Assembly: GCF_014203795.1 (NCBI RefSeq)
Contig: NZ_JACHJU010000001.1
Coordinates: 2,542,001-2,606,000 of the forward strand
Direction: 5' to 3'
From: Streptosporangium album
GTDB lineage: Bacteria; Actinomycetota; Actinomycetes; Streptosporangiales; Streptosporangiaceae
Length of the DNA: 64,000 nt
Position numbers and translations under genes: made by a program. Each line of letters opens with the position of its first letter. The first letter of the stretch is position 1. This document shows, piece after piece, positions 1 through 64,000 of this stretch. The notes below the pieces were generated by a model. The model ran no database searches. It was not told the origin of the DNA and worked only from the letters and a program-made list of their open reading frames with translations.

Positions 1-42
1 GGAACAACAAGGCTCCGGGGCGTTTCTGCAGTTCAAGGAGTG

Positions 43-86
43 TGGTCAGGGGCGGGGTCGAACCGCCGACCTTCCGCTTTCCAGGC
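43..86 (-). repeat. Second copy of the tRNA-Phe 3' half (att-like repeat)
   Basis: This stretch repeats the 3' half of the tRNA-Phe gene at 1055-1128. About 40 bp are identical (41-80 against 1053-1092), and the match continues for a few bases with one mismatch at the anticodon. The 5' half of a tRNA is absent, so it is not a functional gene. A GC-rich tract followed by TTT at about 12-24 also resembles the terminator found beyond the intact tRNA. Such 3'-end duplications are the usual scar of site-specific integration into a tRNA gene. Confidence 0.75.
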
Positions 87-268
87 GTGACGATCGCCCT
101 GCTCACCCACTGCGGCCTGGGAGTAGAAGGATGCCGGCGGCGCCTCATGTACGGCTGTGGTCGGTGGACGTTGCCGTCAGCGTTGCCGTCGACGACATCG
201 GATTCACCGGCGAATAGGCCGTTCGTAATGATGTAGCACGTCGAGACACGGAAGGCTACATTGAATGC

Positions 269-550
269 ATGAAGACGATTACCCAGCGCGAGTTCCGCAA
301 CAACTCCGCAGCCGTCATGGACGCGGTGGAGGCGGGCGAGGTCTACCACATCACCCGCAATGGCATCGAGGTCGCCGAATTGCGGCCCCTGGCCCGCAGA
401 CGGCGCCTGACCGCGGAGGAACTGGTCGCCCGCCATCGCCGGCTACCGCGTGTGGACTATGAGCACATGCGTCAGGAAGCCGACGAGTTCTTCGGCACGG
501 AAGATCGCGTCGGCGACGGCAACGATCCCTGGGAGCGCAACCATGCCTGA
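269..550 (+). CDS. Phd/YefM-type antitoxin
   Basis: The 93-residue protein opens with [20 protein letters not shown] and continues [16 protein letters not shown]. That is the Phd/YefM beta-alpha-alpha-beta dimerisation and DNA-binding fold. The acidic C-terminal half (about residues 45-93) should be the toxin-binding tail. Family members neutralise their toxin and repress their own operon. The gene overlaps the downstream PIN-domain gene by 8 bp, the classic antitoxin-first arrangement. A second in-frame ATG lies only 4 bp upstream in another frame, so the start is taken from the Phd homology. The pair sits between the two tRNA-Phe copies. Confidence 0.85.
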
Positions 551-947
551 CCGTGACGAGTCCGGGGTGCTCGACACCTGCACTTACATCGATCTGGATC
601 TGATCGACCCAGCGCGGTTGCCGACCATCCCGGAGATTACCGCGATCACCCTCGCTGAACTCCACCAAGGCGTCGCCATGGCCAAAAGCGCTGGAACCAG
701 AGCCGCACGCATGGAGAAACTAGGGGCAGCTGTCACCGACTTCGAACCGCTGCCCTTCGACGGCGACGCTGCCACCCGCTACGGGACCCTGGTGGCCCTC
801 ACGATCGCCGCCGATCGCGACCCACGCCCTCGCAGAATGGATCTGATGATCGCAGCGGTGGCATCCACTCGAGGCCTGCCGCTCTACACGCGCAACGACG
901 CCGACTTTAAGGGGCTCGAAGGCATCGTGACCGTAGTGTCCGTGTGA
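543..947 (+). CDS. PIN-domain (VapC-like) toxin ribonuclease
   Basis: The 134-residue protein fits a PIN-domain endoribonuclease. Expected acidic metal-binding residues are visible: Asp in [10 protein letters not shown], Glu in ITLAELHQG, Asp in [10 protein letters not shown] and Asp in [11 protein letters not shown] toxins of this family usually cleave tRNA or rRNA and are held inactive by the cognate antitoxin. The ATG at 543 was chosen because it overlaps the antitoxin stop by 8 bp, which suggests translational coupling. An upstream start at 450 lies inside the antitoxin and adds no PIN sequence. The RNA target cannot be read from sequence. Confidence 0.85.
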
Positions 948-1007
948 CGATTCCGCAGAGCGCACCAAGGGCCTGGAATCGCCATCGTCGTCAAGCACAA
1001 CGAAGAA

Positions 1008-1034
1008 CGCCCCGGCCGTGATCGGCTCGGGGCG
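1008..1034 (-). terminator. Probable terminator of the tRNA-Phe/Asp/Glu cluster
   Basis: CGCCCCG (1008-1014) and CGGGGCG (1028-1034) form a 7-bp GC stem just beyond the 3' end of tRNA-Phe on the minus strand. On that strand it is followed by TTCTT. Placement and orientation suit a terminator for the minus-strand tRNA cluster. Confidence 0.6.
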
Positions 1035-1054
1035 TTTGTGCTGCTCAGCTGCTG

Positions 1055-1128
1055 TGGTCAGGGGCGGGGTCGAACCGCCGACCTTCCGCTTTTCAGGCGG
1101 ACGCTCGTACCAACTGAGCTACCTGACC
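1055..1128 (-). tRNA. tRNA-Phe(GAA)
   Basis: Read on the minus strand, the sequence folds into a complete cloverleaf. The acceptor stem GGTCAGG pairs with CCTGACC, the D arm is TAGCTCAGTTGG, the anticodon loop CTGAAAA gives anticodon GAA, and the T arm contains GTTCGACCC. CCA is not encoded. Its 3' half is duplicated at 43-86. Confidence 0.95.
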
Positions 1129-1156
1129 TCGGTGGTGGATCGAACACCTACCAGAG

Positions 1157-1230
1157 CGGTCCTGACGGGACTTGAACCCGCGACCTCCACCTTGACAGGG
1201 TGGCGAGCACTCCAACTGCTCTACAGGACC
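1157..1230 (-). tRNA. tRNA-Asp(GTC)
   Basis: A minus-strand cloverleaf has acceptor GGTCCTG pairing with CAGGACC, anticodon loop CTGTCAA (anticodon GTC) and T-loop sequence GTTCAAGTC. It lies 28 bp upstream of tRNA-Phe in the same transcript direction. Confidence 0.95.
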
Positions 1231-1336
1231 TTGCTTTGGTCGGAAGTTTTCACTTCCGTCCTTCTTGCCTTGCTAGGTTACCAGTTCTTCGGAGGTCCGC
1301 GACCTGCCGTTTCCCTGGCGAGCCTTCGCTCGACCG

Positions 1337-1409
1337 TGCCCCCAACGGGATTCGAACCCGTGTCGCCGCCTTGAAAGGGCGGTGTCCTAGGCCACTAGAC
1401 GATGGGGGC
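1337..1409 (-). tRNA. tRNA-Glu(TTC)
   Basis: A minus-strand cloverleaf has acceptor GCCCCCA pairing with TGGGGGC, anticodon loop CTTTCAA (anticodon TTC) and T arm GGTTCGAATCC. Glu-Asp-Phe is a common tRNA order in actinobacteria and suggests co-transcription. Confidence 0.95.
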
Positions 1410-1501
1410 TCGGAATTCACATTCCGTTCCGTTGCCGTCTTCCGCTGGAGACCTCTGAAGCATAGGGGACTTTTGCCCCGATGCCAAAGCGGCTTCCCGG
1501 C

Positions 1502-3001
1502 TTAAGGCGACGTGGTGCCGCTGAGCGAACCCGTCGGAGACGGGACACTTGTCGGCCCAGGAGAAATTGTACGGCCAGGGTCGGTCTCAACGTGACGTTC
1601 GATCTGAACCGACTGCTCGCCGAGGCCTCCCAAAGTGATGTCGTCCCAGGCCCGGAGGCGATGCGTCTTCCGGTCGAAGTACAGAACCGAGGCCGCGACG
1701 GGGGTGGGTTCGTCGTGTTCCAGGGCACGCAGGCCGGCGCCGCCGGTGGAGCCCTGGACGAGGAGACGGGTCCCCGAGGGGAGCAGTTCGGTGGATCGCG
1801 CGTGGGTGTGGCCCGAGAGGATCATCGGCGCCGTGCCGGAGAACTCCCTGGCGATCGACGGATCATGCACCGCCACCAGGTCGACCGGCTTGAACGCCTG
1901 ACCGAGCCGCATTGCGTGGGCGCGTCCCAGAGCCGTGAGGGATGCGGGGTCGGAGTCGACGTCCACGGTCTTGTCGGGGGTGAACCGGGGGTCGCCCAGT
2001 CCGTAGATGCGTAGCCCCGCCACCGACTTGACGGAGTCGTCGAGGACGACCGCGTTCTTCTGCTTGTCCACGGCTCGCTGGGTGGCCTTGGAGTCGTGGT
2101 TGCCCCTGACGAAGACGTACGGCACGTCAAAGCTGCCGATCTCCTCGACGAACCTGTCCTCGGGTCCGGTCCCGTGGTCGGTCAGGTCGCCGGTGTCCAC
2201 GATCGCGTCGACCTTGAACTGCTTGGTTACCGAGTGCATGAGGTTCCACGCTATGGGGCTGAGATGGATGTCGGAGACGTGAAGCACCCGGATCGACTCG
2301 GGATCGGAGTCGTAGACCGGCAGGGCCGAGACCGCGTCGTAGAGCTGGGAGACGTTGTTGACCAGCTTGGCGAGCTGGGCCCGGTAGGACTCGAACCTGG
2401 TCACGATCGACTCGGCGTCACCCACCAGGGACGGCGCCCCGGCCAGCAGACCGGTGTATTTCGGCTCCACCACCGCGTTGGGCCGGAAGGTCAGGAGGGC
2501 GGCCGCGCCCGTACCGGCGATCATGACCGTGGCGCTCAGCAGGCCCGCCAGGGCAGGTCCGGGACGGCGGAAGACGATCAGCGAGGTGAGGAGAGCCCCG
2601 GCCAGACCGCAGAGAGCGGCGCGCAGGACCAGCGTTCTGACCCCTTCGCGCAGCTCCTTCTCCAGCAGCGCGGGGAGCTGGTCGGAGAAGCGGGGGTCCT
2701 CCAGCAGCACACCGGCCCGGGCGGTGTTGATGTTCTCAAGGGTGATGCGCAGGCCGATCGGGGCGTTGTGCGTGTCGAACAGGAGCGTGCCCAGCGGGTG
2801 GGCGTCCACGACGGTCTCCCCCGACCAGGAGGGCTCGGCAGACATGCCGACCTCCACGGGGCCGACGTTGGCGTGCACCGCACCGCCGAGGGCGATGCCC
2901 AGCCAGGCTCCGCCCGCGGCGACGATCACGACTGTCAGTGCACGTACGGCGCGCCCCGTCGCGAAGCGACGGAGCCTCTGGGTCCAGGGCGTGATGTCCA
3001 T
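1502..3001 (-). CDS. Membrane-anchored calcineurin-like metallophosphoesterase
   Basis: The 499-residue protein has an N-terminal hydrophobic segment (about residues 18-38). A second hydrophobic region lies at about 125-170. The C-terminal half is a metallophosphoesterase domain with its signature motifs in order: VSDIHLSP (Asp, His), DTGDLTDHG (Asp), RGNHDS (Asn-His) and SGHTHAR (His-His). These residues hold two metal ions and hydrolyse phosphoester bonds. The predicted topology is a membrane anchor with the catalytic domain on one face. The substrate is unknown. It is transcribed away from the zincin gene at 3036, leaving only about 34 bp for both promoters. Confidence 0.85.
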   Translation of the reverse strand: MDITPWTQRLRRFATGRAVRALTVVIVAAGGAWLGIALGGAVHANVGPVEVGMSAEPSWSGETVVDAHPLGTLLFDTHNAPIGLRITLENINTARAGVLLEDPRFSDQLPALLEKELREGVRTLVLRAALCGLAGALLTSLIVFRRPGPALAGLLSATVMIAGTGAAALLTFRPNAVVEPKYTGLLAGAPSLVGDAESIVTRFESYRAQLAKLVNNVSQLYDAVSALPVYDSDPESIRVLHVSDIHLSPIAWNLMHSVTKQFKVDAIVDTGDLTDHGTGPEDRFVEEIGSFDVPYVFVRGNHDSKATQRAVDKQKNAVVLDDSVKSVAGLRIYGLGDPRFTPDKTVDVDSDPASLTALGRAHAMRLGQAFKPVDLVAVHDPSIAREFSGTAPMILSGHTHARSTELLPSGTRLLVQGSTGGAGLRALEHDEPTPVAASVLYFDRKTHRLRAWDDITLGGLGEQSVQIERHVETDPGRTISPGPTSVPSPTGSLSGTTSP

Positions 3002-3035
3002 GCGGCTTTCCCCTTACCCGAAAACACGGGGCACA

Positions 3036-3386
3036 ATGACAGGTGTGATCGAGGTCTCGAGAGAGAAGTTCGAAGAGCTCGTGGCCGACGCACTGGACAC
3101 GATCCCTCCCAAGCTGACGAGAGTCATGGACAACGTGGTCGTGGTGGTGGTGGACGACCCACCGGAGCCGAACCTGCTGGGGCTTTACACCGGGATCCCA
3201 CTTACCGAGCGGGGTGACTGGTACGCAGGAGTGTTACCCGACCGGATCGAGATCTACCGCAACCCGATCTGTTCGATATGCGAAACCGAAGATGAGGTGG
3301 TGCAAGAGGTGCGGATAACGGTTGTCCACGAGATCGCCCACCATTTCGGCATCGACGACGACAAGCTGCACGCTCTCGGCTGGTAG
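3036..3386 (+). CDS. Small zincin-like metallopeptidase (PF06262-type)
   Basis: The 116-residue protein ends with VVHEIAHHFGIDDDKLHALGW. This contains the HExxH zinc motif plus a downstream acidic residue typical of the small metallopeptidase family Zincin_1 (old name DUF1025). Full-length family members are about 110-130 residues, so it is complete. The ATG at 3036 was taken; an in-frame GTG at 3045 is also possible. Much longer in-frame extensions to the left run antisense through the phosphoesterase gene and were rejected. No substrate is known for the family. Confidence 0.8.
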   Translation: MTGVIEVSREKFEELVADALDTIPPKLTRVMDNVVVVVVDDPPEPNLLGLYTGIPLTERGDWYAGVLPDRIEIYRNPICSICETEDEVVQEVRITVVHEIAHHFGIDDDKLHALGW

Positions 3387-3555
3387 TCAAAGCCGCATTA
3401 CATACCGGCCTTTCGGATGCCCGATATTTACTGATTTAAAATTACAGCTTGCATGAGTTTGATTGCTTTCAGTTGCGCGCCGGCAATTCTACGGGCACCG
3501 TAGGTTACGCATCGAACACCGACAGTCAATGCTCCTGCGAGCCCAGCGGAGTCCT

Positions 3556-4851
3556 ATGGCGGCCACCAGGTCCGGCCGGCTACCCGGGCGGCACCGCCGC
3601 CCGACCGAACGCCAAGCCACTTATGGCGAGGTCATCGCCATCAGGGAGTTTCGCGCGCTCTGGATCGGCCAGGCACTCTCCCTCCTCGGCGATCAGCTCT
3701 CGCGGGTGGCGCTCTCCGTGCTCGTGTTCGAACGGACGGAATCGCCACTGGCCACCGCGTCGGTCTACGCGTTGACCTATCTGCCGCCGATCATCGGCGG
3801 CCCGCTGCTCGCGGGTCTCGCGGACCGCTACGCCCGGCGGTACATCATGATCGTATGTGACCTGATCCGGGCCGGTCTGGTCGCGCTCATGGCCATCCCC
3901 GGCACCTCGTTCACCGTGCTGTGCGTGCTGGTCTTCTGGGTGGTGCTGCTCAGCGCCCCGTTCTCGGCCGCCAGGGCCGCGCTGCTCCCCGAGCTCCTCG
4001 AAGGCGACCGCTATGTCGCGGGCTCAGCCCTGCAGAACATGACCAACCAGGGTGCACAGATGCTGGGCTTCGCCCTCGGCGGCGCCTTGATCATGGCGAT
4101 GGGACCATACCGCGCGCTGGCACTGGACGCCTCCACGTTCCTCGCCTCCGCGCTCATCCTGGTCTCGGGAGTACGGCGGCGCCCCGCTCCTCTCGGCGCC
4201 GGCGGCGATCGGCCCTCCATGTGGGCCATGACCCGGGCCGGAGCCAGACTCGTCTTCGGCGATCCACGGCTGCGTACGCTGGTGCTGTTCGCCTGGCTGT
4301 GCGGGTTCTACGTGCTTCCCGAGGGGATCGCCACCCCCTACGCCGCAACTCTGACCGACGACCCGCAGCAGATCTCGTTCGTCGCCGGTCTGCTGATGGG
4401 GGCGATGCCGACCGGAACGGTCATCGGCGCGTTCCTGTTCAGCCGGTACGTCACGCCGTCAAAACGGCTCCGCGCGATGGGCGCGATGGCGATGCTGACC
4501 TGTGCGCCGCTGATCCTGTGCGCGATGGAACCGCCGCTCACCGTGGTGCTCGCCCTGTGGTTCGTCTCGGGCATCGGTGGCGCCTACCAGCTCGCGGCGA
4601 ATGCCGCGTTCGTGCAGTGTGTGCCCCCAGAGCGGCGGGGCCTGGCCTTCGGGCTCGTGCAGTCGGGCCTGCTGGCCTCTCAGGGCATCGGCATCCTCAT
4701 CGGCGGGGCCGTCGCCGACGAGATCGGCCCCGCACATGTGGTGGCACTGGCCGGCGCGGCGGGACTGTGCGTCGCGGCCGCGCTGGCCATGATCTGGATC
4801 GGGTCCTGCAAGGAGATCATCGAGAAGGTCCGCGCTGAGGTGACTGCCTGA
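3556..4851 (+). CDS. Major facilitator superfamily transporter
   Basis: The 431-residue protein is strongly hydrophobic with about 12 predicted membrane segments. It opens its core with FRALWIGQALSLLGDQLSRV and carries the MFS loop 2-3 signature in GLADRYARRYIMI. The type resembles the enterobactin-exporter/MFS_3 group of drug or siderophore effluxers. The substrate is not predictable. The ATG at 3556 has GGAG four bases upstream. A longer reading from 3463 adds a non-hydrophobic arginine-rich stretch and is less likely. The stop is 1 bp from the convergent PspC gene stop. An AT-rich stretch at about 3390-3460 is the likely promoter. Confidence 0.85.
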   Translation: MAATRSGRLPGRHRRPTERQATYGEVIAIREFRALWIGQALSLLGDQLSRVALSVLVFERTESPLATASVYALTYLPPIIGGPLLAGLADRYARRYIMIVCDLIRAGLVALMAIPGTSFTVLCVLVFWVVLLSAPFSAARAALLPELLEGDRYVAGSALQNMTNQGAQMLGFALGGALIMAMGPYRALALDASTFLASALILVSGVRRRPAPLGAGGDRPSMWAMTRAGARLVFGDPRLRTLVLFAWLCGFYVLPEGIATPYAATLTDDPQQISFVAGLLMGAMPTGTVIGAFLFSRYVTPSKRLRAMGAMAMLTCAPLILCAMEPPLTVVLALWFVSGIGGAYQLAANAAFVQCVPPERRGLAFGLVQSGLLASQGIGILIGGAVADEIGPAHVVALAGAAGLCVAAALAMIWIGSCKEIIEKVRAEVTA

Positions 4852-4852
4852 G

Positions 4853-5359
4853 TCACGCCTGGGGCTTCGAATCACCGTCGTGTTGGGGCGCCGTGTTCTG
4901 CGGGGCCGGGGTCGCGGGGTACGGCTGCGCGGGGTCCTGATGGGTCGGATACTGCGGTTCCGGGTTCTGGTAGGCGGGGTACGGCTGCGCGGGGTCCTGA
5001 TGGGTCGGATACTGCGGGGCCCGGTCCTGGTGGGTGGCCTTGCTCCAGCTCTGTTCGGCCTTGGCCCAGCCCTGCTCGGCCTTGGACCTCGCGTCCTGCC
5101 AGACCGGGTTGTCCTTGTTCTTGTCGACCAGGTCCTGGACGATCGAACTGTTCTTGCCCTCGTCGGGCAGGAGCAGCCAGCCGATCGCGTAGATCCCCAC
5201 CCCGAGGCCACCGAAGAAGCTGGCGATGGCGAGGGCCACACGGATGATGTTGGGGTCGATTCCGGTGTAGCGTCCGAGACCGGAGGCCACCCCCGCAATG
5301 ATGCGCCCGTCCCTGGTCCTGCGGAGCTGCTTGACACCCGAGAAGTCGTTTTCGTTCAT
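4853..5359 (-). CDS. PspC-domain membrane protein with C-terminal repeats
   Basis: The first 70 residues form a PspC domain, with LRRTRDGRIIAGVASGLGRY followed by a hydrophobic segment ending AIGWLLLPDEG. The rest is low-complexity and rich in Gln, Pro and Tyr. It contains two copies of a roughly 20-residue unit (APQYPTHQDPAQPYP), reflected in DNA as a near-identical repeat at 60-bp spacing (about 4917-5018). PspC proteins act in envelope-stress signalling; in actinobacteria many are small stand-alone membrane proteins. The repeat tail has no clear family and may be a flexible cytoplasmic or surface linker. Confidence 0.85.
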   Translation of the reverse strand: MNENDFSGVKQLRRTRDGRIIAGVASGLGRYTGIDPNIIRVALAIASFFGGLGVGIYAIGWLLLPDEGKNSSIVQDLVDKNKDNPVWQDARSKAEQGWAKAEQSWSKATHQDRAPQYPTHQDPAQPYPAYQNPEPQYPTHQDPAQPYPATPAPQNTAPQHDGDSKPQA

Positions 5360-5480
5360 GCCTTAAGACTGCCCGCTGAGGAGCCTCGATTACATCGGGA
5401 TTCTCCCTGGCAGCACCCTGACATCCCTCCCCGGAACACCGGCAATACCCTGACAGGGGCCGACGAGAGAGGAACATCCC

Positions 5481-6638
5481 ATGGACGACCTTCTGCGCAT
5501 CGACGACGGACTCTCCGAGGAACAACGTCTCATCCGCGACACCGTGAAGAAGTGCGTGACAGACAGAGTCCTTCCCCACGTGGGCGACTGGTTCGAGGAG
5601 GCCGTCTTCCCCGCCCGTGAACTCGCCCCGGTCCTCGGCTCACTCGGCGTGCTGGGCATGCACCTTGAGGGGTACGGCTGCGCGGGGCTGGACGCCGTCT
5701 CCTACGGCGTCGCCTGCCGGGAGCTGGAGGCGGGGGATTCGGGCCTGCGGTCGTTCGTCTCCGTACAGGGCTCACTGGCCATGTTCCCGATCTGGAAGTA
5801 CGGCTCCGCCGAGCAGAAGGAGGAGTGGCTGCCCCGAATGGCCGCGGGGGAGGCCATCGGCTGCTTCGGTCTCACCGAGCCCGACCACGGCTCCGACCCC
5901 GCCAATATGCGCACCAACGCCAAACAGGACTCCTCCGGCGACTGGATCCTCAACGGCGCCAAAATGTGGATCACCAACGGCTCCATCGCCGACGTCGCGG
6001 TGGTCTGGGCCCAGACCGAGGACGGCATCCGCGGCTTCGTGGTCCCCTCCGACACGCCCGGCTTCTCAGCGCCGGAGATCCACAAGAAGTTGTCCCTGCG
6101 GGCTTCGGTGACCTCGTCTCTGTACTTCGACAACGTCCGTCTTCCCGCGTCAGCCGTACTGCCCGGGGTCCGTGGTCTGAAAGGTCCGCTGTCGTGCCTG
6201 TCCGAGGCCCGTTACGGCATCCTGTGGGGCGTCGTGGGCGCGGCTCGCGCCTGCCTGGAGTCGGCCGTCGACTACTCCAAGACACGCGTGCAGTTCGACA
6301 GGCCCATCGGAGGCTTCCAGCTCACCCAGGAGAAGCTCGCCTGGATGTATGTGGGCGTGGGCCAGTCTCAGCTCACCGCGCTTCACCTGGGCCGTCTGAA
6401 GGACGCCGGCGCCCTCACCCCTCAGCAGGTCAGTTTCGGCAAGCTCGCCAACGTCCGCGCCGCTCTGGACATCGCCCGCCAGGCGCGCTCGATCCTCGGC
6501 GGTAACGGCATCACGCTGGAGTATCCAGTGATCCGGCACATGAACAACCTGGAGAGTGTCCTGACGTACGAGGGCACCGAGGAAATCCATGTCCTCACCC
6601 TGGGCAGGGCGCTCACCGGCCTGGACGCCTTCCACTGA
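5481..6638 (+). CDS. Acyl-CoA dehydrogenase, glutaryl-CoA dehydrogenase type
   Basis: The 385-residue protein has the full acyl-CoA dehydrogenase layout. FAD and substrate motifs appear in GCFGLTEPDHGSDPANM and KMWITNGSIADVAVVW. The C-terminal helical domain contains RPIGGFQLTQEKLAWM, ARSILGGNGITLEYPVIRHM and LESVLTYEGTEEIH. The Glu of TYEGT is the catalytic base of this subfamily. These motifs match glutaryl-CoA dehydrogenase, which oxidises and decarboxylates glutaryl-CoA to crotonyl-CoA in lysine and tryptophan breakdown. Assignment to the exact substrate is by motif resemblance only. GAGAGAGGAACATCCC precedes the ATG. No lysine-pathway genes are nearby, so it stands alone. Confidence 0.85.
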   Translation: MDDLLRIDDGLSEEQRLIRDTVKKCVTDRVLPHVGDWFEEAVFPARELAPVLGSLGVLGMHLEGYGCAGLDAVSYGVACRELEAGDSGLRSFVSVQGSLAMFPIWKYGSAEQKEEWLPRMAAGEAIGCFGLTEPDHGSDPANMRTNAKQDSSGDWILNGAKMWITNGSIADVAVVWAQTEDGIRGFVVPSDTPGFSAPEIHKKLSLRASVTSSLYFDNVRLPASAVLPGVRGLKGPLSCLSEARYGILWGVVGAARACLESAVDYSKTRVQFDRPIGGFQLTQEKLAWMYVGVGQSQLTALHLGRLKDAGALTPQQVSFGKLANVRAALDIARQARSILGGNGITLEYPVIRHMNNLESVLTYEGTEEIHVLTLGRALTGLDAFH

Positions 6639-6746
6639 CACCGTCCTCACATGGCGCCGGCCCTGCACCGGACAGGGCTTTCCGCCGAGACGGATCTCGG
6701 GCGAGGCGTCCACCAGATGCGGACGCCTCGCCCGTGGCTTCCGGGC

Positions 6747-7370
6747 CTACCGCTGCCGGGCCTGCCTCTGCGGCAGGCCGCTGGGACGCCAGTCGGGGGC
6801 CTGGGCCGCTCTGTCGAGCTCGCTCTGCCAGGAGAGGCCGCGGCTCAGGTAGAAGCGGAGCAGATCGGCGGTGGCGTGGGCGTCGGGCAGCGCGGCATGG
6901 GCGTTCGAGAGCGAGATGCCAGCACGCTCGCAGCAGGCGCCGAGGGTCCACTTCCCGCCGGGGACGAAGTCGGGCGCGAGCCGCTGTGTGCACAAGGTCT
7001 CGGTCAGCCAGTGGCTGCCCGGGAGGACTTTGAGGAAACGCAGGTCGAAGGAGATGTTGTGGGCTACCAGGACCCGCCCGGCGATGCGCTGCCACACCTC
7101 GTCCAGCACCTCCTCGATCACCGGCGCGCCCGCGACCATCTCCTGGGTGATGCCGTGGACATGCACCGCCCCGGTGGCCCGGCGGGGGTTGATCAGCGAG
7201 TGCCACTCGTCGACGGTCGAACCGTCGGCGTCCAGGGAGACGAGCGCGATCTCACAGATCTGGTCCCCCTTGGCAGGTGAGAAGCCCGTGGTCTCCACGT
7301 CGACCACGACATACCCCTGCCGCGCGGCCACACGGGCACCGCCCGCGGGCTCGAATCCCGAGCTCGTCAT
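6747..7370 (-). CDS. DEDDh-family 3'-5' exonuclease (DnaQ-like)
   Basis: The exonuclease motifs are clear: VVVDVETTG (ExoI, Asp and Glu), AHNISFDLRFL (ExoII, Asp) and HAALPDAHAT (ExoIII, His and Asp). The fold is that of DNA polymerase III epsilon and related repair or RNA-processing exonucleases. At 207 residues it is the usual size of stand-alone actinobacterial proteins of this type. The start was set at the ATG at 7370; a 25-codon extension to 7445 lacks family sequence. It is convergent with the acyl-CoA dehydrogenase gene and lies head to head with tRNA-Lys. Confidence 0.8.
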   Translation of the reverse strand: MTSSGFEPAGGARVAARQGYVVVDVETTGFSPAKGDQICEIALVSLDADGSTVDEWHSLINPRRATGAVHVHGITQEMVAGAPVIEEVLDEVWQRIAGRVLVAHNISFDLRFLKVLPGSHWLTETLCTQRLAPDFVPGGKWTLGACCERAGISLSNAHAALPDAHATADLLRFYLSRGLSWQSELDRAAQAPDWRPSGLPQRQARQR

Positions 7371-7486
7371 ATGGCCACTGTATGAGAGCCGGCTCCCGCC
7401 CTGACTGTCATCGGGCAAACAGGTGATCGCCCGCAGGCCTGGCAACGGGCGTTAGTGGACACTATCCTCGGTACGCTGTCTTCAGC

Positions 7487-7562
7487 GGGGCGTTAGCTCA
7501 ATGGTTAGAGCTGCGGACTTTTAATCCGTAGGTTCTGGGTTCGAGTCCCAGGCGCCCTACCA
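7487..7562 (+). tRNA. tRNA-Lys(TTT), CCA encoded
   Basis: A full cloverleaf is present: acceptor GGGGCGT, D arm TAGCTCAATGGTTAGAGC, anticodon loop CTTTTAA (TTT), T arm GGTTCGAGTCC and encoded CCA at 7560-7562. The last 45 bp, from the anticodon loop to CCA, are repeated exactly at 10119-10163. The gene therefore served as an integration site whose 3' end was restored by the incoming element. Confidence 0.95.
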
Positions 7563-7625
7563 GCAAAAACGGTGGTCATCGACCTTGCCCGAAAGGGCGA
7601 TGACAGCCACCTTTGACAGCCAAGA

Positions 7626-7651
7626 GGCCGGACCCCACCAGGAGTCCGGCC
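7626..7651. terminator. Hairpin between tRNA-Lys and the integrase remnant
   Basis: GGCCGGAC (7626-7633) and GTCCGGCC (7644-7651) form a perfect 8-bp stem between convergent genes. It could end transcription from either side. No long T-run follows. Confidence 0.5.
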
Positions 7652-7668
7652 ATTCGTGCGTTCTCTGA

Positions 7669-8310
7669 TCATCCGAACAGCTTCTTGGCGACCGCATCGA
7701 CGGCCGCTCGTTCGATGTCCGGGAGCACGTGCGTGTACGTGTTCATGGTCAGCCCGATCTGACTGTGACCTAACGTCTTCATCACGGTCCGAGGTGAGGC
7801 CCCGGAGGCGAGCAGGAACGAGGCGCAGGCATGGCGGAGATCATGAAGCCTCAGCCAGTCGAGCCCCGCTCTCTTCCGGGTGGCCCGCCACCGGGTGCTG
7901 AGGTTGCCCGGTTCGATGGGCGTTCCGATCGTGGAGGGGAAGACGAGCCCGAGGTTCTGCCACCGCTTGCCCGCGGCGAGCTGTTCGGCCGCCTGAGCCC
8001 GCTTGTGCTTGCGGAGCGCCGCCAAGGTCGGTTCCGACGCGGGGACGACTCGGCGAGACCGGTCCGTCTTGGGGTCGACGAATTGAAGGGAGCCGTCCGC
8101 CCGCTGGAGCGTCTGCCGTACGGCGAGCAGTCCGTTGGCGAAATCGATGTCCTCCCAGCGGAGCCCGAGCAGTTCCCCACACCGCAGGCCAAGCGTCAAC
8201 GCGCAGATCCAGAAGGCTTCGAGCCGATCGTCTTTGATCACGGCGAGCAGCCGCTTGGTCTCCTCGATCGTGAGCACTTTGGCCTCCTCCCTGCACTCGG
8301 CCGATGGCAT
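7669..8310 (-). pseudogene. Tyrosine recombinase (integrase), N-terminus missing
   Basis: The 213-residue reading frame is the catalytic domain of a phage/ICE-type tyrosine integrase. It contains LRCGELLGLRWEDI (first Arg), HDLRHACASF (His-x-x-Arg), LGHSQIGLTMNTYTHV (His and the nucleophilic Tyr). Complete integrases of this group are about 370-420 residues with an arm-binding and SAM-like core-binding domain. Those domains are absent here. The ATG used is internal to the family alignment, so the gene is 5'-truncated. It lies 106 bp from the left att site. Catalytic residues survive, but without the DNA-binding half it is unlikely to function. Confidence 0.8.
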
Positions 8311-8424
8311 GCTCGCGCCGATCTCCTACGAACAGGTCTCGGCACGTTCGGTAACAGAGGCGGCATGAGCCGCCGCGATTTCCCGATCAAGAACCCCGCG
8401 CGGGCCGGGGATGCGCCGCGCAGC

Positions 8425-8690
8425 CTAGAGGTTGGCGCCCAGGACGGCGAAGCTGCCGTCGCGGCTGTAGCGGGCGAAGGCGACCAGCATGGTGGGCAGG
8501 GAGACGAGCAGAGACAGGCTGCCGGCGGTCTTGATGTCGACGGAGTAGAACAGCACGATCGTGGGGATCAGCAGTTCGCCGCTGGCGATGCCCATGATCG
8601 CGGCCACCACGCCGATGCCGAACCCGGCCGCGACCCCGGCGACGGCTTGCGCCGGACCGGGCAGGGCCAGCGTAGGAGACCTCAGCGACC
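8425..8690 (-). pseudogene. TauE/SafE (TSUP) permease fragment
   Basis: In one minus-strand frame the sequence reads ALPGPAQAVAGVAAGFGIG, then VVAAIMGIASGELLIPTIV, then KTAGSLSLLVSLPTMLVAF, ending at a stop at 8425. These are the repeated transmembrane motifs of the sulfite exporter TauE/SafE family. Only about 85 of a typical 250 residues remain, so both ends are lost. It lies inside the tRNA-Lys element. Confidence 0.65.
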
Positions 8691-8718
8691 GCCCTGCCGA
8701 CAGTTCACAACGATGGAG

Positions 8719-9378
8719 TCAATCGTCTGTAGAAAGGGGCGTGGGCCTGCGCAGCAGCCACTGCCCGAACGTCCGACGCGGGGGCCGCACCACCACGCGG
8801 CCGTGGACCTTCTGACCGACCAGCTCCACTCGCAGAGTGACCGGCGTGTCAGGATTCGTTGGAGTCTGACGGTACTTGACCCTGCTGTGTACCAGCTGCA
8901 GACCATCAGTATCGACCACGATGCCTGGCCTCGTGACCAGCGTCAGGGTCTTCCCCGTCATGCCCACGTCGATCCGCAAGGTGTCGTGCGTGATCACTGC
9001 GTCAGTGAAGTCAAGCGTCACCCCGCAGTACGTCACCGCGAGCTCCAGTCTCCGCGGCACCACCCAGCGCCCCACGCGCTTGACCGCGCCGCTGTGGACC
9101 TGTTCGATCCGAACTATGTCCTTGACCTCTGCTCCAGTCGCGCCGACCGTAGCCGATACGGGCGGCAGGTCAGCGGTGAGCGCGGTCAGTTCGCTCAGAG
9201 TCCGCGCCGACAGGGCAGCTTCCAGGCGCTCGTCCAACTCGTCCGCGGTCAGCAGGCCGTCCCCCGCCGCGATACGCAGCACATCCACCACCCGGTCCCG
9301 GTCCGCATGAGAGGCTCGCAGTTCGGGCGACGAGCCGGATCCGGAGCGCTTTCCGGTGGGCGAAATCTCTCCCGACAT
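8719..9378 (-). CDS. DUF1707-domain protein with LiaF-like C-terminal region
   Basis: Residues about 18-75 (LRASHADRDRVVDVLRIAAG ... LLTADELDERLEAALSARTL) are a DUF1707 domain, a SHOCT-like module very common in actinobacteria. The second half (VKRVGRWVVPRRLELAVTYC ... DAVITHDTLRIDVGMTGKTL) resembles the beta-rich cell-wall-stress domain found in LiaF-type proteins. No membrane segment is seen. The ATG at 9378 was preferred because a 27-codon extension to 9459 has no family match. Function is unknown. The gene is intact although it lies inside a decayed integrative element. Confidence 0.7.
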   Translation of the reverse strand: MSGEISPTGKRSGSGSSPELRASHADRDRVVDVLRIAAGDGLLTADELDERLEAALSARTLSELTALTADLPPVSATVGATGAEVKDIVRIEQVHSGAVKRVGRWVVPRRLELAVTYCGVTLDFTDAVITHDTLRIDVGMTGKTLTLVTRPGIVVDTDGLQLVHSRVKYRQTPTNPDTPVTLRVELVGQKVHGRVVVRPPRRTFGQWLLRRPTPLSTDD

Positions 9379-10118
9379 GCTTCCATCCTGGTCCTGTCGA
9401 ACCTCTCCGCGCGACGCAGGCAACGGCGCGAGTAGAAGACTAACGCTATATCGCGACATGGATCCCGGCGGGGCCTAAGGATTCCCGGGAGATCCGCCAG
9501 GCGCTTCTCGTAGCCGATGGTTTTACAGGACGTGACCGTTCCTGCTGAGATATGGCCTCTCACCTGTGGCGTAACCATGTCTCCCCGCCGCGAGTTCCAT
9601 GATCATTGCGCGGATGTTGCGCGACGAGTCGATCATGGCTTGTTCAGCGCGAACGCACAGGGACCCTGGGATGCTCGGATACGCGGTTCGACGGCGGACG
9701 GTTGATCAGGTTCTTACCTGAGCCCCCTTGCGGACGAGCTGTCGTAATGAGATGCGCCAGCTTCCTTCGACGGACAGCATGGCAAGATGCCGGATCTGCT
9801 GTGGAACGAGGTCAGGAGCTTCTTCGATCCTGATCTGATGGAGGGACTGCCGGATGTGGAGTTGGCCCGGTTTGGTGGACACCTGATTTCTGGGGAACCC
9901 TGGTTCCTCAAAGAAGGAGTTCACCAAACCGGGCCAACTCCAGTTAGTTCAGATGGAACTGATCGGGACGGGCAAGATCAGAGCTGCTAACACGATTTGG
10001 AAGCCTTGGCTGTACAGCCATAAATACAGCCAAGAGAACGAACGACGCCAGAACTCAGCGAACGCCCACGGACACCGCGCCCGCAGGCCAGAGCCTCAGG
10101 CCTCGATCGAACCGACTT
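9379..10118. other. Noncoding stretch inside the tRNA-Lys element
   Basis: I find no convincing gene here. The notable structure is the long inverted repeat at 9858-9941, listed separately. Short open frames on both strands lack family motifs. Confidence 0.5.
9858..9941. repeat. 20-bp perfect inverted repeat with an inner hairpin
   Basis: GGAGTTGGCCCGGTTTGGTG (9858-9877) is followed 44 bp later by its exact reverse complement (9922-9941). The loop contains a second hairpin, GGAACC/GGTTCC (9894-9907). The unit is 84 bp and looks like a small non-autonomous element or the fused ends of a deleted transposon. Confidence 0.7.
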
Positions 10119-10163
10119 CTTTTAATCCGTAGGTTCTGGGTTCGAGTCCCAGGCGCCCTACCA
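10119..10163 (+). repeat. Right att copy of tRNA-Lys 3' end
   Basis: These 45 bp are identical to 7518-7562, from the anticodon loop to CCA of tRNA-Lys. The acceptor 5' half is absent, so it is an attachment-site copy and not a gene. Confidence 0.9.
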
Positions 10164-10172
10164 CTCGCGAGC

Positions 10173-10206
10173 AGGAACGTAGGCCCTGACCTGGGCCTAC
10201 GTTCCT
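10173..10206 (+). terminator. Strong hairpin, likely the ancestral tRNA-Lys terminator
   Basis: A 14-bp perfect stem (10173-10186 with 10193-10206) has a 6-base loop and is followed by CTTTCT. It lies 10 bp beyond the distal att copy, where the terminator of the uninterrupted tRNA gene would have been. Confidence 0.7.
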
Positions 10207-10418
10207 GGCGATCTTTCTCCGCCTATGCAGCCGGATGCTGTCAGATGCAGCCGCCTGCCAGTGGTCCCGGAATATACGCGGAATGGGATCACGCGCGTTT
10301 GCCCAGGTCGCCGCAGGAGTTTCGGAAGCTTCCGGGACGATTCCGAGGGTGTGGGAGCCGACACGACGAAGGACCCCGAGGGCTACCCGAGGTCCTGTCT
10401 GTTCTGTTGTCAGGGATG

Positions 10419-10640
10419 TCACGTCGTGAGCGCTTCCAAGATCCGCTTGTTCGCCACCTCGTGCTGCCCGTCGATGCACTTGGCATAGACCTTGAGCAGC
10501 ACGTCCACCCCGTGCCCCGCCCGCTCTGCCACCTCTGGCGCGTGGACTCCGGCGTTGAGCCAGAGGGAGACCGCCGCGTGTCGCAGGTCGTACGGCCTGC
10601 GCGCCAGCGGTGAGGCGACCTGGTCGGGGGTGAAGGCGTA
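10419..10640 (-). pseudogene. C-terminal remnant of a second tyrosine integrase
   Basis: The minus-strand frame ending at 10419 reads RRPYDLRHAAVSLWLNAGVH, then APEVAERAGHGVDVLLKVYA. This shows the His-x-x-Arg box, the GH box and the tyrosine of a phage integrase C-terminus. The frame dissolves upstream of about 10640. It differs in sequence from the remnant at 7669 and so records a second integration at the same tRNA. Confidence 0.75.
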
Positions 10641-10715
10641 TGCGGTGCAGCGTTACCAAGTCGAGGCTGCTCGAACGGTCTGGCGTATTACTGACTGTGG
10701 CCCCAGTGCTCGCCG

Positions 10716-11036
10716 TTACGAGGGGTGCGTCAGATCCAGCGCCCCGACCGTCTGGCCCCCACTCTTTTCACCTGTGAGCTGGAACCCGAGCTTCCGGTAG
10801 AAGCCCTCGGGCCCGCCCTCTCCCGGCTCCCACGTGACATACATCCGCGTGCCGCGGCGCCGCCTGATTTCGGCGGCCACTGATTCGACGGCGAGGCCGC
10901 GCCACTGCTCTCGCGCTTCTTCTGCATCATTCACCGCATCGACGATGACCATCTGCCCGAGCGCGAGAACCTCGGAGGCCAGCGCCTCCACATCGAGCTG
11001 GGGGAACTCACCATCGAGATCGAACACCATGCTCAA
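10716..11036 (-). pseudogene. GNAT acetyltransferase, C-terminal part
   Basis: The last 60 residues (RMYVTWEPGEGGPEGFYRKL and GFQLTGE) match the C-terminal beta-strand and product-release loop of GNAT N-acetyltransferases. The acetyl-CoA binding loop (Q/RxxGxG/A) is not present in canonical form and the open frame is only 106 residues, against about 150-180 for the family. The first 40 residues have no GNAT character. It is most likely a truncated gene; a short divergent protein is possible. Confidence 0.5.
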
Positions 11037-11167
11037 CGTGAAGATCTCTGAAGCGCGCCGATCCGCGGGGACCGTATCCGTCCGTCGGATCCAGCCGGTC
11101 CCCGCCCGGGCCGGGCTACCCGCAGGAGACCGGACCCGGACGGATTCGCGCGGGCCGGGGGCTCTGA

Positions 11168-11566
11168 TCAGCCGCAGTGCTCAAGAGGCGAAGTGTACTG
11201 CGCGCTGCCGTAATCGCCGCCCCACTGGATGCACTTCCCTGCGGCGGAGATCTTCACCGGGCCGGCGTAAGTCGAGAAGTTACCGGGGTCGGTGACATAT
11301 GCTCCGCGTTCGCGCCTGATCACGGCGTTGACGCGGGTGCTGTTCGGACTGTCCTTCCAGGTGACCACGCAGTTGGTGCTGCCGTTGTACAGCAGGTAGA
11401 CGGTGGCCTTGCCCAGATCGTGCTGGTCGATCACATGGTAGGAGCCGCCGCCACACGCCGCGATCGGCGATGATGCCGCCATCGCCGGGCTGCTGGTGGC
11501 GAAGGTTCCGGCTATCGCGGCCGCAGTGGCGAGTGTGAGCGCGGCTCCCTGCTTGAATTTGCGCAC
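11168..11566 (-). CDS. Secreted spore-associated protein A (SapA)-like
   Basis: A GTG start at 11566 has AGGAG seven bases upstream. The 132-residue product begins MRKFKQGAALTLATAAAIAG with a signal peptide cleaved after AMA. The mature part (ACGGGSYHVID ... VYLLYNGSTNCVVTWKDS ... CIQWGGDYGSAQYTSPLEHC) has four Cys that could form disulfides. It resembles SapA-type exported proteins of actinomycetes, whose role is not established. A longer reading to 11761 would bury the signal peptide and was rejected. The AT-rich region at about 11765-11815 upstream is the likely promoter. Confidence 0.75.
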   Translation of the reverse strand: MRKFKQGAALTLATAAAIAGTFATSSPAMAASSPIAACGGGSYHVIDQHDLGKATVYLLYNGSTNCVVTWKDSPNSTRVNAVIRRERGAYVTDPGNFSTYAGPVKISAAGKCIQWGGDYGSAQYTSPLEHCG

Positions 11567-12148
11567 AGAAATTCTCCTGACTAGTAATCGTCTAGTAGGG
11601 CCAAATCTTCTGCAGCCGCTCAAACCTGCTGCCCAGGAGGCATCGATATACGGATGCCTCCTCGGTGTAGCCATGACAACGAGACGACCGGGCGGGCCAG
11701 ACCCGTGGCAGAGGTCGTCGAGTTCCATGATCTCCGGGCGGCCGCAGTCGATCACCTGCATGTACGTTATACATAACCGTTAGGCATGCGTCAAGGTTAC
11801 GTAAATTCCGGCTGTCATTTACGGCCCTGCCGGCGCAAAGCGCCTGTGTATGCGGATGGGCACCGCTGGTCCCCGCTGCTTGGCATGGAGAGGTGCCGTT
11901 CTCCCGCGGTCCCGTCTCTCCGGTCGCGATCGTGTCTCTCGCAGCGTCGATCGTCGAGGTGAGGCCCGACTCTCGGATGCTGAGCGGGCCGGAACGCCGG
12001 CCGCACCACGACAGACCTCACGGCCGTGCGAGCGGCCACCGGAGCGAGGCTGCAGAGAGCCGTCACCGCGTGATGGAGTCTCCACGCTTCCAGGGGACGC
12101 TTCCTGCTGCTATTCCTCGTCTAAAGGCCTGCAGCTGGGGCCCCAGAG
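11567..12148. other. Intergenic region upstream of the sapA-like gene
   Basis: The 580 bp show no supported gene. An AT-rich patch at about 11763-11815 with the palindrome GTTATACATAAC is a plausible promoter for the leftward gene. The remaining open frames are arginine-rich shadows. Confidence 0.45.
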
Positions 12149-12685
12149 CTACTCGACGCCCGTAGTCCTCGCGCCGACGCTGGCTGCGATGACGTGGGCG
12201 ACCTGTTCCGGCGAGGTCTCAGTCGTGTCGACGACCTCCGCTTCGCGGCGCAACCAGGGCAGAGCCGCGTGATAGTCCGGAATATGGTCAAGCCGCCACT
12301 GCCGGGCTCCAGACTCGATCGTGTCCGTCTCGATCCGATGGATGAGCGTGTCCTGGTCGGTATGGAGCACGAAGTGATGGACGGGGATGGAGGCCTTTTC
12401 GAGCCCGGCATGGATCTCCGCCCAGTACTGCTCGTCAAGGACCGTTTGCGGGACGACGAGAGCACCACCGACATAATCGAGCAATTGCGAAGCCGTCTCC
12501 ACGACCAGGCCGCGCCATGGCCGCCAATCTTGGAAATTGCCGACCTGCGGCAGGTCCGTGACATGCCGCAACATGAAGCCGACCTTTTCGGGATCGAAAA
12601 GCCGTGCTTCTGGAATCAGCTTGAGAAGCTCTCTGGTAGTGGTCGTCTTACCTGCGCCGAAAGTCCCGTTCAGCCAGATGATCAT
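12149..12685 (-). CDS. TmrB-like P-loop ATP-binding protein
   Basis: The 178-residue protein starts MIIWLNGTFGAGKTTTTREL, a Walker A motif (GxxGxGKTT). RLFDPEKVGFMLRHV follows, which is characteristic of TmrB, the tunicamycin-resistance ATP-binding protein, and its many uncharacterised relatives. The family belongs to the nucleoside/aminoglycoside kinase-like P-loop proteins. It may phosphorylate or sequester a small molecule; resistance to tunicamycin is not implied by sequence alone. The start at MIIWLNG was chosen because the P-loop must lie at the N-terminus; a 17-codon extension from TTG is unlikely. Confidence 0.75.
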   Translation of the reverse strand: MIIWLNGTFGAGKTTTTRELLKLIPEARLFDPEKVGFMLRHVTDLPQVGNFQDWRPWRGLVVETASQLLDYVGGALVVPQTVLDEQYWAEIHAGLEKASIPVHHFVLHTDQDTLIHRIETDTIESGARQWRLDHIPDYHAALPWLRREAEVVDTTETSPEQVAHVIAASVGARTTGVE

Positions 12686-13015
12686 GAAGCTGAGTGTATA
12701 CGCGCAGATGTGATCGCACATATGAATCGACCTCAACCAGCCGCCCAGAGGCTTGACCGTACGGCCACGACTACGGCCACGAGGGCGAACGGCGGCGGAA
12801 CTCTACGGACGTCCAAACGTCATCCCGGATATCCCAGGCGAGTTCGGATTCGGCGTTGAAGCCCACGCAGCTCACGGCGGAACCGCCCTGATCGGATCAA
12901 CCGATCATCTCGCTCCCTACCGGTGACGGAACCGCGCCTCACGAAGAGCCGGAACATGCACGGAACCATCTCGACCGGCTTGATCGACGGGACGGAAGAG
13001 CCGAGGATCACCCGT
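12686..13015. other. Intergenic region without clear content
   Basis: I see no gene, strong hairpin or repeat in these 330 bp. An AT-rich stretch at about 12690-12730 may hold the promoter of the TmrB-like gene. Confidence 0.4.
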
Positions 13016-13263
13016 CTACTGCGCCTCGTCAGCCGCCGATGACCGCCCGGTCATTCCGCGGGGCATCAGCAGGAAGACCTTGGGCGACAGCCGGTCCATG
13101 TCCCCGCCCCTGCCGAACACCAGGCCGGCGGCGAAGTCCACGAACTGCTTGGCCTCGCTGTCCGGCAGCTTGGTGAGGTCCATCACCACGGGGTGCCCGT
13201 ACGGAAGAAATGCCCCACGTAGAGTGCCTCGTTGCAGTCCCGGGGACACAGCGTGTTGATCAT
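13016..13263 (-). pseudogene. SepF-like cell-division protein, frameshifted
   Basis: From the ATG at 13263 the minus strand reads MINTLCPRDCNEALYVGHFF then RTGTP and stops. In the next frame it continues PVVMDLTKLPDSEAKQFVDF, AAGLVFGRGGDMDRLSPKVF and LLMPRG. Together these make an almost complete SepF C-terminal domain (about 80 residues), the FtsZ-membrane linker. The break is a single-base shift at about 13195. The Arg-x-tyrosine/asparagine start and FAAGL motif are family hallmarks. Actinomycetes carry several sepF paralogues, and this one lacks the N-terminal membrane-targeting helix. It is either inactive or a sequencing error. Confidence 0.7.
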
Positions 13264-13347
13264 TGCATCACTCTCCACCTCCCACGACGGCCGTCAAGCC
13301 GTCTTCCGTATTGATGATGCGACACCCGCCCGCCGCTGACGCCGGTG

Positions 13348-14544
13348 TCATCGCACGGCGCCGGCGCGGCCGACGGTGTCCTTGACGATACGACCGCCTG
13401 CGACGACGAGCGGGGGATCCAGCAGCGCGTCGACGCCGGAACGCGGGTCGGCGTCGACCGCGATCAGATCGGCCAGGTAGCCGGGTCTGATCGCACCCGC
13501 CTCCGTCAGTCCCGCTGCTCGCATCCCGGCCTCCGTGGCCGCTGCCAGCGCCTGCCGTACGGACAGGCCCGAGGCGACGAGGCCGTGCAGCCCGTCGACG
13601 ACCCCGCCGACGTGCGGGTGCCGGGGGATGCCCGAGTCGGTCCCGGCGAGGATCGGCACCCCTGCGGCGTGGAGCCGGGTGACCCAGCCGCCCCTGACGT
13701 CGAGGGAGATGGGATGGGCGTGCGCGCCGGCGAGCCCCAGCGTCGGGCAGACCCCGGTCCCGGCGCTCACCAGGTCGCGGACCACGGCCGCGTCATAGCC
13801 GTCTCCGCCCTCCGGCGAGATGAACGTCGCGTGCTCGACCGAGTCGACCCCCGCGGCGGCCGCCGCCCGGACGCCCACCGTCGACAGGGCGTGCGCGGCG
13901 ACGGTGGCCCCAAGCCGGTGTGCCTCGTCGACGATCGCCGCCAGGGCCGCCTCGGACACCTCGAACCGCAATGGATCCGTGCCCGGGGTCATCCGCCCGC
14001 CGGTCACCATGACCTTGACGAGATCCGCCCCGGCCTCGATCTCCTCCCGCACGGCGGCTCGGGCCTGTTCGGGCCCGTCGATCTCGTTGCCCATGAACCA
14101 GCAGTGCCCGTTCGGCCGGGTCAGGGGCCGGCCGGCGACCATCAGGCGCGGGCCCGGCGTCGTCCCGTTCCGGATCTCGTCGCGGATCCGCGCGGAGAGT
14201 CCGCGCGGCGCGCCGAGATCCCTGGCGAAGGTCACTCCGCTCTCCACCAGCTGCCGCGCCGAGAGCCGCATCCCGTCCAGCTGCGCCTGCTCGTCCCTGG
14301 CGAGCATGCTCGCCACCGGATCGGCTCCCGCGTCGAAGGCCAGGTGCACGTGCGCGTCCATCAGCCCGGGGAACAGGACGCGCCCCCCGAGGTCCACGAC
14401 CGCCGCCTGCTCGTGGGGCGGCGCGCCGGCGGCCGGCCCGACCCAGGAGATCCGGTCGTCCTCGACGAGGACGGTCGCGTCGTCGACGGCACTGCCGGCG
14501 AGCACGTCCGTGATCACGGTGGCCGCCCTGAACGCGATCATCAT
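13348..14544 (-). CDS. Amidohydrolase (imidazolonepropionase/prolidase-like)
   Basis: The 398-residue protein has the metal-dependent amidohydrolase layout: an N-terminal beta domain, LMDAHVHLAF with the His-x-His metal pair, a lysine region (VKVMVTGG), further His in AAHALST and VEHATF, and the final Asp in LAGTDSGIP. Relatives hydrolyse dipeptide or ring amide bonds. Within the operon it could open a lactam or cleave an N-acyl or dipeptide substrate taken up by the ABC system. The start overlaps the IclR gene stop by 4 bp (ATGA), indicating translational coupling. It is the last gene of the operon. Confidence 0.85.
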   Translation of the reverse strand: MMIAFRAATVITDVLAGSAVDDATVLVEDDRISWVGPAAGAPPHEQAAVVDLGGRVLFPGLMDAHVHLAFDAGADPVASMLARDEQAQLDGMRLSARQLVESGVTFARDLGAPRGLSARIRDEIRNGTTPGPRLMVAGRPLTRPNGHCWFMGNEIDGPEQARAAVREEIEAGADLVKVMVTGGRMTPGTDPLRFEVSEAALAAIVDEAHRLGATVAAHALSTVGVRAAAAAGVDSVEHATFISPEGGDGYDAAVVRDLVSAGTGVCPTLGLAGAHAHPISLDVRGGWVTRLHAAGVPILAGTDSGIPRHPHVGGVVDGLHGLVASGLSVRQALAAATEAGMRAAGLTEAGAIRPGYLADLIAVDADPRSGVDALLDPPLVVAGGRIVKDTVGRAGAVR

Positions 14545-15338
14545 GTGGTCTCCCGCTCCCCATCGATGCCGCCTTCGCGGTATCCCAAGCTCTGTGACAC
14601 GGCCGTGGCGGTGTCCTGGACCGCGGCGGAGACACTGGCCAGCCGCCGCTCGTCCACCGCCCGGTCCCGCATCGTCACGCAGACGCAGTACCTCACCGAG
14701 CCCTCGGTGTCCCAGACCGGAGCCGACACTCCGACGGTGTGCGGTGTGATCTCCCCGTTGCTGACCCAGACTCCCTCGGTTCTGATCCTGGCGAGCAGGT
14801 CGCGGATGACCTCCGGGTCGGTCGGCGTCCGGTCGGTGTAGCGCGGCAGCGGCGCGGCGAGAACCTCTTGGAGGAAGCGCTCGTCCTGGAACGCCAGCAG
14901 GGTCTTCCCCGCCCCGGCGTTCAGGCCGATGGTGTCACCGATCTCCACGGTGACCGCGGTCTCCGCGTTGATGTCCAGTCGCTCGACACAGACGTAGCGG
15001 TGGCCTCGGAGCGTGTAGAAGAGCACGACCTCGCCCGTCTGCTCGGCCAGGCGGATCAGGTGCCGCCGGGCGGCCGTCCGCGGTGCCCGCCGCCCGGCCG
15101 CCCGGCCGAGCGCCACCGCGGCCGGGCCCAGGGAGTAGGAACCGCGTGCTTCGGCCTGCTCCAGGAACTGGCGTACCTCAAGGGATCGGACGATCCGGTG
15201 AGTCACCGCCTTGTGCATGCCCAGGTGCTTGGCCAGATCGGAGACGCGCCACTCGGCCTGCCCCACGAAGGCCTCCAGCACGGTCAGCACCCGGTCCACG
15301 CCCTGCAACGATGCGGGCTTGACGGGTCCCTCTGTCAT
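14541..15338 (-). CDS. IclR-family transcriptional regulator
   Basis: The 265-residue protein has an N-terminal winged helix (VDRVLTVLEAF ... VSDLAKHLGMHKAVTHRIVR) and a C-terminal ligand-binding domain (GETGEVVLFY-like region, ERLDINAETAVTVEIGDTIG, LNAGAGKTLLAF), the standard IclR pair. GGAGGAAGAC precedes the ATG at 15338, which was preferred to the ATG 15 codons upstream. IclR proteins usually control their neighbouring catabolic genes in response to a pathway intermediate. The gene lies inside the operon, 77 bp after the PLP-enzyme gene. Confidence 0.9.
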   Translation of the reverse strand: MTEGPVKPASLQGVDRVLTVLEAFVGQAEWRVSDLAKHLGMHKAVTHRIVRSLEVRQFLEQAEARGSYSLGPAAVALGRAAGRRAPRTAARRHLIRLAEQTGEVVLFYTLRGHRYVCVERLDINAETAVTVEIGDTIGLNAGAGKTLLAFQDERFLQEVLAAPLPRYTDRTPTDPEVIRDLLARIRTEGVWVSNGEITPHTVGVSAPVWDTEGSVRYCVCVTMRDRAVDERRLASVSAAVQDTATAVSQSLGYREGGIDGERETT

Positions 15339-15415
15339 GTCTTCCTCCAACCGCGGGTCAACTCCGAGGATCATCGCGTCCATTCTCGATCACTGCCATG
15401 GGCTCCCGGGCTCGT

Positions 15416-16600
15416 TCATCGGAGCCCGCCTACGAGCGAGCCGACGTGCTCGATCTCCGACTCCGTGTTGTAGTAGTGCGCCGATGCCCGGACGACACTG
15501 GCCAGCCCCCGCGAAGGCAGGTCCCACTGCGAGGACGTGGACTTGGAGACGCTCACATTGACCCCGTTGCCGGCGAGAACGCGCTTCACGTCATCGGGCG
15601 CGAAACCTTCGACGGTGAACGACACGATCCCGCACCGGCTCCGGCCGAGGTCGTGGATCCGCACCCCCTTGATGCCGGTGAGCGTCCGGCGCAGCAGGTC
15701 TCCCAGCGCGAGGATGCGGGCCTCGATCGCGTCCATCCCCAGGTCCAGGGCGTAGTCCACGGCCGCTCCCAGGCCGACGACCGCCGCGAAGTTCTTCTCC
15801 CACGTCTCGTAGCGGCGGGCGTCAGGGCTCATCTCATACTCGGTGGGTGACGTCCACACCGCGGAACCGTTGTCCAGTACGGCCGGCTCGAACGTGTCCA
15901 TGGCGTTCTCGCGCACGTACAGGAAGCCCGTTCCGCGCGGCCCCCGCAGGTACTTGCGGCCGGTGCCGGTCAGCACGTCGCACCTGAGTTCGGTGACGTC
16001 CAGGTCCAGCTGCCCCACGGACTGGCAGGCGTCCAGCAGGAAGGGCACCCCGGCGGCCTCGGCCAGCGCGCCGACCTCCGCCGCCGGATTGATCAGACCG
16101 CCCTGGGTCGGGATGTGCGTCATCGACACGAGCTTGACGCGGCCGTCGTCAAGCTTCTTCTCGAGCAGGTCGAGGTCGACCTGCCCGCTGGGATCGTCGT
16201 CGATGACGCTGACGTCGACGCCGAGGCGCTTCGCCTGCTGCAGATAGGCGATGGCGTTGCTTCCGTACTCCGACCGGCAGGTGAGGATCCGGTCCCCCGG
16301 AGCGAGCCGCATGCCGTAGAACACCATGTCCCAGGCGCGCGTCGCGTTGTCGGCCAACGCGATCTCTGACGGCCTGGCACCGATCAGGGAGGCGAGCGAG
16401 GTGTAGGTCGCCGCGATCTGTTCGGCTCGGTCTCTCTGGGTCTCGTACCCACCCCGCGACGCCTCGTTCCGCAGGTAGTCCATCGTCGTGTCGACGACGG
16501 CCGCGGGGGGCAGGGCGCAGCCGGCGTTGTTCAGATGGACCAGGCTCTGGCAACCCGGGGTCTCATCGCGCACACGCACGACGTCGATGCCGTTGTTCAC
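15416..16600 (-). CDS. Class V aminotransferase-fold PLP enzyme
   Basis: The 394-residue protein is a class V aminotransferase/cysteine-desulfurase-fold enzyme: HLNNAGCALPP at the N-terminus, SEYGSNAIAYLQQAKR, an Asp-x-x-Gln in LLDACQSVGQLDL and the Schiff-base lysine in TGTGRKYLRGPRGTGF. Related enzymes include selenocysteine lyases, cysteine desulfurases and isopenicillin-N epimerase-like proteins. There is no obvious mobile Cys loop of NifS type, so a lyase, epimerase or transaminase on an imported amino acid is more likely than iron-sulfur assembly. A GTG start follows the ABC ATPase stop by 7 bp. Confidence 0.8.
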   Translation of the reverse strand: MNNGIDVVRVRDETPGCQSLVHLNNAGCALPPAAVVDTTMDYLRNEASRGGYETQRDRAEQIAATYTSLASLIGARPSEIALADNATRAWDMVFYGMRLAPGDRILTCRSEYGSNAIAYLQQAKRLGVDVSVIDDDPSGQVDLDLLEKKLDDGRVKLVSMTHIPTQGGLINPAAEVGALAEAAGVPFLLDACQSVGQLDLDVTELRCDVLTGTGRKYLRGPRGTGFLYVRENAMDTFEPAVLDNGSAVWTSPTEYEMSPDARRYETWEKNFAAVVGLGAAVDYALDLGMDAIEARILALGDLLRRTLTGIKGVRIHDLGRSRCGIVSFTVEGFAPDDVKRVLAGNGVNVSVSKSTSSQWDLPSRGLASVVRASAHYYNTESEIEHVGSLVGGLR

Positions 16601-16607
16601 TGTTTCG

Positions 16608-17369
16608 TCAGCCTCGCTTCAGGAAGTCTCGCGCCCGCGCCGTCTGCGGATTGGCGAGCACGGTGTCCGGATGGCCTTCCTCGACGATGACGCCGTCATC
16701 CATGAAGCACACGTGATCACCGACGTCACGGGCGAAGCCCATCTCATGCGTGACGACGATCATCGTCATCCCCTCGGCGGCGAGGTCGCGCATGACCGAC
16801 AGCACCTCGTTCACGAGTTCGGGGTCCAGTGCCGATGTCGGCTCGTCGAAGAGCATGACCTTGGGCTTCATCGCCAGGGCCCGGGCGATGGCGACGCGTT
16901 GCTGCTGCCCGCCCGACAGCTCGTTGGGGTAGTGGTCGCTGCGCTCGGTCAGGCCCACCCGGTCCAGCAGTTGCATGGCCAGGTCGCGGGTCTGCGCCTT
17001 CTGGGAGCGGTTGACGCGGAGCGGCCCGGACATGACGTTCTCCAACGCGGTCATGTGCGGGAAGAGGTTGAAGCGCTGGAAGACCATGCCGATCTGGCGT
17101 CGCTGGTCGGCGATCTCCTTCTCCGGCAGCGGGATCACGTGGTCTCCGTCGATCCGCAGGCCGATCAGCTCGCCGTCGACCCAGACCTCGCCCTCGTCCG
17201 CGGGCTGCAGCCCGTTGATGCAGCGGAGCAGGGTGGACTTCCCCGAGCCCGACGGGCCGATGAGGCAGCTGACCGAGCCCTTGGACACCGAGTAGTCGAC
17301 TCCCTTGAGGACGTGTACGGAGTCGAACCGCTTGTGTATCCCACTCAGGACGATCATCGGAGTCTCCAC
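16608..17369 (-). CDS. ABC transporter ATPase, polar amino acid type
   Basis: The 253-residue protein carries [11 protein letters not shown] (Walker A), an [15 protein letters not shown] signature, [14 protein letters not shown] (Walker B) and the H-loop in VTHEMGFA. These are typical of GlnQ-type ATPases. The GTG at 17369 was chosen as start: it has AAGGAGG just upstream and shares a base with the permease stop (TAGTG). It therefore reads V-E-T-P before MIVLSG. It energises the permease encoded directly upstream. Confidence 0.9.
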
Positions 17370-18283
17370 TAGACCTCCTTCGGCGCGACGGCGTCGCTCG
17401 TCTCGGTCCTGACCTCCGGGCGCGACCTCGGCGCGTAGCCCTTCGAATACCTGCGTTCCAGGAGCGCCTGGAAGTAGCTGAGAAGTGAGGTCAGGAGGAG
17501 GTACCAGAAGGCGGCGACGATGAGCAGCGGGATCGTCTGGTAGTTCAGCGCGTAGACGACCTGGGCGCTGTGCAGGAGATCGGCCAGGCCGATGACGCTG
17601 ACCAGCGCGGTGTTCTTGAACGTGGTCACCAACTGGTTGGCGGTCGGCGGGATGATGGTGCGTACGGCCTGCGGCATGATGATCCGGAAGACCTTGTTCG
17701 GCCGCATGCCGAGTGCCTGAGCCGCCTCGTACTGACCGCGGTCGACCCCCAGCAGGCCACCGCGCACGATCTCGGCCATGTACGCGCCTTCGTTCAGCGA
17801 CAGCGCCAGCACCGCGGCGGTCCACGGCGTGACGAGGGCGTTGGCGTCGAAGCCCACCAGCGTCGGGCCGAACGGCACGGCCAGCTCGATCTGCGGGAAG
17901 AGGGCCGCGATGTTGAACCAGAAGATGACCTGGATCAGCAGGGGCGTGCCGCGGAAGAACCAGATGTAGGCCCACGCGCCCCGGGCCACGAACTCGTTCG
18001 CGGACGTCCGCATGATCGCCAGGATGACTCCCAGCACGGACCCGACGACCATGACGACCGCGGTCAGTTCCAGCGTCAGCAGGAGCCCTTTGAGGATGAC
18101 GGCGCTGAGGAGATACCGCCCCACGACCGGCCAGCCGAAGTTGGGGTTGGTCAACGCCACGTCGGCCAGCGACAGTATCAGGAAGAGGATCACGGCGATG
18201 GCGACGTACCGCCACGGACTTTTCCTGGGATTGCGACGGGTCCGCTGACGGGACCCCGCGGTGGTGCTCACGGGCTCGGTCAC
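17369..18283 (-). CDS. ABC transporter permease, polar amino acid type
   Basis: The 304-residue protein has about five to six membrane segments and the EAA-type loop [20 protein letters not shown], which contacts the ATPase. [15 protein letters not shown] is typical of HisMQ/GlnP permeases. A GTG at 18283 starts 1 bp after the binding-protein stop. The protein has basic ends, and the extended N-terminus is common in actinobacterial members. It probably works as a homodimer because the locus has only one permease gene. Confidence 0.9.
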
Positions 18284-18284
18284 C

Positions 18285-19217
18285 TCAGCCCTTGAGCCGG
18301 CCCAGCTCGTCGGCCGGGAGCGCGTAGCCGGCCATCCCCCACTTCTCATAGATCTTCTGGTACTCGGGGAGCCCGTGGAGGACCTCCATCGCCTTGACGA
18401 GCAGCGGTGTCAGCTCGGAACCCTTGACGACGGCCATCCCGCCGGTCGAGGTCAGGCTGGACTCGTCCTGCAGCACCTCGAACTTGGTGTTCTGTGTCTT
18501 CTGCGCATAACCCAGCACCGGGCCGTCGGCCATGGCCGCGTCGACGCGGCCGCTCGACATGGCCAGCAGCACCTGGCTCTGGTCCGGCAGTTCCACGGCC
18601 TTGATGGCCGGTTTGCCCTTGCTCGTGCACGTCTCCTCGCTGAGCTTCGGCAGCCGGGTCGTGGCCTGGAAGGACCCGACGGCGACGCCCACCTGGAGAC
18701 CGCAGAGCGCCTTGGAGCTGAGGCCCTTCGGGTTGCCCGTGGGAACGGCGACCGCAGAGCCGCCCTTGGTGAAGGCCACCATGTCGAGGACCTGGAGCCG
18801 TTCCGGGCTCGGCGACATGGACGCCAGTGCCATGTCGTACTTCTTCGACTGCAGTCCGGGGATGATGCCGTCGAGCGGGATGGACACGAGCGTGGGCTCG
18901 ACCCCCATGGTCCTGGCGAGCGCGCGCCCGATGTCGGCGTTCAGTCCCATGCTCGTCTTTCCGTCCGGCGAGATGAAGGACGTCGGCGGGGCGCCCGCGG
19001 TGACGACGATTGTGATCTTCTTCGACTCCTTCATCCCGGCGGGAAGCAGGGCTTCGACCTCCGGGTCCGGCTGGATCTGCGTGAAGGCGTCGGCCTGTCC
19101 GACGTCCGCTCCGCCGGTCTTCGCCTGATCGCCTTGAGGGGCGTCGGTGGGCGTCGAACAGCTGACGAGCGTGACCGCGGACACCAACGTCGCCGCTACG
19201 ACCTGAACCCTTTTCAC
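18285..19217 (-). CDS. ABC substrate-binding lipoprotein, family 3
   Basis: The 310-residue protein has a lipoprotein signal (VVAATLVSAVTLVSC, lipid on the Cys) and a periplasmic-binding-protein type 2 domain with GLNADIGRALARTMGV, YDMALASMSPSPERLQVLDM and VGVAVGSFQATTRL. It should be anchored outside the membrane and deliver an amino-acid-like ligand to the permease. The ligand cannot be read from sequence. It is the first gene of a six-gene operon running to 13348. The start is GTG; an inverted repeat lies 24 bp upstream. Confidence 0.88.
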   Translation of the reverse strand: MKRVQVVAATLVSAVTLVSCSTPTDAPQGDQAKTGGADVGQADAFTQIQPDPEVEALLPAGMKESKKITIVVTAGAPPTSFISPDGKTSMGLNADIGRALARTMGVEPTLVSIPLDGIIPGLQSKKYDMALASMSPSPERLQVLDMVAFTKGGSAVAVPTGNPKGLSSKALCGLQVGVAVGSFQATTRLPKLSEETCTSKGKPAIKAVELPDQSQVLLAMSSGRVDAAMADGPVLGYAQKTQNTKFEVLQDESSLTSTGGMAVVKGSELTPLLVKAMEVLHGLPEYQKIYEKWGMAGYALPADELGRLKG

Positions 19218-19240
19218 GGGCGTTCACATCCCTCAAGACA

Positions 19241-19257
19241 GTCTCTCCAGGAGAGAC
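19241..19257. promoter_or_regulatory. Candidate operator palindrome upstream of the ABC operon
   Basis: GTCTCTCC-A-GGAGAGAC is a perfect 8+1+8 palindrome located 24 bp before the GTG of the binding-protein gene. Its length and position suit a dimeric regulator; the IclR protein encoded in the same operon is the obvious candidate. The pairing of site and protein is inference. Confidence 0.55.
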
Positions 19258-19739
19258 AACGTATCGCGGAAAGAGACGCTAATGGAGCCGATCCGGCACG
19301 GTCAAGGGATGACCAAGGACTGAGAAGCCGCTACGTCTCCGCCGAGGCGTTTCCGACCTGCGGCGCTACCGGGCCGTCGCACTCGGCGAGAGCACTGGGA
19401 GCCCGTGGGGGCCGACGGGAGGCACCCACACCATCTCCGCCAAGACCCTGGCCGGCACGCTCCAGGAGTCCGGCGGCATGCGCGTCAACTCCAAGCTCTG
19501 ACACCGGCGCCGGAAGGTGTCTGAGGAACCACCAGGTCGCGCCTGCTGCTGGGATTTTCCCCCAGTTTCACGGGACGATCCCAGCAGACCCTGAAAAAGG
19601 CCTGGTCACCGTACGGTTTACCCGTCCCCCGGACGGCCGGACAACAGTGGCCCTGACGACCCGGCCCCCGGCTCCGCACGTTCACAAGCGGAGCCGGCCG
19701 GCCTGGCCTCCGGCACTCGCGGAGCAGGGCGGGGGTGTC
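19258..19739. other. Intergenic region with a possible gene remnant
   Basis: The 480 bp contain no complete gene. On the plus strand an open stretch ends at about 19501 reading GTHTISAKTLAGTLQESGGM then RVNSKL and stop. It looks like a protein C-terminus, but I cannot assign a family. Promoter sequences for the leftward operon should lie at 19258-19300. Confidence 0.4.
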
Positions 19740-20207
19740 TCACTTCAGGGTGTGCTTGCACATGTTCTCGCCGGCGTCATTGGTGGCGACCTCCTTGCCG
19801 TCGACGAGGATGCGGCACCTGGCCGGTCTGAGCATGCCCTTGGCGTCGCGGACCGCGCCGGGGATGACGGAGACCAGATAGCCGACCTTCTGCTCGGCCT
19901 CGGTCAGCTCGATCGTCACGGTCTTCTTCCACGGGAGGGTGACGTCGGACTCGGTGCCGTCGGTGTCGGCGGCGTAGACGATCGGCTGGAAGACCTTGCC
20001 CTTGCCGTTCACCTCCAGGGTGACCTCGCGGGTCTCCGTCTGGGGCGCCGGGGCCTGCGTGGACGGCCGGCTCGACGCGGGGGGAGCGGCCGGGGGCGAC
20101 GCGGAGGCCGTCTCGTCGGCGCCGCCGCAGGCGGCAACGGTCAGCGCGACCGCCGCGAGCAGTCCGGGCAATCGTCCGTTCACCATCGACGTGACCATGA
20201 CGGACAA
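19740..20207 (-). CDS. Secreted lipoprotein, MmpS-like
   Basis: The protein (up to 155 residues) has a lipobox (LLAAVALTVAACGG), then a Pro/Ala/Ser-rich linker, and a beta-rich C-terminal domain with EVTLEVNGKGKVFQPIVYAA, ESDVTLPWKKTVTIEL and CRILVDGKEV. This arrangement resembles MmpS-type accessory lipoproteins, which have a small immunoglobulin-like fold, although no partner transporter is adjacent. Met codons at positions 1, 4 and 8 are all possible starts; the last would give a shorter signal. No clear ribosome binding site distinguishes them. Confidence 0.6.
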   Translation of the reverse strand: MSVMVTSMVNGRLPGLLAAVALTVAACGGADETASASPPAAPPASSRPSTQAPAPQTETREVTLEVNGKGKVFQPIVYAADTDGTESDVTLPWKKTVTIELTEAEQKVGYLVSVIPGAVRDAKGMLRPARCRILVDGKEVATNDAGENMCKHTLK

Positions 20208-20247
20208 GGTTACCGGTGCCCATGAGCAGTCGTCTGACGTGACCTCT

Positions 20248-21132
20248 TCAGGCCCGCTTGTGGACGATGCGGTCGTGCACGACCGCGTAGGTGTCGCGCA
20301 GCGCCGCCATCGACTCGTCGTAGGAGGCCTGGGCCACGCCCGTGAACAGGCAGTCGACGACCATGAGCTGGGCGATGCGACTGCCGAGCGCGCCCGAGCG
20401 GAACTGGGTCTCCCGCGCCGCCGTCGTGAGGGTCACGTCGGCCGTGGCCGCGAGCGGCGACTCGCGGAAGTTCGTGATGGCGACCGTCGCGGCGCCGGAC
20501 TTGCGGGCGATCGCCAGGAACTCGACCGTGTCGACGGTCGCGCCCGTGTGCGAGACGGCGACGGCCACGCATGTGTCGTCGAGTGTGGCCGCGGAGGTCC
20601 AGGCCGAGTGCGAGTCGTGCCAGTTGATCGCGGTACGGCCGATGCGTGACAGCTTCTGCTGGAAGTCGAGCCCGACGAGGGCGCTCGCGCCCACTCCGAA
20701 GCTGTCGATACGGCGGGCCGACAGCACCAGCTCCACGGCCCGGCCGAGGGCCTCCGTGTCCAGCGCGCGTGCCGTGTCCGCGATGGAGAGCGTCTCGTTC
20801 ATCGCCACCTTGGACACGATCTCTTCCAGGCTGTCGTGGCGGTCGATGTCGCCGGACACCTCGGGGAGATTCGACTTCGTGAGCTCCTCCCGCGCCACCT
20901 CTCTGGCCAGGTCGATCCTGAAGTCCTTGAAGTGGGCGTAGCCCATGCGCTGGTAGAAGCGGACCACGGAGGTGGTCGAGGTTTCGCAGCGGGCCGCGAG
21001 CTCGGCGATCGAGAGGTTGGCGGCGCCCGCCGGGTCGTCGATGACCAGTTCCGCGATGCGTCTCTCCGACGGCCGCAGGGTGGGCATGGCCGCTCGTATG
21101 CGTATCAGCACGGTGCGGGAGCCTTCAGCCAT
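20248..21132 (-). CDS. RpiR/MurR-family regulator with SIS domain
   Basis: The 294-residue protein has an N-terminal RpiR winged-helix domain (LRPSERRIAELVIDDP ... SIAELAARCETSTTSVVRFY) and a C-terminal SIS domain (SFGVGASALVGLDFQQKL, VAVSHTGATVDTVEFLAIAR) that binds phosphosugars. MurR of Escherichia coli, from the same family, senses MurNAc-6-phosphate and represses murQ. Here the gene is divergent from an operon containing murQ and anmK, so the same signal is likely. The AT-rich intergenic region contains an inverted repeat at 21162-21198. Confidence 0.88.
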   Translation of the reverse strand: MAEGSRTVLIRIRAAMPTLRPSERRIAELVIDDPAGAANLSIAELAARCETSTTSVVRFYQRMGYAHFKDFRIDLAREVAREELTKSNLPEVSGDIDRHDSLEEIVSKVAMNETLSIADTARALDTEALGRAVELVLSARRIDSFGVGASALVGLDFQQKLSRIGRTAINWHDSHSAWTSAATLDDTCVAVAVSHTGATVDTVEFLAIARKSGAATVAITNFRESPLAATADVTLTTAARETQFRSGALGSRIAQLMVVDCLFTGVAQASYDESMAALRDTYAVVHDRIVHKRA

Positions 21133-21161
21133 CTTTATCCACTCGTTTGGACCTGATGAGG

Positions 21162-21198
21162 AAAATTAGTACGTAGATGGTATGGTCTGCGTAATTTT
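21162..21198. promoter_or_regulatory. Divergent promoter region with AAAATTA/TAATTTT arms
   Basis: AAAATTA (21162-21168) and TAATTTT (21192-21198) form an inverted repeat with a 23-bp spacer in a strikingly AT-rich island between the divergent regulator and transporter genes. It is a candidate RpiR/MurR-type operator overlapping both promoters. Confidence 0.5.
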
Positions 21199-21224
21199 AT
21201 GACCTACGGCCCCGAGGAGGCCAC

Positions 21225-22769
21225 ATGTCCCGTGGCATATTCTCCGCGATCGGCACCGCGGCAGCGCTGTCCATCGCCCTCACCAGCTGCTCATCACCCT
21301 CCGGGCCCGCGACCACCACCGGCGCGACGGGCAAGGCCGGTGGAAACCTCGTGGTCGGAGTCACCTCCGACCCGGACACGCTCTTCCCCTGGAAGGCCAC
21401 GCAGTTCCAGGCGGTCAACGTGCTGCAGAACATCTACGGCACGCTCACGGAGTTCGACAAGGACCTCAACGTGGTCCCCGGGCTGGCCGAATCGTGGGAG
21501 ACCTCGAAGGACGGCCGGACCCTCACCCTCACCCTCCGGCAGGGCGTCACCTACAGCGACGGCAGCGCCTTCGACTCCAAGGACGTCACGTCCTCGCTCA
21601 ACAAGATCATGGAAGAGTCCACGGCCGCCGTGGCCAGGGCATCCCTCTCCTCGGTGAAGTCGGTGGACGCGCCTGACGCTCACACCGTGGTGCTGAAGCT
21701 GAGCGGACCCGACGCCGCGCTGCCCGCCAATCTCGCCACGGTCAACATGGCGATGCTCTCCTCCGACGACACCGAGGAGAAGCTCAACGCGGCCCCCAAC
21801 GGGACCGGGCCCTTCGCCATGAAGAAGCGCGTCGCGAGCCAGTCGATCACGCTGGCCAGAAACGACACGTACTGGGGCAGCGAGAAGCCGAAGCTCGACG
21901 GCGTCGAGTTCAGGGTGATCCCCGACGAGTCGTCCATCGTCTCCGCGATGCAGTCGGGCAACGTGCAGCTCGCGATCTTCAACGACCCGCTCGTCGCGCA
22001 GACCGCGCAGGGCGGCTCGATCACCATCGCCAAGACCCCGCAGCTCAACTACCACGCCCTCCAGCTCAACACGCGTCGCGGCGATCTCGGCGACGTCAAC
22101 GTGCGCCTGGCCATCCAGTGCGCGATCGACCGCAAGCAGGTGCTCGACACCGCGGCGCTCAGCGAGGGCGAGGTGACGGGACCGATCACCGCCCCGGCGT
22201 TCAAGTCGGATCCCCAGCAGCGTCCGTGCCCCACACGCGACCTGGCCAAGGCGGCCGAGTATCTCGGCAAGGCGGGTAAGCCGGGCGGGGTGACCGTCAA
22301 GGCCATCGTCTCCCAGGGCGAGTACGCGACCTCGGTCAACGAGGGCCAGAACCTGAAGGCGCAGCTCGCCGAGGCCAAGATCACTCTTGACCTCGAAGTG
22401 CTGGAGTCGGGCGCGTTCGTCGACCGGTGGGTCGCGGGCGACTTCGAAGCGGCCGTCGCGCTGAACGGCGGCCGTCCCGACCCCGACGGTATGTACAGCC
22501 GCTACTTCACCAGCAAGGGCAACCTCAACAAGGTCGCCGGCTACAGCTCTCCCGAGCTCGACAAGCTCTTCGCCGAGGGCAAGGCGACGACCGACCAGGC
22601 CGCGCGTAAGGAGATCTACGGCAAGGTCGGCGCGGAGCTCGAGAACAACGCGGCGTGGATCTGGCTGTTCACCGGCTACACCTACACCGGGACCACGGCC
22701 CAGGTGAAGGGCTTCGTCCCGATGGCCAGCGGCTCCCTGCAGTATCTGCGCACGACGACCCTCAACTAG
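21225..22769 (+). CDS. ABC substrate-binding lipoprotein, family 5 (oligopeptide type)
   Basis: The 514-residue protein has a lipoprotein signal (IGTAAALSIALTSC) and a family 5 extracellular solute-binding domain: DPDTLFPWKATQFQAVNVLQ, GLAESWETSKDGRTLTLTLR and a large two-lobe body. Family members bind oligopeptides, dipeptides, nickel or sugar-peptides. The operon context with MurQ and AnmK suggests a muropeptide or amino-sugar ligand. GAGGAGGCCAC precedes the ATG. It is the first gene of an eight-gene operon plus one very short reading frame. Confidence 0.9.
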   Translation: MSRGIFSAIGTAAALSIALTSCSSPSGPATTTGATGKAGGNLVVGVTSDPDTLFPWKATQFQAVNVLQNIYGTLTEFDKDLNVVPGLAESWETSKDGRTLTLTLRQGVTYSDGSAFDSKDVTSSLNKIMEESTAAVARASLSSVKSVDAPDAHTVVLKLSGPDAALPANLATVNMAMLSSDDTEEKLNAAPNGTGPFAMKKRVASQSITLARNDTYWGSEKPKLDGVEFRVIPDESSIVSAMQSGNVQLAIFNDPLVAQTAQGGSITIAKTPQLNYHALQLNTRRGDLGDVNVRLAIQCAIDRKQVLDTAALSEGEVTGPITAPAFKSDPQQRPCPTRDLAKAAEYLGKAGKPGGVTVKAIVSQGEYATSVNEGQNLKAQLAEAKITLDLEVLESGAFVDRWVAGDFEAAVALNGGRPDPDGMYSRYFTSKGNLNKVAGYSSPELDKLFAEGKATTDQAARKEIYGKVGAELENNAAWIWLFTGYTYTGTTAQVKGFVPMASGSLQYLRTTTLN

Positions 22770-22771
22770 CC

Positions 22772-23743
22772 ATGCGCAACGTACTCGCGCACAACCGTGT
22801 CGTCCGGCGCGTGGCGGGCATGATCGGCACCCTGTTCGGGGTGGCCGTGCTCGTGTTCGTCATGCTCCGGGCGATCCCCGGTGACCAGATCACGGCAGGG
22901 CTGGGCACGGAGGCCGCGGCGCTCACCCCGGTGCAGCGGGAGGCGCTCGAACGCTACTACGGCCTCGACCAGTCCCTGTTCACGCAGTTCTTCTCCTGGC
23001 TCGGCAACATGTTCACCGGGAACTTCGGCTACTCGGCACGGTCGCAGCAGAGCGTGTTGGAGCTGACGCTCCACTCGCTGCCCGTCACGTTCGAGCTGGC
23101 GGTGTTCTCGATCGTGCTCGCCCTGCTGGTCGGTGTCCCGCTGGGCATGCTCGCGGCGTCCAGGACGAACTCGCCGAGGGACTTCCTCGGCCAGGTCGTG
23201 AGCCTGGCGGGGCTGTCGGTCCCGGCCTTCCTGCTGGCGACGACACTGCTCTCGATCTTCGCCGCCTCCTTCGGCTTCAACCCCAACGGGCAGGGCTTCG
23301 CCACCCTCTTCGAGAACCCGCTGCTCAACATGGAGCAGATGTTCCTGCCCGCGCTCGTGCTCGGGTTCGGCATCGCGGCACCGATCCTGCGCACCACGCG
23401 CACCGCGGTGCTCGAGGTGCGCTCGAACGACTTCATCCACACCGCCCGCGCCAAGGGCGTGCCGCCGGGGCGCCTGCAGGTCAAGCACGTGCTCGGCAAC
23501 GCGCTCGTGCCGATCGTCACGATGACCGGCCTGCAGTTCGGCTATCTGCTCGGCGGGGCCGTCGTGGTCGAGCAGATCTTCTCCGTCCCCGGCATCGGCA
23601 GGCAGGTGCTGCTGGGCATCCAGCAGAAGGAGTACGCGGTCGTCCAGAGCACGGTGCTGGTCATCGCGCTGGCGTTCGTGATCGTCAACCTCCTGACCGA
23701 CGTCCTCTACCGGGTCATCGACCCGCGGGTGCGAGCCTCATGA
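22772..23743 (+). CDS. ABC permease, DppB/OppB type
   Basis: The 323-residue protein has an N-terminal membrane helix, an extracellular loop with ALERYYGLDQSLFTQFFSWL, and a BPD transmembrane domain. The coupling loop is VLGNALVPIVTMTGLQFGYL and GGAVVVEQIFSVPGIGRQVL is the DppB signature. The ATG at 22772 begins 2 bp after the binding-protein stop. It pairs with the DppC-type permease that follows. Confidence 0.9.
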   Translation: MRNVLAHNRVVRRVAGMIGTLFGVAVLVFVMLRAIPGDQITAGLGTEAAALTPVQREALERYYGLDQSLFTQFFSWLGNMFTGNFGYSARSQQSVLELTLHSLPVTFELAVFSIVLALLVGVPLGMLAASRTNSPRDFLGQVVSLAGLSVPAFLLATTLLSIFAASFGFNPNGQGFATLFENPLLNMEQMFLPALVLGFGIAAPILRTTRTAVLEVRSNDFIHTARAKGVPPGRLQVKHVLGNALVPIVTMTGLQFGYLLGGAVVVEQIFSVPGIGRQVLLGIQQKEYAVVQSTVLVIALAFVIVNLLTDVLYRVIDPRVRAS

Positions 23744-24567
23744 GAACCCTGTGGAAGAGCCCGAACGGCCTCTCCGGCATCGTCATCCTCGTGCTGCTCG
23801 CCCTCATCGCGCTGCTGTCGTACTTCGGGCTGCTCCCCCACGACCCGATCGCGCAAGACCCGCCGTCGCGGTTCCTCTCCCCGTCGGGCGACCATCTGTT
23901 CGGCACGGACCAGTTCGGCAGGGACGTCTTCTCGCGGGTCGCGGCGGGGGTGGGCAACTCCGCGCTCATCGCGGTCGTCGCCGTGGCCTTCTCCACCGTG
24001 GTGGGCACCCTGGGCGGGCTCGTGTCCGGCTTCTACCGCGGCTTCGCCGACGGCGCCATCGGCGGGATCACCAACGTGCTCTTCGCCTTCCCGCCGCTGC
24101 TGCTCGCGCTCTCGCTCGCCTCGGTGCTCAACCGTAACTGGTTCACGATCGCCGTGGCGATCGCGATCGTCTACGTGCCCATCTTCATCCGTGTCACGCG
24201 AGGTCCCGTGCTCTCGCTCAGGGAGATCGAGTATGTGAAGGCAGCCGTCTCCACCGGCCAGAGCCGATGGATGATCATGCTGCGTCACGTGCTGCCGAAC
24301 ATCACCTCGATCATCGTGATCCAGGTGGCCCTGTCCCTCTCCTGGGCGGTGCTCACCGAGGCGTCGCTGAGCTTCCTCGGCCTGGGCACCCCGCCGCCCG
24401 CGCCCTCGCTCGGATCGATGATCTTCGAGGCGCGCAGCCTGGTCTTCGTGGCCCCGTGGACGCTGATCGCGCCCGGCGCGGTCGTCGTGCTGCTGGTCGT
24501 GGGGCTGAACCTGCTGGGCGACGGCTTCCGTGACACTCTCGACCCGCGAAACCGAGGCAAGCGGTGA
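23740..24567 (+). CDS. ABC permease, DppC/OppC type
   Basis: The 275-residue permease contains HLFGTDQFGRDVFSRVAAGV, the DppC hallmark after the first helix, and the loop STGQSRWMIMLRHVLPNITS. LTEASLSFLGLGTPPPAPSL near the end is also typical. It overlaps the DppB-type gene by 4 bp (ATGA) and the murQ start by 4 bp. It should form a heterodimer with the preceding permease. Confidence 0.9.
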   Translation: MRTLWKSPNGLSGIVILVLLALIALLSYFGLLPHDPIAQDPPSRFLSPSGDHLFGTDQFGRDVFSRVAAGVGNSALIAVVAVAFSTVVGTLGGLVSGFYRGFADGAIGGITNVLFAFPPLLLALSLASVLNRNWFTIAVAIAIVYVPIFIRVTRGPVLSLREIEYVKAAVSTGQSRWMIMLRHVLPNITSIIVIQVALSLSWAVLTEASLSFLGLGTPPPAPSLGSMIFEARSLVFVAPWTLIAPGAVVVLLVVGLNLLGDGFRDTLDPRNRGKR

Positions 24568-25463
24568 ATCTCTCAGAACTGACGACGGAATCAGCGGATC
24601 CCCGCTTCGCCGGCATCGACAGGATGACGGTGGCCGAGCTGGCGGCGACCATGAACGGGGCCGACGCCACGGTCCCCGGCGCGGTCGCCAAGGCGCTGCC
24701 CCAGATCACCCCGGCGATCGAGGCCGCGGCCGAGCGCATGAAGGCGGGCGGCCGGCTCGTCTACGTCGGCGCGGGCACCCCCGGGCGGCTCGGCGTGCTC
24801 GACGCCTCCGAGTGCCCTCCCACCTTCGGCACCCCGCCCGAGCAGGTCTTCGCGATCATCGCGGGCGGCGAGAGCGCGATCGTCTCCCCGTGCGAAGGCG
24901 CGGAGGACGACCCGGACGCCGCGGTGAAGGCCATCGACGCCGCCGGCATCGGCCCGCTCGACACCGTGGTGGGCATCGCGTCGAGCGGGCGGACCCCGTT
25001 CGTGATCTCCGCGGTACGGCACGCGCGCGAGCGCGGAGCGCTGACCGTGGGGCTCTCCTGCAACGCGGGCACCCCGCTGAGCGACGAGGCGGAACACGCG
25101 ATAGAGGTGCTCGTGGGTCCGGAGGTGCTGAGCGGATCCACCCGGCTCAGGGCGGGCACCGCCCAGAAACTCGTGCTCAACATGTTCTCGACGATCGTGA
25201 TGGTGCAGCTCGGAAAGACCTACGGCAACCTCATGGTCGACGTCAAGGCCAGCAACGGCAAGCTGCGCGAGCGGGCCGTCCGCATCGTGCGGACGATCAC
25301 GGGCGCCGGGCGGGACGAGGCGCTGGCCGTACTGGACCGGAACGGGTTCAACGTGAAACAGGCGGTCGTGGCCTCCCGCTTCGACCTCAACCCCCAGGAT
25401 GCCGCCACGCGACTGGCCCGGAGCGGCGGGCGGCTGCGGACCGCGCTAGGAGAACAGGTATGA
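24564..25463 (+). CDS. murQ: N-acetylmuramic acid 6-phosphate etherase
   Basis: The 299-residue protein is a SIS-domain etherase of the MurQ family. It has LSELTTESADP at the N-terminus, the phosphate loop GGRLVYVGAGTPGRLGVLDA, SECPPTFGTP, GIASSGRTPFV and NGFNVKQAVVASRFDL. MurQ removes D-lactate from MurNAc-6-phosphate to give GlcNAc-6-phosphate, a key step of peptidoglycan recycling. Length matches the family (about 300). It is translationally coupled on both sides by 4-bp overlaps and precedes anmK, which makes its substrate from anhydroMurNAc. Confidence 0.93.
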   Translation: MNLSELTTESADPRFAGIDRMTVAELAATMNGADATVPGAVAKALPQITPAIEAAAERMKAGGRLVYVGAGTPGRLGVLDASECPPTFGTPPEQVFAIIAGGESAIVSPCEGAEDDPDAAVKAIDAAGIGPLDTVVGIASSGRTPFVISAVRHARERGALTVGLSCNAGTPLSDEAEHAIEVLVGPEVLSGSTRLRAGTAQKLVLNMFSTIVMVQLGKTYGNLMVDVKASNGKLRERAVRIVRTITGAGRDEALAVLDRNGFNVKQAVVASRFDLNPQDAATRLARSGGRLRTALGEQV

Positions 25464-26626
25464 GAATCCTCGGAATGATCTCCGGCACCTCTCATGACGG
25501 CATCGACGTGGCCCTGGTCGACTTCGACCTCCGCGACGGCGTGCTCGACGGCAGGGTCGGATACACCACGAGCACGCCGTACTCGCCGGAGCTGCGCGCC
25601 AGGCTGGTCGAGGCGCTGCCCCCGGCGGAGACGACACTCGCCGAGGTGTGCGTCCTCGACACCCTCATCGGCCAGAGCTTCGCCGAGGCCGCCGCCACGG
25701 CGATCGAACAGGCCGGGCCCGTGGACCTCATCGTCTCGCACGGCCAGACCGTGTTCCACTGGGTGGAGGGCGCGCACGCGCACGGCACGCTGCAGCTCGG
25801 CCAGCCCGCGTGGATCGCCGAGCGCACCGGCGCCCCGGTCCTGTCCGACGTGCGGATCCGCGACATCACGGCCGGTGGGCACGGCGCCCCGCTCGTCTCC
25901 GTGCTCGACGCCCTGCTGCTCGCGGGACACCAGGGCAGCGCCGCCGCGCTCAACCTGGGCGGCATCGCCAACATGACCGTGGTGCGCGGGCCGGACGGAC
26001 TCGTCGCCTACGACATCGGGCCCGCGAACGCGCTGGTCGACGCCGTCGTGTCGAGTGGGAAGCTGAGCGAGCGGGGATTCGACGAGGACGGCGCGATCGC
26101 CGCCTCGGGGCGGGTCGACCAGCGCCTGCTCGACGTGCTGCTCGACGAGCCGTACTACCTGCTGCCGGCGCCGAAGAGCACCGGCAAGGAGCTGTTCCAC
26201 CTCGCCTACGTCGAGGAGGCGATCGCGAGGGCGGGACACCGGCCCGGCGACGCCGACCTGGTGGCGACCCTGACGGAGCTCACCGTACGCGCGGTCGCCA
26301 GGGACGTCCTGGCCTCGGGGGTGGACCTCCTCGTCGTCTCCGGCGGCGGCTGCCGCAACCCCGTGATCATGAAGGGGCTCCGCGACGCGCTCCCCGGTGT
26401 GACCGTCGCGCTCTCCGACGACTACGGCGCCCCCGCCGACGACAAGGAGGCGATCGCCTTCGCTCTCATCGGCTGGTGCACCGCACACGGCCTGCCGGGA
26501 ACCGTTCCGGCGGGCACGGGCGCCCGCGCCTCCCGCATCCTCGGCACGCTCACGCCCGGAGCGGGACCGCTCGTCCTGCCCGCACCGATCGCCGACCCGC
26601 CGCGCTCGCTCACGCTGGGCCGATGA
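25460..26626 (+). CDS. anmK: Anhydro-N-acetylmuramic acid kinase
   Basis: The 388-residue protein shows AnmK motifs: MRILGMISGTSHDGIDVALV (nucleotide loop), LIVSHGQTVFHW, TLQLGQPAWIAERTG, VRIRDITAGGHGAPLV, NLGGIANMTVV and DDKEAIAFALIGW. AnmK opens the 1,6-anhydro ring and phosphorylates anhMurNAc to MurNAc-6-phosphate, the MurQ substrate. The ATG at 25460 overlaps the murQ stop. Together the two enzymes convert products of lytic transglycosylases to GlcNAc-6-phosphate. Confidence 0.93.
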   Translation: MRILGMISGTSHDGIDVALVDFDLRDGVLDGRVGYTTSTPYSPELRARLVEALPPAETTLAEVCVLDTLIGQSFAEAAATAIEQAGPVDLIVSHGQTVFHWVEGAHAHGTLQLGQPAWIAERTGAPVLSDVRIRDITAGGHGAPLVSVLDALLLAGHQGSAAALNLGGIANMTVVRGPDGLVAYDIGPANALVDAVVSSGKLSERGFDEDGAIAASGRVDQRLLDVLLDEPYYLLPAPKSTGKELFHLAYVEEAIARAGHRPGDADLVATLTELTVRAVARDVLASGVDLLVVSGGGCRNPVIMKGLRDALPGVTVALSDDYGAPADDKEAIAFALIGWCTAHGLPGTVPAGTGARASRILGTLTPGAGPLVLPAPIADPPRSLTLGR

Positions 26627-27090
26627 TTCTCCGCACGGCGACACGGGACGACCTGGACGGCATCGTCGAGGTCTTCCTCGCCTGCTGGCACGAGAGCTAC
26701 GCGGGAGTCCTGCCCGAGCGGCTGGTGGCCGCCATGTCGCCCGAGCGGGCCCGCGCGCTCTGGGCGGACGCGCTGGAGCGGAGCCAGGTCATCGTGGCCG
26801 AAGACGACGGTTCCGTGCGCGGCGTGACGCGGTTCGGTGACGACACCGTGCACTCGCTCTACGTGCATCCGCACGCCCAGGGCGGCGGTCTGGGCGCCCG
26901 GCTGCTCGGAGCCGCGGAGTCCGCGCTGTCATCGACCGGCGCCACCAGGGCCTTCCTGTGGGTGTTCCGCGACAACCTGCCGTCGATCGGGTTCTACCGC
27001 CGCCAGGGCTGGACGCCCGACGGGACCAGCCGCACCACACCCGAGTTCGGCGAGCCCGAGCTGCGCCTGGCGAAGGTGCCGGCCCGATGA
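26623..27090 (+). CDS. GNAT N-acetyltransferase
   Basis: The 155-residue protein has the GNAT fold: MILRTATRDDLDGIVEVFLA, VHSLYVHPHAQGGGLGARLL (acetyl-CoA loop QGGGLG) and NLPSIGFYRRQGW. It overlaps the anmK stop by 4 bp. Its acceptor is unknown. By context an amino sugar or peptide amine released during wall recycling is plausible, but nothing in the sequence fixes this. Confidence 0.85.
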   Translation: MILRTATRDDLDGIVEVFLACWHESYAGVLPERLVAAMSPERARALWADALERSQVIVAEDDGSVRGVTRFGDDTVHSLYVHPHAQGGGLGARLLGAAESALSSTGATRAFLWVFRDNLPSIGFYRRQGWTPDGTSRTTPEFGEPELRLAKVPAR

Positions 27091-27137
27091 CCGAGCACGT
27101 CATGGTGGACCGCGCCGACCTGGAGGTGCCCATATGA
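27087..27137 (+). CDS. 16-codon relay open reading frame
   Basis: ATG at 27087 overlaps the GNAT stop (ATGA). The frame reads MTEHVMVDRADLEVPI and stops at a TGA that overlaps the next gene's ATG (ATATGA). It therefore links two larger genes by coupling at both ends. The next gene also has its own GGAGG (about 27122-27126) inside it. It may be only a translational bridge and not a functional peptide. Confidence 0.4.
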   Translation: MTEHVMVDRADLEVPI

Positions 27138-28168
27138 ACTCGCCCGCGGGCCTCGTCATGGCCGCGCGCACTCCATGGTTCGAACTGACCGAGTGCACCG
27201 GCCATCGCACCGTGCGCTGGGAGGACGGCGTACGCGTCGGCGAGGCGCCGATGACGATCGACACGCACCACGACCTCGCCTCGATCACAAAGATCATCGC
27301 CACCACGACGGCGCTCATCCGCCTCGTCTCCGACCGCCTCGTCGAGCTGGACGCGCCGGTGCGCGGGTATCTGCCGGACTGCCCCGACGGCATCACCGTG
27401 CGCGATCTGCTCCTGCACAGGGGCGGGCTGTGGGAGTGGTACCCGCTCTACATCCAGCGGGAGATGCCGCCGCCGCGCTACCGCCCCGGCCGGGAACGGC
27501 ACTATTCCGATCTCGGGTTCATCCTGCTCGGGCGGATCGTCGCGGCCGCCACGGGACTGAGCCTCGACCGGGCCGTGTCCGAGCTGGTGACCGAGCCGCT
27601 CGGACTCCGCTCGACCAGGTACGCCCGCCCCGCCGGCTCACAGGTGGCCATGAGCGCGCGAGACGACCGGGTCGAAATGGACATGCTGGACTCGCAACGG
27701 CCCTACCCCGTCCCCCATCGCAGCGCCGACTTCACCGGCTGGCGCCACGGACCCGTGATCGGGCAGGTCGCCGACGGCAACGCCCACCACGCCTTCGGCG
27801 GCGTATCCGGACACGCGGGGCTCTTCTCGACGGTCCCCGACCTGCTGCGCTACTGCACCGCGCTGTCCCGCTACCGCGAGTATGACGGGCTGTGGCGGCC
27901 CGACGTCGCGCAGGAGTTCTTCTCGCCGGGCCCCGACGCCCAGCAGGCACTCGGTTTCCGCAGGTACGAGCTTCAGATCCGGGACGAGACCGTCACCGTG
28001 CTCGGCCACCCGGGCTATGTGGGCTGCGCCGTCGGTTTCGTGCCCGACCGCGACATCGCCCTGGTCATGGCCAGCAACCGGCTGCTGGTCGAGGGGACAC
28101 CCGTGCCCACGGACGCTCTCTGGCACGACCTGCTGAAGGCCACCGCACAACGATCGAGGACGATATGA
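27134..28168 (+). CDS. Beta-lactamase-fold serine hydrolase
   Basis: The 344-residue protein belongs to the class C beta-lactamase/DD-peptidase-like family. The SxxK motif is in DLASITKIIATT (Ser and Lys), the YxN-like motif appears as HYSDLGFILLG, and the third motif is near VLGHPGYVGCAVG (HxG). No signal peptide is seen, so it acts in the cytoplasm, unlike classical lactamases. In this operon it may trim muropeptides (esterase or D-aminopeptidase-like). GGAGG lies seven bases before the ATG. Confidence 0.85.
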   Translation: MNSPAGLVMAARTPWFELTECTGHRTVRWEDGVRVGEAPMTIDTHHDLASITKIIATTTALIRLVSDRLVELDAPVRGYLPDCPDGITVRDLLLHRGGLWEWYPLYIQREMPPPRYRPGRERHYSDLGFILLGRIVAAATGLSLDRAVSELVTEPLGLRSTRYARPAGSQVAMSARDDRVEMDMLDSQRPYPVPHRSADFTGWRHGPVIGQVADGNAHHAFGGVSGHAGLFSTVPDLLRYCTALSRYREYDGLWRPDVAQEFFSPGPDAQQALGFRRYELQIRDETVTVLGHPGYVGCAVGFVPDRDIALVMASNRLLVEGTPVPTDALWHDLLKATAQRSRTI

Positions 28169-29793
28169 CGAGCCGCACCCCGCTCCTGGCCATCCGTGAC
28201 CTGTCGGTCGCCTTCCGCACGGGCAAGCAGGATGTCACCGTCGTGAAGAACGTCTCGATGGAGATCATGCCCGGCCAGACCGTCGCGGTCGTCGGCGAGT
28301 CGGGGTCGGGCAAGTCCACCACGGCGGCCGCGGTCAACCGCCTCCTCCCCGACAATGGCCGCATCACCGGCGGGCAGGTGCTCTTCGAGGGGCGCGACCT
28401 GGCCAAGGCGAGCGAGCGCGAGATGACCGCGATCCGCGGGGCGGGGATCGGGCTCGTCCCCCAGGATCCGATGTCCAACCTCAACCCGCTCATGCGCGTC
28501 GGGGACCAGATCGCCGAGGCTCTCGAGGTGCACGGCGTCGCCTCGGGCAAGGCGGCCCGCGCCCGCGTGGTCGGACTCCTGGACATGGTCGGCATCCCCG
28601 ATCCGGCACAGCGGATCGACCAGTACCCGCACGAGTTCTCCGGCGGCATGCGCCAGCGCGCGCTCATCGCCATCGGCCTGGCCTGCCGGCCGAAGCTGCT
28701 CATCGCCGACGAGCCGACCTCCGCGCTCGACGTGACCGTTCAGCGGCGCATCCTCGACCAGCTCGAGGAGCTCACCGCGGACATGGGCACGGCCGTCTTC
28801 CTCATCACGCACGACCTCGCCCTGGCCGCCGAGCGCGCCGACGTCGTGGCCGTCATGTACCAGGGCGAGCTCGTCGAGGTGGGCGCGGCGGCCGAGATCC
28901 TGGCCGACCCCGGCCACGAGTACACCCGGCGCCTGCTGCGCGCCGTGCCCAGCCTGTCGTCGGTGCGGATGGTCGAACCCCCGCAGAAGGACGGGGGCCC
29001 CGTTGAGACCGAGGACCTCGTGGAGATCGAGGACCTGCACAAGGTCTTCCCGATCCGGGGCAGCGCGGCGGAGTTCACCGCGGTCGACGCGGTCACCTTC
29101 GGCATTCCCCGCGGCCGTACCGTGTCCATCGTCGGGGAGTCGGGGTCGGGCAAGTCGACGACCGCGAACCTGCTGCTCGGCCTCGACGACGTCACCTCGG
29201 GGCGGATCCGCTTCGACGGCACCGAGGTGACCTCGCTCGGCCGGCGCGAGCTGTTCGCGTTCCGCCGGCGCGTGCAGCCGGTCTTCCAGAACCCCTACGC
29301 CTCGCTCGACCCCCGCTACACCGTGGAGAAGTCGATCGCCGAACCGCTGCGCGTGCACCGCGTCGGCACCGCGGCGAGCCGCAGGCGGACCGCGGCCGAA
29401 CTGCTCGACCAGGTCTCGCTGCCCTCGTCGGTGGCCCAGCGGCTGCCGCACGAGCTGTCCGGCGGCCAGCGCCAGCGGGTCGCCATCGCCAGGGCGCTGG
29501 CGCTCTCACCCGAACTCGTCGTGCTCGACGAGGCCGTCTCGGCCCTCGACGTGCTCGTCCAGGCGCAGATCCTTGAGCTGCTCGCCGAACTGCAGCGGGA
29601 GCTCGAACTCAGCTACCTGTTCATCAGCCACGACCTCGCGGTGGTCCGCATGATCTCGCACTCCGTCCATGTGATGCAGCGTGGGCGGATCGTGGAGAGC
29701 GGGACCGCGAGCGAGATCTTCGAGCGCCCCACGGCCGACTACACCCGCGAGCTGCTGGCCGCGATCCCGGGGACCCGGTCCCGGCAGGCCTGA
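28165..29793 (+). CDS. Fused dipeptide-type ABC ATPase (DppD-DppF)
   Basis: The 542-residue protein contains two full ATPase domains. The first has VVGESGSGKSTTAAAVNRLL, an FSGGMRQRALIAIGLA signature and [16 protein letters not shown]. The second, from about residue 290, has [36 protein letters not shown] and LVVLDEAVSALDVLVQ. In the second Walker B region the usual DEPTSALD is DEAVSALD. A fused pair serves one DppBC permease heterodimer. The start overlaps the preceding stop by 4 bp, and a hairpin follows the stop. Confidence 0.92.
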   Translation: MTSRTPLLAIRDLSVAFRTGKQDVTVVKNVSMEIMPGQTVAVVGESGSGKSTTAAAVNRLLPDNGRITGGQVLFEGRDLAKASEREMTAIRGAGIGLVPQDPMSNLNPLMRVGDQIAEALEVHGVASGKAARARVVGLLDMVGIPDPAQRIDQYPHEFSGGMRQRALIAIGLACRPKLLIADEPTSALDVTVQRRILDQLEELTADMGTAVFLITHDLALAAERADVVAVMYQGELVEVGAAAEILADPGHEYTRRLLRAVPSLSSVRMVEPPQKDGGPVETEDLVEIEDLHKVFPIRGSAAEFTAVDAVTFGIPRGRTVSIVGESGSGKSTTANLLLGLDDVTSGRIRFDGTEVTSLGRRELFAFRRRVQPVFQNPYASLDPRYTVEKSIAEPLRVHRVGTAASRRRTAAELLDQVSLPSSVAQRLPHELSGGQRQRVAIARALALSPELVVLDEAVSALDVLVQAQILELLAELQRELELSYLFISHDLAVVRMISHSVHVMQRGRIVESGTASEIFERPTADYTRELLAAIPGTRSRQA

Positions 29794-29819
29794 GTCCCGT
29801 GTCCCCTCTGTCCACGACG

Positions 29820-29848
29820 GCGGGCAGGAGGCGAGGTCTCCTGCCCGC
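29820..29848 (+). terminator. Hairpin after the cell-wall recycling operon
   Basis: GCGGGCAGGAG and CTCCTGCCCGC form an 11-bp stem with a 7-base loop, 27 bp beyond the last stop codon. There is no T-tract, which is common for actinobacterial terminators. The insertion-sequence array begins 18 bp further on. Confidence 0.7.
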
Positions 29849-30064
29849 GGACGTGCCGGCGGGGCGCTAGTGGCCCGTCTCTGAACGTTGGGGGGGGTAC
29901 TGATTAAGAAGGTCTGAGGTTACGGCGGTTCGAGACTCAAACCGGTCTCGGCGATGAACGCATTGAGCAGGTCGGGCTGGTACTGCAGGCGCTTGAGGTG
30001 GCTTTTCAGCAATACGGCGAGTGCGTCGACGCCGTGGATGGCGAGGTTGTAGATCTTGCTGTGG

Positions 30065-30287
30065 GTTCTCATTTGATCTGGCGAGGGCGACCTCGCCGAC
30101 CTGGGGCTCGCCAGTTGCGCGACAGGCCGAGGCGGTCGGTGCTTCTCATTCGATGTGGCGGATTCCCGGAAGGCGCATCGTCCGAAGGGCTATGACCGTG
30201 ACTGGCACGGTCCCTGGGCCGATGCTCGCCACATTAGGTGAGAACCAACGCCGCTTCGCCACCGGCTCCGCCAGATCACTTGAGAAC
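30065..30287. mobile_element. MITE-like block with two nested inverted repeats
   Basis: The outer repeat is GTTCTCATTTGATCTGGCG (30065-30083) and its inverted partner at 30269-30287, with two mismatches. An inner pair with a related sequence lies at 30142-30160 and 30227-30245. No coding sequence is present. The block sits within the IS630 type a transposase gene. Confidence 0.7.
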
Positions 30288-30708
30288 TCGCCACTTCGGC
30301 TGCGACCTCACACTTGCCCTTGAGATTGGCCCAGACCCCTTCGGTGGGATTGAGTTCAGGGGCGTACGGCGGCAGCCGGTAAACCAGCAGCCAGTCGGCA
30401 CGCGCGGCGATCCAGGCCTGCATCGGGGCGCTGACGTGCGCCGGGAGATTGTCCCAGACGACCATGATCGGGCCGCGGAGTTGCTGATGGGCGTCGGTGA
30501 GCAGAGCGGCGAAGTCGGCCGAGCCGAAGCCCTTCGGCTCGTGCTTGCGGCCGTGGTAGACGGTCGTCCGGTAGATCAATCTGGTTCGCTCGCCCGGCTT
30601 GACGCACAACAGCCCAGCGATCGAGACCCGGCCCGTTCCCCGCCCGGGCGCGGCCACGATCGGGGTCTGGCCGCGCCGGGCCCAGGTGCGGCCCTTGGGC
30701 GGCCTCAG

Positions 30709-32349
30709 CTTGTTCTTTAACCTCCGAGATCGCGTTTGGCAGCTAGGGACTTCGGTCGCTTGTTGACTTTCCCCAGGTCGTAGCGGGGAGCGCGGCGCTG
30801 GTTGTGGGAGCCGGGCGGACGTCCGGGGCCGGGCTTGCCGGGTTTGGGTGCACGGGCCGGACATGACGTTGCCGGGCGGATGTTCCGAAACCCTCGCCGT
30901 ACCCGGGCCGGGGTCAGCCGCCCGGGCAGGGCGGGTCTCTCCCACGGGCGGCGCAGATCCTCCACCAGATGCCGGGCCAGGCGCAGCTGGGTGTAGGCGG
31001 CGATGATCAGCCAGGTCCAGCGGTCGGCCGCCTCAGGGCTGCGGATCTTCGGCGCGGTCCAGCCCAGGGTCTGCTTCCAGAGCCGGAACGTATGCTCCAG
31101 GTCGAACCTGCGGAGGAACGCCTGCCACAACAGGTCGATCCGGGCGGCCGACAGGCTCAGGGCTGAGGACCACAGCCAGACCGGCCGGGGATGGGCGTCG
31201 CCTGGCAGCCGTTCCACGGTCAGCCGGATGAGCGTGCCCTCGATGATCGGCAGCTCGCCGTCGTGGTCGATCCAGGCGGCCCGGCGGGTGAGCTGATGAT
31301 GCAGCCGATCCCATGCGGTCGCGATCGCTGTGCCGTAGCGCGTCGTCTGGGTCGAGGTGGCCTGGTCAGGGCTGTGCCAGGTCGCCGGGTCGGCGAAGCG
31401 GAACGCGCCGCCATGCTTGGGCGGGCGGCCCCGGCGGGGCTGGCCAGGCAATGCTCACGGCGCGACGGCGCCGGACGGCGCAGCACCCGGTCTGAGCGGA
31501 GCCTGCCGAGCACCTCCACCGGTAGATCGGCTAGCAGGAAGGCCAGGCGGGGCAGATCGTAGCCGGCGTCGAACACCAGCAGGATGTCCGGATCACCCGG
31601 CCGCCACTGCCCCGCCTCGATCAGCCGGATGAGCAGGGCGCGGACCTGAGCGGCGGTCACGGCCGCCACATCGGCCTCGGCCTCCAGCCGCAGCGCATCC
31701 AGCACCTGAGTCCAGGAGGTCCGCCCCGTCTCCAGCGCGGCGATCACCGAGTACGGCCAGCCCGGGATCATCAGATGCTGATCCTTGCTGCGGCCGTAGG
31801 TATGGCAGAACGAACGGTCTGGGCTGGTGGCCGCATCCGGGCGCAGCCACGGGGACACATCCACCGCCGGCACCAGGCGTCCGCCCGCCGCCCTGGGCAG
31901 CGGCAGACCGGCCAGCGCCCGCCGGAACCTGCTGATCTCGATGCGGCCCTGGTTCAGCCCGCCGTACAAGGCGCCATGCCCGCGCCGGTGCTCGGGTGCC
32001 AGCGCCAGGTCCACCAGCGTCGTGACCGGCCCGGCGGTGCACAAGAGCGCTTCGGTTAGCTCGAACAGCTCATCGGCCCGAGCGGTCAGGCAGGCGTAGA
32101 ATTCGCTGCGGAAGCCCGACAACTCCGCCAGCGCTTCGGTACGGAGATCTTTCTGGTGCGCGTCTGGGCTGCATACCGCAGCGCGTGTCAGCATGGACCT
32201 CACGGCCACCGCCTTCATCTTGATGTCTTGGTAACTCGACGATGAGGCGGTGGCCACTTTCACGTCCAGCATCCGAGCCGTTACAGCCCGATATGTCGTC
32301 TGACATGGCTTAACGCAGTAAATGCGCAGTTCAGAGGTTAAACAACAAG
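30709..32349 (-). mobile_element. NF041680-type (IS701-like) element with 5-bp target duplication
   Basis: Inverted ends CTTGTT (30709) and AACAAG (ending 32349), continuing as related TTTAACCTC tracts, bound 1641 bp. The exact 5-bp duplication CTCAG (30704-30708 and 32350-32354) shows where it entered the IS630 type a transposase gene. Confidence 0.8.
30717..32272 (-). pseudogene. NF041680-like transposase in two frames
   Basis: The first frame (32272 to about 31450) reads ELSGFRSEFYACLTARADEL, GRLVPAVDVSPWLRPDAATS and ILLVFDAGYDLPRLAFLLAD. The second (31451-30717) continues PGQPRRGRPPKHGGAFRFAD, FDLEHTFRLWKQTLGW and IIAAYTQLRLARHL. Conserved Asp residues of a DDE transposase are visible. 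The break near 31450 is a single-base shift in a short sequence without a strong slippery motif, so it is probably a mutation, though programmed frameshifting is not excluded. Family naming is by resemblance. Confidence 0.65.
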
Positions 32350-33033
32350 CTCAGGCTCTGGCCCGATTCGTCGCAGAAGACGATCCAGGCGCCCCAGGCC
32401 GCCGCGGTCCTTTTAACGCCGACCACCGCCAACCTCTCCACGCGGTGATCTGCTCCTCATCGCGCTCGGCGGCCCGATGCACCGGCACCTGCGGCGACCA
32501 CCCTTGCCCGCGCAGCAGATAGGCCACCCCGCGCGCCGTGTACGACACCCGAAACAGCCTCTTGATCACAACGACGATGCGGGGCAGCGTCCAGCGCTGA
32601 TCGCTCCAGCCGTACGCGGCCGGGCCCCGCTCCAACTCCCACACCAGCCGATCAAGCTGATCAGCAGACAGCCGGCACACGTTGCCGCCAGGACCCTTGG
32701 ACGCCAGCGCGGCCTTGCCGCCGACCTCCCAGGTCCGACGCCACGCACACGCCGACTTACGAGTGACGCTCAACTCCCGCGCCACCTGCGGTGCGCTCAT
32801 CCCCCCGGCGAACATGTCCGCCGCCACGAAACGAAGCCGCTCCCGTTCAACACGGGCCCGCATCGACAGGCCCCCGCGATCCGAATACCTCATATTCCAG
32901 GTCTACAACCCACACGAACACGCCGCTCAACCGGCCACCCAGGCTCGCTTAACCTCAGACCTTCTTGATCAGTAATTGGCATCGGCGGGTGAGGCCCGTC
33001 AGGCTGTCTCCAGGACTCTTGCTGGAGGTGGTT

Positions 33034-34131
33034 GTGGCGCGTCGACCGGAAGTATTCGTCCGGCCGTTGTCGATGGAGGAAGGCCGCAAACTGCAGCGGA
33101 TCACCCGGACTGCCAAGGACCCGGTGAAACTGCGGCGGGCGATCGTGGTGATGATGTCCGGCCAGGGCCAACCGGTGCCGGACATCACCTCGTTGATGCA
33201 GGCCGGCGACGACTACGTGCGTGAGGTGATCCACGCGTTCAACGAGCGGGGGTTCGATGCGCTGGACCCAAAATGGAGCGGAGGCCGTCCACCGACGATC
33301 AGCAGCCAGGTGCGTGAGCGCATCTGCTTGATCGCCAAGACGGTCCCCGCCGAGTGGGGCATCACCGGGCACTCGACCTGGAGCCTGAAGACGCTGGCCG
33401 AGCATCTCATCGCCCGAGGGGTGGTGGCCTCCATCAGCCGCGAGCACCTGCGCAGGATCTTGCGTAAGGCCGGGGTGAGCTGGCAGAGCACCACCACCTG
33501 GAAGGCCTCCACCGACCCGCACTTCATCGCCAAGATGCAGCGCGTCCTGGAGCTGTACGACACCCCGCCCGCCGATGGGCGGGTGATCTGCGTTGATGAG
33601 TTCGGGCCGCTGAACCTGATGCCGCGTAAGGGCAAACGCTGGCGACCCGAGAGGTCACCGGCCCGGCTGCGGGCCACCTACAACCGCTATGACGGGGTGA
33701 TGCACATGCTCGCCGGCCTGGATCTGGCCACCGGCCAGCTGTTCTACCGGATCCGCAAACGCAAACGGTGGCGGGAGTTTTTGTCCTTCCTCAAGAGCTT
33801 GCGAGCTCGCTGGCCCGGCGAAACCCTATACGTGATCGCCGATAACTACTCGCCGCACAAACATCGCGAGGTCCGCACCTGGGCGGCCGACAACGATGTC
33901 GAGCTGGTGTTCTTGCCGACCTACGGCTCATGGCTGAACTGGATCGAATCCGAGTTCGCCGCCTTGCGCTACTACGCCCTGGGCGGCACCGACCATCGCA
34001 GCCACGCCGAGCAGAACGCCGCCATCGCCGGCTACATCCGATGGCGCAACAAACGCGCCCGCCCCAAGACCAGCTTCGCCGCCAGTTCACCCATCCGAAG
34101 CTGGACCAGTTATCCGGCCAGGGCTGCGTGA
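33034..34131 (+). CDS. IS630-family transposase (type b)
   Basis: The 365-residue protein has N-terminal helix-turn-helix repeats (IVVMMSGQGQPVPDITSLMQ) and a DDE_3 core with Asp in VICVDEFGPLNL, Asp in LYVIADNYSPHKH and Glu in GSWLNWIESEF. All three catalytic residues are present and the C-terminus is complete, so the enzyme may be active. A GTG at 33034 with GGAGG five bases upstream was chosen. Its promoter or leader was split from it by the 3-kb IS630 type a insertion, which may silence it or drive it from new sequence. Confidence 0.85.
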   Translation: MARRPEVFVRPLSMEEGRKLQRITRTAKDPVKLRRAIVVMMSGQGQPVPDITSLMQAGDDYVREVIHAFNERGFDALDPKWSGGRPPTISSQVRERICLIAKTVPAEWGITGHSTWSLKTLAEHLIARGVVASISREHLRRILRKAGVSWQSTTTWKASTDPHFIAKMQRVLELYDTPPADGRVICVDEFGPLNLMPRKGKRWRPERSPARLRATYNRYDGVMHMLAGLDLATGQLFYRIRKRKRWREFLSFLKSLRARWPGETLYVIADNYSPHKHREVRTWAADNDVELVFLPTYGSWLNWIESEFAALRYYALGGTDHRSHAEQNAAIAGYIRWRNKRARPKTSFAASSPIRSWTSYPARAA

Positions 34132-34289
34132 CGGGCCACTAGCAGCTCAACGTTGGCGACGCCCCTGATCACGTCCAACACCGACAGGCGCGGCGACGTG
34201 CGCGACGGCGACGACCGGATCCTGCGGCACAGGTCCGGCCTGTCTGACCGGTGCTTCCCGGCGGACGCTGCCTGACCGCGATTGATCCT

Positions 34290-35402
34290 ATGGTCGCGCT
34301 CATGACACAGAACACATCCGTCGTCCCATTCCGTATCAACGTCGCGCAGGCCGAACTCGACGCCCTGCGGGACCGTCTGGCCCAGACGCGCTGGCCCGGC
34401 GAACTGCCCGGTGTCGGCTGGAGCCGGGGCACGCCGGTGGCCCACGCCAGGGAGCTGGTCGAGCACTGGCTCACGGGCTTCGACTGGCGGGCGCAGGAAC
34501 GCAGGCTGAACGAGCTGCCGCAGTTCACGACCGTCATCGACGGACAGACCATCCACTTCGCGCACATCCGTTCGGATGATCAAGGTGCGCTGCCGTTGCT
34601 GCTCCTGCACGGCTGGCCCGGCTCGTTTGTCGAGTTCCTCGACGTGATCGAACCGTTGACCAAGGAGTTCCATCTGGTGATCCCCTCGCTCCCCGGGTTT
34701 GCGTTCTCGACGCCGCTGGCCGAGCCCGGCTGGACGGCCGCCCGCATGGCCGGGGCGTTCGTCGAACTCATGGCCGTGCTCGGTTATGAGAGGTACGGGA
34801 TTCAGGGCGGCGACACCGGCGCGTTCGTCGCTCCGGAGATGGGCCACCTCGCCCCCGAGCGCGTCGTCGGCATCCACCTCAACGGCGTCCTGTCATTCCC
34901 GGCGGGAATTGAGGGAGAGGACGCGCAGCTGTCCGAGGCGGAGCGGCAGCGCTCGGCGGAGCTGGAGGAGGCCACCGCCGGCTACGTCCCCATCCAGTCG
35001 CGATCGCCGCAGACGCTCGCGTTCGGCCTGACCGACTCGCCGGTCGGACAGCTGGCGTGGATCGCCGAGATCTTCCACCGGTGGGCGGGCACTTCCATCG
35101 ACCGTGACCGGTTCCTGACCAATGTCAGCGTCTACTGGCTGACGGGCACCGCGGGTTCCTCGGCCCAGATCTACTACGAGCAGGTGAACGACCCGATGGC
35201 ATGGGTGCCCAAGCCGCGCGGCACCGTGCCCACGGGCGTGCTGCTCGCCGGGTCGCACGAGTACGGCATCCGGCCCTACGCGGAGCGCGACCACACCATC
35301 GTGCACTGGTCGCAGAAGGACAACGGCGGGCATTTCTTCGCCATGGAGGAGCCCGAGGTGTTCGCCGAGGACGTGCGGCGGTTCTTCGAGAACCTCATGT
35401 GA
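34290..35402 (+). CDS. Epoxide hydrolase (EHN plus alpha/beta hydrolase)
   Basis: The product of about 370 residues begins with an epoxide-hydrolase N-terminal domain ([40 protein letters not shown]). The alpha/beta-hydrolase core has [13 protein letters not shown] (oxyanion HGWP) and [14 protein letters not shown], where Asp is the nucleophile. The C-terminal histidine is in [13 protein letters not shown]. This is the full microsomal-type epoxide hydrolase layout. ATG codons at 34290 and 34302 are both possible. It is one of three non-IS genes inside the array and may form an operon with the regulator downstream. Confidence 0.85.
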
Positions 35403-35456
35403 GGTCGACGGCATTCGCGGTCATTTCCTGACCGCGATCGGTGCCACCATCGTCGG

Positions 35457-36413
35457 GTGTTGGAAACCTCGGCTCGGCTGCTCCGTCTGCTCGCGTTGCT
35501 CCAGGCTCACCGCGACTGGTCGGGGACGGAGCTGGCCGAGCGTTTCGGGGTGAGCCCACGAACCGTCCGCCGCGACATCGACAAACTGCGGATTCTGGGC
35601 TATCCGATCAACGCGGTCGGCGGCGTCGGCGGTGGCTACCGGCTGCGCGCCGGTGCCTCGCTGCCCCCGTTGCTGCTCGACGACGAGGAGGCGGTCGCGG
35701 TGGCGGTCGGGTTGCGCACGGCGGCCAGCGGCGCGATCACGGGCATCGCCGAGACCTCGGTGCGGGCGCTGGCCAAGCTGGACCAGGTGCTGCCCTCGCG
35801 GCTGCGCCACCAGGTCGACACCCTCGGCTCGGCCGTGGTGATCATGCCGATGCCCGGCCCCACGGTCGATCCGTCGACGCTGATCGCGATCGCCTCGGCG
35901 GTGCGCAACCACGAACGGCTGCGCTTCGACTACGTCTCGCATGACGGCTCGGCGACCGTACGGGACGTGGAACCGTATCGACTGGTCCAGAACGGGCGGC
36001 GCTGGTACCTCTTCGCCTGGGACACCGGCAGGTCGGACTGGCGGAGGTTCCGGGCCGACAGGTTGTCGTTGCGTATCCCCACCGGACCCCGGTTCGGCCC
36101 GAGACCGCTACCCGCCGAGGACCTGGCCGACTACTTTCCCACGGGGCCGACCGCGAACGGCCACCGCTACCGGGCGGTGCTCACCATGTACGGCTCGGCC
36201 GCGGAGGTGGCCGGGGAGGTGCCGCCCACGCTCGGTGTGGTGGAACCCGTCGATGATCACACCTGTACCCTGCGCATCGGCTCGGACAGTCTCGACCATC
36301 TCGCGGTGTGGGTGGCCGCGTTCGGCTTCGAGTTCGACGTCCACGAGCCGCCCGAGCTGGTAGAGCACCTTCGCACGTTGTCCGCCCGCCTGCAGCGGGC
36401 CGCCTGGCCGTAG
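35457..36413 (+). CDS. YafY-type regulator (HTH plus WYL domain)
   Basis: The 318-residue protein has an N-terminal HTH_11 domain (ARLLRLLALLQAHRDWSGTE, VSPRTVRRDIDKLRILGYPI) and a WYL domain (VEPYRLVQNGRRWYLFAWDT), followed by a WCX-like C-terminal region. Such proteins bind DNA and sense nucleic-acid or small ligands; many repress adjacent genes. The start is GTG. It follows the epoxide hydrolase by 54 bp in the same direction. Confidence 0.85.
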   Translation: MLETSARLLRLLALLQAHRDWSGTELAERFGVSPRTVRRDIDKLRILGYPINAVGGVGGGYRLRAGASLPPLLLDDEEAVAVAVGLRTAASGAITGIAETSVRALAKLDQVLPSRLRHQVDTLGSAVVIMPMPGPTVDPSTLIAIASAVRNHERLRFDYVSHDGSATVRDVEPYRLVQNGRRWYLFAWDTGRSDWRRFRADRLSLRIPTGPRFGPRPLPAEDLADYFPTGPTANGHRYRAVLTMYGSAAEVAGEVPPTLGVVEPVDDHTCTLRIGSDSLDHLAVWVAAFGFEFDVHEPPELVEHLRTLSARLQRAAWP

Positions 36414-36431
36414 AGAGGAACTTTTGGACCT

Positions 36432-37529
36432 GTGGAAATCCTGACCCGCCGACATCTCAACCGGGCGACGCTGGAGCGGCAACTGCTGCTGCGCCGGACG
36501 GACGCCTCCGCTCTGCAGGTGATCGAATGCCTGGTCGGCCTGCAGGCACAGGATCCCGACCCGCCGTACGTGGGGCTGTGGACCCGGAGCGCGGGCTTCC
36601 ATCTCGACGATCTGACCCGGCTGCTGCACCAGCGCAAGGTGGTACGGGCGACGCTGTTCCGGGGGACCCAGCACCTGGTCACCGCCGACGACTACCTGTG
36701 GGTTCGACCGCTGTTGCAGCCGATGCTGGACCGCTGGCAGAAAGGAGCCTTCGGCGGGTCCACCGCCGGGCTGGACCTCGCCGAGCTGACCGCCGCGGCG
36801 CGGGCGATCCTCGGTCAGGGCACGGTGAGCAGGCCCGAGCTCGGCAGGGCACTGGCCGAACGGTGGCCCGGACGCGACCCGATCGCACTGGCCCGATCCG
36901 CGCAGGGCCTGCTGCCGATAGTGCACCCGCCGCCCGACGGCACCTGGGGACGGCGCGGCACGACCCCCTTCGCGCTCGCCGACCAGTGGCTCGACCGGCC
37001 TCCGGCCGAAGAACCGTCAGCGCGGGAGCTGGTCCTGCGCTACCTCGCGGCGTTCGGCCCGGCCTCGGTCAAGGACATCCAGGCATGGAGCGGAATGACC
37101 CGGCTGCGCGAAGTGGTCGAACCGCTTCGACCGCAGTTGCGCATCTTCCAGAACGAGGCGGGAGGAGAGCTGTTCGACCTTCCCGACGCGCCACGGCCCG
37201 ACCCGGACGTTCCCGCGCCGGTCCGTTTCCTGGCCGCACTCGACAACGTCGTGCTCGCCTATGCCGATCGGACCCGCATGATGGCCGACGAGCGACGCAA
37301 GCACACCATCGTCGAGGCGGCGATGACCGTGGACGGCTTCGTGCGCGGGCTCTGGGCCGTCAAACGTGGCAAGGAGAGTACGGCGACGCTGGTCGTCAAG
37401 CTCTTCGAACCCCTGGGCAGACGGGACGAGGCCATCGTGACCGAGGAGGGCGCCCGCCTGTTGTGCTTCGCGGCCGCCGACGCCGACGACCACGACATCC
37501 GCTTCCACTCCGTCGACGGCGGCCGCTGA
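36432..37529 (+). CDS. Winged-helix DNA-binding protein, AlkZ-like (HTH_42)
   Basis: The 365-residue protein has several tandem winged-helix units, with HLNRATLERQLLLRRTDASA, CLVGLQAQDPDPPYVGLWTR and ATLFRGTQHLVTADDYLWVR. This matches the HTH_42 family that includes AlkZ/YcaQ DNA glycosylases that remove crosslinks and alkylated bases. The Q-x-Q catalytic motif of AlkZ appears as LQAQD. Many relatives of this clade are uncharacterised, so the enzyme role is inferred. A GTG start lies 18 bp after the regulator gene. The IS630 end fragment begins 27 bp past its stop. Confidence 0.75.
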   Translation: MEILTRRHLNRATLERQLLLRRTDASALQVIECLVGLQAQDPDPPYVGLWTRSAGFHLDDLTRLLHQRKVVRATLFRGTQHLVTADDYLWVRPLLQPMLDRWQKGAFGGSTAGLDLAELTAAARAILGQGTVSRPELGRALAERWPGRDPIALARSAQGLLPIVHPPPDGTWGRRGTTPFALADQWLDRPPAEEPSARELVLRYLAAFGPASVKDIQAWSGMTRLREVVEPLRPQLRIFQNEAGGELFDLPDAPRPDPDVPAPVRFLAALDNVVLAYADRTRMMADERRKHTIVEAAMTVDGFVRGLWAVKRGKESTATLVVKLFEPLGRRDEAIVTEEGARLLCFAAADADDHDIRFHSVDGGR

Positions 37530-37556
37530 TCGCGGACGACGCCCGCGAGCGCCCCT

Positions 37557-37658
37557 GGTCGACGCGCCACAACCACCTCCAGCAAGAGTCCTGGAGACAG
37601 CCTGACGGGCCTCACCCACCGATGCCAATTACCCCGCCAACGTTCAGAGACGGGCCAC
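37557..37658 (-). mobile_element. Truncated inverted copy of the IS630 type b left end
   Basis: About 100 bp repeat, in inverted orientation, the leader of the type b IS630 (29870-29897 joined to 32975-33045). TA at the interruption point is intact here, so this copy shows the uninterrupted sequence and confirms the insertion site of type a. With the left end at 29867 it forms a 25-bp inverted repeat around the three cargo genes. Confidence 0.85.
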
Positions 37659-37661
37659 TAG

Positions 37662-39075
37662 TAGGGCTTGGTTACCTCGGGTAGGGGACGGTATGTCACC
37701 TGTTTGGGGGTGAGGGAAGATGACCCCTCAAGAACTCGAGGCCGTGCGGGCGCGGCTGGAGACGTTTGCCGCTGAGATGTTCTCCGGTTTCGCCCGTGCT
37801 GATCAGCGGCGGTGGGGCGAGCGGTATGTGCGCGGCCTGCTGACCGACGGGGCACGGAAATCGATGGAGCCGATGGCGGCCCGGCTGGGCGTGGATCGCC
37901 AAGGGCTGCAGCAGTTCTGCACCGATGCCCCCTGGGCGCATCAGCTGGTTTTGGCCGAGCTGGCCTGGCGGATGGATGCGGCGATCAACCCGGTGGCATG
38001 GGTGGTCGATGATGTGTCCTTTGTCAAGGACGGCCAGGAGTCGCCGGGGGTGGCCGCGCAGTATTGCGGGGCGCTGGGCAAGACCGCGAACTGCCAGGTC
38101 GCGCCGAGCGTGCATCTGGTCACCGACGCCGCCTCCTGCCCGGTGAACTGGCGGTTGTTCGTGCCCGAGCAGTGGGATGCGGCCTCGCCGCGCACGGAGG
38201 ATCCGGCCGCGGTGGCGGCACGCCGGCAGCGCTGCCGGATCCCCGCCGACGTCGGTCATGTGCCCAAGTGGCAGCTGGCTCTGGACATGATCGACGAACT
38301 GGAGAGTTGGGGGCTGGATCCGCCGTTGGTGGTCGCCGATGAGGGCTACGGTCAAGACGGGGCCTTTCGCCTGGGCCTGACCGAGCGCGATATTCCCTAC
38401 GTGGTGGGGGTGCGTTCCGATACCGCGCTGCTGGAGGCCGAGGCCTGCCGCAGCGTCGCGCCGTATGCGGGGACCGGGCGGCGGCCGGTGCCCCGCTACC
38501 GGCAGCGGCGCATCAGCGCCCGGCAGTTGGTGCTGGAGGGCGGGCGGCGCGCGCTGCACACAGTGCGGTGGCGGATGGGGTCCAAGGGGCCGTTGCGCTC
38601 GCGCTTTGCCGCGCTGCGGGTACGGCCGGCGGGCGTGCGGATCCGCCGCGCGTATGCGGGCGGGGAGTTGCCGGTGTGCTGGCTGCTGGCCGAATGGCCG
38701 CCCGGTGAGCCGGAGCCGGTCAAGTACTGGTTGTCCACGCTGGAGGCCGATGTTCCATTGCGGCGTCTGGTGGGTCTGGCGAAGATCCGCTGGCGCATCG
38801 AGCACGACTACCGTGAGCTGAAGACCGGCCTGGGCCTGGACCACTTCGAGGGTCGCACGTGGAGCGGTTGGCATCATCACGTCACCCTGGTCTCGGTCGC
38901 TCACGCGTTCTGCACCCTTGAAAGGCTCAACCCAAAAGCGCCGGCTGCGGCTTGAGCACCTACCGGGTCATCGCCGAGTTGCAGCTGCTTCTGGCCTGCT
39001 GGGCCGGTATCTGCCCCACCTGCCGCCGCGCGTTACCCAGACATGCCCAGCCCGTCCCCACCTAACCAAGCCCTA
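37662..39075 (+). mobile_element. IS701-family element type A, copy 1
   Basis: Terminal inverted repeats TAGGGCTTGGTTA and TAACCAAGCCCTA bound about 1.41 kb, with CTAG directly outside each end. The reading frame of the transposase is intact. Confidence 0.9.
37720..38955 (+). CDS. IS701-family transposase, type A copy 1
   Basis: The 411-residue protein has IS701/IS4-like features: INPVAWVVDDVSFVKDGQES (first Asp region), DPPLVVADEGYGQDGAFRLG (second Asp) and KIRWRIEHDYRELKTGLGLD (Glu of the Y(2)R(3)E(6)K box). GTGAGGGAAG precedes the ATG. It is identical in sequence to copy 4 at 55103. All catalytic residues are present, so it may supply transposase to the other A copies. Confidence 0.92.
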   Translation: MTPQELEAVRARLETFAAEMFSGFARADQRRWGERYVRGLLTDGARKSMEPMAARLGVDRQGLQQFCTDAPWAHQLVLAELAWRMDAAINPVAWVVDDVSFVKDGQESPGVAAQYCGALGKTANCQVAPSVHLVTDAASCPVNWRLFVPEQWDAASPRTEDPAAVAARRQRCRIPADVGHVPKWQLALDMIDELESWGLDPPLVVADEGYGQDGAFRLGLTERDIPYVVGVRSDTALLEAEACRSVAPYAGTGRRPVPRYRQRRISARQLVLEGGRRALHTVRWRMGSKGPLRSRFAALRVRPAGVRIRRAYAGGELPVCWLLAEWPPGEPEPVKYWLSTLEADVPLRRLVGLAKIRWRIEHDYRELKTGLGLDHFEGRTWSGWHHHVTLVSVAHAFCTLERLNPKAPAAA

Positions 39076-39509
39076 CTAGTAGTACTTCGTTAGATTGTCG
39101 ATCACCTAGCGTGATCATTTTGAGAAGTCACTTCGGGATCATGTTGTCGTGACACCTGACGAGATGGCGCCGGTGCGCCCGCGGCTTGAGAAGTTTGCAG
39201 ATCAGATGCTGCGGAGGGTGCTTCGTCGCCGTGATCAACTCGCCACCGGCGAGTTGTATCTGCGGGGGCTGATGCTGGACGGGCGGCGCAAGTCGATGGA
39301 TCCGATGGCGGAGCGTCTGGGAGTTGACACCCAGCGGTTACAGCAATTCATGGCCGACTCGACCTGGGACTACGAACCGGTCCGGGAAAACCTCACACAT
39401 TGGGCGCTGGAACGGATCGGTCCGCAGGCGGTCGTCATCGACGATGTCGGCTTCCCCAAGGACGGCCCGAATTCTCCGGGAGTGGCCCGGATGTATTCCG
39501 GGACGCTGG

Positions 39510-41270
39510 GGGCTTGTTCGTGAATAACTGTCAGAGTTGATCTGCGGGGCAGTCATCGGCGGACGTAATACGATCTTGCAGTTGCTCGAGCGTACGTGCG
39601 GGCGATCCGGGGATCGGCGTGACGGAGATTTTGTGCAGGTCGAGGATCCGGTGGCCATCTTGGAACTGGTTGGACAGGTTGGTGCGGGTGACGCCCAGCA
39701 GGCGGGCTAGGAGGGTGCTGGTCGCGGCCTTGCGGCGACGGAGTAAAGCGGTCAGGAGCCGGTGGAAGTGATCTAGGCTGCTGGTCTGCGGATGGAGGTA
39801 GCGGCGCGGGCGGTGGAAACGGCGTTGAAAGGCCGCCTCTGCCAGCGCGTCCCAGTAGGGCTCCGAGATCTGCACCAGGCGAGCGAAGTCCGAGCGCGGC
39901 ATGCCGGTCAGGGCCGGATCGGTGAGCATCCAGGTCACGTCCGGATCGATCGGTTGGTTGGTCTCGGCTTCTTCGGAAAGTCTGGGAGGGGTGGGGGCCA
40001 GGGTGTAGTTCCAGTCGCCGTGGAATGCATCGGGTGTGATCGGCAGGGCATGGAACTCGGCGGGCGTGACGGCGGTGCCCAGTGGGTAGTTGCCGGTGTC
40101 CAGTTCGGCGCTGACTCTCAGTCCGGCCTCTGTTGTCGTCGCGGCGATCGTCTCGATGACGACCTGGTAGCTGGTCAGCGGGCGGCCACGCCAGTTGGCG
40201 GTGATGTGGCAGAACATCCGGTGCTCGATCTTGTTCCACTTCGAAGTGCCGGGAGGAAAGTGGCAGACCGTGATCTCAAGGCCGCTCTCGCGGGCGAAGT
40301 CGTGTAGTTGCTTCTTCCATGTCCAGTAGCGGGGGTTGTTGGAGCCACCGGCGTCCGCGGTGATCAACAGCCGGGTGGCGTGCGGGTGGTCGAGACAACC
40401 GCGGCGTCGCCACCAGCGGCGGACGGACTCCACCGCGAACTCGGCGGTGTCGTGATCGGTTCCGACGTTGACCCAGCCGCTGTTGGTGGCGAGGTCGTAG
40501 ATTCCGTAGGGGATGGCCACTGGCTGGTCGCTGGTGACGAGGGTGTGGCTGTCCACCTTGATCGGGTTCTTTCCCGGTTGCCAGGTACGTCCAGGCCGGT
40601 CGCGGTTGCCGAGCCACTCTTTGGCTTTGGTGTCGATGCTGATCACCGGCTGGTCGTCGTCGAGGAAGGCGGCGGCGGTGGCGTTGAGATGGGCAAACTG
40701 GGCGTCGCGATCCGGATGCCGGGTGCCTTCGGTGGTCTTGGCCGTGCCCTGCAGGCTGTAGCCCAGGCCGTGCAGCAGGTGGCCGACGGTTGTGGCACCG
40801 ATCGGATGCTTCTGCGCGGAAAGGGCATGGGCCAGGCTGCGCAGCGACAGCGTGGTCCAGCGCAGTGGGGAGACGGGGTCGCCGCGAGTGTGCGGCTCGA
40901 TCAGTGACTCAAGGGCCGGTAGCAGGCCGGGGTCGGTGACTGTCAGCGGTTTGCGCCCGGCGCCCGAGGCCCGGATGCGGCGGGTCGGCGCGGGGTGCGT
41001 CTCCAGCTCGATGATGCCACGCGCGATGGTGGCGGTACTGATGCCGGAGGCTGCGGCCACCAGGGCAATCCCGCCATGGCCGAGCACGGCGGCCTCGCTG
41101 GCCAGGTAGAGGCGACGGCACCGCTCGTCAAGGTGCGGCAGGATCTGCTCGAACTTGGCCCGCAGCTCGGCTGCGGGTACATCTTCCTTCGAAGAGGCGG
41201 TCATGCTCCAGCGTCTCACCGTCGACCCGGTCCCGCAGATCAACTCTGACAGTTATTCACGAACAAGCCC
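39510..41270 (-). mobile_element. ISAzo13-family element, copy 1
   Basis: Thirty-nine-bp perfect inverted repeats (39510-39548 and 41232-41270) bound 1761 bp. TGG is duplicated at the junctions (39507-39509 and 41271-41273). It occupies the same position in the host IS as copies 2 and 3, but in reversed orientation. Confidence 0.88.
39531..41204 (-). CDS. ISAzo13-family transposase, copy 1
   Basis: The protein (557 residues from the ATG at 41204; a longer reading begins inside the repeat) has an N-terminal helical region (MTASSKEDVPAAELRAKFEQ), PVISIDTKAKEWLGNRDRPG (first Asp), RLLITADAGGSNNPRYWTWK (second Asp) and FPPGTSKWNKIEHRMFCHIT (Glu). This is the Rhodopirellula-type DDE transposase of ISAzo13. 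The frame is intact. Confidence 0.88.
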   Translation of the reverse strand: MTASSKEDVPAAELRAKFEQILPHLDERCRRLYLASEAAVLGHGGIALVAAASGISTATIARGIIELETHPAPTRRIRASGAGRKPLTVTDPGLLPALESLIEPHTRGDPVSPLRWTTLSLRSLAHALSAQKHPIGATTVGHLLHGLGYSLQGTAKTTEGTRHPDRDAQFAHLNATAAAFLDDDQPVISIDTKAKEWLGNRDRPGRTWQPGKNPIKVDSHTLVTSDQPVAIPYGIYDLATNSGWVNVGTDHDTAEFAVESVRRWWRRRGCLDHPHATRLLITADAGGSNNPRYWTWKKQLHDFARESGLEITVCHFPPGTSKWNKIEHRMFCHITANWRGRPLTSYQVVIETIAATTTEAGLRVSAELDTGNYPLGTAVTPAEFHALPITPDAFHGDWNYTLAPTPPRLSEEAETNQPIDPDVTWMLTDPALTGMPRSDFARLVQISEPYWDALAEAAFQRRFHRPRRYLHPQTSSLDHFHRLLTALLRRRKAATSTLLARLLGVTRTNLSNQFQDGHRILDLHKISVTPIPGSPARTLEQLQDRITSADDCPADQL

Positions 41271-42298
41271 TGGGCAAGACCGGAAACTGCCAGATCGGCG
41301 TCAGCGCACATCTGGTCACCGATCATGCCTCGTCCGCGGTCAATTGGCGGCTGTTCATCCCCGAGTCGTGGGACCCGGCCAAGATCGAGGATCCGGTTCA
41401 GGCGGAAACGGTCCACAAGCGCCGCGACCGGTGCAAGATCCCTCAGGACGTCGGTCACCAGGAGAAGTGGCGACTGGCGTTAAACATGATCGACCAGATG
41501 TACGACGAGTGGGGAGTCGGCACCGATCTTCCGGTGGTCTTTGACTCCGGTTATGGCGATTGCACCGCTTTCCGGCTGGGACTGGAGGACCGCGGCCTGT
41601 CTTACGTGGCGGCCGTCTCCGATGATCTGTCGGCCTACCCCGGAGATGCGGTGCCTGAACTGCCGGAATACAGCGGCAAGGGGCGCCCGCCGAGACCACG
41701 CTATCCAGGCAAGCCATCGAATCTGCGCAATCTCGCATTGGCGGCAGGGCGGGCGAATCTGCGGCGGGTGACCTGGCGGCAAGGCACAAGGAAGACCAGC
41801 GGTAATCCAGGCGCGAAAATGCGATCACGCTTCATGGCTCTACCGGTTCTCTTGGCCAACAAAGACATCCCCCGCAACCCCGACGGCAGCCTGCCTGCGC
41901 GTTTGCTGCTGGTGGAATGGCCGGCAGGCGAATCCGAACCCACCGATTACTGGATCACCAATCTCCCCGCCGAGACTCCGCTGCGCGAACTCGTCCGGCT
42001 CGCCAAGATCCGCTGGCGGATCGAGCATGACTACCGGGAGCTCAATACCGGTCTTGGCCTCAAGCATTTTGAGGGGCGGAGCTTCTTCGGCTGGCACCGC
42101 CACGTCACCCTGGCCGCATTAGCGCAGGCATTCTGTACCGAACTACGGCTAGACCCAAAAGTCCCTGCGCCGGCCTGACCTTGTATGAGGTTCTCGGCGA
42201 ACTCCAGGCTTTACTCGCCACCTGGACCGGCGCTTGCCACGTATGCCATCAAATGTACGCGCCCCATAACACTTCGTAACTTAACGAAGTACTACTAG

Positions 42299-43713
42299 TA
42301 GGGCTTGGTTAGGTGGGGACGGGCTGGGCATGTCTGGGTAACGCGCGGCGGCAGGTGGGGCAGATACCGGACCAGCAGGCCAGAAGCAGCTGCAACTCGG
42401 CGATGACCCGGTAGGTGCTCAAGCCGCAGCCGGCGCTTTTGGGTTGAGTCGTTCAAGGGTGCAGAACGCGTGTGCGACCGAGACCAGGGTGACGTGATGA
42501 TGCCAGCCGCTCCACGTGCGGCCCTCGAAGTGGTCCAGGCCCAGGCCGGTCTTCAGCTCGCGGTAGTCGTGCTCGACCCGCCAGCGGATCTTCGCCATTC
42601 TCACCAGGTGCCGTAGCGGGATGTCGCCGGGCAGGGTGGACAGCCAATACTTGACCGGCTCCGGCTCGCCCGGTGGCCATTCGGCCAAAAGCCAGCACTC
42701 CGGCAGCTCTTCACCGGCATGGGCACGGCGGATCATCCGGCCCGCGGGCCGCACCCGCAGCGCGGCGAACCGGGAGCGCAGCGGTCCCTTGGACCCGGGC
42801 CGCCAGGTCACCGTGTGCAGCGCGCGCCGCCCGGCGGCAGTAACGATCTGCTGGGCCGAGCACGGCTTGTCGCGGTAACGCAGCACCGGCCGCCGTCCGG
42901 TCCCGCCATAGGCCGGGGCGGTACGGCAGGCCCCGGCCTCCAGCAACGCGGTATCGGAACGCACCCCCACCACGTAGGGAATATCGCGCTCGGTCAGGCC
43001 CAGGCGAAAGGCCCCGTCTTGACCGTAGCCCTCATCGGCGACCACCAACGGCGGATCCAGCCCCCAACTCTCCAGCTCGTCGATCATGTCCAGAGCCAGC
43101 TGCCACTTGGGCACGTGAGCGATGTCCGCAGGGATTCGACAGCGCCGCCGGCGCGCCGTCACCGCGGCCGGATTCTCTGCCCGCGGCGAGGCCGCATCCC
43201 ACTGCTCGGGCACGAACAGCCGCCAGTTCACCGGGCAGGAGGCGGCGTCGGTGACCAGATGCACGCTCGGCGCGACCTGGCAGTTCGCGGTTTTGCCCAG
43301 CGCCCCGCAGTACTGCGCGGCCACGCCCGGCGACTCCTGGCCGTCCTTGACAAAGGACACATCATCGACCACCCAGGCGGCCGGGTTGATCGCCGCGTCC
43401 ATCCGCCAGGCCAGCTCGGCCAGCACCAGTTGATGCGACCAGGGGGCATCGGTGAGGAACTGTTGCAGCCCTTGGCGGTCCACGCCCAGCCGGGCCGCCA
43501 TCGGCTCCATCGATTTACGCGCTCCATCGGTCAGCAGGCCGCGCACATACCGCTCGCCCCACCGCCGCTGATCAGTACGGGCAAAACCGGAGAACATCTC
43601 AGCGGCAAACGTCTCCAGCCGCGCCCGCACGGCCTCGAGTTCTTGAGGAGTCATCTTCCCTCACCCCCAAAGCAGGTGACATACCGTCTCCTACCCGAGG
43701 TAACCAAGCCCTA
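42299..43713 (-). mobile_element. IS701-family element type A, copy 2 (diverged)
   Basis: The same 13-bp inverted ends as copy 1 in opposite orientation, bounded by CTAG. The internal sequence is the most diverged of the four A copies. Confidence 0.9.
42419..43654 (-). CDS. IS701-family transposase, type A copy 2
   Basis: The 411-residue protein keeps all catalytic regions of copy 1 (NPAAWVVDDVSFVKDGQES, VVADEGYGQDGAFRLG, RVEHDYRELKTGLGL). The middle differs: GACRTAPAYGGTGRRPVLRY and CSAQQIVTAAGRRALHTVTW replace the corresponding stretches of copies 1 and 4. The length is unchanged, so this is a divergent, intact variant and not decay. Confidence 0.9.
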   Translation of the reverse strand: MTPQELEAVRARLETFAAEMFSGFARTDQRRWGERYVRGLLTDGARKSMEPMAARLGVDRQGLQQFLTDAPWSHQLVLAELAWRMDAAINPAAWVVDDVSFVKDGQESPGVAAQYCGALGKTANCQVAPSVHLVTDAASCPVNWRLFVPEQWDAASPRAENPAAVTARRRRCRIPADIAHVPKWQLALDMIDELESWGLDPPLVVADEGYGQDGAFRLGLTERDIPYVVGVRSDTALLEAGACRTAPAYGGTGRRPVLRYRDKPCSAQQIVTAAGRRALHTVTWRPGSKGPLRSRFAALRVRPAGRMIRRAHAGEELPECWLLAEWPPGEPEPVKYWLSTLPGDIPLRHLVRMAKIRWRVEHDYRELKTGLGLDHFEGRTWSGWHHHVTLVSVAHAFCTLERLNPKAPAAA

Positions 43714-44741
43714 CTAGTAGTACTTCGTTAAGTTACGAAGTGTTATGGGGCGCGTACATTTGATGGCATACGTGGCAAGCGCCGGTCCAGGTGGCGAGTA
43801 AAGCCTGGAGTTCGCCGAGAACCTCATACAAGGTCAGGCCGGCGCAGGGACTTTTGGGTCTAGCCGTAGTTCGGTACAGAATACCTGCGCTAATGCGGCC
43901 AGGGTGACGTGGCGGTGCCAGCCGAAGAAGCTCCGCCCCTCAAAATGCTTGAGGCCAAGACCGGTATTGAGCTCCCGGTAGTCATGCTCGATCCGCCAGC
44001 GGATCTTGGCGAGCCGGACGAGTTCGCGCAGCGGAGTCTCGGCGGGGAGATTGGTGATCCAGTAATCGGTGGGTTCGGATTCGCCTGCCGGCCATTCCAC
44101 CAGCAGCAAACGCGCAGGCAGGCTGCCGTCGGGGTTGCGGGGGATGTCTTTGTTGGCCAAGAGAACCGGTAGAGCCATGAAGCGTGATCGCATTTTCGCG
44201 CCCGGATTACCGCTGGTCTTCCTTGTGCCTTGCCGCCAGGTCACCCGCCGCAGATTCGCCCGCCCTGCCGCCAATGCGAGATTGCGCAGATTCGATGGCT
44301 TGCCTGGATAGCGTGGTCTCGGCGGGCGCCCCTTGCCGCTGTACTCCGGCAGTTCAGGCACCGCATCTCCGGGGTAGGCCGACAGATCATCGGAGACGGC
44401 CGCCACGTAAGACAGGCCGCGGTCCTCCAGTCCCAGCCGGAAAGCGGTGCAATCGCCATAACCGGAGTCAAAGACCACCGGAAGATCGGTGCCGACTCCC
44501 CACTCGTCGTACATCTGGTCGATCATGTTTAACGCCAGTCGCCACTTCTCCTGGTGACCGACGTCCTGAGGGATCTTGCACCGGTCGCGGCGCTTGTGGA
44601 CCGTTTCCGCCTGAACCGGATCCTCGATCTTGGCCGGGTCCCACGACTCGGGGATGAACAGCCGCCAATTGACCGCGGACGAGGCATGATCGGTGACCAG
44701 ATGTGCGCTGACGCCGATCTGGCAGTTTCCGGTCTTGCCCA

Positions 44742-46491
44742 GGGCTTGTTCGTGAATAACTGTCAGAGTTGATCTGCGGGGCAGTCATCGGCGGACGTAA
44801 TACGATCTTGCAGTTGCTCGAGCGTACGTGCGGGCGATCCGGGGATCGGCGTGACGGAGATTTTGTGCAGGTCGAGGATCCGGTGGCCATCTTGGAACTG
44901 GTTGGACAGGTTGGTGCGGGTGACGCCCAGCAGGCGGGCTAGGAGGGTGCTGGTCGCGGCCTTGCGGCGACGGAGTAAAGCGGTCAGGAGCCGGTGGAAG
45001 TGATCTAGGCTGCTGGTCTGCGGATGGAGGTAGCGGCGCGGGCGGTGGAAACGGCGTTGAAAGGCCGCCTCTGCCAGCGCGTCCCAGTAGGGCTCCGAGA
45101 TCTGCACCAGGCGAGCGAAGTCCGAGCGCGGCATGCCGGTCAGGGCCGGATCGGTGAGCATCCAGGTCACGTCCGGATCGATCGGTTGGTTGGTCTCGGC
45201 TTCTTCGGAAAGTCTGGGAGGGGTGGGGGCCAGGGTGTAGTTCCAGTCCATCGGGTGTGATCGGCAGGGCATGGAACTCGGCGGGCGTGACGGCGGTGCC
45301 CAGTGGGTAGTTGCCGGTGTCCAGTTCGGCGCTGACTCTCAGTCCGGCCTCTGTTGTCGTCGCGGCGATCGTCTCGATGACGACCTGGTAGCTGGTCAGC
45401 GGGCGGCCACGCCAGTTGGCGGTGATGTGGCAGAACATCCGGTGCTCGATCTTGTTCCACTTCGAAGTGCCGGGAGGAAAGTGGCAGACCGTGATCTCAA
45501 GGCCGCTCTCGCGGGCGAAGTCGTGTAGTTGCTTCTTCCATGTCCAGTAGCGGGGGTTGTTGGAGCCACCGGCGTCCGCGGTGATCAACAGCCGGGTGGC
45601 GTGCGGGTGGTCGAGACAACCGCGGCGTCGCCACCAGCGGCGGACGGACTCCACCGCGAACTCGGCGGTGTCGTGATCGGTTCCGACGTTGACCCAGCCG
45701 CTGTTGGTGGCGAGGTCGTAGATTCCGTAGGGGATGGCCACTGGCTGGTCGCTGGTGACGAGGGTGTGGCTGTCCACCTTGATCGGGTTCTTTCCCGGTT
45801 GCCAGGTACGTCCAGGCCGGTCGCGGTTGCCGAGCCACTCTTTGGCTTTGGTGTCGATGCTGATCACCGGCTGGTCGTCGTCGAGGAAGGCGGCGGCGGT
45901 GGCGTTGAGATGGGCAAACTGGGCGTCGCGATCCGGATGCCGGGTGCCTTCGGTGGTCTTGGCCGTGCCCTGCAGGCTGTAGCCCAGGCCGTGCAGCAGG
46001 TGGCCGACGGTTGTGGCACCGATCGGATGCTTCTGCGCGGAAAGGGCATGGGCCAGGCTGCGCAGCGACAGCGTGGTCCAGCGCAGTGGGGAGACGGGGT
46101 CGCCGCGAGTGTGCGGCTCGATCAGTGACTCAAGGGCCGGTAGCAGGCCGGGGTCGGTGACTGTCAGCGGTTTGCGCCCGGCGCCCGAGGCCCGGATGCG
46201 GCGGGTCGGCGCGGGGTGCGTCTCCAGCTCGATGATGCCACGCGCGATGGTGGCGGTACTGATGCCGGAGGCTGCGGCCACCAGGGCAATCCCGCCATGG
46301 CCGAGCACGGCGGCCTCGCTGGCCAGGTAGAGGCGACGGCACCGCTCGTCAAGGTGCGGCAGGATCTGCTCGAACTTGGCCCGCAGCTCGGCTGCGGGTA
46401 CATCTTCCTTCGAAGAGGCGGTCATGCTCCAGCGTCTCACCGTCGACCCGGTCCCGCAGATCAACTCTGACAGTTATTCACGAACAAGCCC
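44742..46491 (-). mobile_element. ISAzo13-family element, copy 2 (11-bp deletion)
   Basis: Same ends and site as copy 1, but 1750 bp long: 11 bp present in copy 1 near 40017-40028 are absent at about 45248. Confidence 0.88.
44763..46425 (-). pseudogene. ISAzo13 transposase copy 2, frameshifted
   Basis: The sequence matches copy 1 up to HALPITPDG, then the 11-bp deletion changes the frame to LELHPGPHPSQTF and a different C-terminus. The DDE core precedes the shift, but the last 150 or so residues are lost. Confidence 0.85.
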
Positions 46492-46924
46492 CCAGCGTCC
46501 CGGAATACATCCGGGCCACTCCCGGAGAATTCGGGCCGTCCTTGGGGAAGCCGACATCGTCGATGACGACCGCCTGCGGACCGATCCGTTCCAGCGCCCA
46601 ATGTGTGAGGTTTTCCCGGACCGGTTCGTAGTCCCAGGTCGAGTCGGCCATGAATTGCTGTAACCGCTGGGTGTCAACTCCCAGACGCTCCGCCATCGGA
46701 TCCATCGACTTGCGCCGCCCGTCCAGCATCAGCCCCCGCAGATACAACTCGCCGGTGGCGAGTTGATCACGGCGACGAAGCACCCTCCGCAGCATCTGAT
46801 CTGCAAACTTCTCAAGCCGCGGGCGCACCGGCGCCATCTCGTCAGGTGTCACGACAACATGATCCCGAAGTGACTTCTCAAAATGATCACGCTAGGTGAT
46901 CGACAATCTAACGAAGTACTACTA

Positions 46925-48160
46925 GTGCTGGGTTCCTCAAAGGGTGTTGAGCTGAGCGGTGGCCAGCCATCCTGATCAGGGGCATCGTGGATGACAGGGA
47001 GGTGGTGTCATCATGCCGAAACTGCTGCACGCTCGAGCGCCGCGAGACGGCGAGGAGGAACGCCAGATCCGTAAACTCGCCGGTGCCCGGCACGCCCCGG
47101 CCGACTGGATCCAGCGCGCCCAGATCGTCGTGTTGAGCTGGGAGGAGATGCGCGGCCCGGCCATCGCCGCGATGCTGGGCTGTCATCCGGAGACCGTGCG
47201 CCGCCGGTTGCGCCGCTTCAACGCCGAAGGCATCGACGGGCTTGGTGACCGGCCCGGGCCCGGTCGCAGACCGCGGATCACCCAAGCCGAACGATCGCGG
47301 CTCATCGCGCTGGTCAAGACGATACCGCCCGGGCGGCTGCGCTGGGAGCCCTGGGGTGAGCTGGAGGCCGACGACGAGGATGGGCCGGCGGTGTGGACCC
47401 TGGATGCCCTCACCGCCGCCGCCCGTGAGCAGGGCATCGACATTCACCGTTCCCAGGTGCGCCGGATCCTTCTGAAAGAGGGGGTGAGATGGCGCCGCAC
47501 CCGGTCCTGGACCACCAGCAAGGACCCGGACTTCGCCGCAAAAGAACGCAGGTCGTCGGCCTGTACACCGACCCGCCGGACGGCGCGGTCGTCGTCTGCG
47601 CCGACGAGCTGGGGCCGGTGACCCCGCGTACCTTCGGCCCCGCGCCCGCCTGGTCCGCCGACGGCCACCGGATCAAAGCGCCGCTGGAATACTTCCGCGG
47701 CCCCGACAAGACCTGGGTGTACGGTGCGCTGCGCGTCGCCGACGGCGCCGCGGTCACCATGACCGCCGCCTCCCGCAACAGCGACTGCTACCAGCGGTTC
47801 CTGCAACGGGTCGAGGACGCCAACCCCGGCCACGGTGACATCTGGGTGATCGCCGACAACCTGTCCAGTCACAACAGCCTCGCCACCCGCACATGGCCGG
47901 CCGACCATCCCCGCATCCAGCACGCGTTCATCCCCGTCGGCGCCTGCTGGCTCAATCTGCAGGAGGCGTGGTGGCGGATCTTCCGCCACCATGCCCTGGC
48001 CGGAGTGTCCTTCGCTGATAGCAAGGACATCGACCACGCCACCCGCATCGCCACCGCCCAGCTCAACCAGCGGGCCAAACCCTGGGTCTGGGGACGGCCA
48101 CCACCGGCCCCCAGACACCTACGCCGCCAGTTCGTCTACAGCCTTTGAGGAACGGAGCAC
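46925..48160 (+). mobile_element. IS630-family element type c, copy 1
   Basis: Ends TGCTGGGTTCCTCAAAGG and CCTTTGAGGAACGGAGCA match in inverted orientation at 16 of 18 positions. TA lies on each side, embedded in CTAG. It sits at the centre of a 4.6-kb inverted repeat made of A2-B2 and B3-A3. Confidence 0.88.
47013..48148 (+). CDS. IS630-family transposase type c copy 1, two frames
   Basis: The first frame (47013-47621) carries the helix-turn-helix half (MPKLLHARAPRDGEEERQIR, HPETVRRRLRRFNAEGIDGL). The DDE half lies in the -1 frame to 48148: VVGLYTDPPDGAVVVCADEL, IWVIADNLSSHNSLATRTWP and a Gln in ACWLNLQEAWWRIF followed by Glu. The overlap contains GCAAAAGAACGC near 47538, where an A-AAA-G slip gives the right -1 shift. 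Both type c copies keep this arrangement, so programmed frameshifting is likely rather than decay. Confidence 0.8.
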
Positions 48161-48593
48161 TAGTAGTACTTCGTTAGATTGTCGATCACCTAGCGTGATC
48201 ATTTTGAGAAGTCACTTCGGGATCATGTTGTCGTGACACCTGACGAGATGGCGCCGGTGCGCCCGCGGCTTGAGAAGTTTGCAGATCAGATGCTGCGGAG
48301 GGTGCTTCGTCGCCGTGATCAACTCGCCACCGGCGAGTTGTATCTGCGGGGGCTGATGCTGGACGGGCGGCGCAAGTCGATGGATCCGATGGCGGAGCGT
48401 CTGGGAGTTGACACCCAGCGGTTACAGCAATTCATGGCCGACTCGACCTGGGACTACGAACCGGTCCGGGAAAACCTCACACATTGGGCGCTGGAACGGA
48501 TCGGTCCGCAGGCGGTCGTCATCGACGATGTCGGCTTCCCCAAGGACGGCCCGAATTCTCCGGGAGTGGCCCGGATGTATTCCGGGACGCTGG

Positions 48594-50354
48594 GGGCTTG
48601 TTCGTGAATAACTGTCAGAGTTGATCTGCGGGACCGGGTCGACGGTGAGACGCTGGAGCATGACCGCCTCTTCGAAGGAAGATGTACCCGCAGCCGAGCT
48701 GCGGGCCAAGTTCGAGCAGATCCTGCCGCACCTTGACGAGCGGTGCCGTCGCCTCTACCTGGCCAGCGAGGCCGCCGTGCTCGGCCATGGCGGGATTGCC
48801 CTGGTGGCCGCAGCCTCCGGCATCAGTACCGCCACCATCGCGCGTGGCATCATCGAGCTGGAGACGCACCCCGCGCCGACCCGCCGCATCCGGGCCTCGG
48901 GCGCCGGGCGCAAACCGCTGACAGTCACCGACCCCGGCCTGCTACCGGCCCTTGAGTCACTGATCGAGCCGCACACTCGCGGCGACCCCGTCTCCCCACT
49001 GCGCTGGACCACGCTGTCGCTGCGCAGCCTGGCCCATGCCCTTTCCGCGCAGAAGCATCCGATCGGTGCCACAACCGTCGGCCACCTGCTGCACGGCCTG
49101 GGCTACAGCCTGCAGGGCACGGCCAAGACCACCGAAGGCACCCGGCATCCGGATCGCGACGCCCAGTTTGCCCATCTCAACGCCACCGCCGCCGCCTTCC
49201 TCGACGACGACCAGCCGGTGATCAGCATCGACACCAAAGCCAAAGAGTGGCTCGGCAACCGCGACCGGCCTGGACGTACCTGGCAACCGGGAAAGAACCC
49301 GATCAAGGTGGACAGCCACACCCTCGTCACCAGCGACCAGCCAGTGGCCATCCCCTACGGAATCTACGACCTCGCCACCAACAGCGGCTGGGTCAACGTC
49401 GGAACCGATCACGACACCGCCGAGTTCGCGGTGGAGTCCGTCCGCCGCTGGTGGCGACGCCGCGGTTGTCTCGACCACCCGCACGCCACCCGGCTGTTGA
49501 TCACCGCGGACGCCGGTGGCTCCAACAACCCCCGCTACTGGACATGGAAGAAGCAACTACACGACTTCGCCCGCGAGAGCGGCCTTGAGATCACGGTCTG
49601 CCACTTTCCTCCCGGCACTTCGAAGTGGAACAAGATCGAGCACCGGATGTTCTGCCACATCACCGCCAACTGGCGTGGCCGCCCGCTGACCAGCTACCAG
49701 GTCGTCATCGAGACGATCGCCGCGACGACAACAGAGGCCGGACTGAGAGTCAGCGCCGAACTGGACACCGGCAACTACCCACTGGGCACCGCCGTCACGC
49801 CCGCCGAGTTCCATGCCCTGCCGATCACACCCGATGCATTCCACGGCGACTGGAACTACACCCTGGCCCCCACCCCTCCCAGACTTTCCGAAGAAGCCGA
49901 GACCAACCAACCGATCGATCCGGACGTGACCTGGATGCTCACCGATCCGGCCCTGACCGGCATGCCGCGCTCGGACTTCGCCCGCCTGGTGCAGATCTCG
50001 GAGCCCTACTGGGACGCGCTGGCAGAGGCGGCCTTTCAACGCCGTTTCCACCGCCCGCGCCGCTACCTCCATCCGCAGACCAGCAGCCTAGATCACTTCC
50101 ACCGGCTCCTGACCGCTTTACTCCGTCGCCGCAAGGCCGCGACCAGCACCCTCCTAGCCCGCCTGCTGGGCGTCACCCGCACCAACCTGTCCAACCAGTT
50201 CCAAGATGGCCACCGGATCCTCGACCTGCACAAAATCTCCGTCACGCCGATCCCCGGATCGCCCGCACGTACGCTCGAGCAACTGCAAGATCGTATTACG
50301 TCCGCCGATGACTGCCCCGCAGATCAACTCTGACAGTTATTCACGAACAAGCCC
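48594..50354 (+). mobile_element. ISAzo13-family element, copy 3
   Basis: Same 39-bp ends, 1761 bp, TGG on both sides (48591-48593 and 50355-50357). Confidence 0.88.
48660..50333 (+). CDS. ISAzo13-family transposase, copy 3
   Basis: The 557-residue protein equals copy 1 over the whole DDE core (PVISIDTKAKEWLGNRDRPG, RLLITADAGGSNNPRYWTWK, GTSKWNKIEHRMF). The frame is intact, so copies 1 and 3 could both supply enzyme. Confidence 0.88.
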   Translation: MTASSKEDVPAAELRAKFEQILPHLDERCRRLYLASEAAVLGHGGIALVAAASGISTATIARGIIELETHPAPTRRIRASGAGRKPLTVTDPGLLPALESLIEPHTRGDPVSPLRWTTLSLRSLAHALSAQKHPIGATTVGHLLHGLGYSLQGTAKTTEGTRHPDRDAQFAHLNATAAAFLDDDQPVISIDTKAKEWLGNRDRPGRTWQPGKNPIKVDSHTLVTSDQPVAIPYGIYDLATNSGWVNVGTDHDTAEFAVESVRRWWRRRGCLDHPHATRLLITADAGGSNNPRYWTWKKQLHDFARESGLEITVCHFPPGTSKWNKIEHRMFCHITANWRGRPLTSYQVVIETIAATTTEAGLRVSAELDTGNYPLGTAVTPAEFHALPITPDAFHGDWNYTLAPTPPRLSEEAETNQPIDPDVTWMLTDPALTGMPRSDFARLVQISEPYWDALAEAAFQRRFHRPRRYLHPQTSSLDHFHRLLTALLRRRKAATSTLLARLLGVTRTNLSNQFQDGHRILDLHKISVTPIPGSPARTLEQLQDRITSADDCPADQL

Positions 50355-51382
50355 TGGGCAAGACCGGAAACTGCCAGATCGGCGTCAGCGCACATCTGGT
50401 CACCGATCATGCCTCGTCCGCGGTCAATTGGCGGCTGTTCATCCCCGAGTCGTGGGACCCGGCCAAGATCGAGGATCCGGTTCAGGCGGAAACGGTCCAC
50501 AAGCGCCGCGACCGGTGCAAGATCCCTCAGGACGTCGGTCACCAGGAGAAGTGGCGACTGGCGTTAAACATGATCGACCAGATGTACGACGAGTGGGGAG
50601 TCGGCACCGATCTTCCGGTGGTCTTTGACTCCGGTTATGGCGATTGCACCGCTTTCCGGCTGGGACTGGAGGACCGCGGCCTGTCTTACGTGGCGGCCGT
50701 CTCCGATGATCTGTCGGCCTACCCCGGAGATGCGGTGCCTGAACTGCCGGAGTACAGCGGCAAGGGGCGCCCGCCGAGACCACGCTATCCAGGCAAGCCA
50801 TCGAATCTGCGCAATCTCGCATTGGCGGCAGGGCGGGCGAATCTGCGGCGGGTGACCTGGCGGCAAGGCACAAGGAAGACCAGCGGTAATCCGGGCGCGA
50901 AAATGCGATCACGCTTCATGGCTCTACCGGTTCTCTTGGCCAACAAAGACATCCCCCGCAACCCCGACGGCAGCCTGCCTGCGCGTTTGCTGCTGGTGGA
51001 ATGGCCGGCAGGCGAATCCGAACCCACCGATTACTGGATCACCAATCTCCCCGCCGAGACTCCGCTGCGCGAACTCGTCCGGCTCGCCAAGATCCGCTGG
51101 CGGATCGAGCATGACTACCGGGAGCTCAATACCGGTCTTGGCCTCAAGCATTTTGAGGGGCGGAGCTTCTTCGGCTGGCACCGCCACGTCACCCTGGCCG
51201 CATTAGCGCAGGTATTCTGTACCGAACTACGGCTAGACCCAAAAGTCCCTGCGCCGGCCTGACCTTGTATGAGGTTCTCGGCGAACTCCAGGCTTTACTC
51301 GCCACCTGGACCGGCGCTTGCCACGTATGCCATCAAATGTACGCGCCCCATAACACTTCGTAACTTAACGAAGTACTACTAG

Positions 51383-52796
51383 TAGGGCTTGGTTACCTCG
51401 GGTAGGGGACGGTATGTCACCTGTTTGGGGGTGAGGGAAGATGACTCCTCAAGAACTCGAGGCCGTGCGGGCGCGGCTGGAGACGTTTGCCGCTGAGGTG
51501 TTCTCCGGTTTTGCCCGTGCTGATCAGCGGCGGTGGGGTGAGCGGTATGTGCGCGGCCTGCTGACCGATGGAGCGCGTAAATCGATGGAGCCGATGGCGG
51601 CCCGGCTGGGCGTGGACCGCCAAGGGCTGCAGCAGTTCTGCACCGATGCCCCCTGGTCGCATCAGCTGGTTTTGGCCGAGCTGGCCTGGCGGATGGACGC
51701 GGCGATCAACCCGGCCGCCTGGGTGGTCGATGATGTGTCCTTTGTCAAGGACGGCCAGGAGTCGCCGGGCGTGGCCGCGCAGTATTGCGGGGCGCTGGGC
51801 AAAACCGCGAACTGCCAGGTCGCGCCGAGCGTGCATCTGGTCACCGACGCCGCCTCCTGCCCGGTGAACTGGCGGCTGTTCGTGCCCGAGCAGTGGGATC
51901 CGGCCTCACCGCGCACGGAGGATCCGGCCGCGGTGACGGCACGCCGGCAGCGCTGCCGGATCCCCGCCGACGTCGGTCATGTGCCCAAGTGGCAGCTGGC
52001 TCTGGACATGATCGACGAGCTGGAGAGTTGGGGGCTGGATCCGCCGCTGGTGGTCGCCGATGAGGGCTACGGTCAAGACGGGGCCTTTCGCCTGGGCCTG
52101 ACCGAGCGCGATATTCCCTACGTGGTGGGGGTGCGTTCCGATACCGCGCTGCTGGAGGCCGAGGCCTGCCGCAGCGTCGCGCCGTATGCGGGGACCGGGC
52201 GGCGGCCGGTGCCCCGCTACCGGCAGCGGCGCATCAGCGCCCGGCAGTTGGTGCTGGAGGGCGGGCGGCGCGCGCTGCACACAGTGCGGTGGCGGATGGG
52301 GTCCAAGGGGCCGTTGCGCTCGCGCTTTGCCGCGCTGCGGGTACGGCCGGCGGGCGTGCGGATCCGCCGCGCGTATGCGGGCGGGGAGTTGCCGGTGTGC
52401 TGGCTGCTGGCCGAATGGCCGCCCGGTGAGCCGGAGCCGGTCAAGTACTGGTTGTCCACGCTGGAGGCCGATGTTCCATTGCGGCGTCTGGTGGGTCTGG
52501 CGAAGATCCGCTGGCGCATCGAGCACGACTACCGTGAGCTGAAGACCGGCCTGGGCCTGGACCACTTCGAGGGTCGCACGTGGAGCGGTTGGCATCATCA
52601 CGTCACCCTGGTCTCGGTCGCTCACGCGTTCTGCACCCTTGAAAGGCTCAACCCAAAAGCGCCGGCTGCGGCTTGAGCACCTACCGGGTCATCGCCGAGT
52701 TGCAGCTGCTTCTGGCCTGCTGGGCCGGTATCTGCCCCACCTGCCGCCGCGCGTTACCCAGACATGCCCAGCCCGTCCCCACCTAACCAAGCCCTA
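51383..52796 (+). mobile_element. IS701-family element type A, copy 3 (mosaic)
   Basis: Same ends and CTAG boundaries as the other A copies. Its 5' third shares variants with copy 2, while the 3' two thirds match copies 1 and 4. Confidence 0.9.
51441..52676 (+). CDS. IS701-family transposase, type A copy 3
   Basis: The 411-residue protein is intact. It reads PWSHQLVL and INPAAWVV like copy 2, then SVAPYAGTGRRPVPRYRQRR like copies 1 and 4. WDPASPRTEDPAAVTARRQR combines variants. The pattern indicates recombination or gene conversion between A copies. Confidence 0.9.
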   Translation: MTPQELEAVRARLETFAAEVFSGFARADQRRWGERYVRGLLTDGARKSMEPMAARLGVDRQGLQQFCTDAPWSHQLVLAELAWRMDAAINPAAWVVDDVSFVKDGQESPGVAAQYCGALGKTANCQVAPSVHLVTDAASCPVNWRLFVPEQWDPASPRTEDPAAVTARRQRCRIPADVGHVPKWQLALDMIDELESWGLDPPLVVADEGYGQDGAFRLGLTERDIPYVVGVRSDTALLEAEACRSVAPYAGTGRRPVPRYRQRRISARQLVLEGGRRALHTVRWRMGSKGPLRSRFAALRVRPAGVRIRRAYAGGELPVCWLLAEWPPGEPEPVKYWLSTLEADVPLRRLVGLAKIRWRIEHDYRELKTGLGLDHFEGRTWSGWHHHVTLVSVAHAFCTLERLNPKAPAAA

Positions 52797-52799
52797 CTA

Positions 52800-54035
52800 G
52801 TGCTCCGTTCCTCAAAGGCTGTAGACGAACTGGCGGCGTAGGTGTCTGGGGGCCGGTGGTGGCCGTCCCCAGACCCAGGGTTTGGCCCGCTGGTTGAGCT
52901 GGGCGGTGGCGATGCGGGTGGCGTGGTCGATGTCCTTGCTATCAGCGAAGGACACTCCGGCCAGGGCATGGTGGCGGAAGATCCGCCACCACGCCTCCTG
53001 CAGATTGAGCCAGCAGGCGCCGACCGGGATGAACGCGTGCTGGATGCGGGGATGGTCGGCCGGCCATGTGCGGGTGGCGAGGCTGTTGTGACCGGACAGG
53101 TTGTCGGCGATCACCCAGATGTCACCGTGGCCGGGGTTGGCGTCCTCGAGTCGTTGCAGGAACCGCTGGTAGCAGTCGCTGTTGCGGGAGGCGGCGGTCA
53201 TGGTGACCGCGGCGCCGTCGGCGACGCGCAGCGCACCGTACACCCAGGTCTTGTCGGGGCCGCGGAAGTATTCCAGCGGCGCTTTGATCCGGTGGCCGTC
53301 GGCGGACCAGGCGGGCGCGGGGCCGAAGGTACGCGGGGTCACCGGCCCCAGCTCGTCGGCGCAGACGACGACCGCGCCGTCCGGCGGGTCGGTGTACAGG
53401 CCGACGACCTGCGTTCTTTTGCGGCGAAGTCCGGGTCCTTGCTGGTGGTCCAGGACCGGGTGCGGCGCCATCTCACCCCCTCTTTCAGAAGGATCCGGCG
53501 CACCTGGGAACGGTGAATGTCGATGCCCTGCTCACGGGCGGCGGCGGTGAGGGCATCCAGGGTCCACACCGCCGGCCCATCCTCGTCGTCGGCCTCCAGC
53601 TCACCCCAGGGCTCCCAGCGCAGCCGCCCGGGCGGTGTCGTCTTGACCAGCGCGATGAGCCGCGATCGTTCGGCTTGGGTGATCCGCGGTCTGCGACCGG
53701 GCCCGGGCCGGTCACCGAGCCCGTCGATGCCTTCGGCGTTGAAGCGGCGCAACCGGCGGCGCACGGTCTCCGGATGACAGCCCAGCATCGCGGCGATGGC
53801 CGGGCCGCGCATCTCCTCCCAGCTCAACACGACGATCTGGGCGCGCTGGATCCAGTCGGCCGGGGCGTGCCGGGCACCGGCGAGTTTACGGATCTGGCGT
53901 TCCTCCTCGCCGTCTCGCGGCGCTCGAGCGTGCAGCAGTTTCGGCATGATGACACCACCTCCCTGTCATCCACGATGCCCCTGATCAGGATGGCTGGCCA
54001 CCGCTCAGCTCAACACCCTTTGAGGAACCCAGCAC
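52800..54035 (-). mobile_element. IS630-family element type c, copy 2
   Basis: An inverted copy of the type c element with the same ends and TA/CTAG junctions. It differs from copy 1 by scattered single bases. Confidence 0.88.
52812..53947 (-). CDS. IS630-family transposase type c copy 2, two frames
   Basis: The frames 53947-53339 and 53471-52812 have the same order and the same A-AAA-G overlap as copy 1. A few residues differ (KTTPPG for KTIPPG, QRLEDA for QRVEDA, NLSGHN for NLSSHN), none in the frameshift window. Confidence 0.8.
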
Positions 54036-54038
54036 TAG

Positions 54039-55040
54039 ACGATTGAGTCCAAGGGATCGCCTGCGAAAATAGGGCGAGGGCGTTCAAGATCCGTTTGTGA
54101 CGACAGAACTGAACACCCTCGCAACCGCACTCTATGTCAAGATCGACGACGCGGTGAAGGCATCGCCGGACCTGCTGCCATGGCGGCCGAAAACGGGGAT
54201 CGCACCCGCCCTCAGCGACGCCGAACTCGTGACACTGGCGGTGATGTCGGCTCTGCTGGGCTTCACCTCCGAGCGGCGCTGGGTGCGCTATGCCCACACC
54301 GAACTGAGGGACATGTTTCCTTACCTGCCCGGGCAGTCCGGGTACGGAAAGCGGCTACGCAAAGCGTCCGGCCTGGTCCTGCACATGATCAGGATGCTGG
54401 CCGCCGACACCTCGCTGTGGAGCGACGACGTGTGGCTGGTCGACTCCACGCCGGTGGAGTGCGGCCGATCCCGGGAGACGGCCAAGCGCAGCGATCTGGC
54501 CGGGTGGGCGCAGTACGGCTACTGCGCGTCCCACTCGCGGTACTTCTGGGGATTGCGGCTGCACCTGTTGTGCACCCTGGGCGGGCTGCCGATGGCGTTC
54601 GCGCTCACCGGCGCCAAGGCCGACGAGCGCGAGACCCTGCTCGGGATGCTGGATTCGGCACCCGAGATGGTGGCCGCCCGTCCCGGTCAGACGATCATCG
54701 CGGACAAGAACTACTACGGCCGCGCCTTCGAGCAGGCCCTCACCGAGCGTGACCTGAGGCTGCTGCGCCCAGCCCGCAAGGGTGAGCCCGAGCGGGCCGG
54801 AGCACGCTTGTTCAAGCCGTTGCGGCAGACCATCGAGTCGATCAACCAGACCTTCAAGGGCCAGCTCGACCTGGAACGACACGGTGCCCGTACTCCTGCT
54901 GGCGTCATCATCCGCGTACTGACACGGATCCTGGCACTGACCGCCGCAATCTGGCACAACGACAAGACTGGACAACCGATCAAGCGATCCCTGATCGCCT
55001 ACGACCACTAACTGTGACCGAAGCCCTTGGACTCAATCAT
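54039..55040 (+). mobile_element. IS982-family element
   Basis: Near-identical inverted ends (ACGATTGAGTCCAAGGG and the complement of ATGATTGAGTCCAAGGG) bound about 1.0 kb, with CTAG on both sides. A CTAG duplication is therefore possible but cannot be separated from the neighbouring elements' own CTAG. Confidence 0.8.
54097..55011 (+). CDS. IS982-family transposase
   Basis: The 304-residue protein reads MTTELNTLATALYVKIDDAV at the start. The DDE core follows: SDDVWLVDSTPVECGRSRET (first Asp), GQTIIADKNYYGRAFEQALT (second Asp) and ETIESINQTFKGQLDLERHG-type Glu region. Start GTG; length is normal and the frame intact. Confidence 0.85.
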   Translation: MTTELNTLATALYVKIDDAVKASPDLLPWRPKTGIAPALSDAELVTLAVMSALLGFTSERRWVRYAHTELRDMFPYLPGQSGYGKRLRKASGLVLHMIRMLAADTSLWSDDVWLVDSTPVECGRSRETAKRSDLAGWAQYGYCASHSRYFWGLRLHLLCTLGGLPMAFALTGAKADERETLLGMLDSAPEMVAARPGQTIIADKNYYGRAFEQALTERDLRLLRPARKGEPERAGARLFKPLRQTIESINQTFKGQLDLERHGARTPAGVIIRVLTRILALTAAIWHNDKTGQPIKRSLIAYDH

Positions 55041-55044
55041 CTAG

Positions 55045-56458
55045 TAGGGCTTGGTTACCTCGGGTAGGGGACGGTATGTCACCTGTTTGGGGGTGAGGGA
55101 AGATGACCCCTCAAGAACTCGAGGCCGTGCGGGCGCGGCTGGAGACGTTTGCCGCTGAGATGTTCTCCGGTTTCGCCCGTGCTGATCAGCGGCGGTGGGG
55201 CGAGCGGTATGTGCGCGGCCTGCTGACCGACGGGGCACGGAAATCGATGGAGCCGATGGCGGCCCGGCTGGGCGTGGATCGCCAAGGGCTGCAGCAGTTC
55301 TGCACCGATGCCCCCTGGGCGCATCAGCTGGTTTTGGCCGAGCTGGCCTGGCGGATGGATGCGGCGATCAACCCGGTGGCATGGGTGGTCGATGATGTGT
55401 CCTTTGTCAAGGACGGCCAGGAGTCGCCGGGGGTGGCCGCGCAGTATTGCGGGGCGCTGGGCAAGACCGCGAACTGCCAGGTCGCGCCGAGCGTGCATCT
55501 GGTCACCGACGCCGCCTCCTGCCCGGTGAACTGGCGGTTGTTCGTGCCCGAGCAGTGGGATGCGGCCTCGCCGCGCACGGAGGATCCGGCCGCGGTGGCG
55601 GCACGCCGGCAGCGCTGCCGGATCCCCGCCGACGTCGGTCATGTGCCCAAGTGGCAGCTGGCTCTGGACATGATCGACGAACTGGAGAGTTGGGGGCTGG
55701 ATCCGCCGTTGGTGGTCGCCGATGAGGGCTACGGTCAAGACGGGGCCTTTCGCCTGGGCCTGACCGAGCGCGATATTCCCTACGTGGTGGGGGTGCGTTC
55801 CGATACCGCGCTGCTGGAGGCCGAGGCCTGCCGCAGCGTCGCGCCGTATGCGGGGACCGGGCGGCGGCCGGTGCCCCGCTACCGGCAGCGGCGCATCAGC
55901 GCCCGGCAGTTGGTGCTGGAGGGCGGGCGGCGCGCGCTGCACACAGTGCGGTGGCGGATGGGGTCCAAGGGGCCGTTGCGCTCGCGCTTTGCCGCGCTGC
56001 GGGTACGGCCGGCGGGCGTGCGGATCCGCCGCGCGTATGCGGGCGGGGAGTTGCCGGTGTGCTGGCTGCTGGCCGAATGGCCGCCCGGTGAGCCGGAGCC
56101 GGTCAAGTACTGGTTGTCCACGCTGGAGGCCGATGTTCCATTGCGGCGTCTGGTGGGTCTGGCGAAGATCCGCTGGCGCATCGAGCACGACTACCGTGAG
56201 CTGAAGACCGGCCTGGGCCTGGACCACTTCGAGGGTCGCACGTGGAGCGGTTGGCATCATCACGTCACCCTGGTCTCGGTCGCTCACGCGTTCTGCACCC
56301 TTGAAAGGCTCAACCCAAAAGCGCCGGCTGCGGCTTGAGCACCTACCGGGTCATCGCCGAGTTGCAGCTGCTTCTGGCCTGCTGGGCCGGTATCTGCCCC
56401 ACCTGCCGCCGCGCGTTACCCAGACATGCCCAGCCCGTCCCCACCTAACCAAGCCCTA
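55045..56458 (+). mobile_element. IS701-family element type A, copy 4
   Basis: Same ends as copy 1. The right CTAG (56459-56462) overlaps the stop codon of the adjacent glycoside hydrolase gene. Confidence 0.9.
55103..56338 (+). CDS. IS701-family transposase, type A copy 4
   Basis: The 411-residue protein is identical to copy 1 throughout, which points to a recent duplication or transposition. All catalytic regions are present. Confidence 0.92.
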   Translation: MTPQELEAVRARLETFAAEMFSGFARADQRRWGERYVRGLLTDGARKSMEPMAARLGVDRQGLQQFCTDAPWAHQLVLAELAWRMDAAINPVAWVVDDVSFVKDGQESPGVAAQYCGALGKTANCQVAPSVHLVTDAASCPVNWRLFVPEQWDAASPRTEDPAAVAARRQRCRIPADVGHVPKWQLALDMIDELESWGLDPPLVVADEGYGQDGAFRLGLTERDIPYVVGVRSDTALLEAEACRSVAPYAGTGRRPVPRYRQRRISARQLVLEGGRRALHTVRWRMGSKGPLRSRFAALRVRPAGVRIRRAYAGGELPVCWLLAEWPPGEPEPVKYWLSTLEADVPLRRLVGLAKIRWRIEHDYRELKTGLGLDHFEGRTWSGWHHHVTLVSVAHAFCTLERLNPKAPAAA

Positions 56459-59458
56459 CTAGCTGTAGATACCGAACTCGTAGAGCGAGTAGCCGTACGC
56501 CGTGCCGCGCTGGGTGAGGTTCAGCCGGACGTATCTGGCCGACGTGTTGAGGTCGATGACGTCGAAGCCGCCGTCACCGGCCGTGGTCGAGTAGGGGGTG
56601 CTCCAGTCCGAGCCGTTGGCCGAGGTCTGGAGCTGGTACGCCTTGCCGTACGCGCTCTCCCAGCCGAGCTGGACACGCTTGATCGCGGTGGACGTGCCGA
56701 GGTCCACCTGGAGCCACTGCGGGTCGGCCCACTCGCTGGCCCAGCGGGAGGTGAAGCTGCCGTCGGTGGCCCGGTCGGGGGTGAACGGGCCGCCGTCGCC
56801 CGTCGCCTGGTAGGTGGAGGCGGTGGTCGGCTTGCCGAGCGCCACGTTGGTCCCGTCGACCGCAGGCGGGACCACGCGGAACGACCGCTGCTCGATGCCG
56901 GCGTTGCCGTGCCCGTCGAAGGCGTACACGTACACCTTCCACACGCCCATCTGCTCCGGCGCGGTCACCGAGAATCTGCCGGGACCGGTCTGGGTGAACC
57001 TGACGTTGTCGAGGCCGCGGTTGCCGTTGACGTGCTTGTTGCTGAACATCAGGTTGTAGCGGATCAGGTCGCTGTTCGGGTCGGACGCGGCGACATCGAC
57101 GGTGAAGGTCTTGCCGGCCTGGACGGCGGTCTGCGAGCCGACCGTCATCGAGGTGATCTCCGGGGGCGTGTTCGCCGAGGGCTGTCCGGTGTAGGCCGCT
57201 CTGAGCGAGTGGTAGCCGTGCCTGCGCCAGCCGCCGGTGGTGGTGTTGAGCCACACCCCGCCGAAGTCGTTCTCCAGGCCGTAGTGGAATTCGGTCGCGC
57301 CGAGCGCGACGCCCGTGTGTCCCTTGATCGCGTTCCAGCTGGCGGTGTACTGGTCCCGCTTCTGCAGATCGGTCGGCTCATTGGGGACGCCGTTGACGTC
57401 GCCTGGCACCTCCCACTCACCGTCGGGTCCCGCCTCGGTGACGATGTACGGCTTGGTGTACCCGCCGTTGATCCAGTCCTGCTTGACCGTGTGGATGGCG
57501 CCGTAGGAGTTGACCGCGAGCAGGTCCAGGGCCGGGGAGTGGGTCTTGTAGTAGGTCCAGGCGTGGGTGTAGGCGTCGGTGGAGGTGACCGGGTGGTTGG
57601 GGTCGGCGGTGTGGATCGCCTGCGCCACCTCGTTGACGAACTTCGCGTACGCCACCCGCCGCTGCTCGACCACGTCGGCCGGCAGGCCGTGGTCCTGCAT
57701 GGTGAGGATGACCTCGTTGCCGACGTCCCACATGAGCACGCCCTGGCGGCCCTTGAGGGCGTTGACCCGGGCGACGATCTCGTTCTTCACGCTGGTCTTG
57801 TAGGCGGTGTCGTTGACGTAGTCGGCGCCCTGGTTGAGCCAGTGCCCGACGATGACCTTGATGCCCTGCTGGGCGGCCCTGTCGATCAGCGTCGGGGTGT
57901 TGGTGTCGTCGACGCCCCAGATGCGGATCGTGTTGACGCCCATGGCCGCAAGATCGCGCATGTAGCCGTCGGCCGCGGCCTGCGGCGGGCCGTAGGTCAG
58001 CCCCTTGACCTGGTACGGCGCGCCGTTCACCTGGAGCTGCCAGCTGCCCTGCGAGCCGGTCACCCTGACCGTGCTCGGCCCGGCAGGGGTCGCCGGGTCG
58101 GTCATGGCGGCGGGGACGGTGCCGGTCTGCCTGGAGACCGAGACCTTGTCCACGCTCAGCACGCCGCCGGAGGAGGTGGCGGCGGCCGGCGTCGTGGCGC
58201 CCGCGAGCGCGTTGGGCAGCGAGCCGCCGATGGCCAGGTCGAGGCGGAGGTAGAAGCCGTGGTGCAGGGCGGCGTTCCAGGCGGCGACGCCGACCTGGCT
58301 CTCGCGCACGACCCAGGTCTGCCTGCCGTCGAGGTAGAAGCGGACCTCCTCGTCGGTCTTGGTCCGGTCGATGACCTGGCTGTACTCGTGGTACCCGCTC
58401 TGACAGCCCTCGCAGGTGGCGAAACCGCTGGTGCGGCCGTTGTACTCGTTGCACACCCCGTCGGGGGCGGTGCCGCAGTGCAGGGTGTTGGCCAGCTGGT
58501 CGCGGCCGTTGACGCCGGTCATGATGTCGGTCTCGCCGACGGACGGCCAGTTGTTGTAGTTGCCCCGGTAGGCGGCGCCGGTCGCCCGGAAGCCGGGCCA
58601 GTAGCCCAGGGGATTGGTGACGTCGGGCTGCTTGAGCCGGGCGCTGAACCTGAGCATCTCACCCGGCTTCGGCTCGAAGTCGGTGCGCTGGGTCTCGATC
58701 CGGCCGGAGGTCCAATTGCCGGCGCCGTCCTTGATCGCCTTGATGGTCAGGTTGCCGGTGCCGTCGAGGGAGACGTTGGCGGTCGAGGCGCTCATGGTCT
58801 CGACCTCGCCGGTACCCCACTTCGCGGCGCCGCCGGGGTACTGGGTGCCGGTGCGCAGGATCCAGTCGGCGGCCGAGGGTGAGGTTCCCGCCGAGCCGGT
58901 GAAGTCGTCCTTCCACACCTCGGTCCAGGTGTCGGGCTCCTCGGGCTCCCCGCCGGTGCCCAGGTGGCCGTAGATCTGGAACTCCCACAGCGAGTAGCCG
59001 TAGCCGATGCCGCGAACGGTGCCGTACATGCGGACGTACCGGCCGGTGCCGGTCACGTCCAGTGTCTGGGTGCCGCCGGTGCCGGTCGTGGTCGAGTAGA
59101 TGTCGGTCCATGACGAGCCGTTGTCGGAGACCTGGAGTTTGAACGCCTTGCCGTAGGCGGCCTCCCAGGTCAGCACGGCCCGGCTGATCGTCGCCGTCCC
59201 TCCCAGGTCGACCTGGAGCCACTGCGGGTCGCTGAACGAGCTGGCCCACCGGGTGCCCGTCAGATTTCCGTCGACCGCCGCCGCCGCGCTGTAGGCGGCG
59301 CCCTCGGACGACGAGGCCGTCGCCGCCTTGCCCTGCGACAGCAGACCGTCGGCCGCCGCCACCGGGCTGATGAGTGCCAGACCGGAAATGGCCAGGCTCG
59401 CCAGAACGGCGATGACCAGGCCTAACCGGAACCGGCCCGAACTACGAGCTGGATGCAC
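56459..59458 (-). CDS. Secreted multi-domain glycoside hydrolase (CBM32, GH16-like, TIM barrel, CBM32)
   Basis: The 999-residue protein starts with a signal peptide (to about residue 36). A discoidin/F5/8 type C (CBM32-like) domain follows (about 37-165). Next comes a GH16-like domain (about 180-430), where SVGETDIMTGVN fits the E-x-D-x-x-E active-site box except that the last Glu is Thr. A GH5/GH2-like TIM barrel (about 455-745) has VLMWDVGNEV and YIVTEAGPDGEW, which supply two Glu. After a beta-sandwich region (about 755-860) a second F5/8 domain ends the protein. It should bind and cleave an extracellular polysaccharide. GAGGAGA precedes the GTG start. Its stop lies in the CTAG of IS701-A copy 4. 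Confidence 0.85.
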   Translation of the reverse strand: MHPARSSGRFRLGLVIAVLASLAISGLALISPVAAADGLLSQGKAATASSSEGAAYSAAAAVDGNLTGTRWASSFSDPQWLQVDLGGTATISRAVLTWEAAYGKAFKLQVSDNGSSWTDIYSTTTGTGGTQTLDVTGTGRYVRMYGTVRGIGYGYSLWEFQIYGHLGTGGEPEEPDTWTEVWKDDFTGSAGTSPSAADWILRTGTQYPGGAAKWGTGEVETMSASTANVSLDGTGNLTIKAIKDGAGNWTSGRIETQRTDFEPKPGEMLRFSARLKQPDVTNPLGYWPGFRATGAAYRGNYNNWPSVGETDIMTGVNGRDQLANTLHCGTAPDGVCNEYNGRTSGFATCEGCQSGYHEYSQVIDRTKTDEEVRFYLDGRQTWVVRESQVGVAAWNAALHHGFYLRLDLAIGGSLPNALAGATTPAAATSSGGVLSVDKVSVSRQTGTVPAAMTDPATPAGPSTVRVTGSQGSWQLQVNGAPYQVKGLTYGPPQAAADGYMRDLAAMGVNTIRIWGVDDTNTPTLIDRAAQQGIKVIVGHWLNQGADYVNDTAYKTSVKNEIVARVNALKGRQGVLMWDVGNEVILTMQDHGLPADVVEQRRVAYAKFVNEVAQAIHTADPNHPVTSTDAYTHAWTYYKTHSPALDLLAVNSYGAIHTVKQDWINGGYTKPYIVTEAGPDGEWEVPGDVNGVPNEPTDLQKRDQYTASWNAIKGHTGVALGATEFHYGLENDFGGVWLNTTTGGWRRHGYHSLRAAYTGQPSANTPPEITSMTVGSQTAVQAGKTFTVDVAASDPNSDLIRYNLMFSNKHVNGNRGLDNVRFTQTGPGRFSVTAPEQMGVWKVYVYAFDGHGNAGIEQRSFRVVPPAVDGTNVALGKPTTASTYQATGDGGPFTPDRATDGSFTSRWASEWADPQWLQVDLGTSTAIKRVQLGWESAYGKAYQLQTSANGSDWSTPYSTTAGDGGFDVIDLNTSARYVRLNLTQRGTAYGYSLYEFGIYS

Positions 59459-59507
59459 GATCTCTCCTCGAAAAAGGGGGGTGCCCGCCGTACCGGGACG
59501 ACAGGGG

Positions 59508-59521
59508 GGAGAGCGCTCTCC
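59508..59521. promoter_or_regulatory. LacI-type operator 1
   Basis: GGAGAGCGCTCTCC is a perfect 14-bp palindrome 50 bp upstream of the glycoside hydrolase start. Identical sites lie at 59784, 62002 and 63903. Confidence 0.8.
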
Positions 59522-59839
59522 GTCATCGACAGTGCCCCTGGAGATCGAGCAGTGTCAAGGCTCTCGCTTTCACGGGTTCGAAACGCGCTGCTCACACACT
59601 GGAAACCTCAGCCCAACGGACATACCCCTTCAAAAATCGCCTTTTCCGCAGGGCCGACCCCCCTTCATCCCCTTCCGGGAGGCCGAAGCCGCCCGGACAG
59701 CCCGTGCCGGGGGCATGAACGCCAGGTTTCAGATCGAGTCAGCCTCCTCCTTGACAAGCCGTGACGGCGAGGAAGAAGCTGGTGGAGAGCGCTCTCCCGT
59801 CCGCCGTTCCCAACGGTCACCCCCACCGAAGGAGAGGGC
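59522..59839. other. Divergent promoter region between two secreted-protein genes
   Basis: The region holds the two operators (59508 and 59784) and the promoters of the divergent genes. Open frames here lack protein character. Confidence 0.5.
59784..59797. promoter_or_regulatory. LacI-type operator 2
   Basis: A perfect GGAGAGCGCTCTCC copy lies 43 bp upstream of the CBM32-DUF1996 gene start. Confidence 0.8.
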
Positions 59840-61189
59840 ATGCACTCATCCCGAAGTCCCGTCATATTCCGCCTGGGACTGATCGCCGCCACACTCACCG
59901 CGCTCGTCGCGGCCGGTCTGGCGATCATCTCCCCCGCCACCGCGGCGGACGCCCTGCTCTCACAGAGCCGGCCCGCCACCGCCTCCTCCACCGAAGGAGG
60001 CGGGTACGGCGCCGGAGCCGCCTTCGACGGCAGCACCGGGACCCGGTGGTCCAGCGCCGCCGGCGATCCCCAGTGGCTCCAGGTCGACCTCGGCGGCACC
60101 GCGACGGTCTCCCAGGTCGTCCTCAACTGGGAGGGCGCCTACGGCAAGGCGTTCAAGATCCAGGTCTCCGGCGACGGCTCGTCCTGGACGGACGTCTACT
60201 CCACCACGACCGGCACCGGCGGCACCCAGACCCTCGACGTCTCCGGCTCCGGCCGGTACGTGCGGATGTACGGCACCGCCCGCGGCACCGGCTACGGCTA
60301 CTCGCTGTGGGAGTTCAAGGTGTACGGCACCGGCGGCGCCGGGACCACCCCCAGGCCGAAGCCCACGTTCACCGACGAGGTGACGCACCACGAGTTCCAG
60401 GCCAACTGCTCGTGGACGGCGAACCGGCCCGACGACCCGATCGTCTTCCCCGGCCTGCCCGGCGCCTCGCACATGCACACCTTCGTCGGCAACAGGACGA
60501 CCAACGCGAGCAGCACGGCCTCGTCACTCCTCGGCGGCGGCACCTCGTGCACCAACCCGCACGACAGGTCGGCCTACTGGTTCCCGAGCTTCTACAAGGG
60601 CGACCAGCTGATCCAGCCGACCGGCAACCAGGTCATCTACTACAAGTCCGGCATCCTTAACTATTGGGAGGTGCAACCCTTCCCGCAGGGCCTGCGCTTC
60701 GTCGTCGGCAGCCCGACCGCGACGCTGGCGGAGTTCCGCGACTCACCCGGCACCGTCGAGGGCTTCGAGTGCGGCGACATCTCCCACAGCTGGGACATCC
60801 CGACGTCCTGCGTGGCGGGCAGCCAGGTGAATGTCCGCTACCAGTCGCCGAGCTGCTGGGACGGCGTCAACCTCGACAGCCCCAACCACAAGAGCCACAT
60901 GGCCTACCCCGCCGGCGGCTACTGCCCCACCACCCATCCGGTGGCGGTGCCGATGCTGGAATTCAAGATCGCCTTCCCCGCGAGCGGTGACCTGTCGCAG
61001 GCGCGGCTGGCCAGCGGCCGCGGCTACACCTGGCACTACGACTTCTTCAACGCGTGGGACGACCCCGCCATCCTCGACGCGCTGGTGACCCACTGCATCA
61101 ACGGTGGCCTCCAGTGCAACCCGCGCGGCTACGACCCGTACAAGCCGCACCGCGGTGCCGCCCTCACGGAGAACTTCGAGCTTCCCTGA
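59840..61189 (+). CDS. Secreted CBM32-DUF1996 protein
   Basis: The 449-residue protein has a signal peptide, an F5/8 type C (CBM32-like) domain (about 38-170) and a DUF1996 domain: THHEFQANCSWTANRPDDPI, FPGLPGASHMHTFVGNRTTN, SCTNPHDRSAYWFPSFYKGD and CGDISHSWDIPTSC. DUF1996 is widespread in secreted actinobacterial and fungal proteins but has no settled activity. Its first 150 residues closely resemble those of the divergent glycoside hydrolase. GGAG precedes the ATG. Confidence 0.82.
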   Translation: MHSSRSPVIFRLGLIAATLTALVAAGLAIISPATAADALLSQSRPATASSTEGGGYGAGAAFDGSTGTRWSSAAGDPQWLQVDLGGTATVSQVVLNWEGAYGKAFKIQVSGDGSSWTDVYSTTTGTGGTQTLDVSGSGRYVRMYGTARGTGYGYSLWEFKVYGTGGAGTTPRPKPTFTDEVTHHEFQANCSWTANRPDDPIVFPGLPGASHMHTFVGNRTTNASSTASSLLGGGTSCTNPHDRSAYWFPSFYKGDQLIQPTGNQVIYYKSGILNYWEVQPFPQGLRFVVGSPTATLAEFRDSPGTVEGFECGDISHSWDIPTSCVAGSQVNVRYQSPSCWDGVNLDSPNHKSHMAYPAGGYCPTTHPVAVPMLEFKIAFPASGDLSQARLASGRGYTWHYDFFNAWDDPAILDALVTHCINGGLQCNPRGYDPYKPHRGAALTENFELP

Positions 61190-61278
61190 CCGCACGTGCC
61201 CGGCTCCGGCCGCGGGTGCCCGGACCCCGGCCTCCGCCGGCCGGGGCCGGGCACACCCCTCGACACGGGAAGGTCCCC

Positions 61279-61896
61279 ATGAGACGTGCCGGCACGGTCC
61301 TCACCCTGCTCCTCGTGTCCGGCCTGGCCATCGGCCTGGTCGCCAGCTGCGTGGCCCACTCCACGGCGGCCGTCCCGGGTCACCGCCACGGACCCCCCGC
61401 CGTGGCCGCCACCGTGCCCCCCGCCACCACGGTGACGGCCGCGGCGACGGGGGGCTTCAACGCCACCGACACCGCGTGGCTCCAGTTGATGATCCCGATG
61501 GACGAGCGGACGCTGCCCCTGCTCGACCTCGGCACCGAACGCGGGCACGACCCGGCGGTCCGGCGGCTGGCCGCCCGGATCAGGGAGGCCCATCTGGCCG
61601 AGCTCCAACGCCTCAGGGAGACGCTGGGCCGTACCGGCCTGCCTCCGACGAACGTGCACGAAGGACACGACATGCCGGGCATGGTCACCGCCGCCGACCT
61701 GACGGCGCTGCGGGCGGCCACCGGCCCGTCCTTCGACCGGCTCTTCGCCGGTCACCTGCGCGAACACCTCGACCAGTCGTCCGCGGTCGCCCGCTCCGAA
61801 CAGACTGCCGGCGCCGACGGCGACACCAGGGCGCTGGCCGCCGCCGTCGAGCGGACCCGCGCCGCCCAGCGCGACCTGCTCGCCGGCATCCGGTGA
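61279..61896 (+). CDS. DUF305-domain secreted lipoprotein
   Basis: The 205-residue protein begins MRRAGTVLTLLLVSGLAIGL and then VASCVAHSTAAV, a lipobox-like signal. The rest is DUF305 (TDTAWLQLMIPMDERTLPLL, VRRLAARIREAHLAELQRLR, HLREHLDQSSAVARSE), a ferritin-like four-helix domain often linked to metals. His and Met residues are frequent (NVHEGHDMPGMV). Its link to the neighbouring sugar genes is unclear. Confidence 0.75.
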   Translation: MRRAGTVLTLLLVSGLAIGLVASCVAHSTAAVPGHRHGPPAVAATVPPATTVTAAATGGFNATDTAWLQLMIPMDERTLPLLDLGTERGHDPAVRRLAARIREAHLAELQRLRETLGRTGLPPTNVHEGHDMPGMVTAADLTALRAATGPSFDRLFAGHLREHLDQSSAVARSEQTAGADGDTRALAAAVERTRAAQRDLLAGIR

Positions 61897-62001
61897 CCGG
61901 TCCGCGGGCCTGACCGGTGACGGGGCCCCTCCCCGCCGGCCGTCGCGCCACCTTCCCGGGCATTGACAGCGTCCGCCGGGACGGTGACGCTGAGACGCAA
62001 C

Positions 62002-62015
62002 GGAGAGCGCTCTCC
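62002..62015. promoter_or_regulatory. LacI-type operator 3
   Basis: A perfect GGAGAGCGCTCTCC palindrome 20 bp upstream of the GH3 gene start. Confidence 0.8.
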
Positions 62016-62034
62016 AAGAGTGAAGGGAAACCGC

Positions 62035-63929
62035 GTGAGCATCGACGAGTTCGACCGTCTGGTGGAGAAGCTGGACCTGGAGGGGAAGGTACGGCTGCTC
62101 ACCGGGGCGACCGTGTGGTCCACCCACGCCGAGCCGGACATCGGACTGCGGTCCATGATCACCTCCGATGGCCCGGTCGGCGTGCGCGGGGAGGGATGGG
62201 ACGAGCGGAACCCCTCCCTGACCCTGCCCTCGGCGACCGCACTGGCCGCGACCTGGGACGAAGACCTGGTGGGGCTACTGGGCGGGCTGCTCGCCGCCGA
62301 GGCGCGCCGTAAGGGCGTGCACGTCCTGCTCGCCCCGACGCTCAACCTGCACCGCTCACCGCTCGGCGGGCGCCACTTCGAGTGCTACTCCGAAGACCCC
62401 CTGCTGACCGGCCGGATCGGCGCCGCCTGCGTCCGCGGCATCCAGGCGGGCGGTGTGGCGGCCACCGCCAAACACTACGTCGCCAACGACTCCGAGACCG
62501 AGCGGCTCACCCTCGACGCCCACGTCGACGAGCAGACCCTGCGCGAGCTGTACCTGGCACCGTTCGAGGCCGCGGTGGAGGCGGGCGTCTGGGCCGTCAT
62601 GTCGGCCTACAACGGGGTGAACGGGACCACGATGTCGGAGAGCCCTCTGCTCGCCGATCCACTCAAGGCGGCGTGGAGGTTCGACGGGGTGGTCGTGTCG
62701 GACTGGGGAGGCGTCCGCTCCGCCGGTCCCGCGGCCCGCGCCGCGCAGGATCTCGCGATGCCGGGACCGTGTGGCCCATGGGGAGAGACGCTGGTCGCCG
62801 CGGTGCGGGCGGGCGAGGTGCCGGAGGCCGCGATCGACGACAAGGTCCGGCGCCTGCTCCGGCTGGCCTCCCGGGTCGGCGCGCTGGACCTCGCCCCCGC
62901 CGTCCTTCCGGAGCCCACCGGACCGGGAGATCACGGCCCCGCCCGCGCGCTGCTGCGCCGGGCCGTCGCCGCGAGCACCGTGCTCCTGCGCAACGAGGAC
63001 GCGCTGCTCCCCCTGGATCCCTCGCGCCTGCGCAGGGTCGCCGTGCTCGGGCCGAACGCCGCCGCCGTCCGGATCCAGGGCGGCGGCAGCGCGGGCGTGT
63101 ACCCCCTGTCCGTCGTGTCTCCCCTCGACGGCATCCGCGACGCGCTGTCCGGCATCGCGGAGGTGGTCCACTCACCCGGGGCGCACCTCGACGACCGGCC
63201 CACCCCGCTGGGCACGGACAACGCCCGCAACCCACTGACCGGTGAACCCGGCGTCCTGATCCGGTTGCTGGACGCCGCCGGCGCGGAGGTCCACGCCGAG
63301 CACCGGCTGACCGGCCGCATACTCGAACCGGCGCGGATCGACTCCGCCGCGCCGAGCCCGGTGGCCGGCTGCCCACCACCTGGGCCGGCAGGGCGCTCGT
63401 CTCCACCGTCCCGGAGGATGGGACGCTTACCTACGCCGAGGGCCTGGACATCGGTTACCGTGCCTGGCTGCGGCAGCCCACGCCGCCCGCGTACTGGTTC
63501 GGGCACGGACTCGGCTACACGTCCTGGTCCTACGAGAGCCTCTCCGTGCCCGAAGACGCCGCCCCCGGCGGCCCGTCCTCCGTCCGGGTACGGCTGCGCA
63601 ACACCGGCGAGCGCGCCGGGCGCGAAGTCGTCCAGGTCTACCTGTCCCGGCCGGAGACCGGCGTGGCCCGCCCCGCGCGCTGGCTGGCCGGCTACGCCCT
63701 GGCCGACGCGGGTCCCGGCGAGGTCCTCGACATCACGGTGGACATCCCGGCACGGGCCTTCCAGCACTGGTCGGCCGAGCATCACACCTGGCGGGCCGAG
63801 GAGGGCGCCTTCACGGTGCTCGCCGGACGCTCGGCCGCCGACCTGCCGTTGAGCGGCACGACCCTTCTCGGCACGCGGGCACCGGTTCAGCCCGGACTCG
63901 TCGGAGAGCGCTCTCCCATTATGCTATAA
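62035..63929 (+). pseudogene. GH3 beta-glucosidase-like gene with internal deletion
   Basis: From a GTG with AAGGG upstream the protein has the GH3 N-terminal barrel: MITSDGPVGVRGEGW, LLAPTLNLHRSPLGGRHFEC, ATAKHYVANDSETERLTLDA and DGVVVSDWGGVRSA, where Asp is the nucleophile. After HRLTGRILEPARID the frame is lost near 63345. In another frame the C-terminal part resumes with EPGGRLPTTWAG, LTYAEGLDIGYRAWLRQPTP, WFGHGLGYTSW and a fibronectin-like end. A middle segment of roughly 200 residues is missing compared with intact GH3 enzymes. The gene is inactive unless this is a sequencing fault. Confidence 0.8.
63903..63916. promoter_or_regulatory. LacI-type operator 4
   Basis: A perfect GGAGAGCGCTCTCC palindrome 19 bp upstream of the LacI-family start, overlapping the end of the GH3 frame and followed by the promoter-like TATAAA at 63925. 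Confidence 0.8.
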
Positions 63930-63935
63930 AGACCT

Positions 63936-64000
63936 ATGAACGAAGGCCTATCGCGAGTGTCGGGACCCCCCACCTTGGAGGACGTGGCGCGGGCGGCGGG
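63936..64000 (+). CDS. LacI-family transcriptional regulator, partial
   Basis: The first 21 or so codons are visible: MNEGLSRVSGPPTLEDVARA and A. TLEDVARAAG is the start of the LacI helix-turn-helix. The gene continues beyond the window. The operator just upstream suggests autoregulation, and the same site before three other promoters suggests a regulon. Confidence 0.8.
   Translation, partial: MNEGLSRVSGPPTLEDVARAA

Follow-up and report, generated by a model that had tools for sequence, protein, structure and literature searches.

An array of insertion sequences of unrelated families joined by single CTAG sites in Streptosporangium album

The window, a 64,000-nucleotide stretch of the Streptosporangium album genome (G000:C1:2542001-2606000; 9.02 Mb in 14 contigs), contains a stack of insertion sequences (ISs) that belong to unrelated families and all duplicate CTAG. 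The stack has likely grown by serial insertion at the CTAGs bordering earlier elements, a reading to which a probability of about 0.7 is assigned. Each insertion would leave fresh CTAGs at the edges of the new element, and a later element would enter one of these, so that the stack would lengthen, presumably in serial order. The edge CTAGs appear to be preferred rather than merely best tolerated. The CTAG preference of IS630 and IS5 is already known, and the new features are stacking across families, the magnitude of the bias toward boundaries, and an ISAzo13-family element nested in the stack. The array provides a countable example of IS cluster growth, in which unrelated elements use one rare, mostly noncoding tetranucleotide that is restored at each insertion, and it makes directly testable the old question of whether IS hotspots arise because elements target them or because insertions there are tolerated.

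Structure of the array

Positions 29867 to 56462 comprise an IS630-bounded unit (29871-37657) and ten further blocks, assigned to IS701, IS630, and IS982 with NCBIfam and Pfam models and joined by single CTAGs. The region contains 27 CTAGs, of which 13 bound blocks (29867, 34139, 37658, 39076, 42295, 43714, 46922, 48160, 51379, 52797, 54035, 55041, and 56459) and 14 are internal (the three IS701-C and three ISAzo13 copies each contain a pair, and the first unit contains those at 30743 and 31531). The initial annotation had described 13 block-bounding CTAGs, with neighbors sharing a single copy from 37658 to 56462, and this is borne out by the CTAG positions and block coordinates: ten blocks follow in succession, with exactly CTAG at each joint.

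The left edge is the CTAG at 29867-29870. It is followed by IS630b with a nested element (29871-34138, plus strand; IS630 NCBIfam model, 202 bits, cutoff 100; inverted repeats), in which the transposase gene lies at 32965-34131 and the nested element of ~3.1 kb, with imperfect inverted repeats, lies near the left end (~29897-32973). Past the CTAG bordering IS630b on its right (34139-34142), a 3.4-kb cargo stretch (34143-37556, plus strand) encodes an epoxide hydrolase, a WYL-domain regulator, and an AlkZ-like DNA glycosylase, as identified with Pfam. A 101-bp remnant of the IS630b left end (37557-37657, minus strand; inverted match of 98.7% to 32972-33047 and 96.7% to 29867-29896) closes the unit, which looks like a composite transposon. 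Both this cargo unit and the ISAzo13 insertions had been overlooked in the initial annotation.

The ten blocks to the right begin with IS701-A copy 1 (37662-39075, plus strand; transposase 37720-38955; IS701 model, 402 bits, cutoff 150), X1 (39080-42294, plus), an IS701-A variant of 90.8% identity (42299-43713, minus; transposase 42419-43654), X2 (43718-46921, minus), and IS630c (46926-48159, plus), with two overlapping transposase frames (47013-47621 and 47489-48148). They continue with X3 (48164-51378, plus), an IS701-A of 98.4% identity (51383-52796, plus), a second IS630c of 99.5% identity (52801-54034, minus), IS982 (54039-55040, plus; transposase 54097-55011; IS982 model, 177 bits, cutoff 130), and an IS701-A with 100% identity to copy 1 (55045-56458, plus). 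The right-edge CTAG (56459-56462) contains the TAG stop codon of a minus-strand frame ending at 56459. Each X block is a second type of IS701 (IS701-C) in which a 1759-bp ISAzo13-family element interrupts the transposase gene; the insertion lies at 39511-41269 in X1, at 44743-46490 in X2 (11 bp shorter), and at 48595-50353 in X3. This composite structure of three of the ten abutting blocks corrects the initial annotation. The two IS630 copies in the run, formerly taken for separate types, are one element, while the IS630 at 32965-34131 is another. Model NF033540 (IS701) gave 402 and 416 bits for two IS701-A copies (cutoff 150) and 177 bits for a split IS701-C half, and the ISAzo13 transposase model gave 546 bits (cutoff 200). 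The IS630c frames scored 86 and 104 bits against the IS630 cutoff of 100, and only one passes alone.

CTAG as the insertion target

Exact searches for terminal sequences found 39 ends of IS701-A, 24 of IS701-C, 28 of IS630c, 18 of IS982, and 2 of IS630b; they demand exact ends, and copies beyond the fetched stretches were detected through them alone. CTAG lay outside 95 of the 111 ends read for these five element types across the genome, in agreement with the earlier expectation that their genome-wide flanks would favor CTAG. The outer four bases were CTAG in 35 of 39 ends for IS701-A (CTTA/TAAG in 2 and ATAG in 2), 20 of 24 for IS701-C (CTAA/TTAG in 4), 22 of 28 for IS630c (GTAG in 4, CTAT in 1, CTGG in 1), 16 of 18 for IS982 (CGAG in 2), and both ends for IS630b. 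The target duplication is 4 bp for IS701-A (CTAG, CTTA, and ATAG), IS701-C (CTAG and CTAA), and IS982, as seen from copies flanked on both sides by CTTA, ATAG, CTAA, or CGAG, and the tetranucleotide thus belongs to the target and not to the element. IS630 insertion had been proposed to occur on TA, with the terminal G and C of the element rebuilding CTAG. The flanks of IS630c copies (GTAG...CTAC and GTAG...CTAG; L120 and L126) fit this model, but one IS630b copy in another species (G181, see below) has ATAG on both sides and fits a 4-bp duplication better. Identical 4-bp sequences occurred at both outer edges of all 26 catalogued runs, 21 of them CTAG, in a list that omits copies with unequal or truncated edges (e.g., L104, L120, and L126).

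The nearest relatives of IS701-A in other actinomycetes were found at 29 loci, belonging to Streptomyces and Streptosporangiales, 18 of which allowed the element ends to be located. CTAG was present on both sides in 13 of these and beside imperfect ends in 2 (L187 and L189); the remaining three had TTAG, ATAG, and CTAG/ATAG, respectively.

CTAG is often rare in bacterial genomes. In a 400-kb sample made up of twenty 20-kb segments selected by position, 84 CTAGs were found (0.21/kb), with an observed/expected ratio of 0.26 (trinucleotide expectation) that was the lowest among palindromic tetramers, confirming the rarity assumed at the outset. Genes were called with a home-made codon score at two cutoffs. 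The 73 placed CTAGs were distributed among stop codons (23), intergenic DNA (40), and gene interiors (10) at one cutoff and 19, 48, and 6, respectively, at the stricter one, while 81% or 75% of random positions fell in gene interiors, depending on the cutoff. IS-rich regions contained 116 CTAGs (85 intergenic, 16 at stop codons, 15 interior). Occupied sites in ordinary DNA were in gene interiors in only 1 or 3 of 19 cases here and in none of 6 in the same-genus genome G083. As CTAG is nearly absent from gene interiors and often forms a TAG stop, insertions by a CTAG-specific element will probably do little harm, and this would account for a common target among unrelated families. No enrichment at stop codons is claimed for solitary sites (9 of 25, versus 19 or 23 of 73 CTAGs).

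Stacking at other loci and in related genomes

A scan of the fetched parts of the genome for two known ends exactly four bases apart returned 33 rows representing 32 distinct places, every one of them CTAG, and 10 of these lie in the window. Ends of the four core types (IS701-A, IS701-C, IS630c type, and IS982 type) form 24 of the 32 joints. This count excludes joints on CTTA or CTAA (element F) and those with two bases missing (element D with IS630c). Element D has a minus-strand frame that appears IS701-like by eye. Joints between copies of the same element were scarce (A|A or C|C, 0 of 32; one 982|982 and one 630c-like pair), numbers too small to build on.

Stacking was also observed in the independently assembled genome of a congeneric species, G181. 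Ten IS701-A copies in G181 have no differences over 1415 bp and have CTAG on both sides, and 9 or 10 of the 10 abut another element: IS630b in seven cases, and an IS982-like end, an IS630c relative (L276), and a putative IS630-like end (L280) in one case each. An eleventh, older copy (L285) adjoins no recognized element. The seven IS701-A/IS630b joints use all four end combinations, which argues against movement as one unit. In G083, all six IS701-A copies lie in non-IS DNA (CTAG on both sides in five, CTAT/CTAG in one), and none of the six forms a joint. The missing joints count against the stacking view, but other CTAG elements are few in G083 (one broken IS630b), and the absence may reflect a mere lack of edges.

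G083 also provides a counterpart of the array site. It matches the right flank of the array at 95% and has a single CTAG between sequences matching both array edges, with the array absent. The left match beside this CTAG is a terminator-like hairpin of only 46 bp, beyond which G083 carries ~1.46 kb of unmatched sequence before a 94% match resumes at window position 29789. The array is thus absent from G083, but a second difference adjoins the site and the left match is not clean.

Boundary preference and alternative explanations

Sixty sequential random insertions (approximately the number of core copies) were simulated in 4000 runs. With uniform choice among 1,894 CTAGs, joints averaged 1.8 and never exceeded 9, and 947 sites gave a mean of 3.5, compared with the 24 joints observed for the core types; an additional preference for, or tolerance of, boundaries is therefore needed. 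The initial proposal that the array acts as its own landing pad, through the creation of new CTAGs and the rarity of the site, is supported in kind, as CTAG joints recur, but greatly underpredicts their number. The 26 runs have 64 unoccupied non-IS CTAGs within 5 kb, while only two pairs of runs lie <5 kb apart at different CTAGs. Furthermore, all 57 CTAGs located within copies of the core and ISAzo13 elements are uninterrupted, although one IS701-A did enter element E at a CTAG in its interior (L105). Free neighboring CTAGs and internal CTAGs are thus hardly used, and boundaries seem to be preferred. The cause was not found in the sequence features checked: 21 occupied sites gave no wider target consensus, and A+T-rich or easily melted DNA was rejected because the A+T content of 10-bp flanks was 0.316 at occupied sites (n = 25) versus 0.386 at free sites (n = 81). 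A resident element end, or transposase bound there, could draw insertions, and such attraction is the preferred reading.

Its main rival, considered unlikely, is selection for neutral sites: insertion would be uniform over CTAGs, harmful insertions would be lost, and element edges would be the truly neutral sites. Intergenic insertions can break promoters, and the simulated mean rises to 22 joints if only 100 sites are tolerated. However, 63 to 67 of the 73 placed CTAGs lie outside gene interiors, so that well over 100 tolerated sites would be expected, and 300 sites yield a mean of 9.9 and a maximum of 21. Other sites are evidently tolerated, as 25 runs were placed in ordinary DNA (19 here and 6 in G083), and the CTAGs within dead X copies should be as neutral as edges, yet are unused.

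Composite movement or recombination, by which a few joints, each formed a single time, would have spread as copied blocks, is improbable as a general explanation. Near-identical copies could recombine, duplications of >10 kb occur in this genome (L235 and L237), and single joints could have arisen by recombination between copies because the joints all look alike. Nevertheless, joint types, orientations, and outer flanks vary, and the four end combinations in G181 speak against a copied block. Regional permissiveness or local hopping, in which elements would gather in the same kilobases and joints would follow from CTAG specificity, is in keeping with known mixed-family IS hotspots, as treated in a section of PMC9208149, but is very improbable given the free CTAGs nearby and only two neighboring insertions elsewhere against 32 joints. 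Misassembly of repeats at short overlaps, conceivable for identical copies of >1 kb, can be largely dismissed, as stacking recurs in the independently assembled G181, the window lies inside a 4.93-Mb contig, and G083 matches the outer flanks.

Comparison with known systems

IS630 reportedly prefers TA within CTAG (work attributed to Tenzen and Ohtsubo, 1990 and 1991). The IS630-family transposase and CTAG site are shared by the elements described here, which differ in being stacked with other families. The IS701 family, to which the transposases of elements A and C belong, has the target YTAR. ISs are also said to target REP sequences and dif/pdif sites; these are likewise site specific, while the ISAzo13 element described below targets a codon motif in the transposase genes of another IS family. 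A literature search, conducted mostly at the level of listings, found neither cross-family CTAG stacks nor an IS aimed at the transposase gene of another IS.

According to the account of IS5 targets in PMC5493358, IS5 uses PyTAPu, mostly CTAG, with a 4-bp duplication and minor sites CTAA, TTAG, and CTTA. The elements analyzed here resemble IS5 in the 4-bp duplication, in CTAG as the commonest target, and in the same minor sites. Whereas IS5 was proposed in that account to need easily melted DNA, the A+T content at occupied sites here does not exceed that at free CTAGs. ISGka1 and ISGka2, both of the IS701 family, are described in the relevant part of PMC8024623 as generating 4- to 9-bp duplications without a consensus, which suggests that CTAG specificity is not general in this family. 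The hotspot section of PMC9208149 describes new ISs entering IS-rich places, with several families per hotspot, but that section has no joints sharing one target copy, which are present in the arrays here.

An ISAzo13-family element in IS701-type transposase genes

The ends of the ISAzo13 element occur 30 times in the genome, representing 15 copies. Eleven are inserted in IS701-A or IS701-C, where they occupy equivalent positions and CTGGG is repeated; in IS701-C both orientations occur. The twelfth splits a third IS701-like gene (~70% DNA identity) and the thirteenth a distant IS701-type gene (22 to 33% protein identity), each at the same codon boundary. The remaining two copies represent one duplicated locus in which only the right half of the host gene is recognizable, and no insertion outside IS701-type genes was found among the 15 copies. 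A genome search for the 26-bp motif CTGGGC-N11-STGCCAGRT gave 34 matches, against 1 for the reversed control; by coordinate, 13 of the 34 adjoin the ISAzo13 element and 21 are in uninterrupted IS701-A or IS701-C copies.

Of 249 genomes searched, 24 besides this one contain relatives of the element, with a best identity of 53%. tblastn detected no IS701-A or IS701-C relatives in the flanks (usually ≤1.5 kb per side) of 28 foreign loci carrying these relatives, and targeting therefore appears to be a trait of this element and not of the ISAzo13 family. Same-genome pairs of relatives were rejected as targeting controls: of four pairs, only one had clearly unrelated flanks (L201/L223), in two the common block extended well past the element, and the fourth pair was ambiguous.

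A bolder interpretation, to which slightly less than even odds are given, is that IS edges are recognized as targets across families, forming a self-extending pad, and that the ISAzo13 element homes to the 26-bp motif, silences its host, and rides on the transposase of intact copies as a hyperparasite of transposons. If true, it would represent an IS specialized on the transposase gene of another IS. Changes at IS701-C positions 825 and 966 are common to four of seven X copies, which carry the ISAzo13 element in identical orientation, and are absent from all five intact IS701-C copies. These private changes and the shared orientation suggest that this interrupted lineage has multiplied, and the split IS701-C was probably moved in trans by the transposase of intact copies. 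Separate ISAzo13 insertion into each X copy is disfavored for these four and may apply to the other three.

Further observations on mobile elements in this genome

All 15 genomic copies of the ISAzo13-family element, two of them with only one half recognizable, are inserted at a single codon motif of IS701-type transposase genes. Three copies lie in the window (39511-41269, 44743-46490, and 48595-50353), and further copies are found in loci L234 to L237. L235 and L237 (regions G000:C1:3678000 and C7:168000) contain a duplicate of at least 10 kb with 100% identity on two contigs.

The IS630b-bounded unit (29871-37657), which carries genes for an epoxide hydrolase, a WYL regulator, and an AlkZ-like glycosylase, is possibly a composite transposon at CTAG. 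The transposase of IS630c (46926-48159) is split over two overlapping frames, as expected for programmed frameshifting, a trait of the IS630 family. Two bases are missing where IS630c meets element D in loci L105, L120, and L126 (CGGTGG directly follows CTA), whereas CTAGT is intact where element D adjoins IS701-A.

A 573-bp element with IS630-like ends, flanked by CTAGs (L121:12247-12819), lacks a transposase and holds a frame with weak SnoaL likeness, below the Pfam cutoff. Extra copies of elements E (75 to 81%) and F (99.9%) are located at L301:17754-19543 and L307:12916-14577, inside stretches used as background for CTAG counts.
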